Shown piece by piece: positions 1 to 64,000 of a DNA stretch of 64,000 bases. Made by a program: the position numbers and the translations under genes. The stretch lies in the NCBI RefSeq assembly GCF_029873635.1, contig NC_080417.1:25430182-25494181 (forward strand), written 5' to 3'. The notes beneath the pieces are model-generated. The model saw only the letters and a list, made by a program, of their open reading frames with translations, was not told where the DNA came from and searched no databases. Numbering within the stretch: position 1 is the stretch's first letter; every line of letters begins with the position of its first letter. This DNA is from Malania oleifera. Taxonomy: Eukaryota > Streptophyta > Magnoliopsida > Santalales > Ximeniaceae.

Positions 1-770
1 GTACAGTGATTGTGCTTTTAAGTAAAGCAGATATGTACCCAAATTCGCACAATAATATACACCACAAATATGAAATAATTTGTAAGCTCAGTGTGGTCTA
101 AGATGTCAACTCTTAAATAGATTTACTATCAGTGTAATGCGTACGTGAGAGTGCAAACCTAAATGATCTTTGTATCACAGGATATTCAATCTAAGTGCTC
201 AAACAAAGATATCATCCAAACTTCATATATTTCAATCAACAAGTTTTCTCAATACACATATGTATATGAAGCTCTAGCAACGTATAAGTTTGGTTTGCAA
301 AAGGATATTCAATCTTTGTATTCAGCAAGAGATATATGAGTTAACGAGTATTGCAACAAAGATTTTATCACACAAGCAAATATCTCATCAAATATTTTCA
401 AGATTAATAACACAGTAGATATTTGAAAATGTTTTGCAACCAAAATACAAATACAATCTTCTTAAGATGTTGCAATGAAGGTGCAAATCTTAGAAGATCT
501 ATCAAAGTATTCTTAGGATAGACTTATTAATAAAGTCCCCTAAGAATACTTAGGGTTTAGCTCTCAAAGATAATACAACAATCAAATATGAATGGGAGAG
601 CAAACCTTACTAAATAAACACACTCAATCGACTTACAGAGGGTTTAAGAGATCGAAGAAGGTAAGCATGAGTGAATAGGGCTTGGAAATGAGTATTATAG
701 GGTTTTGGTTTTTCAAAGGATTTTCCCTAATCAAAGTGGCTAATACCTCTAATCTTTGCAAATGAAGACA

Positions 771-805
771 TATATATAGGCAAGGGAGAAAATATGACCG
801 TTGGG
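771..805 (-). promoter_or_regulatory. Putative core promoter of LTR G: TATA box plus MSA element
   Basis: On the minus strand CCCAACGGTCA (795-805) fits the plant MSA consensus YCYAACGGYYA, bound by MYB3R factors at G2/M. It lies about 17 bp upstream of TATATATA (771-778). The dyad array begins 131 bp upstream of the TATA box. The consensus is established knowledge; use as a promoter is inference. Confidence 0.55.
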
Positions 806-908
806 GACCTATAGGGTATTATTAGAAAAGTTTAATGGAGTTTAATGCATTTTAACCCTGTTTAGAAAAATACTAACCACGGTAAAAATGGGAACAACCC
901 GAGAGGTC

Positions 909-1359
909 CGGTCGACCAAAAGTGGTTCGGTCGACCGGGACTCAAGTAGCTCGGTCGACCGAGGGCATTTTGAACTAAGGGATCGGTCGACCGGGCAGGG
1001 GCGATTTTTCAATATTCTGAGGTTCGGTCGACCGGACACTTTTTGAACTACATGGCTCGGTCGACCGGAAAGGGAAATTTCCTAAACTTCCGAGGTTCGG
1101 TCGACCGGGGGACTTTTGAACTGAAATGCTCGGTCGACCAGACCGCTGGGAATTCTCCCAAGACCCTTCGGTCGACCAGGTAGTTGGAGTACAAGAGTGG
1201 TCGGTCGACCGGGAGGTCAAACGGTTGACTCCCAGGTGGTTCGGTCGACCAAGGTCAAATGACCTATAAGGGCTCGGTCGACCGGGCCAGGGTCAAATAG
1301 TTGACCCGGACCGGTTTCGGTCGACCGAACCAATTTGAACTGAAATGGTCGGTCGACCG
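909..1359. repeat. Array of 14 CGGTCGACC(G/A) dyads
   Basis: Copies start at 909, 928, 952, 984, 1025, 1058, 1098, 1131, 1169, 1202, 1242, 1275, 1318 and 1350. The full motif CGGTCGACCG is a perfect 10-bp palindrome; four copies end in A instead. A degenerate CGGTCGATCG lies at 1498. From 952 the intervals are 32, 41, 33, 40, 33, 38, 33, 40, 33, 43 and 32. Most of the short spacers share a TTTTGAACT-like phrase, so the unit looks dimeric at about 73 bp. Confidence 0.95.
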
Positions 1360-1823
1360 AAGGTGCACAAAGTGTGCAATTCGATCCCAAATTGACCCAA
1401 ATAAGTCTATTTCAAGTGCCTAATAAACATATGTGCATATGTGTGTGTCCTAAGGTCACTTGGGGTCTAATTTGAAATCACCGAAAAAGTCCGGTGTCGG
1501 TCGATCGAGGGTTCACCCTAAGGTCTTTCTATGGTTCGGTTTGAGCTTACAGATTAAATCATGCATGTGATGTGTGTGTGAGCTTATTACAACCCGAATG
1601 CCCTAATTACTATTACAGACATTTCCTACTTAAATATTACAGACCCGAATATCAATTACAACAAATCAATTATATCAAGGGTCTTCAAGGTCTTCGTTTT
1701 CCTCTGGGTCTCCGAGTGCCATCATAGGATGCTGCCAAGATAAACCTACACATCAACTTGGCAATCATTAAATACTTGAGTATTTGTCATAATCAAAACA
1801 GGGTGTAACACGTGAGGTCAACA

Positions 1824-3211
1824 AACCTTCTTCACCGGCGAAGAAGCCTTTACACTTTGCTCACCAAGAGCCGCAAGGTTCACCAAGAACCCTTGCAATC
1901 CTATTCATCAAAAACCTTTACACGGGAACCAATCCCTTTACAACAAGAGGATGAGAATAATACAAAGCAAATGCTCCTTGAATGAGCTTATATTTAATAC
2001 AATACAAAACCTCACACAACTCTCTCAAAGTAATGAATTAACACGAAGATTATAGAGCAAGAGAGAAGTTGAGCACTTGAAATATGAACAAAAATGAAGT
2101 GTGCTTAGGAATGATGTATAACTATTAAGATCAATCATAAAATAAGTCTTTGGACTTGTATTTATTGGAGAAAATGGGCTATTAGCCGTTTTATGACCAT
2201 TGGGCATTTAAAACAATAAAAAACTATGCAAACTAACCGTTTATAGTTGTTGGGGTGAAAATACCAATGCAAACCGTCGACAGTTTTCCAAAAATTATAT
2301 ATGGTTTTCCTGAAACCATCAAAGTAATCAACATAAAAGTTGTGATATTTTTTCTTAGCTTTCCATAAACACCAAGATCGCCCCTTTTGAATTTTTCTAG
2401 CAAAAGTTATACCCCAAATACTGAAAAGTGTTCAGGAAATTTGATAGGTGCATAACTAAGATTTTAAACCCAACTAAAAGGCCTTTTAATCACTTAAAAC
2501 ATTCTTGGACAAAAGTATTTATAATATATAAAGTCAAATGAAGATTAAAACTTGTCCAAGTAAGCTTTTCCTCAAATATAAGATATCTTGATTTATGAAA
2601 ACACTATTGAAAGATCATTTGATATCTTATATACTTAGAATGTCCTTTTACAAAAATATACTTAACATTTTTTTAAAGCTTTAGTTAACCATGCTTTGAC
2701 AAAACTAGGACCAAGTATAAAAAAGTTCTTAAAGTTAGGACATTAAAAACTTGTCTCTTTGAAAACATATTTTGAGTTTAGGATTGTTTTTGACAAACTC
2801 TTTGAATTTAACTTTGAAAACCATGAATATGAGTTTATGACTTTAATGCAATCCTATATATAAACTCAAGTGTCCTACTATGCATATGCAATGCTCAACT
2901 CTTGCTTAGAAATCATGCAAGAAATACACCCGCAAGAGTTACAGCATATACTACCTCAAACACTCCCCAAATATATATAAGACTACATTAAGCTTCCTTT
3001 GGTCATGCTTGGGTCCTTCCAAGTACGTGTCCATTTGATCTTTCCTTCTTGAAGTCTACTCGATCCAATTTTTGCTTTTGATCCAGTACTTCATGTACGA
3101 GTACCTGTACTAAACATGATCTGCAAAGATAAGAAAACACTAGGAACAATATATAGGTTAAGATCATCAAAATACTTTAAATAATGGTGGTGTAGCCACC
3201 AAGGCTAACAT
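1824..3211 (-). mobile_element. LTR H fragment, interrupted by LTR G
   Basis: The right end reads ...CCAAGGCTAACA (TGTTAGCC on the minus strand). It is followed by TTCTCCCTCTTTTTTATGATG, which on the minus strand is a purine-rich tract typical of a position just before a 3' LTR. The left part is lost beyond LTR G. Unlike the other SIRE-type LTRs it shows only one dyad-like motif (CCGTCGAC near 2272). It could be the 3' LTR of the element whose pol starts at 5100, but it does not visibly match that element's 5' LTR at 10021-14094. Confidence 0.5.
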
Positions 3212-3602
3212 TCTCCCTCTTTTTTATGATGCCTAACCTATTACTAATTTACTTAATCTTTGCATTCATATTTATACTTACTATGGCTTGATCTGCAACG
3301 ATAAGCTAACCTAAAACCACTAATGGGTTGTCATCATAAAACAAAAAAAAAAACTATTAAGCTTTCATAGCCTTTAAGGCTAACATTTTCTCCCCCTTTT
3401 TGATGATGGAAAACCACTCCCTTCTCTCAAACATCTCCCCCTTTGGACATCAATCAAAAAGGAGAAAAGAGTAATACAAAAAAAAAAAAAACAGAGAAGT
3501 GCTGCAATACATAGAACTTATAAAACTTCCAAACATAAAGAACATAATATCCGGTGAAGCACTAATACATAAAAGTGATAAATAGCTCATAGATGAAACA
3601 CA
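3212..3602 (-). repeat. Duplicated LTR start and polypurine tract
   Basis: The junction of purine tract and LTR start occurs twice, near 3204-3232 and 3377-3405, about 172 bp apart. The shared phrase TGATCTGCAA occurs near 3118 and 3290. A further minus-strand tract (AAAGGGGGAGATG) lies near 3440. No coding potential is seen. Either the 3' LTR edge was duplicated or a second LTR edge was inserted beside it. Confidence 0.5.
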
Positions 3603-4793
3603 TCAATCAGAGGCTTCCATAGACCCACTTTCGTCTTCTTCTTCTTCTTGATCACCGGATTCATCATCACTTGATGGAGCAGAGCTGATATCCATTGGAG
3701 ATTTGCCTTTAGAGGAGCTAGCCAGATGTTTCTCAATCTTGTCAACACGTTGAACAAGGCTGGAACAATGAGTTTTCATAGTAGAAACCTTCTACCTAAG
3801 TATTCCAAGTCCAGATTGCATTCCATCACTGAAGGTCATATAGTGATTAAAAAATGAAAGGAACCAAGAAGGAGTTTCTGGGTCAAGTTGAACTGAAGAG
3901 GCTGGTATGGAAGACTGAGGTGGTGGTGTAGATGATACATGACAATGTCCCTTATGAAACCACCCTTGAGGAGAGTTCTTATATCCCATACGCTTAAGAA
4001 TAGTATCAGAAAAGATATTATAATGGGTTTTGCTAGCGAAATTAAATGATGGTGTAAGAACATTGAAATGAGCAAATACCATATTTAACATCCCAGCATA
4101 TGGTAGAATGACACGAAGGGCATCAACTTTCATAATAATCCATTAAAACTTGGAAGATCCAACTTTTTTCCTTTAAGAATATACCACATAACAAAACAAT
4201 CTAAGAATGAAATATGATCATGAGAACCGAAACGTGGTAGAATATTATATGTAATAAGTTTGTGCAGGATTCGAGCTTGTAGATTGAGCTGTTTGTAAAG
4301 AGGAGGATGCAAAGTTGATAGGTGTATCAGTTATGACTAGGGGTAAAAATTCCTCTGGAGTAAATCCTTGGGACATTATCCATTGTTTCTCAACAATGTG
4401 GACCTCAAAATCTCCTAGCTTGACTCGAAGAATTTTTCCCAAAGATATGGGAGTAAGTTGAATATTTTGCCCTAGAAGATTTGTTTTGATCTCATTTTCA
4501 AATCGTTCCATATTTGCATAGAAAATCCAAACCACGTTTGGATAGTATCATTTTTCTTGATAAGTAATAAACCGATCTCATCCAATTTCCTTAAAAAGTT
4601 CCATAATTTCAGGAAAATCGAAATTGAAGAATGTAACATCAAGAACTTTACCTAGAATGACTTCGACTGAGGCGATTTGATTCCTATATAGTTGCATAGC
4701 ATGTGGAGTTACTAACCATTTCTCTACTTCATCATTGTTGATCCTTGTCGAAGAGGAAGAACCCTTGTTACCAACTGATTTTACCCGTGGCAT
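3603..4793 (-). pseudogene. SIRE env-like ORF (putative plant transposon domain), broken
   Basis: Pieces in different frames (4578-4793, 4245-4535, 4130-4312, 3792-4133 and on to a stop at 3603-3605) make one decayed reading frame. It contains FYANM, an ILHKLITYNILPR stretch and an FWLxCFxMWYIL-like stretch typical of the plant-transposon domain found in extra ORFs of plant retroelements. The C-terminal part is acidic (DDESGDQEEEEDES). It lies downstream of pol, where SIRE/Maximus copia elements carry an env-like ORF of unproven function. The start at 4793 is the first ATG with lysine- and serine-rich residues after it. At least two frame changes make a working protein unlikely. Confidence 0.7.
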
Positions 4794-5099
4794 GTTTGAA
4801 TGGAAGAGGAAAGCTAATAAACCCTAGGTTATATTCGCGATTTGATGTGGAGGGTAGGTTTGATGCTCGATTTTAGGCTGATTTGGAAGAAGATTCTGTG
4901 TGGAAAAGAGTAGGAAAAAAGAATTTCAGAGAGAGAGAGAAGAAGGAGCAGGTGCCTGAAGGAAGTTAAAATGACATAAAACAGGGTTTTAAACCCTACC
5001 CGCTGCGAGGCAGTCGCCTGTTAGGATGAGACAGGCCCCTGTCAATAAAAAATTTGAAACTCAGTAGCCTGGCAGTCGCCTGCCAAGCAAAAAAAAATT
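4794..5099 (-). repeat. Spacer between pol and env-like ORF with GGCAGTCGCCTG dyads
   Basis: No ORF is seen. Two clear dyads are present: GGCAGTCGCCTG near 5009 and GGCAGTCGCCTGCC near 5070. A degenerate form lies between them. The same motif forms the array in this element's 5' LTR (11116-11308), so internal and LTR sequence share one motif version. A short GA run lies near 4928. Confidence 0.75.
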
Positions 5100-6494
5100 T
5101 TAGTTTACTTCTCGAATATGCATCATTCCCAATTCTCTTCTAATGAATATGAATCGCTCTTCCAATAGAGGTTTTGTGAATATATATGCTAATTGGTCAT
5201 TTGTATTTACAAATTCTAGCATTATATCTTCATTTTGCACATGATCTCTCAAAAAATGATGTCTTATATCAATATGTTTTGTTCTTGAGTGAGATACCGG
5301 ATTTTTTGAAATATTAATGGCACTTGTGTTGTCACATTTTATTGGAATAGTTTGATATTGAATTTTGAAATCTTTTAGTTGTTGTTTCAAATACAATGTG
5401 TGGGCACAACAACTTCCTGTTGCTATGTACTCTGCTTCTGCTATGGATAATGCTACTGAGTTTTGTTTCTTTGAAGACCATGAGACTAAAGAGTGTCCTA
5501 GAAAATGACACGTTCCACTTGTGCTTTTTCTATCTATCTCGCATCCAGCAGAGTCTGCATCGGAATAGCTTATCATTTCAAATTCAGTTTCCTTTGGATA
5601 CCATAAACCTAGTTCAAGTGTGCCTAGTAGATATCTAAGGATTCTTTTAACCGCTGATTGGTGTGATTCCTTAGGAGCCGATTGGAACCTAGCACACATA
5701 CATACGCTAAACATAATATCTGATCTACTTACTGTTAAGTAAAGTAAGCTTCCTATCATACCTCGGTAATGCTTATTATCTACTTATTTCCCTTTTTCAT
5801 CATTGTCAAGACTAGTTGAAGTGCTCATGGGAGTTCCTATAGGTTTACTTTCTTCCATATCAAACTTCTTTAACATGTCTTTAATATATTTAGTTTGATT
5901 TATGAAAGTTCCATTTTTTGCATGTTTGATTTGTAACCCTAGAAAGTAATTTAACTCTCCCATCATGCTCATCTCAAACTCTTTTTGTATAGACTTAGCA
6001 AATTCATTACACAAATCCTCATGAGTTGCTCCAAAAATAATATCATCAACATAAATTTGTACTATAAGCATGTCTTTGTTTTTGGTTTTTATAAATAAAG
6101 TACTATCTATCTTTCCTCTTGAAAAATTGTTTTGAATTAGGAACTTGCTTAGCCTTTCATACCAAGCTCTAGGTGCTTGTTTTAATCCATATAAAGCTTT
6201 AGTTAAGTTAAATACATGATCTAGATTTTTTGAATTTTCAAAACCTGGAGGTTGTTTTACATATACTTCTTCGTTTATATATCCATTTAGGAAAGCACTT
6301 TTTACATCCATTTGATATAATTTGAAGTCCTTATATGCTGCATAAGCTAAGAACATCCTAATTGCTTCCATTCTTGCTACGGGGGCAAAGGTTTCATCGT
6401 AATCGATACCTTCTTCTTGATTATAACCTTGTGCTACTAGCCTAACTTTATTTCTTACAACAACTCTATTTTCATCCTTTTTATTTCCAAACAC
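5100..6494 (-). pseudogene. SIRE copia pol: reverse transcriptase and RNase H
   Basis: The 5784-6494 piece has the Ty1/copia RT signatures: [39 protein letters not shown] and the catalytic box YVDDI. The 5100-5759 piece begins MIGSLLYLT and carries the RNase H signatures YSDADSAG, AEAEYIA and KCDNTSA, ending with a TKHIDIRHHF region. These copy element RNA into DNA in the virus-like particle. The two pieces are separated by one in-frame stop near 5782 in an otherwise intact stretch. Upstream pol is more decayed. Copia assignment is secure because integrase lies before RT. Confidence 0.93.
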
Positions 6495-8135
6495 TCATTT
6501 AGTTTCTATGATTGATTTGTCTTTCGGTTTAGGTATAAGTTCCCACACTTGACTTCTTTCAAATTGATTTAGTTCCTCTTGCATAGCTATAATCCAAAAG
6601 TCATCTTTTAAGGCCTCTTCAATGTTCTTGGATTCATCTTGAGATAAAAAGGCATAATGGTTGCAAATATTTTTTAACGAGGCTCAAGTGGTTATTCCTT
6701 TCGAAGTTTCTCCAAGTATTTGTTCTTTTGGATGACTTTTAGCATATTTCCATTCTTTAGGTCTAGATTTTCTATAATGTTTTCATTTGAAGTCTCATTA
6801 TTATTTTCTTCTTTTATTTCAAGATCTTCTTCTTTTTGTAGAATATCTTATTTTTCATCATTCTTAATTTTATTTTCATAATTGTTTGATTCATCAAATG
6901 TTATGTGTATCGATTCAATGATAGTAAGAGTTCTTCTATTATAAACCCTATAGGCTTTGCTATTTGTAGAGTAGCCTAAAAAGATACCTTCATCAGATTT
7001 TGCATCAAACTTTCCTAAATCATCCTTAGTGTTAAGGATAAAACATTTGCATCCAAATACATGAAAGTAAGAGATATTAGGTTTTCTTCCTTTCCATAGT
7101 TCATATGGTGTTTTGTCTATACTTGATCTTATAGATACCCTATTTATAATATAACATGTTGTATTTACAACTTTAGCCTAAAAGTATTTAGGTAGGTTAT
7201 TTTCATTTATCATTGTTCTTGCCATCTCTTGTAGGGTTCTATTTTTTCTTTCTACAACTCCATTTTGTTGTGGAGTTCTAGGTGCTGAGAAATTATGGTT
7301 TATCCTATTTTAATTATAGAATTTATCAACCTCTCTATTTCAAAACTCCCTACCTTGATCACTTCTCAAACTTGTTACATTATAGCCCTTTTCATTTTGT
7401 AATTTCTTACATAAGATGATTAGCATGTCACAAGCTTCATCTTTATTTGTTAGGAATAATACATAAGTGAATCTTGAATAGTCATCCACTATTACAAAAG
7501 CATATTGTTTTCCTCCTAAGCTTAAGGTTCTAGTTGGGCCGAATAAGTCTAGGCGTAATAGTTCTAGGGGTCTTTTAGTAGATATATACTTTTTCTTTTT
7601 AAAGCTTGTTTTAACTTGCTTTCCCTTTTGGCATGCGTCACACATCTTGTATTTTTATGAATTTGGTATTTGGTAATCCTTTTACAAGATTTTTCTTTGA
7701 TAATTTAGATAATAAGTCCATACTAGCATGTCCTAACTTCCTATGCCATAGCCAACTTATTTCATTCATGGCTACCAAACAAGTTACATTTTGATTCATT
7801 AGATTCTCAAGATTTATACAATAAACATTATTTATCCTAAGAGCTATAAACAAGATTTTATTTTCTTTGGAATTTTTAATAACACATTTTTCTTTCTTAA
7901 AGGTTATTTCAAACCCTTTATCACTCAATTGGCTAAGTCTTAAAAGATTGTATTTTAAACCTTCTACTAATAATACATTATCAATAGTAATAGAAGGTTC
8001 TTTACCTATTCTTCTGATGCCAATGATCTTACCTTTGGCATTATCGCCGAAGGTGATATATCCTCCATCCTTTTGTTTTAGAGAGGAAAACTTAGTCGTA
8101 TCGCTGGTCATGTGTCTTGAACACCCATTGTCCAA
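6495..8135 (-). pseudogene. SIRE copia pol: protease and integrase
   Basis: Protease starts near 8135 with MDNGCSRHMT; the catalytic Asp is kept, although families usually have DSG rather than DNG. The integrase zinc-binding half shows WLWHRKLGHAS and, after a frame change, CDACQKGK. The catalytic core shows LDLFGP, a SDQGREF stretch and, further on, NGVVERKN, giving the D, D and E of the integrase triad. Frame changes and stops occur near 7640, near 7340 and repeatedly in 6500-7320. The linker to RT is therefore read only in fragments, and the integrase cannot be functional. Confidence 0.88.
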
Positions 8136-8174
8136 GTACCACTTGTCCGTTGATGATGTTGTCCTAAAACGTAC

Positions 8175-9962
8175 CTACAATGGAGGATTCATTGTGTTAG
8201 TCTTTGGAACCCAAATCCTTTTAACTTTCTTTGTTTTATTGTTAGTTCCATTATTAACTTTCCATTCTCCTTGTACTTTAACATACTTCCTTTTTAGTGG
8301 GCAATCAAACATTACGTGACCTTTAGTCTTGCACATATAGCAAGTAGTGTGTTCATGTTTGTTGTTTGAGGAAGTGCTAGCATAGTGCTTGGCTTCCTTG
8401 ACGAAGTATCCCATGTATAATTTCTTATTTTTTTTCTTTGTTAACCATTATAACCTATTCCTTCTTTATTCCCATGTAGCCTTTGCTATCCAATCATTTT
8501 TTCAAAATTATCTTTACCTCTTGTAAAATTATATATAATTTTTTCTTTATCTTCTACTAATTTCTTTAGTTCATTTATTTCTAGATCCTTTCTATTTAAG
8601 TTTTCTTTATAATTTTTGTCTAATTCTTGAGTTACTTTACTTACTTCCTCCTCTAACTTCTCAATACAAGAATCTTTTTCTTTTTCAATGGTTTTGAAAG
8701 ATTCAAGTTGCTTCAATAGTTCTTTATTTTGGTCCTTCAAGGTTATATTTCTTTTGGAGATTTTTATGAATTTTTTATGTAAGGAAAATAATTCAGCTTG
8801 TAATTCTTTGTATGAGGGCATATTATCACATGACTCGTCACAAGATTCAATGCAAGATTCTATTGAAGAGTAGTAGGAATTTACCTCTTCATCATTCGCC
8901 ATGAAGCATACGTTTGTCATCTCTTGTCCACTTGATTCGTTTTCCGTTTCGCTAGAGCTTGAGTCATCCCAAGTAGCCTTCATAGCTTCCTTCTTTTTCT
9001 TCTTGTCTTTCTTGAGCAATGGGCAGTCCTATTTGATATGCCCTGGTTTCTTACAATGATAGCATATAGTAGGCTCACTTTTACTTTTATTTTCTTTTCT
9101 ACTTGATTCTCCTTTTTTAGTTTTCCTTTTGTTGAACTTTTTAGGAAATCTTTTATTCTTTCTATAAAACTGTCCTAGTCTCTTAGTGATGAATGCTAAT
9201 TCATCTTGATCTAAGTCACTTGTTTCACTTTCTTCTTCACTTAAGCTGTGGTTTGATGCTTTTAGTGCAATAGATTTCTTATGCTTTGGTTCAGGATTTT
9301 TTTTCTTTTAGAGCCATTTCATAGGTAAGGAGTGATCCTATGAGTCCATCTAAGGAGGTGGTCTTAAGGTTTCTTCCTTCGGTAATTGCCGTAGCCTTAG
9401 GTTCCCATATGGAGGGAAGGCCTCTCAAAATTTTCCTAATCATTTCGTAGGTGGTATAAGTTTTTCCTAAGGCACTTAAGGAATTAATTATGTGGGTGAA
9501 TCTTGTATACATACTTGATATGGATTCATCTGAATTCATCTTGAATGCTTCATATTTGCTTGTTAACATGTCTATCCTATTGTCCCTAACATCAATAGTT
9601 CTTTCTATGTAACTTCTAATTTGTCCCATATTTCTTTAGCCGTTTTACAAGCCATAACCCTATTAAATTCGTTAGCGTCTAAAGCACAATACAAAGCATT
9701 TATAGCACTTGAGTTTATTTGAAGCATTTTATAATCTGAATCAATCATATCCTTTTTCTCTTTCGGAATATGTTTTCCATCTATTATCTTGGTGGGAATA
9801 AGGTCTCCATCCATAACTACTTCCCATGCTTTCCAATCCATGTGTTGAAGGTAGATTTGTATTCTCTTTTTTCCAAAAGTAGGTGTAGTTATGTCCACAA
9901 AAGATTGGTGGACGAGTTGAGGATTGGCCCTCTCCAAAAGGAGCCACTTCTATGTTAGCCAT
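8175..9962 (-). pseudogene. SIRE copia gag, frameshifted
   Basis: The start codon at 9962 opens MANIEVAPFGEGQSSTRPP, a typical SIRE/Maximus gag N-terminus. The body continues in three overlapping frames (9605-9937, 9291-9629, 8486-9019) through a UBN2-type gag domain (IWDKLEVT, then IRKILRGLPSIWE). The middle is lysine- and glutamate-rich and probably coiled coil. Two CCHC zinc knuckles are visible: CYHCKKPGHIK-stop-DC, broken by a TAG at 9029-9031, and CYMCKTKGHVMFDC near 8315-8340, just before protease. Gag forms the virus-like particle. At least three frameshifts make this copy dead. Confidence 0.88.
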
Positions 9963-10005
9963 TTAGATCTTTTTATAACTTCTTGTTAGGAATTTGCTAT
10001 AACTA

Positions 10006-10018
10006 GGCTCTGATACCA
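10006..10018 (-). promoter_or_regulatory. Primer-binding site, initiator Met tRNA type
   Basis: Minus-strand TGGTATCAGAGCC lies two bases inside the 5' LTR edge. This is the usual plant copia primer site complementary to the 3' end of initiator methionine tRNA. It fixes the LTR edge at 10021 and the element's orientation. Confidence 0.93.
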
Positions 10019-11115
10019 ATTGAAATTAAGATAGCTTCCCAAGAGGGGGGTGAATTGGAATTTTAAAATTATTTCAAGTTTAATTCTTTGTTTTATTTCA
10101 ACAATCACAACAAGTAAATACAAAAACAATTTAACCACAACCAATCAACAAGATAATCAAAATCTTGATCTTTGTATCAATAGTCTTGTAATAAATTGTA
10201 AAGCACGCTGAATTTATGTAAGTCCTGTGTTTATTCCAAACTCACAATTCTTCTTTGTGTTTAGATTTTAAACAAACTTTCAGATTAAAAAGTTTAGGAT
10301 GATCAACCAACATAGTCCCTTTCGGTTTCCACAATCAATGCTGATCAAGCCAAAACAAATTATCCTCCAATCTATTTAACAACCATACACTCAGAATTAA
10401 CAATTTAAAGCATACATGCAGGTTGTAAGTATAGCTAAAAAATAAAGAGTAAGGAAGAAGAGAGACACAAGATTTTACGAGGTTCGGCTTATACCTAGCC
10501 TACGTCGTTGCCTTTGGCAAACCACCAAAGGATTCATTAGTTTAGTTCCGTTGACGGGTGGAACAATACCGATAACAATCACTCCTTCCGTTAGGCTAGA
10601 GCCTGCCTCTCCAAATGAAATTCCCTCATTCGGTCCAACGATTCTACAGCCCTTAATCGTCTATAAATAAGAACCAAGATAGAGAAAAGTTTGTGTACAA
10701 GAAAACACTCTCACGGCAGAGTAGGTTAGTACAACATTCAGCACAATAATACTTCAAAGTAAATCAAATATAAAAGGACTGGAGCTCAATACTGAATTTA
10801 AATCACCAAATATCTTCCAAGTATTGAAAGATTTAGACTTTGAAGACTTTATTTCGAAGTTTACATCAGCACTAACTCAGTAGTTGAAGATAAATGAACA
10901 CAAGAGAATTTGAGAGATTTTTAGAGAACTTTGATTGCTAGAAATTTCTTGGTATCTAAAATATTTGAAGTTTGGGGCTATTTATAGAAGTTTAAAAGTA
11001 TTTCCTTACCCCCAAAGTTTCCTTGAAGTAATCCCCAAGTTTTTCAAAATAATAGTGTCCAAAAAATCCATTTAAAAAATCTTCCCGTTGGAAATTTTTA
11101 AGCCAACATTCGAGT

Positions 11116-11308
11116 GGCAGTCGCCTATCATAAAAGAAACTCACAACACAGAACACTCACAGTTGCCTACCAGAACCCAGGCAGTCGCCTGGCATGACCA
11201 CTCAGGCGCCTGGCTATATTCAGGTAGTCGCCTAACACCCTACTGTCTCTTTGAAAAATTCTTCATTTAATTTGGCAGTCGCCTGCCACATGAAGACAGT
11301 CGCCTGAC
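11116..11308. repeat. GGCAGTCGCCTG dyad array in SIRE LTR
   Basis: Copies start near 11116, 11179, 11203, 11221, 11273 and 11295, with diverged versions between. The best copy is GGCAGTCGCCTGCC at 11273. The array edge is 129 bp from the TATA box, on its upstream side in minus orientation. Confidence 0.88.
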
Positions 11309-11682
11309 CCTTCGGTTTTTGAAAACTTTTCTTTTTAAAACCCTTCTTTTCTTCGATTTTAAAAACATACTTTAGGGTTTTTCTAAAAATGTATTTCTAA
11401 GTTTTTTTTTATTTTATGAGAGCTTCAATTTAGTTTATACTTGAAACTAACTTGAAGTACTTACATACAAACATCCTTAAAACTTTATTCCTTTTGATCT
11501 TCAAGTAAGTCCTTGTTCTTCCATCATCTTTGAGTTTCTGATCTTTTCTATGAACTTTCATCAAATTATCTTTAATCCTCATGCTCTTCAAGACCTTTCT
11601 TGATCCATAAACTTTATCATCCTCTTGAAATTTGTCACTACCTGTAAGTTTTGCCTTTTTCCTGAAAAACTTTCACTTAAAC

Positions 11683-11692
11683 TGTGATGACC

Positions 11693-11746
<54 letters not shown>

Positions 11747-14025
11747 TAAAGCACAATAATAATAAAATAATAAAAATGGTTATTAAGTTAATATCAATAC
11801 ATAAGTGTTTTTCTGTAGGATCCTTGATTCCATGTTTGATGCCTAAGAAAGACCTTGTCTAAGCGAGTGCTCAGAGACCATTGCGGCTCAATAGCTCCCT
11901 GGAGGTCGGCCTAGTCAAAATGGAATTTCATAAGATAAACAGGATAGATACTGTTTGTACACGTAAATAAGTACATAAAATAATGTTTTGACTGACATAA
12001 TTTGCAGAAATATATGATAAAATAATAATAATATAGGTATCCTATGCGGGGCCCACATGAATCCCGAAACCGTGTGGAGGTTTACACGAATCTCGAAGCT
12101 GTGTAGGGCTCATAAAATCGTATGAGGATTTTTGGAGTTACGTAGGATCCATTCGGGTCTTGAAGTTGTGTGGGGCCCACAAGACCATGTGGGGCCCACA
12201 TGAGTTTTCAAAATTCAAATTTAATTCTTATTCAAAAATAAATAAATACTAAAAATGGTTCAAAATTAATAACAATGATAATAATAACGATAATAATGAT
12301 TAAGAAAAATAATAAAATAATAAAATAATTAATTAACTAATTGATTAATTAATTAGGTAAGTGATTAATTAAAAATTTATTTAATGAGAATGGTGGCAAG
12401 CACTCCCACATGGCCTCTATCCCCATCCCATACTCAACCCATACCTTGCCCATTCTTTAAATTTTAAAAATTATAATTTCACCCATCTCCCACGCTTTTA
12501 TAAATTTCATTTCTTCCTAAAAATTTTCCTATAAATAGGGAGCTCTCAACCTTCATTTTTCACAACAATTTTTCCATGGAAGAGAAGAATTAGTGAGTGA
12601 AAGAAATTGTGGTGGAGAGAATTTTTGAGTAAGTTCTCAATCACCCACTCTTTCCGATCTCATTTCTTAGAGATAGTTATAGTGTTCGTAAGGAAAAAAG
12701 TAGTAAATTTTGATTATGTTAGTTTTTTTTTTTATTTAAAATTCATACCCGAGTTTATTTTATAAGTAAATTTCAATTATGTTAATTAGTTCCACAAAAT
12801 TTTCATGAGTTTTTTTTTACGCGTATTTAATTATACCAGTTATATCTTTAATATACTGGCATCTATTTTTGGGTTAAAAAATGTTTTAATCCTCTCGGGT
12901 AAATTTTCAGCATTTCTTTCTATTCAAAAATAAATTATATATATATTTTTAACCCAAAAATTGTGTGGCATGAGTTTATTTCTAGGTTGCATTTTTTTTA
13001 TGAAAATATGAGTAAAGATGAGATTTTTACGATATTATTTTAAATTGCATAAATTATAATAAGATGATTTTAAAATCCCTTAAGGCAACGAAAGTTCAAA
13101 GTTACAGATGCTCGGTACCGCAACTTAAAATTTATACGGATCAGAGTGCACCCACACTGTTTACAGAGTGGTTATTTATGTTAGTGGATTTCTCCTGAGT
13201 GTACACCTGGTTCCGGACCAAAACTTAATAAGGAAAATCTCACTTAAAGTTTACGTACGTTGATTTAGTTTGGTCGGCGAGCCAGCTAAGTCCAGTCTTC
13301 GGACCGCACAACCCAGTCATGGGGGTAAACATGACTTACGCCAAACAGGCCTAAGGGTGGTTTTTTTTACAATATATGTTTATACATATTTAATTACATG
13401 TACAAAGTTACTGATGATTTGAAAGAAAAGTGTAAGTTTACATGAAAATGATCATTCTGGTACTTAAATGACGATATAAGGAAAACGTATAAGGAAAAAT
13501 ATATGTATGTTTATTATTAAATATTTTTATATTTTTAAAGTTAAAAGTTTAATTTAACAGTTATAGTATATGATTATAAAATTTTACTGTTATAATTGAT
13601 GGTAAAAGTTTTATGTAGTAAATTTTAAATTTATATTTATTCTAAAAACAGTTTTGAAGTTATAGTATTAAATATTATTTTACGAAATTTTTTTTAAGCT
13701 CATTTTGGCCACACACTAATAATAATCTTATTTACTTACTGAGCATCGTTTCACTCCAATCATATTTTTATTTCAGATGACTCTGAAGAGCATGTCGGAA
13801 ATCAGGCTTAGCAAGCACGCGGGTGGGGATAGAAAAATAAAGATTGATTAGAAATATTAGTATGATGTTAGATATTTACGTTGTAAAATTTTTATTTTTT
13901 GAAATAAATGAGTATAATATGGATAATTAGCACTCTGGTTTAATAACAATTGAGTTTATTTGCTTCCGTTGTAAATCAATGGTAAAAAGTTAATATCTCA
14001 GGCCCCTCGGGGTTAGGGTGTTACA
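11683..14025 (+). mobile_element. Nested solo gypsy-type LTR, TSD TAAAC
   Basis: The element starts TGTGATGACCC and ends GGGTGTTACA. It is flanked by exact TAAAC at 11678-11682 and 14026-14030. At 2,343 bp with no ORF it fits a solo LTR left by recombination between two LTRs. The termini resemble Tekay/Del-type gypsy LTRs. Plus orientation is chosen because a phrase near 13310 (CACAACCCAGTCATG) appears reversed in the related LTR at 14181-16568. An (AT)n run fills 11696-11743. Confidence 0.9.
11696..11743. repeat. (AT)n microsatellite
   Basis: About 48 bp of pure TA/AT dinucleotides, beginning 14 bp inside the nested LTR edge. Confidence 0.97.
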
Positions 14026-14201
14026 TAAACCATGTTAAATACATCATGATTTGTTATCATCAAAATAAGAATTGTAAGTTTTGTTAGGCCAACACTTATT
14101 ATAACAAATTCAACATGACATTGTTGGCAAAATCATAAGATGATTTTTTTACAAAGCTTAACTTAAGAAAATATTAAGCATGTCACGACCAGCTCATTTT
14201 T

Positions 14202-14202
<1 letters not shown>

Positions 14203-14243
<41 letters not shown>
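14203..14243. repeat. (AT)n microsatellite
   Basis: About 41 bp of pure AT dinucleotides near the left edge of the solo gypsy LTR. Smaller AT runs occur near 14718, 15424, 15604 and 15672. Confidence 0.97.
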
Positions 14244-14245
<2 letters not shown>

Positions 14246-15230
14246 CGATAACAATATCATCATAAAATCAATACTACATAACCCATAATCCAGCTCAGCA
14301 GGTCACCATCCACCTGAACCTGTGGGTACCAGGGATATAACAAAACATACAGCAGAAGTCTACACAGCAGAAAGTATAAAATCATATACATCTCATCATA
14401 ATGTGCATAACATATACCAGAGTACTACAACCACTAACTCTCAGTATATACAACCCAAAAATAAATCTAAGGACAATTCCCTCAAAATTTAACTGTCCTT
14501 ACCAAAACTTACCCTTTGCAAAGGGCAGATAAATAACACTAATTCTGCAGGGCTTTTCCCACTCTCCTATCCGGGGCTCCTAAAAAGTTAATGAAATTTA
14601 GGGGTGAGATACCTCTCAGTAAGAGAAATAAACTAATACTAGTGTGTGGTAACATGAGTAATTCGTGTATATCATATATAACACATTTAGTACTGTTTCA
14701 TCAAATATGGGAAAACATATGTATATATATATAAATCAACATGGCAGAACATACTGCATTTTCATAACATATCTCAACTCATGTCATAATAATAATAACA
14801 TAAAACAATCCTGGTAGGTTAGCTAGCTGTTGTCATATATTACCCCCACATGACTGGGTTGTGTGGCCCGAAAGCGGGACCTGACAATGGTTGGCCAACC
14901 ACTGCCAAGTCAATAGTCTAGTCTGTAGGTCCAATGGGTCTACCCAGACTGGTCCATACACCAGGGGCGATAACAGCACACTTCTTAAAAATAACCACAT
15001 CGACCATCCAATCTCACACCACTCCGTATAGCGGCGTTAACACAGATATCATGATCACGAAGACCATGGACACATAGCAACGGTACCGTGTAAGTGCTAG
15101 CCTAAACCAAGCCAACCAGGTTCTGATATCATATACATATACTGGAACCGTGATACATAAATGTCTCATATCATTTATTTTTACATCAATCACATCATTT
15201 CACATATATACATGTATCATAAAAATCATC

Positions 15231-15467
15231 GGCCCGTACGCCGATATTTCACATTTTATCATAGCTCGGCCCGTACACCAGCTACACATAGCACAGCCCG
15301 TACGCTAGCAAACAGTAATCACATAGCACTGCCCGTACGCTGGCAAATCACATCTCATAGCACGACCCGTACGCCAGCAATCACAGTCACATAGCACGGC
15401 CCCTACGCCAGCAAATGACATCCATATATATATATATATATGAAAACATCTCGGCCCGTACGCCGGT
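15231..15467. repeat. Array of seven CCCGTACGCC dyad units
   Basis: Copies of GGCCCGTACGCC-like sequence start near 15231, 15268, 15296, 15331, 15365, 15398 and 15453, mostly 28-37 bp apart. Most keep the palindromic core CGTACG. A phrase like CACATAGCAC lies between several copies. Confidence 0.9.
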
Positions 15468-16182
15468 TTTCCATCATAATAATCCATCTCATCCACATTC
15501 CCAGAAAACAGCATTTCACAACATTTTTACTCATGTCACACAGTAGATTTTCCACATATTCAACATACGATCATTTTCACAGTATTTTGCAAATATAAGA
15601 CATATATATATATATAAACATTTTCCAAAACAATACTAGCTTAGTTTCCATAAATCAAATGATAACTATGTATGTATATATATATATATAGATTCCAAAA
15701 TAATACTAACTTAGTTTATCCCCTTACCTGATTCCTGGAAAGCCCCTAATAAAACTGCCCCGCACCCACAGGGTTCCTAATTCAACACCCTGAAAATGAA
15801 AAATCCTAAAATTAAAGTTCAGTATTTCGAAGCATACAATATTTTCCTCAACTGCCAAAAACCCAAATATTAGGTAGAAAGTTTTCACCCAAAAGCATTC
15901 AAGTTTAACACCTGAGGGGTTCCCTGACCAATACTCCGAAACTGAAAACCTTTAGTATTAAATTTTAGTATTTTCGTGCACACAACATTTCTTATAACTA
16001 GCGTAAGACCAAATATGGCTTAAAAAGCCTTACCTCAACTCTGGAATGATTTCCAACTAACTTTCTCCCACGATCCGCTCCAGCAAATTTGGAGAGAACT
16101 CCGCTAGAAGTGTCGTGGTGGCTTTGGATCGTCGATTTGACGACTGGTGGGGCTGGAAACGTAGAGAGAAAGGAGAGAGAAC

Positions 16183-16193
<11 letters not shown>

Positions 16194-16238
<45 letters not shown>
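16194..16238. repeat. (GA)n microsatellite
   Basis: About 45 bp of GA dinucleotides, extended by interrupted GA from 16162. It gives rise to spurious Arg-Glu and Leu-Ser repeat ORFs on both strands. Confidence 0.97.
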
Positions 16239-16244
<6 letters not shown>

Positions 16245-16302
16245 GGAGAGGTTTTGTACAAAATGATATTTCTCCCGAATTTTTCATTCTTATAAAACAG
16301 GA

Positions 16303-16489
16303 TTTCGTCGACGAGCCCGACCTTCATCGACGAGTCCTTCACAAATTTCGTCGACGAGACCCTATATTTGTCGATGAAATTCAGGCTACCTCAGAACCTC
16401 TTTCGGTATTTTCTCTTGGACGAAGCCCTATGTTCGTCGATGAATTCTCTTAAGCCTTTGTTGACAAACGCTCCGCGTTCGTCGACGAA
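16303..16489. repeat. TTCGTCGACGAA-type dyad array in solo gypsy LTR
   Basis: Copies or near copies of TCGTCGACGA occur near 16304, 16325, 16347, 16368, 16433 and 16479. They lie within about 270 bp of the LTR's minus-strand start (16568). This is a gypsy counterpart of the dyad arrays in the SIRE-type LTRs. Confidence 0.88.
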
Positions 16490-16573
16490 GTCTACAACCT
16501 CCTTCTGTTTCCGATTTCCATTTCCTGTCCTTATTATTTAAATTTCATTTTAAATTCGGGTTGTTACAAAGCA

Positions 16574-18283
16574 AATATCAAATTGAGCTTATTACATAAG
16601 CACTTCAAGTTGATTCAAGTATGATTTTTTTTTAAGCTCATTAGGCAAAGAGACTTAGAGACCTTAGTATAAAACTTGGAACAAGTTTTTCAAAGTTAAA
16701 TAAGTTCATATTCCAAGATTAATTGAGCAAAGAAGAGAGAACTCAAAAATATGTTGAAATGAGGAAAATCTGCTGACAGACGACTGTATGTTCAGAGACA
16801 GACGACTAGCATGTTTTGAAGTGTTTTAATACAAGTCAGAAGACTGACAGATGACTGTCAAGTAATGGATAAACGATTGTCAATGATTAGTGAGCTGCCT
16901 GTGAGTGTTTTTCTAGACGATTGTCAACCTTCTGTGTACAATTGTAAAACTGGTTTGTTCATGGACAGACGACTGTCATCATATAGACAGACGACTGTCA
17001 CCCTTCTGTTCATTTTTAAAAACCTGGTTGTTTAGTGACAGACGACTGCCCCTTTGTTGACAGGCGACTGCATAAATTTTTTTTTAAAAGATATTTGACA
17101 AAGAAATGCTATATGCTACTTACATGCCTATGCTACATGATATGCTTGACTTATATTGAAAATTTATGGCTCACTATGTTGAAAATTTGAGCATGAGATT
17201 ATTGAGTATAAGCATGATTTTTGATATGGGATTAATTCTTGATCATGCATGCTTTTGATGAATTACATGGATAGACTTACCGCTTTTTATATTGATATTC
17301 ATGAGTTATGAGAGATATAATAGTTATATTGATATCCATGAGCTATGAGAGATATAATGGTTATATTGGTATCCATGAGCTGTATATAATGTGATAATGA
17401 CTTTGGTATCCATGAATATTTTTGGTATCACATTTTAAAAATTTTAATTGGTATCACAATTTTACAAAGCTCACTTGGTATCACAATCTAAAAGTTTAAT
17501 TTGTCTTTTAAGTACGACAAGTATGATTCTATCTATGAGCATAGTATGACATTGATGATATTAGCATGATATTAATATTTGATACATGATGTGAATCAAT
17601 GTTTTGAAACATGGGATGATGAAAGCATAATTGATAACAAAACTGAATGTATTAAATTCAGGGGGAGTATGACTTATTGCTTATATTATGATTGTTTTCC
17701 TATTAATCAATTCAGAGAATTTTAAATTGGTATCATGAATTAAATTTTCAATTGGTATCAATTCTTAATTGGTATCATGAATTTTAAATAGATATCATGA
17801 ATTCAATTTTAAATCAGAATCATAAAATCAACAATTGAAATCTTGAATATTGTCTAAAGGAAAAAGTTGTTAGTATTGAAGTTATAACTCATATACTTAA
17901 ATATTAAAACACACTACACATGCTATATTGAAAAACAAATTAAGTGTGTACATATGTTTGATACACATGTTTAATGATATGCTCAAAACGTGATTTTACT
18001 TGAACTTAATCATTTTTTTTTTCCTTTTTGATGGATGTCAAAAATGGGAGAAGTTTTAAAGCAAAAATTGAGCATAGTATTGCAAATTGCAAAAATGAGC
18101 ATGAACATAATATATATCAAAAGGAGAAGTATTTGATAGTGATGAGCACGATTGCAAAAGAGTTTTTGAAATTAATATTGATCTTTCAAATATTGTTAAG
18201 ATGATGCTTATTAAAAGGGAGAGTCTTTTTAAGGCTCACTCCAATTTTTGATTCTTGTTTGTCATCATCAAAAAGGGGGAGAT
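16574..18283 (+). mobile_element. SIRE-type 3' internal remnant with polypurine tract
   Basis: There is no coding frame. The stretch continues the 14095-14180 sequence across the solo LTR. It holds a dyad array (16772-17073), many TTGGTATCA phrases (17290-17800) and a TTTTTGATGGATGTCAAAAA block near 18022. It ends in AAAAAGGGGGAGAT directly before LTR C. These are the usual non-coding features at the 3' end of SIRE-like elements. Confidence 0.65.
16772..17073. repeat. GACAGACGACTGTC dyad array, internal copy
   Basis: At least eight full or degenerate copies, the best at about 16965 and 16987 (GACAGACGACTGTCA). The same motif recurs in LTR C downstream, so this internal region and LTR C share one version. 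Confidence 0.85.
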
Positions 18284-18975
18284 TGTTGGTCTTACAAGGC
18301 TTAATATCTTATTTTGATGCTAACAAACAAGTGGATCTTAACATGCTATGTTAAGTGATGTATTTTCAGGACTAAATGAAGAATGCAAGGTTAAAGAGTT
18401 CATGAGAACCTGTACCTCAGATAAGGATGATTATATCAACCTTGAAGCATGGATTTAAAGTTTTAAAGCCTGAAGATCATGAGAGCATTGATATTAAATA
18501 AATAGCTTCAAAGAATGAAAGTGCAAGAGATCAACATGAAAAGCTCAAAGAAAGATGAAACAAGTATAAAGGCTTCAAGGAATTCAAGAATTGAAAAAGT
18601 TTAGGAAATTTCATGTAAGTACTTCAAAGAATTTCAATATAGATGCATGAAACTCTTAGGTAAATTTATTGGACCTAGATACCTTTTAACATACTTTTAA
18701 AATATTTTTATAAGGTCAAAAATTGTTTCAAAAAGGATAGAATCAGTTTTAAAACGAAAAGCACCAAAAAAAGGATTTCTCAAATGCTGTCAATTTTTAT
18801 ACATTTGCATTGATACACATTTTTCTCCATCCAAAAGTATTTATTTTAAAATATGTTCAACATGAAAGTTTTAGGATTTTATCTTAGCTTTCATTTGATA
18901 CCAATATAATCAAATTTAGAGTTGTATAGGAAAAAATATGACCAAAATACTAAAGGGTGCTAGAAGTGACAACAT

Positions 18976-19284
18976 GACAGACGACTGTCAAGAACTGAAC
19001 AGTCGACTGCCAGTGCACTTTGAGGCGTCTGTGTCTGTTTAGATAGACGACTAACACCCTACTACCCCTTTGTTTTGACTGGACAGATGACTGCACAAAA
19101 TGGACAGTCATCTGCCACGCAGCTATTTTGAATTTTTCCATAATGGTCAAATTTTTAAATGGGGCTGTTTGTGGCTCAAAACTTATGGAAACTTGAGGAA
19201 TATTTCAAGCCACTTGGGGACCAAGTTATATACCCCTTTGTTTTGACTGGACAGATGACTGCACAAAATGGACAGTCATCTGCC
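18976..19284. repeat. GACAGACGACTGTC dyad array in LTR C
   Basis: Copies start at 18976 (GACAGACGACTGTCA) and near 19000, 19043, 19081 and 19100. The last copies are repeated by the 168-bp duplication near 19250 and 19270. The array ends 129 bp before the TATA box. Confidence 0.85.
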
Positions 19285-19398
19285 ACGCAGCTATTTTGAA
19301 TTTTTCCATAATGGTCAAATTTTTAAATGGGGCTGTTTGTGGCTCAAAACTTATGGAAACTTGAGGAATATTTCAAGCCACTTGGGGACCAAGTTATA
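19063..19398. repeat. Exact 168-bp tandem duplication in LTR C
   Basis: Units 19063-19230 and 19231-19398 look identical by eye. Each unit holds the last dyads of the array and the spacer that leads to the TATA box. Confidence 0.93.
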
Positions 19399-19412
19399 TA
19401 CCTTTTAAAGTC

Positions 19413-19420
19413 TATAAATA
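19413..19420 (+). promoter_or_regulatory. TATA box of LTR C
   Basis: TATAAATA, 129 bp after the last dyad. Transcription from it would run toward the U5-like module near 19980. Confidence 0.55.
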
Positions 19421-20741
19421 AGCCTCAAAGATCATTGAATCAAGACACCAAGAATTCAAATTCTGAAAAATACAAAGTCTCTCTCAAATTGCTCTCAAAT
19501 TCTCAAGGTTCTCTCTTGCTCTCAAGGTCACATATTGTGCACGAATTCAACTGAGTTTTGTTGATATTATTCCACCAGAATTGTGCTACAAATTCTAAAT
19601 CTTTCAATCATTGAAAGAATTAATTGGTGATATACTTCCTTTATCTTTAAGTTATATTCTATATTGTGATTTATTTTGAAGTATATTAGTTGTGTTGTAA
19701 TTGTTGTACTAACCAGCTCTTTGAGGAGCAAATTCTTTGTACGCATCTATTTGATTTGTATCTTGTAAATTGACGATTCCAAGGGTTGGTTGGATCATTG
19801 GCTAAGCAAGGGGATATTGCTTAGAGAGGCGGGCTCTAGCCTAGTTAAGGAGTGACCGGACGAGAGGATGTCATTTGGAGAAGGCGGGCTCTAGCCTTAA
19901 TCAAGGAGTGTTGTAAAGGTTTGTTCTGCCCTTTAAAGGAACAAGTTTAGTGAATCCTTTGGTGGTTTGCCAAAGGCGAGGACGTAGACTAGGTATAAGC
20001 CGAACCTCGTAAAAATCTCTGTCTCACTCTCTCTTTCCCTACTCTTTATTTTCAGCACATATTTAAATTGTGTGATGGTTTAAATTGAAAATCAAATATA
20101 CTACACATATTTGGAAATCAAGTAAACTTAAAGTTTAATTTCGATTTAGGATGCGGAAATTGAAAGGGAGTACGTTAGTTAAACCATATCTTGTGAAAAC
20201 CATACGGGAGTACGTTTCTTGGTTAAACACTCAAAGATAAATTAACTAAAAGTTTATTTGAATTTTGAATATTTGGAAAGAGTGATTGAATGTTGTATTG
20301 AACATCATATTAAGCAAATCCATATATACAAGGCTTGATTCAAATTTATATCTAGGACTGACAACAAAAGCTTTATTGTGATTGTGAAAGGATTGTTGAA
20401 TATTAAATTACATTCTTCACAAGGTTTTCAAATTCACAATCACAAGGCTTAAATAAACAAACAAACTATCTCAAGATCTTATATTACATAAGTGTTGTTT
20501 ATTGGCTTGGTTGTTTGCTTTCTAATTATAGTTGATTGGTTTGGTTGAATGATTGGATGTTTGTATGATTAAGGATTAAATAAAGAAACTAAGTTCTTGA
20601 GTGTTTAACAAATTAAACAAACAAGTCACGAATTGGTTAAAAGAAATAAAATAAGTTTAAGAATTCTAAAAAGGGATTAAAAGAAATTTTTAAAAGCCAA
20701 TTCACCCCCCCCCCCTTCTTGGGAAGCTATTCCTAATTTCA

Positions 20742-21098
20742 CTGTTGATTGAGAAAGCTAATTTATTATTAAAGGGATTGCATTAACAACAGGGCTGCAC
20801 ACAAAGTTAAAAAGATGAGAATTTTTATTAAGTTATAACGTATATCTTGATCGAATGTTTTATGATTGTTTGGTTTTAATATTGTGCTTGATTGGTTGGT
20901 TTAATTGATTAATTGATTACTTATTTGGTTGAGCAATAGTATTGTGGATTAAAAGATCTAAGTTTTTGTGTGATTGGAAAATTAAACAAACAAGTCTGAA
21001 ATGATTAACCAAGAAGAAGTCCTCATAGGAATTAAAAGAAAATTTTTAAATCCAATTCACCCCCCCCCCCCCCTCTTAGGACTACACCTTTGTTTTCA
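20742..21098 (+). mobile_element. Right end of another SIRE-type LTR
   Basis: The segment ends CCAATTCAC, a 14-base C run and CTCTTAGGACTACACC, then TTTGTTTTCA at 21098. This is the shared LTR 3'-end module. Its left part is missing or lies elsewhere. No ORF is seen. Confidence 0.65.
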
Positions 21099-21912
21099 AT
21101 AATGATGCAGATACTACAGATGCATAGATTTACTTTTGAAGGAACAATATGTGGTTGTATTAAAAACAACTTTTTGTTATGTTGTTTTTGTTTTTACATG
21201 CTTTTTGACTTATTACCTATCTTTTTAAGCATGCTACATGATATTTATCTTTTACTTATGGTTGCTCATTGCCTTGGTATTTGTATTTTTTTTTTTCTTG
21301 GACATCTCACTCTTTTTGATTGATGTCAAAAGGGGAGAATTTGTGGGCATAAACTGAGCATGATAGTACATACCTAAGCATGAATATTGGTCAATATGAA
21401 TAGATATGAATTGCTGAATATTGGCTCACTATGAATTAAAAATTTGAGCATGATCCTGAATTCTGATATGATGTGATATTAAGCATGATATTGATGATAA
21501 TATTGATATATGATATTTGAGTATGATATTGAAATTTATTTTGGGCAAAAACTGAGCATGATAGTACATACCTAAGCATGAATATTGGTGAATATGAATA
21601 GATATGAATTACTGAATATTGGCTCACTATGAATTAAAAATTGAGCATGATCCTAAATTCTGATATGATGTGATATTAAGCATGATATTGATAATAATCT
21701 TGATATATGATATATGAGTATGATATTGAAATAGATCTTTGAGATGTACACTGAGTATGATATTGAAATTGATCTTTGAAACGCACACTGAGTTAGTATG
21801 CATTCATAATATATGATTAAATATTGTTAAGTTGATGCTTATTGTAAGGGGGAACCTTTTTAAAAACTTCCTCATTTTTTCTCCTTGTTTGTCATCATAA
21901 AAAAAGGGAGAT
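21099..21912 (+). mobile_element. SIRE-type 3' internal remnant with ~198-bp duplication
   Basis: It contains a GATTGATGTCAAAAGGGGAG block near 21318 and ends with AAAAAAAGGGAGAT just before LTR D. Two units, 21345-21542 and 21543-21740, are about 95% alike. Short ORFs here show no recognisable family. Confidence 0.6.
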
Positions 21913-22354
21913 TGTTAGCCTAACAAGGCTTAAAATCTTTTTTTGATGATAACAAATCAAAGGAACCTAACATATTTGATTAAATGAAGTTTCAGAACTC
22001 AAGTGTTTCAAATTAAGATCAAGTGCTTGACAAGCCTTTTGAAAGTTTGAACTTAAAGCTAGAAGATCTTATGAAGCTAAAGACCATTGAAGCAAGAAGT
22101 CAAGACAAATATAAAGAATGGAAGCAATGCATGAAGACTTAGTGATTAGAAAGGCATAGTCTTTAAGAAGTCTTATGTAAGTACTTCACAAATTTCAATA
22201 TAAATGTTTGAAACTCTTAGAAATTATCATTGACTTAGAGGCCCATTTTTGAAAACCACGAAAAATATTTTTTTTAAAGTCTCATTTCAATATTCCTAGT
22301 TTAAAAGCTAAAGAGTTATGGAAACAAATTTCTTGAAGGCATACAAGTTGCAAG

Positions 22355-22611
22355 GATAGGCGACTAATGCATTATCATCAGGTGACTGACATAATTATGC
22401 TTTTAAAATTGAGCAAACAGAACCAGGACAAGCGACTGATGAAATATCATCAGGTGTCTGACATTTTTGTGCTACTAAAAATTGAACAGGCAGAATCAAG
22501 ATAGGTGACTGACCCATTAGGCACAAACGACTAACCCCCATTCTGTGTTTGAAAAATACGCTAAACTTAAGAGGCACGGACAACTGACCTTAGGTCACAG
22601 TCGACTGACTG
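22355..22611. repeat. CAGGTGACTGAC-type dyad array in LTR D
   Basis: About eight degenerate copies of (A/T)AGGCGACTGA or CAGGTGACTGAC; the last is CAGTCGACTGACTG at 22598-22611. This version is related to that of LTR C but is more eroded. Confidence 0.7.
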
Positions 22612-23185
22612 TCGTATTTTAAATTTTAAAATAACAAGGGAAAGTTTCCAAAACTGATTGCTTGGTCCCCAAACTTTGAGAAAACTTGGGAAACACTACA
22701 AGTAACTTGGGGAATACCAAAATTTACTTTTTATATCTATAAATACATGTTAATCCTAAGAATTAAACACAACAACAATCAGGATTCAAACAAATTCTTT
22801 CTACTCTTCAAAGCTATCTTGCTAATACTTTTACTGAAGTATCTACTGTGTTCTTGCTGATAAAAGCTCATGGTTCTTTGATCTTTCACTGCAATTTTCA
22901 ATCTAAGATAGAACCACGGTGATATTTACTTGAACTTCCATCTTTATATTGTTATATTGTTGAAGTATATTGTTCTTTAAATTGTACAAATATGCTCTAA
23001 CAGAGAGTTTTCTTGTACGACACAAAGTTTGTTTCTTTGTTATATTTTTTACAATTCAGGGGTATTGGATCTTTGCCTAGCAAAGAGGGGTATTCTTGTT
23101 AGAGAGTGATCTCCACCTTAGAAGGTGATAGGTTATAACTTTTCCTATTAAAGAAAGTTGGAAAGGAAAATCCTCACAGTGGTTG

Positions 23186-23555
23186 CTTAGGGCAAGGACG
23201 TAGGATGTTGGCCGAACCTTGTAAAAAATCCAATTCTCAGCTCTTCTCCTTACTCTCTTTATTTTTCTGCAAGAATAAACTCTATGTGTATGATCTTTAA
23301 CTCTTGCTGGATTTTGGGAATTGTTGGGCTTTTGATTTTAATCCATATTTGAAATCAACATATTATAGTACTTAGGGCAAGGACGTAGGATGTTGGCCGA
23401 ACCTTGTAAAAAATCCAATTCTCAGCTCTTCTCCTTACTCTCTTTATTTTTCTGCAAGAATAAACTCTATGTGTATGATCTTTAACTCTTGCTGGATTTT
23501 GGGAATTGTTGGGCTTTTGATTTTAATCCATATTTGAAATCAACATATTATAGTA
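23186..23555. repeat. Exact 185-bp tandem duplication in LTR D
   Basis: Units 23186-23370 and 23371-23555 appear identical. Each carries the conserved GGCCGAACCTTGTAAAA and CTTTATTTTTCTGCA module. Confidence 0.93.
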
Positions 23556-24419
23556 TTACTTGTTGGTTGACTTGATATATTCAATTAAAATTTTGATTTT
23601 GAATATCAACAACTGAAAGGTATTTTAAGTTGCAAGTTTTTCAAAATCAAATCTCTAAAATTATATTTCATTAAATTTGAGTTTTAATTAAAAAGATTAT
23701 GAGATTTGTTTCTAGCAATTCTAAATTGATACTCAGAATTTATCAGCTGGGCTTTAACATCAACAAATTGAATTTGGATTGAATATTGACTAAACTTGGT
23801 TGATTAATCAATATTACATTATTTAAGTGATTGTTGAAGGTTGATTAATTACTTAAAGAAAATTTTTATAAAATTAAAACTCAACCAAGGAATTTATAAT
23901 ACAAAGAAGTGAAGAAATTTTAAAATCCCAATTAACCCCCTCCTTTTGGGAGTATACCTAAATTCTCACTGACCATAGAAGAGTACATATCATTTCCGCA
24001 TCTAATAAAACTACCTACACATTATAAGATGTGCAAGTACAATGCCAAGGCCTCATTTAAGAAAGCAATATATAAGCTGATAGGGATCAAAACTCAAAAA
24101 GAGGACAATAAAATTAAGGAAAATAGCAGGAGTGTCAGTTGGGAAAGCCAGAAGACCCTAATAGAATGAGAAGAAAAATAATGAGTCCTAATGGATGTTA
24201 TGGCTCTTGCCATCTATGAAATAGTTATTTTCCTTAAGAATTGAGGTAGATTGATTAGAAAGTAAGCTCTTTTGTGGCCAACCCAGTACCTAATATTTTG
24301 GAAAAATCTAATCCCTCAATCATTGTAAGATAAAAGGGAAGGGAAGACTGAGATGTTGTGTCCCACTGTTACATGTCTAGTTTTAAAGCCATTTACCATG
24401 CAGAGAAGGCTACTTCTAT

Positions 24420-26760
24420 CCCATGTACTCTAGATTTCGAATTCCTCTAACCGATTTCGAGAAATCTAAATGAGAGAAGCAACCAAACAAGTTTGAATGG
24501 ATTAAAAGAATGCAAAATTGGGTAACAAAGGGGTTTGTTTGGAAAACACTATTATGTTGTACAACTATGGATAATTCCCTTGGATCCCACTACTAGGCCC
24601 ATGGGGAGGGATAGCCTATGCTTTTCTTATGTTCAGAAAACAGGTGGGATCTGTTCAATTCATACCTATGACACATGGCCTAGTTGGTTCAGAGTTTGCA
24701 TATGATCAAGAAAGGGCCTAGAGGCAAGTTAGGAAATTCATAGCAGCTTGGAGGATTACTCATTTGATAATTTCAGGCAATTGTATCACCAAGGTCAATG
24801 GAAGTTATAATGATTGGTCCGCTAATCGAGTTAATCCTCAAGTTACAGATTTTCAACTACCGTAAACTCAAGTGACTCATGTCCTTCAAACAAGAACTTC
24901 GGTTGTTGATGTTGCACCTCAGTCCCAAATAAAAAGGGGAATCCAAGAAATAGAATGGTTATAGGAAAAGAAGGAGTTGCAAAAAAAGATTTGCTCGATT
25001 AAAGAAAGAGCCATGGGAGCTTAATTGAATACTCGGTAGATGAAGCGAAAAGAGCATGGGATAATTCTTATGTGCTAGCGGAATGTTAAACAAAAGAAAT
25101 AAATGTACTTGCAAGTTGAGGAAGAAATGATAGCTTTGAGAAAGAAGGGAAAATAATTCCAAGTAGAAGCTAAGATGAATAGGGAATTATTAAGTATTGT
25201 TGAGACCGAGAATGAGGTAAAATCTTAGGTCCTACAAGAACTTGAAGCATGATTGCAAAGTTGGGACATTTAGTATAAAAAGTTTCTAGCCAAATATCAG
25301 GAGGTAGTGCCTTATGTATGAAAAAACAAGATATTAAGAGATCGAGTTTCAAGCATAAGATCGCCAGACATTTGAGATGATCCTTCAAGTAAGTCTAGTA
25401 AGGTGAGAGCCATGGCCGAGAAAATGAAGCAAGTTGAGCATGGAGTACATCCCAAATAGTTTAATCCTAAAATTACATAAATTATACATGATGTTCACCA
25501 AGAACTGGAATGGTTTGGGCACTTCCATTAAAGTATATGTGGTTGTCCTTTTTTGTTTATTGTTGTAATGGAAAATAAAGAAATAATGAAAAAATGAAAA
25601 ATAATCTTCCTTTTTTGTATTCATCTTTGTACTTTTCTCATATTTAATGCAATAAAATATGTGGTATGTCGGGGTTTCTCTAAGAATTTTGGCAAAGTGG
25701 TTGTTTTAGGTTACATTACATTTATAAGCATCCATGCATTTCATACATAGTCATACATACATTTCCATCATAAACATTGCTGATGGGATTGTGCTCACAT
25801 CATATAGTTGCCTACATAATTAGTGCACCAAGGTTATAGTGCCTAGAAGACCACTGAGATAAAATGGATTCTAGGGTTTCAATATTGAGCAAAATAAAGC
25901 AGTTTCCTTGCATCCTTATAATACTCGATGAAGATTCAGAGTTATAGGGGAACATCTAGGAAGTCAAATGTTGGGAGTTGAACGGAGCCATGAACAAGTC
26001 AACAAGGATGTCCAAGAAGTCAAAGATCAAACCAAGAATTTAACGAAAATGCTCATTGCTATGAATGAAGGGAAGGTTTTTCAACCATTAGAACTAGCAG
26101 TTGAGGATAATCCTTCATTTTTGCCAAGGTTCACACTAGTCAATGGACACTCTCCCTTGCATCCAGTGAATGTGATGACGGGATCAAGATTGCGCTTACA
26201 CCTATTTGTACTAGCAGCATCAAGGTTGCATGGAGCTCTAAGATTTAAACAAATCGAGAATTAAAATATACAATCTCCACCGATTATAATTCTTGATACC
26301 GAAGGAAGGGTTCTGGTTAAAGAAACTTCTAGAGAACAAGTCCGTAGTTCTAAGACAAATCATAAATATGAGGTATTAGAACAATGATTACAAGCTTTGG
26401 AAGGTACAAATGTGTTTAGACAGAAAATGTGTCTATCTTGTGCTTGGTGCCTAATGTTGTTCTACTGCCAAAGTTTAAAGTCCTAGATTTTGAAAAGTTC
26501 AGTGGATCGATGTGTCTAGTTACCCATTTGAAGATGTATTGTTAAAAATGGCTACATATTCAAATGATGATAAATTTCTTATTCACTATTTTCAAGATAG
26601 CTTGACCGTAGTCAATTTGTTGCTTTTCCCTAGATCGGAATTGTTTGCACTCTACTTAGGGTATAGGGACCAATTCTCTCCAATCCAAGTAATTGTTTTC
26701 TCAAATCTTATTTGTCTAGCTCGCAGGTATATGGAATTAGTACCCAAATTTAGGTAGTCT
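24420..26760 (+). pseudogene. Decayed gypsy gag region with DUF7745-like part
   Basis: Reading across frames near 24545-24880 gives segments like IPLLGPWGGIAYA, GSVQFIPMTHGL, SEFAYDQERA and NDWSANRVNP, similar to the DUF7745 domain upstream of gag in some plant gypsy elements. A Lys/Glu-rich, probably coiled-coil stretch follows. Near 26512-26620 it shows KMATYSNDDKFLIHYFQDSL, which resembles a plant gag core. Stops and frame shifts occur throughout. The bounds are approximate, and no LTR or pol of this element was identified. Confidence 0.6.
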
Positions 26761-27224
26761 CTTTCAAGTTTTGATGTCTACTTCAGAGGCATATGGCATA
26801 GTTCCCAAATCCAAGTAGTCGCTTTCAAGTTGTGATGTTTTCTATGCCTCTGAGGTATGTGACATTAATTCCCAAATTCGGGTAGTCACTTTCAAGTTGT
26901 GATTTCTACTTCGGAGGCATATGGCATCGTTTCTATATCCGTTGAATCGCTTTCAAGTTGTGATGTTATGTCTTCCTTATAAGTATGTGGCATTAGTTCC
27001 CAAATCTGAATAGTCATTTTCAAGTCGTGATTTTCAAGTGTGATGGTTTGTCTACTGCGGAGGCGTGTGACATTAGTTCCCAAATTCGAGTAGTCACTTT
27101 TCAAGTTGTGATGGTTTGTGTACCTTGGAAGCATGTGGCATTAGTTCCCAAATCTGAGTAATTATTTTCAAGTTTTAATGATTTGCTTACCTTGAAGGCA
27201 CATGGAATAGTTCCCAAATCTGGG
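26731..27224. repeat. Degenerate minisatellite, ~62-80 bp period, ~7 units
   Basis: Units start near 26731, 26792, 26859, 26922, 26987, 27067, 27135 and 27201. They share GGCATTAGTTCCCAAAT and TTTTCAAGTTGTGATG. The 26987 unit is longer because of a short internal duplication. ORFs here are chance readings of the repeat. Confidence 0.9.
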
Positions 27225-27635
27225 GCAATAATCTCTTCATACACTATGACAGTTTCCACCTTTGTAAGTTTGTTGAATTGATGTAGATTGTACACACCTT
27301 TTGTGTTTACTTTTTGAATCTGATCTCTGGTTTTGATGTTGACAAAATACAAGGATCTTATGTGTGCACCTAGTTTGTGAGCAGGTTTACAATACAACAC
27401 ACACATGAGAGTAGATTTATGGAAGCCTAAGGAACTTAAAGATCATACTCCTGGCATATTCAATGGGAAAATGAAGAGCAAAGGAAGAAGACTTGTTTGT
27501 GCTTCATTTGTAAATGCATTTATTATATTTGGGTCTATAGTATTTGCATCTACATGCATGATATGAATAAGCTTAATTGACCATAGTTTAATTATAGGGA
27601 ATCATATGACTGCAGACTGACCTTAGGATCACTTT

Positions 27636-28150
27636 CGGTCGACCGACTCCAGATTTTTGTGACTAATTATAAAGCTCAAAAAGGTCTTAGAAAAGACCCT
27701 AGGTCCTTACACTAGCACTTAGGTTTAGCCCCATTATCATATATGCTATCAGGGGAAATTATTTTTCAAAAACAAGACTTAGGTGGTAAATTGTTTAGGA
27801 TTCGGGCAACCGAACCTTGGCGTTGAAAATGCCTCGGTCGATCGAACATAGGAAAGTCAAAGTGTTGATTGAACTAAAAAGAACATAATGTTCTCGATCG
27901 ACAGAATATTTAAAATTGACTTTTCCAACAGCTCGGGCGCCCGAACTTTGCGTTCAAAATATCCTCGGGTGACCGAACATGCAAGTTCGGCAAACCGAAC
28001 TTAGGTTCAGGCGACTGAAACTTGGACATTTTGAAAATTGCCTAACTCATCCACCCGAAGTCTTCACTGGGCACCCGAACTTCAAAATTGCCTTTTCCTG
28101 TTATGAGTGTTCGGGCGACCAAACCTATGGCTCTGTCAACCGAAACTCTC
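27636..28150. repeat. TTCGGGCGACCGAA-type dyad array in LTR B
   Basis: About 12 diverged copies, among them CGGTCGACCG (27640), CGGGCGCCCGAAC (near 27933), CGGGTGACCGAAC (near 27964) and TTCGGGCGACC (near 28110). It is more degenerate than the array at 909-1359. I see no convincing TATA box at the expected distance. Confidence 0.75.
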
Positions 28151-29081
28151 AGGTTGGCGTAATTTTTACCGCAGTTAATTGGGGGTAAAATAGGGTTAAT
28201 TTTATTAAACACATTTAAAACAAATTTAATAATTCCACTAGTGTCCCCAATAGTCATAATTTGTGTCATGTCTAGATATGTGTGCTCATTTGCTCAGATT
28301 AGAAGGTGATTAGAATTTTGATTAATTGAAAATCCTCTGAAAATAATTTTTATTTTTTCATTCCTTTGTACTCTCCTATACTTATTACATTAAGTATCTT
28401 TCAAGAGAGATTTATTTTAAGCATTCCTGTGGGCATTTGTTTTACAAATCAAATATCTTTTAAGTCTCATGTCTTATTTATTTTCATATCATATTTTGAG
28501 AGTGTTCTTCAAATTTCTCCCACATTATTCTTTGATAAATATTTTTGGTGGAGAAATATTTTCATCGCTTGTGAATCTTGCACATCCATTGCAAGATTCA
28601 AAGGCTTACATGCTTATGCTTACAAAAATATTTAGTGACTCTATGAGTCCTATCCTGTTTTGATAATGGCAAATCACTTGGTATTTAATCTATACATTGA
28701 GATTGTGAACAAGAATAATATTTAGTATGCACAAAAGGATAACAAATCATAGAAGCCATGAAGATTAATGCATAGATAACTTGGCACAATCCATGGAACT
28801 AAAAGAATAGAAGAATGAAGATGCAAGCGGCAAGTTCAAGAACGTCATAGGAATGGGTATTTAGAATTGACTGTATTTACATATTTCATATGATTTAATT
28901 CGAAGCTCAAAATATACCCTAGATTGACCTTATGACTCATGCATCTCATGAACATCATTAGGGGATATTTATGGACTTAGAAATATTTTTTAAAACCCTG
29001 AAAATTATTTTATAAAAGAGCAAAGAAAGAGAGCAAAGCATATTTTTGAAACTAGAAATGAAAAATCTAGAAAATGATCAG

Positions 29082-29389
29082 TTTAGAAGACCGAACTCCA
29101 CGTTTGGTCGTCTGAAGATTTAACTTCGGAAGACCGAAGTTAAGCTTAGTCATCTAAAGAATTTTTTCAGAAGACCGAAGACTAAGTTCAGTCATCTGAA
29201 GAATTAATGGTGAAACACAAAACCTGACAGAAGCACATCAGAAGACTGAACTTAGACTTTAGTCGTCTGAACTCGACAATTCAGAAGACTGACCCCTAAC
29301 CTCAATCGTCTGACCCTGTGTCCAGGTTAATTTTTTCGAAACTCTAAGGAACTTCAGTCATCTGAGTCTTAACCCTCAATCGTCTGAAC
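29082..29389. repeat. TTCAGTCGTCTGAA-type dyad array in LTR A
   Basis: About ten copies alternate between AGAAGACCGAA and TCAGTCGTCTGAA forms, ending at 29389, 97 bp before the TATA box. Confidence 0.82.
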
Positions 29390-29448
29390 CTGCAGGAAAG
29401 AGTAAAAATTTTATTTTTTTATGAGAGATCACGCGAGTTATTTTTGGA

Positions 29449-29494
29449 TCGAACGGTTAAGATTCATTCTAAGGGAAAGGTTACCTATATAATC
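29449..29494 (+). promoter_or_regulatory. Putative core promoter of LTR A: MSA-like element and TATA box
   Basis: TCGAACGGTTA at 29449-29459 differs from the MSA consensus YCYAACGGYYA at one position. TATATAA follows at 29486. Promoter use is inferred from position only. Confidence 0.42.
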
Positions 29495-31523
29495 TACATC
29501 TAGACCCTAGTGCCCGATAAGAAAAAGAAGAGAACGGACCTTTGGCAAACAATTGAGCATATTGCACGTTAGCACAACTTGGGAGAACACACTACTTTTC
29601 AAAGCTTACACTTCAAATTTGAGCTAAGGCTACCTTGGTCTTCAAAAGACATTCTTGTGATTGTTGTGCATTGAACTTGGTATTGAGGTTTGGTAAATCG
29701 GTTTGTTTGTCAATACTTTTTCTCAAAGTGTTTTTCATCTCAAAGTATATTATTGCATATTATTTAAGAGATTGATCTTGAGTGTATTCATATATGTATA
29801 GACTGTTTTGATAAGATCACTACTTGAGAAAAGTTTAGTCATTGATTAAATATTTTTTATTCAAGTGTGTATTCATTTAAAGATTCAATATTTTTGATAT
29901 TATAGAACCACTTGATTAAATATCCATAGTGTTCATAACTATATATACTATTGTGGGATATTTTCTGAAAAATATCATATTAGGCTTTTGATCTTTGAAA
30001 CTCATATTATATATATACATATTCACATACAAAGATCATATTGGGTTTTGAATATTTGGAAGAAAGCTTATTGATTTTGATTATTATAATATTCAAGACA
30101 AAGCTTTTGATAAATTCACGTTTGATATTCGTGCATTTAGAAAGTTGAACTAGAACCCTAATTTTTCTCCAAAACTTTTACATATGTCATTATTTTGGGA
30201 GATTTGATAAAAAGGGAAATTGTGTGTTGAAGCATATCATTCATATAATGATTATATCATTGCATACATACCGAGCTTCAAGTTTCATCATATAGATATG
30301 TGTTTGGATTTCAATTGTACTCACTAGCTTTATTAGAAGCAACATTGAGTTGTTTTGTATATTTGAAATTTTAATTGTAATCACAGTTCGGGTTGTGAAC
30401 CGGGTGAGGAGGAAATTGTGCCTCTTGTAAGTAGCAGATGTAAGGGAAGCTCCATCCCGGTTAAAGGAGCATAGATTTAGTGGAATCCTTGAGTGGGTTG
30501 CTAAAGGCGAGGACGTAGGTCAGGTTGGCTGAACATCATAAAAATTGTGTTTGCCTTCTCTCTTCCTTTCCTCTTTTTATTTTCCGCATCGCATTTCAAT
30601 ATCTATCTTACATTTGCACGTTGAATAACTCCACATGCACTTAATTGGGTAAAAATAATTCATTGGTATAATAATTTAAATTAGCTTCAAACCCCTACAT
30701 TTAATTTGTTAAATATAGAAATAGGGATTAAGTAGTGAATAATATTAAAAGTTTTTAAAAATACCCAATTCACCCCCCCCCCTCTTGGGATTACACCTAA
30801 ATTAACAATATTTTTGAGTTAAAACCCTAGGTTCTCGTATACTTTATTTGAAAAATATTTTTTGGAAGAAAATCATTTTTATTAGGGTTTGAATCTTTGA
30901 AGTCTTGTATTATATACATCTAACTCAAAGATTGCATAAGGTATTTTGAGAAAATCACATACACACTCTAGCTTATATTTCATATCATGTGTGGGTGTAT
31001 TTAAGCTTCATATTGTACACATCAACTTGTATTAGAAGCATTTGTTTGTACAAAAATTATTAATTATCTATTATATTCCCGACGGGTTGTCGAAAGAGGG
31101 AAACTAGCCCTGTGAATAGTCTCGTACTTGTTCAGACTTGGTTAAATAAACTAGGTGCACCATCATGTAAGGTGTTGTATTAAAAACCGCTGCTCCACCC
31201 GTTAAGCAAGGCATAGTGGGATCCTTTTGCTTATGAGCCTAAGGCGAGGACATAGGTAGTATTGGCCGAACCCCGATAACATATCTGGTGCAGCCTTTAT
31301 TTTTCCGCACTTTCAATTTCAGCACATATATGTTTTACGTTTGATTTATTATATGCAGTACATGTGTTTGATTGTTTGAATATCTTATTGGTTTATGATT
31401 ATATAGAATGACCCTAGGCTTGTGTAATACTACTTGTGGAATTTAAATTAACCTAGGAGAAAAGTTTTAAATACCCAATTCACCCCCCTCCCCTCTTGGA
31501 AATACACCAATTCCAACATTTTG

Positions 31524-33288
31524 TAAATCCAAACATTCTCTTTTGCTAAGGTTTTTCTATATATCGCCTAGTCGAAGATTTGTTTCTCTTATCTTTATAA
31601 ATTTGTTACTGTAGAATGCCAAGATACATGTGTTCCTACCATCCTAAGCTATAAATCTACAAAGAGGAGCAACTATAAACATCCCATTTTGTCAAAGACA
31701 CTATAGCAAAATTTGGGGTTTTTCTTGTTGCAATTTTAGTTCCCTCTTAGTTCTTTTCCTAGGTATGATCTCTCAATTCAAATTTTTATATTGTCTTTTA
31801 AATATTCATTAATACAATAAAAATTGAATAAAAATACATGGAAAATAAAAATGAACAAATAAAAAAAATATAGTAGGATAGCTCCTCCATCTTTACACTT
31901 GCACACACATCATAAGAAAAATTTTAGTGATTGCAAATAAAAAAAAAAAATCAATCTATAAGTCTTAAATTTGGTTGATCAATCAAAGCTAATTTCTGGA
32001 TCTCATTTTGACCTATAAATAGAGCATTTCAAAGAATTAAAGGATGAATAAAAATAGGATAAGAATTGGATACTAAAAAAATCAAGAGACAAGAGGTTGA
32101 GATATTGAGATTGAGAGGTTTGAAAAATAGAGGAAGAATTGAAAATTTGAGAGTGAAAAATGAGCTGGAAATTTGGTGTATCGAGAGGCTTTCAAGTTCA
32201 TATTTTAGAAGGTTAAAGAAATTGGGTGAGATAGGCTAAAGATTAGAGAAGTGAGAAAGATTCTAGGTAGAAGCAACAAGTAGAAGAAGTTTCTAAAAGT
32301 TTACAAGGTTAGTACTCTTTCTCTCTAATTTCATAGAATTTGAATTATTGATGTTATTTGAAAACGTGAAAGGTTTAACCAAAAGGGGTCACATGATTCA
32401 ATTAGTTTGGGATTGAAGTAATCTAGAATTTAGAATTTTAAACTCGACATCCAAAATCCTAACCAAAACTCAATAAATAATTCCTAAAATTTTGACCTAA
32501 AAGCCCAAATACCCAATCTAGATCCAAGGTTCTAGATCCAATGATCTAGATCCGAGAACCCTAGACCCAACCCAGAAACCTTGGTCAACTTTACTCATGT
32601 CCAAGTCAATTGACCCAAAGATCCAACCTAGATTCGAATTGGACCCAAGACCCAAGTCAATTTTGACCTAGGTCCACTGATCTTAGACCTTGTCCTAAAC
32701 CAACTTAGTCTTAACTAGCCTAATTCCTAACTAGCCCAAGTCCTAACTAGTCCATTGACCCTAGCCTATTAAATTAATTTAAGCCTAGAGCTTAAATGAA
32801 CCTAAATCAAGCCCAAGAAAATCCTATTAAATCTGCTAAGGCCCAAACTAAGACCTAAAACCTATTGGCCCAATCAAATCCCAACATATTTAAACTTGTA
32901 GCCGCATGAGGCCCAATTAGGCTTGATCCACCTGATTTCAAATTATCTAGGGCTCAATTGGGTCTAACCCAATTCAACCTAATCTACCCTCAACCCAATT
33001 TGACTCAAGCTTAATCTTCCCAACTTAAACTAGGATTTAACCCGATCATCTAAAGTAGGTTAACCCCATTCCCAAACTTGTTCGGTCTGAAAGAAAACAC
33101 AAGAAATATGGTTTGTTTTAGAAAATAAAGATAAAACACAGAAAGATAGAACAAAAAGTAAAAGCATTAAAAGCACACAGATTTACCTTGGAGAAATCCT
33201 TTGGATATCCTCATAAGTATAACAATAGAAAGACAGAGAGCCTTAAGCTCTTTATCATCAGACGGTTTGCCCAAGATTTGCAAAAGAA

Positions 33289-33328
<40 letters not shown>

Positions 33329-34054
33329 TGGAAAGAAAAGAAAAAAAAATATTAAATATTTAATTTTTTAAGTTAGTGGTACACGTATCACCGTGTAATT
33401 AGGACCACACGTTTGTGAGGTGACATGGCACGATCTTGGCTGTCCAATTTGTGTTTTCTCCAAATGGTCGGATTACTGCCACGTCAACAATTCGTGTTAA
33501 ATATCATACACCTGTTAACCTCTACTATGTGGCAGGTAACATCACTAGCCATGTGTCACCTCTCAGTTAAAAAACACATTCTAAAGCCACTTGTTGCCGC
33601 CGGTGACTAACACATGGTAGCCACATTCTCTCTCTACAAATTGAGTCAGCTCGGTTTGATCCAAGTCAACTCAAGTAGACCCATTGACTTAGTTGAGGCC
33701 AGTTGAACCGATTTGACTCTCCCTGAACTGCTCGTTTTATTTTTATTTATTAATTAGTTTTTAATTGATTTTTAATTCAAAAAATTGGGAAAATAGTAAA
33801 AAAATCAAGAAAAATATTTAAAATAAAAAAAAAATTTCTTTGATTCATTTTTCACTCAAGGCCCAAAAAATTTTAAAAAAACACCAACAATAAATAAAAT
33901 GGAGGAAATTTTTTTTTTTAATCCTAAAAAAAAATAGAAGAAAAATTTTACAATTTCTAGAAAATTCTTGAAAAAATTTTGAAAATCTGGGAATTTTGTA
34001 AAGATCCTATTTTTTTGAATTTGATGCATTTGCATGGTCATTTTACCTACTTAA

Positions 34055-34112
<58 letters not shown>

Positions 34113-34158
34113 TATTTTGTGTGTGTGTGCATGTGTGCGTCCCAATAATAAAACAAAG
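31524..34158 (+). other. Non-coding, gypsy-LTR-like region with CCCAA-rich low complexity
   Basis: No gene is recognised. 32450-33060 is a degenerate stretch rich in GACCCAA, CCTAG and AACCC. A GA microsatellite lies at 33292-33326 and a (TA)n run at 34056-34110. With LTR E removed, the sequence continues into 36218-36950, suggesting one large old LTR or retroelement segment. This class is inferred. Confidence 0.45.
34056..34110. repeat. (TA)n microsatellite
   Basis: About 55 bp of TA dinucleotides followed by a short TG run. Ile-Tyr repeat ORFs on both strands are artefacts. Confidence 0.97.
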
Positions 34159-36212
34159 TGTTGGAATTGGTGTGATCCCAAGAGAGGGGATGAATTAGAT
34201 TATAAAATATTTTGGCAAAATTAAACATTTATGTTGATTCACCACATATCATATCCCTTTCATAATACAAACTTCTGTGAGTGCAGGTATACACGTGTGC
34301 AGTACATCTCATTTTAATGAATGTGTGCATGCAGATAAATATGATAGTAAATAAATAGGCATTCACATACTGAATTTAAAGTACAGTAATTTAAATGAGA
34401 TGGGGAAAGAAAGACATGATATTTATTATTGAGGTTCGGTCATCCCCCCATTGAGCATACCTTTTAAGGATTGCACTAAACCTACTCATTTATGAGTGGA
34501 GCAGAAACCGTTTACAATGTCCTTTAGGGGCGGACATTCCCCACCTCACTTATCGGGTGAAGCCAACAACTTGCACACTTTTCCAAAAGGGTGCATCTCC
34601 TAGTTCTCCTAACCAGGTCTAAACCAATCCGGTGCTCTCCTAACCAAGTCTGAGAAAATTCGAGACTATTCACAGGGCTAGTCTCCCTCTTACGACCACA
34701 CGTCGAGAATACAACAGATATTCAATAAAATATGTGTACAATGACAATGCTTCTATACTAAGCAGATGATGTACAACAGTATAACTCAATGCATGCACTC
34801 TAATATGATATGAGTTATGCTCAGTAAAGTAAGGGTGATATCAAATAATTTTGTACAAATAAAATATATATGAAAAATGAGTATTGTTGTTCTCCTATAA
34901 ATATTTTTACAAATAAAAAAATTTGAAAAATCTAGGAATTTAAGCTCAAGAAAATATTTGTGCAATAAAAAATTTCTTCCAAAAATGTTTATTAAGAAAA
35001 ATAACAGGAAGAAATGTTAAGGCTACTCTCAGACATGATTTTAATAAGTGAAGATGCAAATGAGACTAAGTGTATATGAATGTAAAATAAATATGCTCTC
35101 TTTCAAAATGATTTTGAAATAAATAAGTGGAAAGAGAGTGGAAGAATTTTGATAACAAATTTGCCCCAAAGAAATGATTTTATCAATATAAATTGGTTTG
35201 AGAGAACTTTGATTAACAAAGGTTTAGAGAGAATTTGAGGGTTAATCAAAGTTGTTAATCTGGAGTTATAAGGGGTTATTTATAGATTTTACAAAAATTA
35301 TGACCATTAGGGATACGCTTGGTATTTTGAAAAAGTTTAATTAAAAATTAATGACATTTTACTGCTTTAAAAAATTCCAACTTGAGATGTTTTGGTCAAC
35401 TATATTTTAAGTTCGGTCAACCCAATTGCCAAGTTCGGTCGACCGAGACACTTTTGATCTAAAGGTTCAGTCAACTGAAACAAGGTGATTTCTAAACCCT
35501 TCGAGGTTCAGTCGACCGTATCTAAGTTCGATCTTATACTTTATGGTTCGGTTAACTCAATCAAAAATGAACTGGAAGTTCGGTTGACTAAGTTGTTGGG
35601 GATCAGACACGTGTGAGTTTGGTTGATTGATAAAAATAAGTTCAAAAATATTCAGTCGACCGAGTGAAGTCAAAATGTTGACTTCCACTCAGTTTGGTCA
35701 ACTGAGGCAATTTACACTGCCAAGATTTGGTCAACCAATTCAGTCCACAACTCATTTTTGGCCCAAATAAAGACGTAAGTTAAATCCCTATTAAAGTGAG
35801 TTATGAACCTATTTACTTGAGGGATTCCTATAATCATTCTATGGTCTTTTTTAGAGTTAACCTTGAAATTCCAACGTAACCCTAAGGTCACTCTATGGTC
35901 ATGTGGCTCCTTATGGTCAATATATGGTCATGCCTAAGAAAATAACCATATCATGCAGATGCATGCATTATTACAAACCAAATAATAAAAATAAATGCAA
36001 TTACAATAAGAAATAAATGTCTTCTTCGTCTTTTTGCTCTTCTGACTTCATGGAATGCATTTGATCGTATAGGCTTTAAGTCTTACAAGCTTTCAACGTT
36101 GTTTCCTTATGTGTGTGATAAAATTAATGGACTTGTTCATATGTTAAATACACGCATAAGAAACATGTGTTTTTTTAATATCAAAATAAGGATTTGACTC
36201 AAAAAGTTAACA
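34159..36212 (-). mobile_element. SIRE-type solo LTR E, TSD CAAAG
   Basis: It starts TGTTGGAATTGG and ends AAAAAGTTAACA. Exact CAAAG lies at 34154-34158 and 36213-36217. It is 2,054 bp with no ORF. In minus orientation it has a TGTTAACT start, a dyad array (35391-35740), an MSA-like CCTAATGGTCA, a TATAAATA box (35277-35284) and a CCCAAGAGAGGGG-type end. The exact TSD shows a single insertion event followed by loss of the internal part. Confidence 0.92.
35391..35740. repeat. TTCGGTCGACCGA-type dyad array in LTR E
   Basis: About ten copies, the best being TTCGGTCGACCGAG near 35434. Many are eroded by C-to-T or G-to-A changes (for example TTCAGTCAACTGAA). One spacer holds CTTTTGATCTAAAGG, related to the TTTTGAACT phrase in the LTR G array. 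Confidence 0.8.
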
Positions 36213-36320
36213 CAAAGAGTAAAGAGGTGTTGCAGACCTTAGCTATAATAGTTCTAAGGGGAGTTTTTCTAATAAGATCACCTCCTTTGGAGGTATTATT
36301 AGACATTCCTAAATCGCACT

Positions 36321-36925
36321 AAATTTTGCATTTTGTTTTGAAATTTGAATTTTGGTTGGATTTTTTAGGAGTTAATTAAGAACCATATGATTCAAATTGA
36401 ATAATTCATAGTTAATTAGGTACCGTTCATAGAATGGGTACATAGGAGGTGCTAATATCTTTCCCTCACGTAATTGTACTCTCGATCCCAACTTTAGTAA
36501 AAGCATACCAAGTCTGCAAGATTCTTGGCCTTAAGATTAGTATAGAGACCAATCAATGGATAGTAAATATGTGAATTAACCGTACTTAGGAAAATAAAAG
36601 GTTAGTGGTAACTCCACTCGTACTGAATTTTGCATTTTCTTTTGAAATTTCAATGTTTGTTGGATTGTTTAGGAGTTAATTAAGGAGCATATGATTCAAA
36701 TTGAATAATTCATAGTTAATTAGTTACCGTTCATAGAACGGGTGCATAGAGGGTGCTAATACCATCTCCTCACATAATTGTACTCTCGATCCCATCTTTA
36801 ATAAAAGTAGACCAAGACTACTGGTTCCTTGGCCTTAGAATTAGTATAGAAACCAGTCAATGGTTAGTAATTAGGTAAATTAACTCCACTTATAAAAATA
36901 GCAAGTTAGTGGTGACTACATCGAA
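36321..36925. repeat. ~303-bp tandem duplication
   Basis: Two units start near 36321 and 36624 with AATTTTGCATTTT and share TTCAAATTGAATAATTCATAG and AGGTGCTAATA-like phrases. Identity is roughly 85-90% by eye. It lies in the old gypsy-like segment (36218-36950) between LTR E and the LINE. Confidence 0.85.
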
Positions 36926-37049
36926 CCATTGTTATTATCACCTCTCGCTATTGTGGACACATTCTCTGAGACATTGTGACAATATCAATGAGATACTATT
37001 CTTAAAAAGCTATATTAAAATAACTCAAGAAATTAAGCTTGATTTTCAT

Positions 37050-39545
37050 TTTCATGGTTCAAATATTTCTTCTTAATTTTTCACACAATCTACAAGAGGC
37101 TTGCGGCAAGAGGATCCCCTCTCTCCTTATTTATTCATCATAATGGAGGAGGTTTTGACAAGGTTGCTTAGGAAAAACTAAGAGACTGGTCAGATTGGTC
37201 AATTTAATTATCTGATTGGAGCCCCATTGGTTTTGCATTTGTTATATGCGGATGATATTCTTATTTTTATGAATGGTGGGAAGAGGTCTATTAGAAATTT
37301 AGTTTATGCTCTGAAAATGTATAAGAAGTGGTTGAGTCAAAAAATCAATAAAACAAAGTCAGCGTTATTCCTTTCAAAATACATCACTCATGCTCGGAAG
37401 CGTGGTTTATTGAGAATCACAGGTTTCATGGAAGGTAAATTCCTAGTTCATATTTGGGTGCGCTTTTAGTGTCTGGAAAATTGTCTTCCAGGACATTAGA
37501 GCCTCTTGTGGAGAAGATTCGAAAGAAAATTGTAGGGTGGAAATCTAAGTTGCTCTTGTAAGGTGGAAGATTGATTTTATTAAGACATGTGTTGTCTAGC
37601 ATGCCTATTCATTTGATGTCTATTATTAAGGTTTCACTGGTCACATATTCTTACATTAACTCTCTTCTTTCTAATTTTTTATGGGGAGAAGTGAAAGATA
37701 AAAGAAAGATTCATTGGCGCTCTTGGGAGAAAATTTGTAAACCTACCTCGGAAGGGGGTCTAGGCCTAAGAGATCTTAAGGAAGTTCAGAAATCTCTTCT
37801 CATGAAATTTGCCTTCAAATTGCTCACCTCTAACAATTTGTGGGTAGGTTTTTTCATGGCTAAATATTACAGAAATGATCATTTATTAATAAGGAAGGGG
37901 AAACCAAATAACTCTCGGTTCTGGAAATCAATTATGGCTACCATTCCAGAAGTTAAAGATAATGTTAAAATTTTGGTGAGAGGTGGGAACTCTTCTTTAT
38001 GGTTCGACAAGTGGCTGTCATCATGTCTGTTATCTGTGAGCGCTAAGGATATTTTGATCAAGAAACTGTGTATTAAGGATTTCTGGTTAAATAATAATTA
38101 GAATTCTGATTTAGTACTGGAATTGGTTGGTGCCAATAAAACAAGGGAAATTTTGCACCAAGTGCCGGCGGGTAAAAGTGGGCAAGATATTTATGTCTGG
38201 AAGCCTACCCTTGATGGTAATTTCTCTACAAAAATGGCTTGAAAGGCAGTGAGGAGAAGAAGTGATAATTTTATGTGGAATGACTAGTTTTGACATTCTT
38301 TATTGCCAAAAAAAATCTCAATGTGTTTATGGAGAGCCTAGTTTAGATGTTTTGATGTAGATGATAGAATTCAGGCCAAAGGAATATCGATGGCTTCGGC
38401 TTCTGATTGCTGCGTTCAAAGAAGTCAGGAAAACATAAATCATATTCTTTCTTTAGGTGAGGTGGCTTCAAAGGTTTGGCGTCAGGCTAGTGTGACGTTG
38501 ATCCCTTCCTTGGATAAACAAAATGGCAAATTGGTTCCACTGTGCTAAAAAATCATCTATTAAAGGTAGTTTAATCGGGCTAATTCTGTGTTTGATTACG
38601 TGGTGTCTCTGGAATCGAAAATGTAAAGCGAGAATGGAAGGAGTTTATCAAAATATAGATCAAATGTAGTGAAATGTTCGATTCTGGGTTAGTTTTATTG
38701 TTGAGAGCAACAATTCTTTTCAAAAAATTGAAGAAGTCGAATGTTAAGATTTTGAATGAGTTTCAAATTAAGCATCAGAAAGTTTGCGACTGACCTGGAA
38801 AAATTATTTCGTGGATTAAACCTCTAGTAGGGTAGATAAAACTTAATTATGATGAGAGTTTTATGGGCAATCCGGGTACTTTAGGAGATGGAGGAATTAT
38901 TCGGGATTGCCATTGCATGTTAAAAGTAGCTTTTTCAAGTTATTTTGGCAATGGTACAAATAATAGTGTAGAATTAAAAGCAATCAGAGAAGAAATTTGT
39001 TTGTGCAAACGTTTGCATTATTTTAATGTGATCATTGAAAGTGACTCGCGAATTGTAGTTGATTGGTTTCGGAAAGGTAGATGTACTTTGTGGTATCTTT
39101 GAGAATTTTGGGAAGAACTTGTGATGGAGTTAGAATGAGTGAACGTCATGATGATGCATCAATATAAGGAAGGCAACAGTGTAGCTGAGTTTCTTACTAA
39201 AGAAGGACAAATGGGAAACAATGTAATCTACGAAGAACAACACCTTCTACCACATTATCTGAAAGGTATTCTTTGGATGGATATGTGAGGTCTCATTTCC
39301 GTTCGTCGTTAGTTCAACTCTAAAGTTTTGTTTGGTGTATTTTGTTTTGATTTTGGTTGTATTTATATTTTTATCTTCTTTATTAGTTATGTTTAGTTTT
39401 GTTGTCCTAATTTGGTTGGTTGCTGGTGTTGGTTTGTTTTTTTTTTGGAAGGTTTTTCTGTACTCTTCTTTTTGTTTTATCTTGTAACCACGGTATTCCT
39501 TCGCCAAAAGTGAAGGTATATTAATAAATAAATGGAACTGCCGCC
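37050..39545 (+). pseudogene. 5'-truncated LINE with RT tail, zf-RVT and RNase H
   Basis: From about 37090 it reads [20 protein letters not shown], then YADD at 37244-37255, the catalytic core of a non-LTR reverse transcriptase. The 37571-38101 frame holds LSNFLWGEVKDKRKIHW and GGLGLRDL, typical of plant L1-like elements. A decayed zinc-binding RVT part follows. At 38863-39102 a plant RNase H domain has GDGGIIRD, VELKAI and IIESDSRIVVDWF. The 3' end is T-rich, then A-rich near 39545. Stops and frameshifts are many, and the N-terminal endonuclease and most of RT are missing. Confidence 0.85.
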
Positions 39546-41181
39546 CTTTTTTAAAAAAATAAATAATTAAAATTAAATGAAATTAAATTTAAAAAAAACT
39601 CTATTATTTAAGAAATGAGTTATGATATTTTCTTAAATTTCAAGTAAAGCTTAAAGTAAACTCAGAGTTATTATCACTATATACTATAATTATTTTTCCT
39701 TTTTTCAAACACTATATGTATGGGAACTTTGTTTAACCAAGTTATTTTATTTTTATTTTTATTTTTTAACTAGAATTTTCCATTTATGTAGTTTTTGCCT
39801 ATCTTTCCAAAGTAATACTTTTATGGCTGTATAGCTTTCATATCATCTAGCTTTATTAGCCAAGTTTATAGATGTGTTTTACACATCCATATTATTTCTC
39901 CTCGAGTAATTTCATATTCTTTATTACTACATTAATTGTTTTATTTGGGTCTCGTTTTTAATTTTAAAAATATCATAAAAAATAAAGAAAAATATAAAGA
40001 AATTCACATTCATGTTTAGTTGTCATAGGAAGTGATAAAAAATTTTATATATATGCACACACACGTCTCATTTGTATTTTAAAAAATATCTTTAAAAATA
40101 AAGAAATATTTAAATAAATTCACGTTCATGTTTTGTTCTCATAGGAAGTGATAAAAAATAATACATACACACAGTGAATAAATGAAAATTTAGTTCTACA
40201 CATATTACCATTTGATTTTTGTTGATTCTTAAAATTTCACTTAATAGAATTTAATACATAGAGAAAATATAATGACAAAATATAAATGAATCCTTAACGT
40301 TTCTTTGTCTTCTTTTTCGTCAGACATAATTTGCATTTTTAAAAATATCCTGCTCCACATTTATTACCACTGTAGTTTACTCCCTCCATTACTACTGTAG
40401 TTTTTACCCCTTGATTACTACTGCAAAAATTGAGATGTATGATTTAATAAAAGTGTAGATGATGTGGTAATTCATGATACAGTTGCGTAAGCCCGTGTGC
40501 TAAACTTGCGCAGAGCCGCAAGCCAACGCTGCTATATTTTATTAGATGAAGGCAAATAAGTCCTTAGTCCGGGTGATGAAAATTCCTACAACTTAATATA
40601 CATTATTAATCTACAACCTAACAACTTAAATTTTTAACTAAAATGATAATTTAACATCGCACCAAAATCATAATTATCAGAAAGGGTCCTCAATTTTAGG
40701 CTTCACGTCCGCATTTATTCTCAAAAAAAATTATGATGTTCCTACTGTTTGCTCATATTTTTACATTGGGGCGGACACAACCTACTAAAGCTTCTAGCTA
40801 AAAATGGTAATCTAACAATTACAATGCATCGGCAAATCATCAAAGAATGGATTTGCAGTTGCAGAAATCATAAAACTCTCAAAAATTCAAATATTAAAAT
40901 TTATTAAACTGTCCTAATCATTTAAACTTCAACATATAAATATTAATCTAACTGCAACTGCATAGGTGGCAAAACCACTACAAGGTCGTTGCCTAAGAAA
41001 CCTCTCTAGCAGAAAGCATGCATCCTACAGCAAAGTCAATCACGCAATCCTACCCGCTGTTCAGTGATTGCTCTTCATATTTGGATACATAGTAACTGTA
41101 GTCAAATGATAAGATCTAACCACCACAAAGACCTCCATTTCGTATCGGGCATCCAAGCATGGATCCCAGAATCTGAAACTT
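39546..41181. other. AT-rich intergenic DNA and NASP 3' flank
   Basis: No gene is seen. A diverged direct repeat, about 118 bp apart, lies at 39965-40170 (shared CATAGGAAGTGATAAAAAA). The stretch nearest the gene (about 40880-41181) is probably 3' UTR: minus-strand AATAAA lies at 40900-40905, about 280 bp after the stop codon. Confidence 0.5.
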
Positions 41182-41505
41182 TCAAGAAGCATTGCCATCA
41201 CCTTTGTCCAGGGATGGGTTCGGCGCAGGTTTCTTAACTGGGACAGGGTCTGTCATGCCAGGATTCACTCGCTTTACTCCTCGTCCCACCACACCAAGAT
41301 GAGTGACTCCAGCAGCTCCGTTTGTGCGTGCCGTAGAAACAGTTGGAGAATCAAAACTTCCATTGCTGGTAGCAGTACCCAACTGTGAAGAAGTCATTAT
41401 GGCGGAAGCACCCTTCTCACTGCACTTTGCCTTGGCCGACACAATGCCAAGGATTTCAGAAAGAATTGATGTCGGGTTCAAAACCAGCTGCTGCAGATCT
41501 TCAAG
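41182..41505 (-). CDS. NASP: NASP exon 6 and stop
   Basis: 324 nt including the stop. Acceptor CTGCAG|CTTGAAG. It encodes LEDLQQLVLNPTSILSEILG and a flexible tail with basic clusters, ending GDGNAS. Confidence 0.92.
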   Translation of the reverse strand, partial: LEDLQQLVLNPTSILSEILGIVSAKAKCSEKGASAIMTSSQLGTATSNGSFDSPTVSTARTNGAAGVTHLGVVGRGVKRVNPGMTDPVPVKKPAPNPSLDKGDGNAS

Positions 41506-42843
41506 CTGCAGATTGAACAATGCATGACAAATTCAGGATATTTCAAACAAGGTCTCTCTTAACATGTGGTGGAAAAAGGATTTTGCACTCACCTTCTTTT
41601 CCAGTTCACTGGTTAGGCCTGTAAGCGTTTCTATCTCCGTTTGTTTATCTGAAACAGAACTCATTGACTGTGAACCACTAGAGGATTGGGGGCCCACATC
41701 TAATTTGGCACCAGCTGATGTCGCCTCTAACCCTGAGGGACTCTCTATTTCATTTGTAAGACGTTGCACCCGGGACTTGCAAATTGATATGGCCCTTTGG
41801 CAATAAGGAATGGCTTCTTCAGCCTTGGAGCCAATCTCCAAGCACAAGCATATCCTGAAGTTCCTAAATTCTCCAGTTAAGGTCAGAATTAAGCAGAAAA
41901 ATTAAGGGTAAATGACTGATTTTTCCTGAAAATTTTAAAATGCTAAGGACTTTTCCTAAGATCTCAAAAATTCCACTGACCTACCCTGATGTTTTCCAAA
42001 AAGATATAAACCTCTCTTATATTTAGCAAAGACAATTTTTTGAAGGGTTTTAAGTGTCTAAAAATCAAATGTCAGTGAAGGCCAGCAGGGTTTTTGAAAC
42101 CTCATGAGAGGTCTGATTTTTTAAACTTCAAGAGAGGTTTTTGTATTTTTGTCAAACCGTGAGATCAGTATCCTTTGCCCAAAAATTAAAGCAACTAAAG
42201 AAGAATAATATTCAAAATAAAACAGTATTCAAGGATCAAGTATCCCTGCTGCTCATTAATAATGAAGTGTCATGCATTCCCAGTTATCTCTTGAACCACT
42301 GCTTAAAATTTAGGAGTATATTTACGGTTAAAAAGGATACAGTTCAGCAATATATCGGCTGTCTGGTTCCACCAGGCGCTCCAAAATGGATAGTGCTTTC
42401 AGGTAGTCACTGAGAGAAGTTTCAACATCCTCTGCATCAAGCAAAATGAAGGCAGGCCATCATGTTTGAAGCATATTCACCTAAATCCAAAAAGAACTGC
42501 AGACGGAGTCACTGATGCATGGAAAAAGTCCCACTCAACTAACCTCTTTCTAAAGCAACCTCTGCTAAAGCTGACAATATGTCCACTTTCTTCATTGTGT
42601 CGCCACAGCACTTTTCAACAATTGCCCTTGCAACATCGAGCATTTTCCATGCCAAGTCTAGGTCAGACTCATCTTCATCTGCTTCAGCCAGGTCGTCAAC
42701 ATCACTTTCCTCATCATCTTCTTCCTGATCTTTCCCACTAGAAACTTTAAACTCCAAAAAAAGAAAACAAAATAACTCGTAAGGAACTAACATTTCATTC
42801 TAAAGGAAAAATTAGAAATTAAAGAAACTAGAAACTTTTAAAA

Positions 42844-42884
<41 letters not shown>

Positions 42885-43151
42885 GAAGAACAATAAAAAT
42901 AACACAATAACTTTTAAGAAATTAAAGAACAAAAAAAAGAGTCATGATAAAATGCTATAAAAAAAAACGAAAAACAAAAAACATTATTACAGCGTCTTCT
43001 CCACCAGTTTTGGAGCCACAACCTTTGGCTTGCACCTTTCTAATGGATCTCAAACTCGCATCCCCTCAAACATCATCAATTCACTCTTTGCTAGTAACTT
43101 CTAAATATGGTAGCTACACATGCACAACTGCAGAGAAGTCAAAAGACAGGC

Positions 43152-43192
<41 letters not shown>

Positions 43193-46100
43193 TGTGCTTG
43201 ATTATTCATTTTCTCATGATATACTACTAAGCATGTTCTAATGTACAGGAAAATAGGTTGCTTTTCCCTCAGGAAACACAAGTCCTCATACATATACAAC
43301 AATAAATTGAATAATTTTTCTACAGAGCCGTTAGAAAACACAAATAAAATTCAAGCCCACTGCATAGTAACTTGCAAAAGGATGAATTACAGATGAGAGA
43401 GATCTATCTAGATTGTTTAAGACAATTACTTTCTTGGGACTTTTAACTTTCAAAGGAACCTAAATGACAATGAGGCAGCTGTTCTTTCTTTGTGCTAGCT
43501 TGTTGGATTCTTTTCATCCTTATTCTAGAAGGGATCCTAGGGTATGGAGTTTGGAAAGCTCCAGAGTATTTTCTCACAAATCTTTGAAGTCAACCCATTC
43601 TTCTATCCATTTTCCTACCATCAATCATATATGGAGAGAGTTCTTTTGAAGGTTAAGGCCTTAGTTTGGTTAGCTCTTGTTAATAGAGTTAGAACCATCA
43701 ATTTGTTGCAAATAGAGGCTCTATAGGATTTCATCTCCTGTATGTACATAATGTGTTTGGGTAGTAGAGAGGTGCATTCCCATCTCCTCTTGCATTGTCC
43801 TGTGACTTGGAGTCTTTTCTTTTTAACCTCTTTCACAGGTTTTGGCAAGCGAAATGTTCATGGCAAGTTATAGAGCTGTGTGGTATTTGAAGGGTTTTCA
43901 CGCATTTGGTTAGACAGGAGTGCTCATATCTTAAATGGTTGATCAATGCTTCTACAGCGGCTCAAGGAGAGATTTTTTTTCTTGCATATCTGTCTTTATG
44001 GCCGGTTGTTTTAGAGGACTAGGTTTTTTTAACTTCCAATGGAACTAAGGGAATAGATGATTATTTAAGGCTCTTTATTTTTTTTCCTTTTTTTTCTCTT
44101 TTTTTTTTTTTTTTAATGTTTTCTCCTTAGAGGATACCTTGGCCTCTTTGTAATTCTCTTCTATTCTCAAATTATTTTGCTTTTCCTATTATCTATATGC
44201 GCACACACCGCACATACAGAACAATGGCATGATCAAGAAAGCTAAAAATTGCATTTACTTGTCACACATGAACTAGATACGATGATATAAAGAAACTATC
44301 AAGCTAGCAATTTAAAAGAAATTCAGGATATTTACAATAGAAAATATAGACTTGCACACACATGGGCATTAAGTTTGCTGAAATTGCGCACGTAGAACTA
44401 GAAACCTAGAGAACCAAAAATTGAAAAAAAAAAAAATGTGGAAAAACACCAACAAAAAAAGATTAATTATTTAACTAGGCTCTGGTAACAAAAGGCATAG
44501 CTTATTTGTTCTTTTAGCATTTGCTTTTCGGTTTTCAAAAATTGAGAGAGAGAGAGAGAGAAAGAGAGAGGAAAATGAGAAGGAAAAGACAAAGACACAA
44601 GAAAAATTAAATTGTAACCAACCAAACTAGAACCTGGGCTCATGAGCTTTTTTCTTTAATAAAGAAGAAGCCAATATTATTAAACCTGAAAACCGGAGTA
44701 CATGATTTAATGGATAACTGAACAAGGAGTCCTCTCCAACCAAGTAGAAAAACTGAAGAAAAACTACAATCAGAGAGTAATGTATAGAAATAGGGGAAAA
44801 AATAAAAAATAAAAACACCATAAAAAAGCCATTCCAAGTGCGCAGCCTTCTAATCTCTGACGAGACTGGACAGTGGAAGACCCCTGAAGAAACCCAAGGG
44901 ATGCACCTATAAAGAAACCAGGAAAGACGTCCTATCCAAAGAGTGCACTAAGGAGCTGTTTCAGCATGTATATTGAAGGATGTGTCGGTCCATGGATTCC
45001 TTTGGTTTGATATCATTTGACAGAGAATCATGAGATTTATATATCATTTTCCCAAAAAAAGATTCACCACTTATAATGAACAGGGACAGACTTAGGATGG
45101 GGCATCCCGCCATCCCACCCAAAAAAAATATGGCTCTAATAAATTTTAGTGAATAAATACGACTTATTATTATCTTATGACTTCTTATTATCTTTGCCCC
45201 CACTGATCCACCACTCTAGGGTTGAAAAAGCATGGGTCAATATGACATCTTAAAAAATTTGTCCAACTCTAAACTATAGAAAGTTGTCTTCCCAAGTCTA
45301 CCAATTTCCCTCACTGTGTCTCAAACTTTTGCCCTTGTTCCCCATCTATGTTTCATGATTTTGCCTAAATATACAACCTCAGCAACCTCTCTCACAACTT
45401 CACCATAAATTTGAATCCTTCTATGAGCACATGTAGTGGCTTCAGTAGCTTATCCGGGGTACCTCCTGCAGTGAAGGAGGCAAAGCACCAGTGGTAGCAT
45501 CAGTACCGACATAGCCTCTCTTTTTTTTTCCTTTTTTTTTTTTTACATTAAGGCTAGTCAACAAATAAATGATGAGGGAGGCAAAAAAGAGGTTCAAATA
45601 GAAAGTGGATGGATAACGGGAACAAGTCAAAGGCTTAGTTGGACTGTCATTTCACGTTTTCTTTTCTTTTCTTTTTTGGGTCTGTCTGAAATGATATTAG
45701 TTCATTAATGGTGTTGGACAAGTTTTATTATGTTATGACAAATTTATTTTTATGCATAAAAAATGATAAATTTTTGTTCTTTAGTTTTCCATCACAAAAA
45801 GGAATCTCTAAATAAACCACGAACATAGATACTAACCATCATCTGCAGCCCCTTCCTGATGACTTGACTTTCCATCTTGTTCAGCATTACTTGAAGCAGA
45901 AGCCGTTGAAGACTCACAGTTTACAACACTTTTGACAGATCCATCTTTATCAGAATCCTGTTGAGATTCGCCGTCCTTCTTCGGCACGGTACCAAGTGGA
46001 TCAGCCTCCTCTTGAGCTTTGTTCAGTAGTGCAGATCCGTATTTGTAGTATGCATCAACACACTCAAAAGCAAGTTCACCAAAATGTGCAACTCTGTTCA

Positions 46101-49100
46101 GATAAAAAGAAAGTTAAATGGAATATTACTATCAGAAAATCCAGAAACACAAACAAGAGGCAAAAGGATCCCAAACGGATCAAATACAATTAGTTCCAAA
46201 ACTGTTTCTAAATTTAAATTATATTTTTCTCACTGTTATACATGAGTTTAAAAATTGTGCACCGGATATAACAGAGCAGAACTATAAAAAGAAAATAGCA
46301 TAAATGCATATGCAAGAATGCATGCATGCCATCAGACAGCTAAATTGAGGCATTTTTTATTACAGAATATCCCTCTTTAGTATTCATAGTTATATTTTCC
46401 CCTAATCAGTGAGAAGCCTCACTCTAAATTTGATACATGGAGTATCTTAAATTCCAAGCACTGTTGTAGCATTGCTTTATCACTATGTTTGGGAAGAGGC
46501 AAAAGCATGGAAAAGAAAGGAAATAGAGTGAAGAGTCTAAAAACCATCATTTTGAATGATGATCCCAACTGTATCAATAAGATTTGTGCCAAAACTAGTG
46601 CGATATTTCCACTAATTTATTCTCCCAGTTATACATGAGTTCAACAACTGTGCATCAGTTCTAACAGAGCAGAATCATAAAAGGAAAATAGCACGAGTCC
46701 ATGCCATCAGATCGTGAAACTGAGGCATGTTTGATTATAGAAAACCTCTGTTTAAAGTTTGTTTTTTCCCCTAATCAGAAAAAGTCTCTGTCTAAATATG
46801 ATATATGGATTATGTTCAATTCCAACTGTTGCATTGCAACACACTCTTAACACTATGTTTGAGAGGAGGGGAAGGTAGAATCATCATCTTGAATGATGGT
46901 CCCAACTGGAACAAATAAGATTATTGCCAAAAAAATGCTTCCATATTTGCACTAATTTCTTCTATCTGTTGTGCATGAGTTTAAAAATTGTGCAATGATA
47001 TAGCAGAGCAGAATTATAAAAGGTAAAAAGCAAAAGTGCATATGCAAGAATGAATGCACGCCATCAAATGGCAAAATTGAGGCATGTTTGATTACAATAT
47101 GTCTGTTCATAGTTATTTTTCCCCCTAATTAGCAAGAACCCTCTCTCCAAATTTGATATATGGATTACATTAAATACCAAGTACTACTGTAACACGACTC
47201 TAACACTATGTTTGGGAGGAGGAGAAAGCAGGGGAAAGGAAGGAAATAGGCTGAAAGATTTAAAAACCACCAGTTGGGGGTTCAGTTTTTAAAGGAAAAG
47301 GGCATTTTAGGGGTTCACTTCATAGCAAAACTCCCAAACTCCAGCCCCTTCAACACTCAAATTGGGGAATTGGAAGAGAACAAGAAATTCAATGGTTGGG
47401 AGGAAGAGAAAGCAGGAGAAAAGGAAGAAAATAGACTGAGAGATCTAGAAACATTCACTTGGGGGTTTGCATTTTAAAAGGGAAAGGGCATTGTAGGCTT
47501 CCAGTTCAATGCAAAACTCCAAAATTACAGTCCCTCCAACACTCCAATTGGGGAATTGGAAAAGAACTAGAAGCTCTCTTCATACCATCACTCATCATTC
47601 ATCAATGAGAGATTCCATGTCACTGCTTCTGGAGGCAAGAGACTAGCAGTTGGTTCAACCTTTTTTCATCTTCTTTATTTTCCAAATTTCTTCTCCCATC
47701 CCTCAAATCTGCAGTTAGGTCAAGTTGTTCAGTACTCAACTCAGGCCAAACATTCAAATCAGGCATCTAAGAACAGAAGCCCCTCTTCTTAGATCTACCT
47801 ACCTCTCCCCATGTTATCTTATCCATTCATTGAGACAAAACAGGTGCCTCATGTTGACAGCACAAAAATTCTATGGACCTTGGAAACAACAAACAATAAG
47901 CCGCCCCTTCCTCCTCTTTGATCTCTTAATCTCTCAGTTCCACCTGGTGAATGCTGCCAGGTGCATTAAGGCTGTAATCATGCTCATTACATTTACACGC
48001 AGCTGGGTTGACACATGGGCAGGGATGATTTGAAAGCCAGAAACAACAGCAACAAAAAGCCTTCCTTTGATCTGGCTGCTAAAGTTGGTGAAAATGGAAG
48101 AGGCTGGATATGGCTAGCAATGGCTTGGATATTGACTGAAATTGAGACTGGCGAGAAAGTAGAATGATAGCCAGTTGTCATTTATTAACTCTACGAGGTA
48201 CATAACTTTGAATGTCTTGAGCAAATTTTGCCAGTATCACCCAATTCAACAATTAAAATTTACCATCCTTCCCCATTAAAACTTTTCAAAACATCTAAAC
48301 AAGGGAAGGAAACAACTCCACCATTTCCCTCCCTTCTCCTCCCATGCCCCTACTACAAAGAAGGTTTGATTTTTTCCTCTATAAAGTCCCAAACATACCA
48401 TAACAGAAGTATTTCTTATTGACGCAGCAAAACAATATGTAGAAAAGGCAAATGTTGGTAATTAGGAGTTGGGAATCGTTCAACAAATAAGGGAGTTTGT
48501 TTGCGTTCGAACGCAAGGGGAAAATTCAAGAGCTAGTTTTACTAGTTCTAGATAAGTACAAGGCAGGCCAAACATGCTATTGTATCCCACCGCTATCGTA
48601 AGTGACCTATCTCTCCCTCATTGTTTCTTTCCATGTTTTAAAAAGCTTCCAAAGATCAAACCCCTAACACACATGGTCAAAAACAAAAACATATCCCTTA
48701 CTTAGGTTTAGGGTTTTGTCCTCTCTTTCCATTTGATCTCTAAATAGCGCGGGGAAAAATGAACATGAATAGAGGACAAAACAAAACAACACAAATAACA
48801 AAGAACTTTCTTATCCCCAGACTCACAGTTTCCCCGCAATCAGTTGGGAAAAAAAAATATGGAGGAAAATAAGCAATAAATGGAACGAAAAAAAAAAAAA
48901 AACCTGATCTCTAGGGCACGGCTGAAGCACTCGGTGGCCTCATTGAAATCACTTTCCTTGACAGCCTCTGATCCTTTCTCCATCAATTCAGCCGCAAACG
49001 CCAAGGACTTGTCCCGGTCCCCACCAGAGGAAAAAGCAGAAGTTTCAACGGCATGGTTGCTATTGTTACCGGAAGACTCCGTGGTGCCTCCCTGAGCGTT

Positions 49101-49196
49101 CGATTGTATGGTAGCTTCGTTGGAAGGGGTGACTAGGGTTCCGTCGACTTGTGGAGCTGAGGCATCTAGTTCCTTCGCCGGAGTGGTTTCAGCCAT
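41182..49196 (-). CDS. NASP: NASP-like histone H3 chaperone (SHNi-TPR), six coding exons
   Basis: The coding sequence joins 48904-49196, 45837-46093, 42544-42744, 42341-42431, 41593-41863 and 41182-41505, read from high to low coordinate. All five junctions keep frame and give 478 aa plus a stop, close to the known plant NASP size of about 490 aa. The N-terminus is Ala/Thr/Ser-rich. TPR motifs start around ELMEKGSEAVKESDFNEA and FECVDAYYKYG. A Glu/Asp block (DEESDVDDLAEADEDE) interrupts a TPR as in SIM3/Hif1/NASP chaperones. Later repeats include LSDYLKALSILERLV and EEAIPYCQRAISICK. A basic C-terminal stretch (VKRVNP, then VPVKKPAP) could be a nuclear signal. The family binds H3 or H3-H4 and supplies nucleosome assembly. 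I saw no lesion. The functional call is by family; exon joins are by eye. Confidence 0.93.
41593..41863 (-). CDS. NASP: NASP exon 5
   Basis: 271 nt beginning GAACTTCAGG after the U12-type acceptor. It encodes NFRICLCLEIGSKAEEAIPY and a Ser/Gln-rich segment, ending LTSELEKK at the donor AAG|GTGAGT, phase 0. Confidence 0.9.
41864..42340 (-). other. NASP: U12-type (minor spliceosome) intron 4 of NASP
   Basis: The donor GTATCCTTTT matches the U12-type GT-AG 5' splice site. Minus-strand CCTTAAC at 41876-41882 matches the core of the U12 branch site; its likely branch A (41877) lies about 12 nt before the acceptor AG at 41864-41865. No long pyrimidine tract precedes the acceptor. The acceptor is further fixed by the reading frame. 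This intron contains the MITE at 41906-42180. Confidence 0.85.
41906..42180. mobile_element. Mutator-like MITE in NASP intron 4
   Basis: 275 bp flanked by an exact 9-bp repeat AAAAATTAA at 41897-41905 and 42181-42189. The ends are imperfect inverted repeats: GGGTAAATGACTGAT on the left and GGGCAAAGGATACTGAT on the opposite strand of the right. A 9-bp TSD is a mark of Mutator-like elements. There is no ORF. The insertion leaves both U12 splice signals untouched. Confidence 0.75.
42341..42431 (-). CDS. NASP: NASP exon 4
   Basis: 91 nt, acceptor ATGCAG|AGGATG. It encodes EDVETSLSDYLKALSILERL through YIAEL. It ends in phase 2 at GAACT followed by the U12-type donor GTATCCTTTT. Confidence 0.9.
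42544..42744 (-). CDS. NASP: NASP exon 3 with acidic block
   Basis: 201 nt. Acceptor TTTAAAG|TTTCTAG is required, because the upstream AG would bring in an immediate stop. It encodes the acidic tract and LAWKMLDVARAIVEK, which resumes the interrupted TPR. The donor is AAAGAG|GTTAGT. Confidence 0.92.
42846..42885. repeat. (AAT)n microsatellite in intron 2
   Basis: About 13 ATA/AAT triplets near the exon 3 side of intron 2. Confidence 0.97.
43155..43190. repeat. (GA)n microsatellite in intron 2
   Basis: About 18 GA dinucleotides. A second, interrupted GA run lies near 44544-44572. Confidence 0.96.
43464..44175 (+). pseudogene. LINE 3' fragment in NASP intron 2, antisense to gene
   Basis: Reads KVKALVWLALVNRVRTINLLQ and, after a stop, CLGSREVHSHLLLHCPVTWSLF, matching the zinc-binding RVT domain at the C-terminus of plant LINE ORF2. 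A T-rich 3' UTR-like tract follows (44090-44175). The RT and endonuclease parts are absent. The rest of intron 2 (42745-45836) shows no other clear gene. Confidence 0.75.
45837..46093 (-). CDS. NASP: NASP exon 2
   Basis: 257 nt. The acceptor GAACAG|AGTTGCAC joins to read R-VAHFGELAFECVDAYY. Its 3' half is a Ser/Glu/Asp-rich linker. The donor is GATG|GTTAGT, phase 1. Intron 1 before it is 2,810 bp. Confidence 0.92.
46235..47270. repeat. Three diverged direct repeats in NASP intron 1
   Basis: Units start near 46235, 46629 and 46971 with ACATGAGTTTAAAAATTGTGC-like sequence and share GAGGCAT(G)TTTGATTA and TAACACTATGTTTGGGAGGAG blocks. They are spaced 394 and 342 bp. Identity is moderate, so the duplications are old. 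Confidence 0.85.
47271..47575. repeat. Diverged ~185-bp duplication in NASP intron 1
   Basis: Two copies (about 47276 and 47461) share GGGGGTT, AAAGGGCATT, CAAAACTCCAAA and CAATTGGGGAATTGGAA blocks. They extend the local repeat cluster. 47576-48903 of the intron shows no gene. Confidence 0.75.
48904..49196 (-). CDS. NASP: NASP exon 1
   Basis: 293 nt, starting MAETTPAKELDASAP and ending in CFSRALEIR, inside the first TPR. The donor is ATCAG|GTTTTT, phase 2. No other ATG lies upstream in frame before a stop in the short leader. Confidence 0.92.
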
Positions 49197-49297
49197 TGCA
49201 GCTGACTGCTCTTAAGCTAGGGCTAAAGCCTAACAAGCTTCACTTGCTTTCCGCACTTCAAACCCTCCTTCTGGCGGAAAAAGAGAAAAGTTGTGGA

Positions 49298-49304
49298 TTT
49301 TATA
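49298..49304 (-). promoter_or_regulatory. NASP: Putative TATA box of NASP
   Basis: TATAAAA on the minus strand, 102 bp from the ATG, implying a leader of roughly 70 nt. The surrounding 49205-49330 is free of repeats. Confidence 0.5.
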
Positions 49305-49431
49305 GTACGAAAAATTAGAGCATCCTTCCGGGGTGCACGCCTTCACGGTGCCCCGCATCCTTATTCATTGACGCAAACGACCATTTGGTCGTCGTCTTAA
49401 TGGGCAACTCATTAGGAAACTGCACAATGTG

Positions 49432-49590
49432 CCCTTTTAAGTCTTTTTACAAAATCAAATTAATATAAATCTAAAAATTTTGAATGAGATGATAATCACT
49501 TTCCCTTAGTACCCTTTTAAGTCTTTTTACAAACTCAAATTACTATAAATCTAAAAATTTTGAATGAGATGATAATCACTTCCCCTTAAA
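49432..49590. repeat. 80-bp tandem duplication upstream of NASP
   Basis: Units start at 49432 and 49512 with CCCTTTTAAGTCTTTTTACA. They differ at only a few positions and lie about 240-390 bp upstream of the start codon. Confidence 0.92.
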
Positions 49591-49680
49591 TATCTATTTT
49601 ATAATTTATTTTCTATTTATGAAAGTCACTAATCAAGATGCACCCACATCTAGTTTATTTTTGTTCTGAATAGGGTTGGC

Positions 49681-51065
49681 GAAACGGATCATAACTCGTC
49701 GAGTTATCCAGAGCCGTCCATTTAAAACGGGTTTGGATTTAAGAAAGTCAACTCGTTTAATAAATGGACGAATCACAGGTTGACCTGTTTACAAACAAGT
49801 TGTTCAGGTGGTTTACTCGTCAGGTGACCCATTTATTTTTTTACACATCATAACGCACATGGCACATAGCCAGTCCACCCACGCAAAAAAAAAACCCTAA
49901 ATCCATAACACATCCGCGACTCTCCTCTCATGCTCTTAGCTCCCACCTCTCACTTTCTCAGTCCTCTCCTCTGGTGCGCTGCTACCTCAGTGTCTGCTCC
50001 CTGCTGCATGAACGATCCACTCGGACCACTCTTCATCCTCAAGCTTGAGTCGTCATCTCCTCCACGGGCATCAACCCCCCCCCCCCAACTCCACAGACCA
50101 CTTGACTCCACACCTCCAGCCTCCAGCTACTCCACGGTAAGATCAAGCTCCCTCACGATCCACGGATGTTGATCTACCATTAACCGCAGAGGACCAGAGG
50201 TGGAGGTGAGTTACAATTTTTTAAAATTTTTTGGGTTCTCTCATCTTTGTTACGTTTCTGGCTTGTTGGGTTTCACATATCCGTTGATGAATCACGAATC
50301 CATGATGCATGTGTTCTTCCAGGGCGAAGAGTTTCGCTGTTCTCTCATCTTTGTCTAACTACTCTATTTTCATTTCCCTTGTTCTGTTTTATCTTGAATA
50401 CATCATGATTCAGTTCAAGATCAAAACATTTATTCCCCATCATCCACCCTCATTTTAACTTCAAAGAAATAAAAGAGAGAAACATTTAATATCTCTGATT
50501 AAAATCAAACAAGAGAAAAGAATGTTTAACAAATTCAGCTCTACCATAGTGTCAAGATCTCTGCAGCTGTAAGTTCCTACATAAGTTTCTTTAAAAGAAA
50601 TATATGTCATGATATATTACAATTATTTGTGCTACTGGATCAACATTTTGCTGAGAAATGTCGTGATTTCTCTTGCACTTGGTGATTGCTTTATTATCAA
50701 AAGCCCAGTCCTTGACATCCTATTGACCATGATAAGGATAATCAGATATTGTCATTCTAATCCAAGCAGTGGGACTAGTAATGCAACTTGGCTTCTACTT
50801 TGTGTAGTTCTGTAAGCAAATTCCGAGTCTAATTTGGGATACCTACAAGCATCTTAAGACTGCTGAGTGGCAGCAGCAGTAAGATGTCAAGTTCCAAGTA
50901 TGCTTTGGGACTCTTTGGAGCCAATATTTCTGTTATATGTACCAAAATTTTCAAGTTCCAAGTAGCATTGATAACAACTCGAAATTGGTTGTTTGGCTAT
51001 GCAAGTATGCATTTTTCTTTTGAACTTTTCAATATTATTTCAATAATTACATTTTATTTGTTTTC
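49681..51065 (+). other. hAT left internal segment, no clear gene
   Basis: It holds subterminal repeats to about 49850, a CT-rich leader-like stretch (49920-50170) and a possible splice donor GAGGTGAGTTAC near 50200. Short ORFs match no family I recognise. Possibly a degenerate 5' part of a transposase gene. Confidence 0.35.
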
Positions 51066-51070
51066 ATATC

Positions 51071-51504
51071 TAATACGCCCAAAATAATCTAACTAATGAG
51101 GGCAGGTCAACGCCCATCTTGCACCTTCTCCGGATTTGACATCCAGACGAGTAATCAGCTCCAACTCAATAAAAAGGAGGAGAGATCCACGCCAGTGGCT
51201 TTAATAGCCGAGTAATAGGTGCACGCACTTATGGTTGGAGAGCGATTCGGGCTCCCGCGCAATAAATTCGAGCCAACCTACGGTCAACTCGAACCCCTAT
51301 AAGAAGAGATTCGGAGAAAAGGCCCAGGTAAGTCATTCGACACAATTATACTGTTGCATTCAACCTCTCTAAAAGCATTCCTCTTACTTAGGCATCAGAA
51401 TGATCCCCCAGAGTACACCCTGGGTCCCCCAAACCTTTCTTTTCTTCCTCTTTCAAGTTAACGGGGAGTCGAATGAGCATCCCTGCAATTTTTACCCCGC
51501 AACA
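51071..51504 (+). repeat. 5' LTR of the Tat element
   Basis: Starts TAATACGCCC; the TG seen in the 3' LTR has become TA. Ends CCCCGCAACA. GC-rich relative to its surroundings. Confidence 0.93.
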
Positions 51505-51520
51505 GTTGGCGCCGTCTGTA
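51505..51520 (+). promoter_or_regulatory. Tat primer-binding site region
   Basis: TTGGCGCCGTCTGT begins two bases after the 5' LTR. This sequence is common at this place in Tat/Ogre-type plant elements. I do not assign the primer tRNA. Confidence 0.8.
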
Positions 51521-51576
51521 GGAACCAGCTTTTTAGAGGGGATCATATCTTGCTCTCAACTTTCGACCTTCCAACA

Positions 51577-53138
51577 ATGCCAACCTCACACAGTTCTACC
51601 TCCATCCCTGCTGCAAAAGAATCATCCCAATCCATTCATTTCGTGCCTGCTGAGTCACCTGGTGTCAGTAGGGAGGAGTTCCTCGTTTTCCAAAAGGAAA
51701 TGAAGGACATGCTCAACTGACTCTTACAACAAAAAAGTCAAGAAAGACACGTCCTCCACCAACTGCAAAAGAACCCCAGCGCAGACAAACAGGCTAACAA
51801 ACCAGTGGAGAACGAGGAGAAAACCTACCTTAACAAGAAGGTAGAAGATGCAAACAGTGTGGATGTCAACCAACAAAGATCTACGGAATTCGAAGAAAGA
51901 ATCAAAAAGATAGATCATATAGAGAAGATGATGAAAGAGGTAAAACCAAACCCTACTACGGGGAAGCATCCCTGAGGTCTTCGGAGCCGCCATTCAATAA
52001 AGAAATCATGGAGGCTCCATTGCCAAGTAGATTCAAGATGTCCACCTTTGACAGGTACGAAGGTTTATCTGACCCAATTGATCACCTAAATAATTTTAAA
52101 ATGTTGATTCAGTTGCAAGGGGCTCCAGACGCAATCATGTGTCGAGCTTTTGCGACCACCCTTAAGGGTACTGCCAGAGATTGGTACCGAACACTACAAC
52201 CTGGATCCATCGGTTCCTTCTCAGACATGGAACAACTCTTCATCGGCCACTTCTTTAGCAGCAGGAGAGTTGCTAAAACAATTGGCCATCTCATGAGTAT
52301 GGCACAAGGAGAGCAAGAGACACTAAAAGATTTTATGCATCGCTTCAACACGGCAACCCTAGAAATCCGCAACTTAGACATGGGGGTGGCCTTAGCAGCC
52401 CTGACAACGGCTCTCCAGCCTGGAAGCTTCTTATACTCGCTGGGGAAAAAGTCGCCGGTAGACATGGGGGAGCTGATGGTCCGAGCGCAGAAGTACATCA
52501 TTCTAGAGGAGATGATGGATACGAGAGGAAGTCACATAGAGCGGAAAAGGAAAAACACTAGCAGGGAAACAAGAGATCCCTATAGATCCGCAAAAAGACA
52601 CGAGACTAGTGCGCTACACGCGGGTCAAAAGATGAGAGGACAGCACAACAAGTTCTCCACCTACACACCCCTGAACATACCGCGCTCGGAATTACTGATG
52701 CAAATCAAAAAGAAGGATTACATCTCGTGGCCTGATCCCATGCAAAAACCTCTTCATAAGCGGGACATGTCCAAGTTCTGCGCATTCTACAGGGATCACG
52801 GCCACGACACAGAAGAATGCATTCAATTAAAGAAAGAAATCGAAGTCCTAATAAGAAGAGGACACCTGTCAAAGTTTGTGAAGAGAGAAGATCCCGTGCG
52901 AGAACCTCTCGAACAAAGGAGACATGGCGTAAAAGAAAAAGAAGAGCAGGTCATAGGCGAGATCACGGTGATCTTCAAAGGATCCTCCGGTGAAGAAGAT
53001 AGCGAGAGTGCCCGCAAAAGATATGCTAAACAGGTGCTATCAATGGAGAAGGGGGAAACCAGTAGCAAACGAAACAAAAAAGATGACATCATAACTTTTG
53101 ACAGTGGAAGACGAAGAAGAGGTGTAGCAGCCACATGA
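51577..53138 (+). pseudogene. Tat gag, broken near its start
   Basis: The start at 51577 (MPTSHSS) hits a stop at 51718-51720 and a frame change near 51975. From 52008 a 376-codon frame carries the retrotransposon gag core (ARDWYRTLQPGSIGSFSDM, then FFSSRRVAKT and LKDFMHRFN). A zinc-finger-like CAFYRDHGHDTEEC is followed by LKKEIEVLIRRGHL, a pattern usual in Tat gag. It ends at a stop at 53136 before protease. Gag packages element RNA. Confidence 0.9.
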
Positions 53139-53145
53139 TAACGCC

Positions 53146-53682
53146 TTGGTGCTCTCCCTACTTGTGGCCAATTACATGGTTAGATGCATATTGATACACA
53201 ATGGGAGCTCGGCTAACATCATGTTCTGGTCGGTCCAAGTCGAGATGAAGATCAGCAAGGAACGACTCAAACCGATCTCGACCCCCCTGGTAGGATTCAG
53301 AGGAGACATTGTTCACCCCTTGGGAACAATCACGTTACCGGTGACAATAGGGACGAACCCGCAGCAAGTCACGACGCTGACGGAATTCCTTGTTGTCGAC
53401 CGACCTTCGGTGTACAATGTCATCTTGGGTCGCCCTTTCCTCAACGCAGTTCGCGCTATAACGTCAACATACCACCTCAAAATCAAATTCCCTACAACAC
53501 AAGGGATAGGATTTGCCAAGGGAGATCAGGTCGCTGCTTGGAGCTGCTATATAATGGCCTTGAAAGGGAAGATGGAGGCTAGAGAAACTCTAATGATGGA
53601 AGATCTAGAAGTAAGGGGAGAATATCTCCAAATTAGTACAGTAGATGAAGACATCAAGCATATACTTCTGAAGGACCACTAG
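53146..53682 (+). pseudogene. Tat protease, catalytic Asp lost
   Basis: The frame reads ILIHNGSSANIM where aspartic proteases have ILID(N/G/T)GSSA, so the catalytic Asp is His. The rest of the fold is recognisable (PLVGFRGDIVHPLGTITLPV, then VYNVILGRPFLNA). Gag and protease frames differ, and a TAG occurs in the protease frame near 53114. It is probably inactive, although the substitution could be recent. Confidence 0.88.
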
Positions 53683-53699
53683 GAGAGAAGTGTATAGAT

Positions 53700-54840
53700 C
53701 GGAAATCACCTGCCCGACACCTTGAGAGCGAAGCTGAGCGAACTGTTGGATGAATTTGCTGATTTGTTCGCTTGGTCGGCCACAAATATGCCTGACATTG
53801 ATCCTACAGTCATAGAGCACAAGCTGCAGGTCGACCCCAATCACTGACCTGTGAAATAAAAAAAAAAGAGCTTCGCGATGGAGCGGATCAAAATAATCGA
53901 TGAGGAAGTGACGAAGCTGGTGCAGGCCAACTTCGTCCGGGAGGTAGACTACCCGATGTAGCTGAGCAACGTGGTTCTAGTAAGGAAGCCGAACGGAAAA
54001 TGGCGCACTTGCATAGACTTCAAGGACTTGAATAAGGCGTGCCCAAAGGACAGCTTCCCTCTTCCTCGAATCAATCAGCTAGTGGACTCGACCTCGGGGC
54101 ACGAGCTCCTTAGTTTCATGGATGCCTACTCAGGGTACAACCAAATCCCTTTGAATCGAGCTGACAAGGAAAAAACTTCTTTCATCACTAAAAGGGGCTT
54201 ATATTGTTACTGGGTGATGCCCTTCGGCTTAAAAAATGCAGGGGCCACATATTAGAGATTGGTGAACAAAATCTTTAAAGATCAGCTTGGAAAAACAATG
54301 GAGGCATACGTAGACGATATGTTGGTCAAAAGCATGGAAGCAAGGCAACAACAGTAAAGACTTGAGGGAAACGTTTGAGCTTCTTCGCCGATGCCACATG
54401 AAACTGAACCCATCGAAGTGTGTATTCAGCGTTTCTGCAGGAAAGTTCCTAAGCTTTATGGTGACTCATAGAGGTATAGAAGCAAACCTAGATAAAATAC
54501 GAGCGCTGCTGGAAATGGAAGGTCCGAGGACTAAAAAGGAGATCCAAGTTTTGACTGGAAGGATAGCCTCCCTCAGCAGGTTTGTCTCCTGCTCAGGGGA
54601 CAAAGGCTTACCTTTCTTCAGAGCACTACGGAAGAAGAGAGGATTCGAATGGGGGGAGGAGCAAGCCAAAGCCTTCGAACAGCTTAAACAATACCTCGGA
54701 TCCCCTCCTCTCTTGACAAAGGCAAAGAATGGGGAAGACCTCTATCTATATATAACATCTAAGGAAAATGCCGTCAGCTCGGTCTTGGTCCGAGAAGAAG
54801 GCAGGAAGCATCAGCTCATATTACATGGCGGAAAAAGCCG
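53700..54840 (+). pseudogene. Tat reverse transcriptase and first RNase H, frameshifted
   Basis: The N-terminal part (ADLFAWSATNMPDIDP) has stops near 53845 and 53959. Intact RT at 53971-54255 shows VRKPNGKWRTCIDFKDLNKA, FPLPRI and DAYSGYNQI. Next comes a stop in place of Gln at 54253, then YVDDM at 54307-54321, then a frame shift near 54357. The 54362-54830 frame covers the thumb and connection (MKLNPSKCVFSV, RFVSCSGDKGLPFF). The following ordinary RNase H is broken into several frames after about 54830. Confidence 0.9.
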
Positions 54841-54920
54841 CCTTCTCCATCATCTGTGCGGCACGAAAATTATGGCCCTATTTTCATGCCCACGAGGTAG
54901 TTGTGTTAACAAACCTATGA

Positions 54921-55610
54921 ATGAGACAAATTCTGCAGCGGCCGGAGAGTTCGGAAAGGATGACGAAGTGGTCAATTAAATTAAGTGAGTTCGACATACA
55001 GTATCAACCAAGGCCCGTTGTCAAGGCCCAAGTACTCGCTGATTTTGCAGCAGAAAGGCTCCCCGATACATCCACTAAGTCGGACGTATGGACACTGCAT
55101 GTTGATGGGTCCTCTAACATTGCTGCAGGGAGAGCTAGATTCATCCTTTCAGCCCCGGACGACAGTGAAACTCTTTTCGCACTAAAGCTGGAGTTCACGG
55201 CAACCAACAACGATGCGGAGTATGAAGCTTTGTTAGCAGGCCTACGCCTGGCAGAAGCATTAGGGATGGCACAAATCAAGGTATTGAGTGATTCTCAGCT
55301 GGTGGTAGAGCAACTGAAAGGAGAATTTGAAGCTAAGGATCAAAGAATGAAGAAATATCTATTTACGGCCCGAGAATACACAAAAGCATTCGTTCAGTTC
55401 GACATAGAACACGTACCAAGGGCAGAGAACAAAAAGGTCGATGCACTCACAAAATTGGCCTCAGCAACCTGTTCGGAATGGCAAGATGCTATTTATCTTG
55501 AACGAATAGGGAAACCCTCATACGAGGAGGACAGAATTAACTCGGTAGAGTTCAAAATCAGCGAGGACGATTGGAGAGCGTCAGGACGGATCCCTACCAG
55601 AGGACAATAA
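54921..55610 (+). CDS. Tat second (archaeal-type) RNase H, frame intact
   Basis: A 229-codon frame starts in the end of the first RNase H (KWSIKLSEFDIQYQPRP). It then gives a full second RNase H: LHVDGSSNIAAGRA, DAEYEALLAGLRLA, VLSDSQLVVEQL and ENKKVDALTKLA, placing the expected acidic residues D, E, D, D. This extra domain is a Tat-lineage mark. It is the best-preserved part of pol but sits in a dead element. Confidence 0.85.
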   Translation: MRQILQRPESSERMTKWSIKLSEFDIQYQPRPVVKAQVLADFAAERLPDTSTKSDVWTLHVDGSSNIAAGRARFILSAPDDSETLFALKLEFTATNNDAEYEALLAGLRLAEALGMAQIKVLSDSQLVVEQLKGEFEAKDQRMKKYLFTAREYTKAFVQFDIEHVPRAENKKVDALTKLASATCSEWQDAIYLERIGKPSYEEDRINSVEFKISEDDWRASGRIPTRGQ

Positions 55611-55623
55611 GGAAGCTCTAAAG

Positions 55624-56790
55624 TTGAGGAGGAAAGCTAAAAGATATACACTGATGGGCCAGGAGCTTTACAAGCGATCCCTAACACTGCCCTACCTTCG
55701 GTGTCTAAGCAACGAGGAAGGGGAGTACATACTACGGGAAATCCACAAAAGAGTGTGCGGAAACCACCTTGCCAGTAGGGCTCTGGCCCATAAGGCCATG
55801 TGGCAGGGATTTTACTGGCCCACAATGAAGAAGGATGCGGTCGAGCTCGTCAAATGATGCGACAGATGTCAAAGACGCGCAGTAGTACCACATGTACCCT
55901 CTAATCTACTCTCCCCTCTAACCAGTCCCTGCCCTTTCGTGCAGTGGGGGATAGACATCCTCGAACCTCTGCCACAAACGACTGGCCAAAAAAAGTTTTT
56001 GTTGGTAGCAATAGATTATTTTACTAAGTGGGTAGAGGTTGAACCTCTAGCCACCATAACAGAAAGGAATATTACGCACTTTGTGTGGACAGCAGTGGTT
56101 TGCCGATTCGGAATCCCTTGGGCAATAATTACGGACCACGGGAGGCAGTTCAACAACAAATGCTTCAAAAAGTTCTGTTCGGACCTATCTATTAAGCTCG
56201 TTTTCGCATTAGTAACGCACCCCTAGAGCAATGGACAGGTAGAGAACATGAACCAGACGATACTGCACGGTTTGAGGACGCGACTCGAGTCTATGCAAGG
56301 TAGATGGGTAGAGGAACTCCCTTCACTCATATAGGCATACCACACCACCAAGAGGGCAGCAATAGGGGAAACTCCTTTTACGCTTGCCTTCGGCACAGAA
56401 GCGGTCATCCCAGAAGAGGTAGGGACACCCTCATAGCGAAGGCAGTACTTCAACGAGCAGACCAACAACGAAGAGCTCATATCAGAAATAGACCTACTGG
56501 AAGAGAGACAGGATCAGGCGAGTCTAAAAGTTGCAGTATACCAACAGAAAGTAGCTAGGTATTACATCAAACGCATCAAAGTACGAAATTTCCAGCCGGG
56601 AGACCTAGTTCTAAGGAAGGCGCGGAACAACCCGTCCGAGTCAGGGTCGCACAAGTTAAAGCCCAACTAGGAGGGCCCATACAGAGTCACAACCGAGATA
56701 AAGCCAGGGACATACAAGTTAGAAGATGTAGGGGGAAAGAGATTAAGAACACATGGAACTCGGAAATGTTAAAAAAAATACTATTCTTAA
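55624..56790 (+). pseudogene. Tat integrase with stops
   Basis: The zinc domain runs EIHKRVCGNHLASRA and GFYWPTM to a stop at 55855, then CDRCQR. The core shows WGIDIL, ITDHGRQFNNK and, after a stop at 56224, NGQVENMNQT: the D, D, E triad. Most relatives have DNG where this has DHG. Further stops occur near 56332, 56434 and 56668. The C-terminal part (RNFQPGDLVLRKA) is still legible. Confidence 0.9.
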
Positions 56791-56884
56791 AAAGCACTTC
56801 TTGTAGTGCTGTAATAAAAGTATCAATTACAATAGTTGTACTACGTCAATAAAGTTTGAAAAATTACAAATTCAGTTCCTACAA

Positions 56885-58612
56885 ACTAGTTTGCTTTTCT
56901 TCGCTCTCTAGCTTCTTCCTCCTCTCCCTCCTCATCCTCGTCCAGATCTTCGGCGGATTCCGGACTCTCATTGCCATAGCCATGTGAACTCACACCGTCC
57001 AACGGAAGCTCAGGGTGTTTGGTTTTGACTTGGTCCCAGCACCTCCTGAATCCCACCCGATATGCTTTGGAAGTATCAATGACGAATTGGTTGGAGTCCT
57101 TGTACTCCTTTACTGCAATTCGGGAGGCAGTAGCAGCAACGGCAGCTTCCCTAGCAGGTAACTCCTCCCTACGAAGGCACTCAATCTCGACTTGCAGAGC
57201 CCGCTCATGGACCTCGGCCTCGCGTAGTTCGTTCTAAGCAACAACGTACTTCTCCCTGCTGTCTAAGGTCTGCCGGTACATCTCGGCAACCTTCTCCTCC
57301 TGGGCCAGAGCCATCATCGCTAGCTGAGGGAGAACACAAAAACACAGAACAGTCAACAAAACTATGTATAAGGGGAGAAGAATGAAGCCAGTTGAAGAAT
57401 ATACACCTGGTATGAGGAATGGCGGATCTTCACAGAAAGAGCGTCAGGAAGAGTACACTGGGCCTACACAAAATCCTCAGCGTGCACCGCCCGACGGAGG
57501 GTAGAGCAGAACGGGTCGACTCGTGAAAAATCGCTTCAATAAGAGGCTGAGGGATTGGAGGAGGAGTAGCGTTGATTTCTTCTTGATGGACACCTGAATC
57601 ACCTGTAGCGGGTGCATCCCTTTGGGAAGATTCCCCCTCAATCTCCCTTCTCTTCTTCCTACTCCTGCTCACCCTTTGATTTCTGGCTTCCCTCATGAGA
57701 GATTCATATCTGGTGAAGTCCATATCTGCAAGGGTAGAGAGAAAAAGAGTTAACACTAACAATAGAGATAATATCTGAATACATACATATAGAAATTAGA
57801 GGCGATGAGAGACTTGAGGAAACGGGGTTGATCCCCCACTGAACGAGGACACGCTCTTGGAGCAACTCCTCATGAGGGACAATACCCTGCTCGTCAAGGG
57901 CTCGAAGCTCTTTCAGGATGGCTTGCTCGTCGGGTGAAAGCCTTGGAAGAAGGTGGCGCACCCGAACTACAAAGGAAAAATGACGAAAGGAAAAAGTTAG
58001 GTCAGCGGATAACCTACTGGTAGCCCTGTGAAAGAAGGTGGAGAAGGGAGAGACCACGTTACCATCAAGAGGAGAAGACCAGACCAAAGAGCCCTTGTAG
58101 TTCAACTCACCCGAAGCAAAGAAGTAAAGAGACTTCCAGTTATGTATGGAAGAGCTACCCGACGAAAAAATTTTATAACGTGGTAGAGAGTTGAAATAGT
58201 ACAACTCCTTCTTTACAGAATGTGTTCACGTCTTGAAACAACTCCTAAAGAGAGGAACTGTTGGCTGGTGGCCGAGGCGGAGTAGAAGGACGATAAAATA
58301 GGTAAGCGAGAGATAGGAGTTTGGAACAAGTTGGGAAGGCGCTATCCGGTAGAAACGTAATACACTAGAGACAAAGGGGGGAAAAGGAAGCTTGAGACCC
58401 AAATCTAAATAATCTATATAGAGGCAGAGCTCTCTGGAACCTAGATCAAGGGCTGACTCGGAAGCAGAGGGTAACCTAACAGTAATACCCTGTGGTATAG
58501 CAAAGAAGTAATGAACATTCTGTAAGTCATAAAGGGTAAGGCCACAACGGGCGTTCCTTACCGTAGTAAGAACCCTCAAAGGCTGTGAAGAAGACTCCAT
58601 GAGGGGAAACAA
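56885..58612 (-). pseudogene. Antisense ORF of Tat element (gypsy-type transposon domain)
   Basis: It is read opposite to gag-pol. From about 58600 it gives MESSSQPLRVLTTV, LCLYIDYLDLGLKLPFPPFV, LRFYRIAPSQLVPNSYLSL and VPLFRSCFK, matching the 'putative gypsy type transposon' domain. Further blocks lie at 57704-58204 and 57430-57762. A Glu-rich acidic end lies near 56890-57310. Splice-like junctions occur between blocks (for example donor GGTGAGTTG near 58106 and GT near 57725). Antisense ORFs of this kind are known in Retand-like Tat elements; function is unknown. At least one frame break is present. Confidence 0.72.
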
Positions 58613-59260
58613 AGCGTGAATAAGACAATACCCTTACCAACGGATCAAACGTGCAAGCACCCAACAAAAACAAAGAAGAAAAGATGCCCAAGCAGATCAA
58701 AACAGTAAAATTCCGCACACAAACAATAAGGCCGTCTTACAAAAAAAAAAAAAAAGGATCAAACGCACAAAGTTAACGCAAGAATAGCGAAGAACATGAA
58801 GAACAACAAAACAAACATATAGTAGAGAGGGGGAGCATACCTAATGATAAATGGGAGACCCCGTGGATTGAAGAAGAGAAAAGAATGAAGGAGCCCTCTA
58901 CTCGGAAGATATGTGTAGAATGAAGGAGTCTTCTGGCCTTTATAAAGAGAGGAGGGCACGAATCCCTGAGGCGGGAATCTCAAAATTTCTCATTTGCAAA
59001 AAAGGATTGTGTCTCGAGGGGAAAAAGGACGCAGAGAATCCCATAAACCCATAGGAGATCTCTGACATAGGCACACCGCGGCTTCCCAAGGACAAATGGC
59101 ACCTCGAAAAGGCTACATCGCCTCGGACACAACATCAGACAAGGGACCATAAATGAGAACGTTTCATCTGACCCACTTCCCAAGGTATGGTGCATTTAAA
59201 ACATGCATTTATCACTTTCGCAGGAAAAGAAGGATGTGACGACGCCTCGGGAAAATGAGT
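58613..59260. other. Tat 3' region, leader of antisense ORF
   Basis: Mostly non-coding. A minus-strand frame at 58759-58983 (RFPPQGFVPSSLYKG) and a TATAAA-like minus motif near 58940 may mark the antisense transcript start. An A-run lies at 58741-58756. Confidence 0.35.
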
Positions 59261-59363
59261 AGATGAAACACCTAATAAAAGAGCACGACTCACTAAGCAT
59301 GACACACCTGTGGCCGAGGCGATGCTGCCAAGCGTGGCTTAAAAAAAAAACGGCCCAACAGAT

Positions 59364-59600
59364 GAGCATGACTCATCATGCTTATAGACCCAAACGACGA
59401 GCACGACTCATCAGGCTTATAGGCTTAAACGACGAGCACGACTCGTAAGGCCAAAAATAGCCCAGCAGATGAGCACGACTCATCAGGCTTATAGGCCCAA
59501 ACAAAGAGCACGACTCGAAAGGTCAAAAATAGCCAAGCAGATGAGCACAAATGGACAGGCCAAAAAATAGCCAAGTAGATGGACATGAAATGGAACGCCA
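59364..59600. repeat. ~36-bp tandem repeat, GAGCACGACTCAT units
   Basis: Units start near 59364, 59396, 59432, 59470, 59505 and 59540. Alternating units carry CAGGCTTATAGGCCCAAAC or GGCCAAAAATAGCCAAGCA. The core GAG-N5-CTC is a dyad. Related single units occur from about 59280. Confidence 0.88.
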
Positions 59601-59629
59601 GAATAGCCCAACACATAAGCGCGGCTCAG

Positions 59630-60352
59630 ACAACTCATCTAGTTTCCCTCCATGGGACAGGTCGGACAACTTCCATGCATGGAACAGATCAAGTCGGCCA
59701 ATTCCCCCTCATGGAGCAGGTCAAACAGGTCGGCAAAAATTCCCTCCAAGGGACAGGTCGGACAGGTCGGCCGAATATCCTTCATGGAGTAGGTCGGACA
59801 GGTTGGCCAACGTCCCTCAATGGAGCAGGTCAGATAGCTCGGCCCGAACAACTCTTCAAAGAGCTCAGATGAAGCAGCTCGGACAAGATAGCTCGGCAAA
59901 ACAGCTTAGCCCGAGCAACTCTTCAAAGAGCTTGGACGATGCAGCTCGGCACAAACAGCTCTGCAAAACAGCTCGGCCCGAGCAACTCTTCAAAGATCTC
60001 GAACGAAGCAGTTCGGCACGGACAGCTCGGATAAAACAGCTCGGCAAGACAGCTCGGAAAAACAGCTAGGCCCGAGCAACTTTTCAAAGAGCTCGGACGA
60101 TGCAGCTTGGCACAAACAACTCGGTAAAACAACTCGGCCCGAGCAACTCTTCAAAGAGCCCGAACGAAACAGCTCAGCATGGACAGCTCGGACAAAACAG
60201 ACCGGCAAGACAGCTCGGCAAAACAGCTTGGCCCAAGCAACTCTTCAAAAAGCTCAGACAAAACAATTCAACATGAGTAGCTCAGATAAAATAGCTCGGC
60301 ACGAACAGCTCGGACAAAATAGCTCGGACAGCTCGGCACAGGTTGCTCAGCA
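59630..60352. repeat. AGCTCGG-rich minisatellite in Tat 3' region
   Basis: Two blocks. 59630-59830 has units with CATGGAGCAGGTCGGACAGGTCGG. 59830-60352 is built on CAGCTCGG with GAGCAACTCTTCAAAGAGCTC, about 65-120 bp higher-order spacing. All long ORFs here on either strand are repeat readings, not genes. Tat/Ogre elements are known to carry such arrays and to seed satellites. Confidence 0.9.
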
Positions 60353-60407
60353 CCTCGTTCGGTAAACCAAAAAAAAAAAATGGAGAGGAGATGAGAGAAA
60401 GAGAAAA

Positions 60408-60461
60408 GAGAAGAAGAAGAAGAAGAAGGAGAAGAAGAAGAAGAAGAAGGTGAAGAAGAGG
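60408..60461. repeat. (GAA)n microsatellite
   Basis: About 18 GAA triplets with a few changes, just inside the Tat 3' LTR. Confidence 0.95.
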
Positions 60462-60538
60462 AAACAAATATAGATTGGGAACATTAAACCAAGATGCAGA
60501 CAAAATAATTATTCAAAATTCTTTCCAGAAATTTGAAA

Positions 60539-60554
60539 CTGAGGGGGGGACAAC
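60539..60554 (+). promoter_or_regulatory. Tat polypurine tract
   Basis: ACTGAGGGGGGGACAAC lies directly before the 3' LTR start TGATACGCCC and would prime plus-strand DNA synthesis. Confidence 0.8.
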
Positions 60555-60987
60555 TGATACGCCCAAAATAATCTAACCAATGAGCGCAGGTCAACGCCCA
60601 TCTTGCACCTTCTCCGGGTTTGACATCCAGACGAGTAATCAGCTCCAACTCAATAAAGAGGAGGAGAGATCCACGCCAGCGGCTTTAATAGTCGAGTAAT
60701 AGGTGCACGCACTTATAGCTGGAGAGCGATTCACGCTCCCGCGCAATAAATTCAAGCCAACCTACGGTCAACTTGAGCCCCTATAAGAAGAGATTCGGAG
60801 AAAAGGCCCAGGTAAGTCATTCGACACAATTATACTGTTGCATTCAGCCTCTCTAAAAGCATTCCTCTTACTTAGGCATCGTTGTGATCTCCCGGAGTAC
60901 ACCCCGGGTCCTCCAAGCCTTTCTTTTCTTCCTCTTTCAAGTCAACGAGAGTCGAAGGAGCATCCCTGTTATTTTTACCCCGCAACA
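60555..60987 (+). repeat. 3' LTR of the Tat element
   Basis: 433 bp, TGATACGCCC to CCCCGCAACA, the partner of 51071-51504. It keeps the original TG end. Confidence 0.94.
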
Positions 60988-60992
60988 ATATC

Positions 60993-61690
60993 CTTTGTCA
61001 ATTGCTATTGTTCCTTATTTGTTATTTATTTATTTTGTCATTGCAGTGGATCGAAGTGAAGAGAGAGAAGAAGTTGAACACTTAGAAGTCAAATTTGAAA
61101 ATCTTTTGATTAATGATTTAAGAGAAGCTTCTACAAACAATCATAACTATTTAAACTTTTTTGTTATTTGAAAATTGTAATCTTGTGGATTTTTATGGAA
61201 CTCATTTAAATTGAGTTTTGTATGCAAATATTTAACTGTTATATTTTTAAGATTATGTTTTGATTGTGGGACTTTAATATTTGATGCATGTGTTAGGCAT
61301 AATGTATGAATTAAAAAAATATGAATGATGAATAAACCTATTAAATATTTTACATTTAACTTTGTATGTAAATATTGTGGGACTCATTTAAATTTAGATT
61401 TATATGTAAATATTTTATGCATGTATTATGCATATTTAATATTTTTATAGGTGTGTTTTTTTTTATAAATTATATATTTTTTATAAAAAAATCATTCATT
61501 AAAGAGATGTATTATTTTTATACATTTTATGTTTTTTTTATTTAGATATTAATAAATAAAATACAGTATTCATTTTATATGAAATTTTAAAAAAAATTTA
61601 AGATAAATAAATTATATTTTTTTAAATGGGTGACCCATGACCCATCCGTTTATTAAACGGGCGGGTTAGGGTTGGTATGTGTGTAAATCA
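60993..61690. other. hAT right internal segment
   Basis: AT-rich, with T-runs near 61450-61560 and repeated GGACTCATTTAAATT phrases (61197, 61379). A short frame at 61031-61170 follows an AG acceptor-like site and is Glu-rich; family not recognised. 61627-61690 holds subterminal GGGTGACCC motifs. Confidence 0.4.
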
Positions 61691-62845
61691 TGTTGGCTTT
61701 GGTGTATTCCCAAGAGGAGGGTGAATTTGAGATTAAAAATTTCCTCTTAGATTCAACTAATCGAGCAGACAGTATTTCACAAACTTAGGGTCTTTCTATG
61801 TATTTACAATCCCAATCAAATATTTAAAAAATAAACATAAACATACAGGTGCAGAAAGTAAATTGTAAAAAATAAAATCAACACCAGATATGTTATTGTG
61901 GTTCGGCCAACTGTGCCTACGTCCTCGCCTCTAGCTCGCAAGCCTGAGAATTCCACTAATGCTCACTTAATGGGTGGAGCGGCACCGATTACAACTAAAT
62001 CAATTAGTAAGGGCTAACCTCAACCTTTACAATCAGGTCAATTAGCGGGGTTGATCTCAATTTACACCTTACCAGGATGGTGTACTTGGCTTTCCTAACT
62101 AGGTCTAAGTCCATTTAGGACTATTCTATAGGGCTAGTTTCCCTTTTTAGACCCACGCCTTGAATACAACCAATACAATACAAACCAAACCGGATACAAT
62201 GATTATGCTTCTCAATCAAGCAAATATGTACCAAATGACAATCAATCAACACACATCAATAATATAGGAAATGTAAGTTCAGTGATGTGACTATGTGCAA
62301 TCAACACTTAATATTATGGATAATCTCAAATATGCACAAGAGTGTATAAACAAGGTTTTCTTTGAAACACAATATAAATATCTTAATGCAAGCTTAGGGT
62401 TTCAAAGATGCCGATTAGAATATTCAAACAATCTCAACAATATTTTCTTCGATATAAAAGGCACAAAAGTTATTTGAAAAATGAACTTTGGAAAATGGGT
62501 TTTTGCACACACAAAAATGTAGCACAAAGAATCTTGCAACGAGAATGAAAAGATCCTAAGGCTAATGAGTTTTCCCACACAAAATTTGTCAATGAAATTG
62601 GTGGGAAACACTCTTGCTTAACTCTCAAAAATCAAACACAAACAATAAGCACAAGAGAGAGTATTTAGCAATCTTAGGATTTACCATAATTACACTTGGA
62701 TCACTCACAATAGATGAATGATCAAGGAGAGGAGTATATGTGAGTATTTGGAGGTAGTATGGACAAAATAAGGTTATGGATTTTCTAAGAATTTTTGCCT
62801 TAATCTTTTTGCTAATCCCCCACTAATTTTGACAAATGATTGGGC

Positions 62846-62878
62846 ATATATAGAAATGGGGGAAAAATAACCGTTGGG
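62846..62878 (-). promoter_or_regulatory. Putative core promoter of LTR F: TATA box plus MSA
   Basis: Minus-strand CCCAACGGTTA (62868-62878) matches YCYAACGGYYA exactly, about 16 bp upstream of TATATA (62846-62852). The array edge is 129 bp from the TATA box. Confidence 0.52.
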
Positions 62879-62980
62879 GAACATGTTGGGAATTTTCCAA
62901 AATGTTTTAATTGTGTTTAAAAAAAATTAACCCCAATTACCTTTAATTTTCTCAAGTAAAAAATTTGCAACTCGAGAGAT

Positions 62981-63500
62981 TTCGAGTGGTTGAACTTTAG
63001 TTCGATCGTCCGGAGAGACTCAGCTTAAAAAGGCCATTTTAAAAGGTTCAGGTGCTCGAGTTTAAGCTCTGTTGGCTGAATAAATGTCAAAAACTTTCTA
63101 TCGCGGTTCGGGTGCTCGAAGCTAAGTTCAGTTAACCAAACTCAAATGTTAGGTCGCTCAGGGCCTATTTTGAACTAAAACCTTCGATGGTCCGAGTTGG
63201 TGAAAAGTTCCCTTACAAGGGTTCGGTTGCCTGGAGACGATATGCTCATTTCTAGTTTGGTCGTCTGAAACTAAGTCAACCCGTTGACTTCCTAGCGGTT
63301 CGAGCGCTCGAGGTGTTTTAAACACCAAGGGTCGCCCGACCTTTTACAATTTTGTCTATATGGTCCAATTCATTTTCAATTTGATCCCCTCATTGAGCAA
63401 GTTATTTTGGGGACTGTTTGTGCATATGTGTAGGGACCTAAGGTCTTTTCTAAGGCCATTTTGAGATAATCCCAAAAATTCGGCTTCGGTTGACCAATCC
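62981..63500. repeat. TTCGGGTGCTCGAA-type dyad array in LTR F
   Basis: About 12 diverged copies, including TTCGGGTGCTCGAA (63107) and TTCGAGCGCTCGAGG (63299). One spacer holds TATTTTGAACTAAAA (about 63167), as in LTR G. Confidence 0.78.
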
Positions 63501-63872
63501 CTAAGGTATTTCTATGGTCTGCATATGATCATTTGCTGAGCTTACTTCCTACATGCATGACATGCAGAGATTATTACAGACCCATTTAAGCTGAAATTAT
63601 TACAGACCCAATGATAAAAAAAAATACAACATTAAATAAGTTGGGTCTTCGCTTCTCTTTAGGTTGTTACATGTCTTCATATGAACTTGCGAATAAGAAC
63701 CTGTACACAAATTTGGCAATCATTAAATACTAGAGTATTTGTCACAATCAAAATAAGGGTGTGACACATAAGGTCAACAATCTGTTTATGACCCGGGCCA
63801 TTTATGATTCGGCCCGTTGGTGACCCGCCCGAACCCGGCCTACTCACCCGTTTTGCCACCCCTAGTTCTAAA

Positions 63873-64000
63873 AGTGATTTTTCCTCCACCTCATTTTAAT
63901 CACGAAAAGAGAGTAATAACATGTTCTTATTGCAATAATAATATATAAAATAAACCAGATTCCTTTTTCTTTTCACTTAGGAGAACTCACCATTGAATCT
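63873..64000. other. Flank right of the hAT element
   Basis: 128 bp to the window edge, AT-rich, with no recognised gene or repeat. Confidence 0.5.

Follow-up and report, generated by a model that had tools for sequence, protein, structure and literature searches.

Palindrome arrays in Sirevirus LTRs and the helical phasing of their distance to the TATA box

The closest described relatives of the arrays reported here are the RM boxes of Sireviruses, which, in the accessible text of the original description (Bousios et al., 2010; PMC2829016), occur in element-specific versions, with further copies ahead of the envelope-like gene, and whose variants were proposed to bind different nuclear factors. 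The function of RM boxes was left open there in 2010, and it is on this question that the phasing described below bears. In maize, the palindromes of Sirevirus LTRs are small-RNA hotspots (Bousios et al., 2016, as reported in the available parts of PMC10760457 and PMC5311732). A third system is found in VANDAL transposons, where the VANC protein removes silencing and targets non-coding repeats (available parts of PMC5735166 and PMC10398659). A machine-learning study of plant LTRs (PMC11656987) contains, in its available text, nothing on RM boxes.

In the window (the whole 64-kb stretch of DNA analysed), dyad arrays were located in eight LTRs of Sirevirus (Ty1/copia) type and in two internal stretches, each element having its own version; array coordinates are defined by 14-bp units. 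An earlier note had placed such arrays in SIRE-type LTRs and two internal regions. This overall observation was partly confirmed: arrays are present in eight LTRs and two internal regions, but they are not confined to one lineage, as an array of TTTCGTCGACGAA (16303-16490, strand not assigned) sits inside a nested non-Sirevirus LTR-like element at about 11685-16568. The proposed GNCGNC pattern, moreover, does not describe LTR F or many decayed copies.

Four of the LTRs lie on the minus strand. LTR G starts at 1823 and continues past the left window edge (array 907-1509, version CGGTCGACCG; TATA at 779). The 5' LTR of element 1, here the 10021 LTR (10021-11684), is cut by a nested element and has its PBS on the inner side at 10018, its TATA at 10987 and an array with the core CAGGCGACTG at 11116-11308. 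LTR E (34159-36212; array 35412-35739, adjoined by one degenerate dyad copy; TATA 35285) is a solo LTR with CAAAG on both flanks, and LTR F spans 61691-63779 (array 62981-63312, TATA 62853). On the plus strand are LTR C (18284-20741; array 18976-19284, TATA 19412), LTR D (21913-23968; array 22355-22609, TATA 22737), LTR B (27316-31518; array 27634-28144, decayed TATA 28272) and, inserted within B, LTR A (28636-30807, left end uncertain; array 29082-29388, TATA 29485), at whose ends no matching target duplication was found. The internal array of element C (16775-17072, plus strand) has the version GACAGACGACTGTC. That of element 1 (5009-5084, minus strand) repeats the version of its own 5' LTR; it follows the last pol ORF and precedes the envelope-like ORF, whose ATG is 215 bp further on.

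The Sirevirus identity of these elements was assessed from several signals. Among the window LTRs, a copia-type reverse transcriptase is tied to element 1 alone (ORF 5784-6494, minus strand; RVT_2, E 1.9e-69), and the 5' LTR junction CA/ATTGG/TATCAGAGC is exact in that element (10021-10007, minus strand); the window LTRs other than this 5' LTR are solo, truncated or 3' LTRs. The putative broken envelope-like gene of element 1 (4130-4823, minus strand), a gene optional in Sireviruses, consists of collinear fragments that match PF20167 at 21.1 and 25.7 bits, below the cut-off of 45. Sireviruses have several PPTs of the form AGGGGGAG in the linker, with AT/TG next to the one at the 3' LTR; such octamers occur in element C at 17660 and, together with AT/TG, at 18274, and in element 1 at 3442 and 3397 on the minus strand, while LTR D has a shortened AGGGAG preceding AT/TG. 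A poly-C integrase signal lies near the LTR end in the 10021 LTR, C, D, A, B and F; the scan found none in LTR E, and the end of LTR G is outside the window.

We compared the arrays with the properties of RM boxes, namely a palindromic consensus, at least 8 copies per element, a CGG-CCG core, a downstream TATA box and copies of the LTR version upstream of the envelope-like gene. In every array, 10 to 12 of the 14 consensus positions are paired (the units having been collected with palindromic seeds). Units matching at 10/14 or better number 15 in G, 12 in A, 10 in B, 10 in E, 8 in D and 6 in F; LTR C has 5, with an exact 168-bp duplication removed, plus 10 in the internal array, and the 10021 LTR has 6 plus 4. 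Units below this match were excluded from the covariation, CpG-deviation and register tests, and the second copy of the LTR C duplication from these and from the seed-free dyad tests. G, B and E have the CGG-CCG core, and F has it in part. A CTATA-like box lies downstream of the array in 8/8 LTRs, that of B matching at only 7/9. Like RM boxes, the arrays are CpG-rich palindromes repeated many times within the LTR, upstream of the TATA box, with one version per element, and element 1 carries its LTR version again upstream of the envelope-like gene; the Vitis RM version in PMC2829016, CGGTCGACCG, is identical to that of LTR G. A difference from RM boxes is that CAG-CTG replaces this core in C, D and the 10021 LTR; in Table 3 of that paper only Tnd-1 is without CGG-CCG. 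The versions follow two clades of LTRs, with CGG-CCG in B, E, F and G, CAG-CTG in C, D and the 10021 LTR, and A, of mixed core, between them.

The comparison with shuffled sequence proposed in the earlier note bore out most of the LTRs. At 5/5 arm pairs, CG-containing dyads in G, B, C, D, the 10021 LTR and both internal arrays were equalled or exceeded in 1 to 22 of 500 dinucleotide shuffles; LTR E has no 5/5 CG dyads, and its count at 4/5 pairs was equalled or exceeded in 3/500. Taken singly, neither A (53 and 30 of 500) nor F (79 and 63 of 500) was significant, and the dyads of the 16303 array were not above shuffles (500 and 387 of 500). Seed-free dyads occur at 19.8 per kb in arrays, the 16303 array included, and at 5.9 elsewhere; those with a central CG number 24 in arrays, which make up 6% of the window, and 11 elsewhere. 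Across the host genome (1.49 Gb), TTCGGTCGACCGAA has 3249 copies and its reversed control 1, and GACAGACGACTGTC has 2108 copies and its reversed control 3.

The claim that versions differ between elements and are common within an element was upheld by a nearest-match test, in which 22.6 of 74 seed-free dyads were best matched by their own array (8.5 expected). The dyads of the internal arrays best matched the LTR of their own element in 3/3 and 6/8 cases. This test replaced a fixed-register comparison of unaligned seed-free dyads within and between arrays, which gave P = 0.106 because dyad register was not fixed; the corresponding excess among units (0.77 within, 0.58 between) is inflated because array-specific seeds picked them. 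Mirrored positions co-vary across arrays at the outer five pairs (0/1000 shuffles). Within arrays, paired arms were no commoner than after re-dealing half-sites among copies (P = 0.27), and the dyad in 49 CGG-type loci comprised 53 CGG-CCG, 6 hybrid and no double-changed CAG-CTG copies. The earlier proposals that copies of one array change together, and that single copies are under pressure to stay palindromic, are therefore not supported. Versions diverge between LTR lineages through matched change of both half-sites, presumably tracking the specificity of a factor; the idea of variant-specific factors is itself not new, having been put forward in PMC2829016. CpG decay was also considered as the cause of version change: deviation was alike at CpG (0.150) and other positions (0.158), a comparison left unused because a majority consensus conceals lost CpGs.

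In the window, first unit calls placed 7/8 TATA boxes 126-128 bp from the dyad, with at most 4/8 in 20,000 shuffles; a later assignment put the distance in LTR E at 105. A rigid distance of 127 bp was rejected, as genome loci gave several classes and only 7/25 CGG-side TATA boxes lay at 126-128. Across 22 families, dyad-TATA distances show a peak at a period of 10.5 bp (R 0.69, falling to 0.02 at 10.0 and 0.06 at 11.0), and none of 10,000 draws with a random phase per family matched this coherence. Of 80 genome loci, 32 were left out for want of exactly one 9/9 TATA at 60-260 bp, and 1/26 was left out for a weak anchor. Within the CGG clade, most promoter-proximal dyads are 105, 116 or 127 bp from the TATA box, with rare cases at 95. 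After anchoring, which leaves aside 14/49 CGG loci that lack an anchored promoter and one with two TATAs, 33/34 distances fell within 94-96, 103-106, 115-117 or 126-128, as did 14/15 in loci outside class discovery, although locus counts overstate independence because copies are related. A dyad-blind anchor-to-TATA pattern matched at 8899 places; of the 100 listed, 18 lay at 114-117, 82 at 124-128 and none at 118-123 or 129-141. For shorter gaps it matched at 1252 places, and of the 100 listed here 86 lay at 104-106, 2 at 95 and 12 off the classes. This genome-wide quantised distance is new here; the accessible text of PMC2829016 reports average distances, with no distance classes or helical phase.

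The reading that we prefer, with a probability of about 0.64, is that the arrays serve Sirevirus LTR promoters as upstream activating sequences. Each would be a row of sites for a putative sequence-specific dimeric DNA-binding protein, with dyads and TATA on one face of the helix and, in the CGG clade, the proximal dyad whole turns upstream (about 105, 116, 127 and rarely 95 bp). The dimeric factor suggested in the earlier note gains from the phasing, which sites for such a factor would predict, and from arm covariation between arrays, but not from any palindrome pressure on single copies. Elements 1 and C repeat their LTR version internally, and in element 1 this second array lies directly ahead of the envelope-like gene, which could bring two promoters under one factor; no TATA at 8/9 match or better was found behind the internal arrays. 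For the half-site, the known transcription-factor motifs W-box, ARF and DRE were considered as identities. Whole-turn phasing is a simple, quantitative indication that protein binds the DNA. It can be looked for in other plants with sequenced genomes, provides a contrast between half-turn and whole-turn spacers and helps to tell a role in the promoter from the one in small-RNA production that has been proposed for these palindromes; the versions themselves may help to find the factor. A bolder form, which we consider doubtful, is that the arrays are phased operators of a private regulator, encoded by the element itself or else a host factor engaged in an arms race. The versions would then record how its specificity changes, such that lineages switch their LTR and envelope-like promoters without waking rivals.

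It is unlikely that the palindromes matter as RNA stems of LTR transcripts that feed small RNAs and silencing. Folding is strong in G (z -10.5) and reaches -4 to -5.6 in B, A, E, C and the 16303 array, and the maize Sireviruses likewise have a palindrome-rich LTR cis-region with folding potential, their palindromes being published small-RNA hotspots (PMC10760457; PMC5311732, in the parts available). Unlike that case, folding is not common to all arrays here: 4/10 regions show no more folding than their shuffled versions (10021 LTR -1.2, internal C 0.2, D -0.7, F -1.4). Sense-strand deviations are balanced (44 C-to-T, 42 G-to-A), and hairpins do not predict helical TATA phasing, a DNA-level property that favours a dimeric factor bound on one face of the DNA as the reason for the palindromes. 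A hairpin role may act alongside the promoter role.

Still less probable is that an element-encoded, VANC-like factor binds the arrays and removes silencing. We know of no such Sirevirus factor, the phasing suggests transcription proper, and the envelope-like gene is a candidate by neighbourhood only. The arrays are, nevertheless, common to LTR and internal region, and they resemble VANC targets as repeated non-coding motifs that diverge between related elements; the latter differ in that their motifs (YAGTATTAC/T) are not long palindromes and belong to DNA transposons with a known binding protein (PMC5735166; PMC10398659, in the parts available). We regard it as very unlikely that the dyads, with no specific factor involved, simply fix the rotational setting of nucleosomal DNA, which would fit the 10.5-bp phase and the higher-order array steps near 73 bp, but needs no specific palindrome versions with matched half-sites. 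Least likely of all is descent alone, with distances inherited without function through tandem duplication and homogenisation: distances are indeed common to copies of one family and copy-level compensation is absent, but spacer length is kept or altered by whole turns though the spacers cannot be aligned between clades (identity 0.25-0.35; shuffles 0.27-0.30), and 7 changes of distance class fall on an LTR tree with 23 rows (omitting L030, L035 and window LTR B), a small number on a single tree.

Several further observations concern the activating-sequence reading and its distances. Of the CAG-type TATA boxes, 18/27 lie at 126-130; CAG-type loci, mostly at one distance, are a weak test of phasing. 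The 95 class is based on L050 and L051, of which L051 fails a stricter anchoring rule, and L027, at 107, is off the classes. For a control distance, from TATA to the U5 block, R at 10.5 bp was 0.48 in each of the two groups (10 and 5 families), a value obtainable by chance at such small family numbers. Window dyads more than 150 bp from the TATA box have no shared register between clades (P = 0.12; all dyads, 0.0006). A search for protein relatives in genome and viral contigs returned none; pattern matches in viral contigs were in GC-rich contigs (0.55-0.74), with 2-3 copies each. Finally, unit-to-unit spacing alone is non-random, with a blurred period (best 9.5-10).

The dyads of this window, short near-palindromes set in arrays within Sirevirus-type (Ty1/copia) long terminal repeats (LTRs), are not a product of chance, and their existence as described in an earlier note stands. 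When 14 bp array units were gathered array by array, the perfect five-pair dyads of seven arrays were matched by just 1-22 of 500 dinucleotide shuffles. Under dinucleotide shuffling, array E has an excess at four of five arm pairs, and arrays A, F and 16303, taken singly, show no dyad excess over 500 shuffles. Seed-free dyad density in the window is 3.4 times higher in arrays than outside, and across the whole genome two versions (motif forms of single arrays) occur 3249 and 2108 times, compared with 1 and 3 times for the reversed words. The main claim of that note, one motif version per array as sites of a dimeric factor, is already published, because the accessible text of Bousios et al. (2010; PMC2829016) reports repeated-motif (RM) boxes in 13 Sireviruses, palindromic in every case and with a CGG-CCG core in all except one, and proposes that RM variants are targets of different factors. 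These boxes lie upstream of the TATA box, with additional copies upstream of the envelope-like gene. The Vitis box printed there is the same as that of LTR G, whereas the CAG-CTG group is a variant without the published core. In maize, the accessible parts of two papers connect these palindromes with small RNAs and with a contest of regulation against silencing (PMC10760457, PMC5311732). What is new here is the position of the dyads relative to TATA; a literature search, mostly of papers outside subscription, found no helical phasing of RM boxes.

Of the eight LTRs in the window, seven had their last dyad at 126-128 bp from TATA by the first calls, and none of 20,000 shuffles exceeded four; in LTR E, a degenerate dyad shifts this distance to 105. 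We then sampled 80 genome loci, 40 per version, all from one contig and the first of each count, and kept 48 (single perfect TATA, one side), dropping 32. Across 22 families, the distances to TATA of dyads within 300 bp have a sharp 10.5-bp period (R 0.69, against 0.02 at 10.0 and 0.06 at 11.0), a coherence reached by none of 10,000 draws with random phase per family. Between the two clades, spacer sequences are unalignable. CAG-type arrays have perfect TATA boxes at 126-130 in 18 of 27 cases, and test phasing only weakly.

For the CGG clade, distances were measured from a conserved anchor word after the last dyad, CTCTCGGGTTG. With one of 26 loci (22 genome, four window LTRs) omitted for too weak an anchor, the distances were 95 (2), 103-105 (6), 115-116 (6) and 126-128 (11); these 25 include L035 and L051, two genome loci that fail a stricter anchor rule. 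That rule found 35 of 49 CGG loci, 34 with one TATA and 33 in the distance classes (~95, 105, 116 and 127 bp). Among loci new to the test (10 filtered out earlier and five of nine held out), 14 of 15 fell in the classes; all locus counts include kin copies and are hence non-independent. A dyad-blind genome-wide pattern of anchor and TATA with any gap of 100-129 gave 8899 matches (reversed control, 0), and among 100 listed, 18 lay at 114-117, 82 at 124-128 and none elsewhere in 112-141. Gaps of 70-99 gave 1252 matches; among 100 listed, 86 lay at 104-106, two at 95 and 12 were scattered. Listed matches come from one contig of one genome, the first of each count. An IQ-TREE phylogeny of 23 LTRs implies seven class changes, for example sister LTRs at 95 and 126 within a 105 clade. 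As a control, the TATA-to-U5-block distance varies from 338 to 1039 bp (CGG loci) and from 480 to 610 bp (CAG loci), with no clear phase (R 0.48 at 10.5 bp, 10 and five families).

Proteins bound on one face of the DNA would require spacing in whole helical turns. VANC-like anti-silencing is, by analogy, a fair alternative. A role for the palindromes in RNA folding does not predict whole-turn steps, folding shows no excess in four of ten regions, and C-to-T and G-to-A deviations are balanced. On these grounds the arrays are taken as putative upstream activating sites of a dimeric factor. The version that an element's LTR and internal region have in common would connect two promoters; no TATA was found behind the internal arrays.

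Each internal array has the version of the element it belongs to. Two groups emerge from the LTR trees, CAG-CTG (C, D and the 10021 LTR, the 5' LTR of element 1) and CGG-CCG (B, E, F, G), with A intermediate; F and G are the closest U3 pair (68%), and their versions are nonetheless unlike. One version per array holds by nearest match (22.6 of 74 dyads prefer their own version, against 8.5 expected) but not in a fixed-register test (P = 0.106). Between arrays, mirrored positions co-vary (outer five pairs; 0/1000 shuffles), but inside arrays there is no compensation among copies (P = 0.27), and 49 loci gave 53 matched, six hybrid and no double-changed copies. The palindrome is therefore a property of the version, not mended copy by copy, and the suggested pressure keeping single copies palindromic was not borne out.

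All 22 CGG-type loci tested (window sites and loci among L019-L058) have a site resembling YCYAACGGYYA, a mitosis-specific MYB (MSA) motif, that begins 25-26 bp upstream of the TATA box and scores 8-11 of 11 positions, with at least 10 in 12 loci; none of 26 CAG-type loci reached 8. In the window it lies at 795-805, 35301-35311 and 62868-62878 (minus strand) and 29449-29459 (plus). This site may time CGG-type promoters to cell division.

In LTR A (29082-29388), the first 10 dyads flip orientation alternately, mostly in steps of 20-22 bp, and RNA folding of this array is strong (z -5.1). LTRs G, D and E (907-1509, 22355-22609, 35412-35739) have paired spacings of 33+40, 22+51 and 32+41, in both clades summing to ~73 bp, near seven helical turns.

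The source is a 1.494 Gb plant assembly of 510 contigs, and the window holds eight Sirevirus-type LTRs along with remnants of internal regions. On the minus strand, element 1 combines a copia reverse transcriptase, the junction CA/ATTGG/TATCAGAGC, a poly-C integrase signal, two PPT octamers and a putative broken envelope-like gene, all Sirevirus marks in the accessible text of PMC2829016. Past its PPTs, in the expected 3' LTR place (1824-3400, adjoining the start of LTR G at 1823), nothing matched the element's 5' LTR significantly and no dyad array was visible by eye. LTR E is a solo LTR flanked on both sides by CAAAG, and LTR B, judging from LTR ends, appears to host LTR A. A nested non-Sirevirus LTR-like element (~11685-16568), whose ends TGTGATGACCC...GGGTTGTTACA are Del-like by comparison with the accessible part of PMC4029996, bears its own dyad row, TTTCGTCGACGAA, at 16303-16490. 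The adjacent LTRs C and D each contain an exact tandem duplication, 168 bp in C (19063-19402) and 185 bp in D (23186-23555); these are either recent events or assembly artefacts. Another, separate element occupies 51070-60987, with an LTR pair 93% identical and a Retrotrans_gag match.
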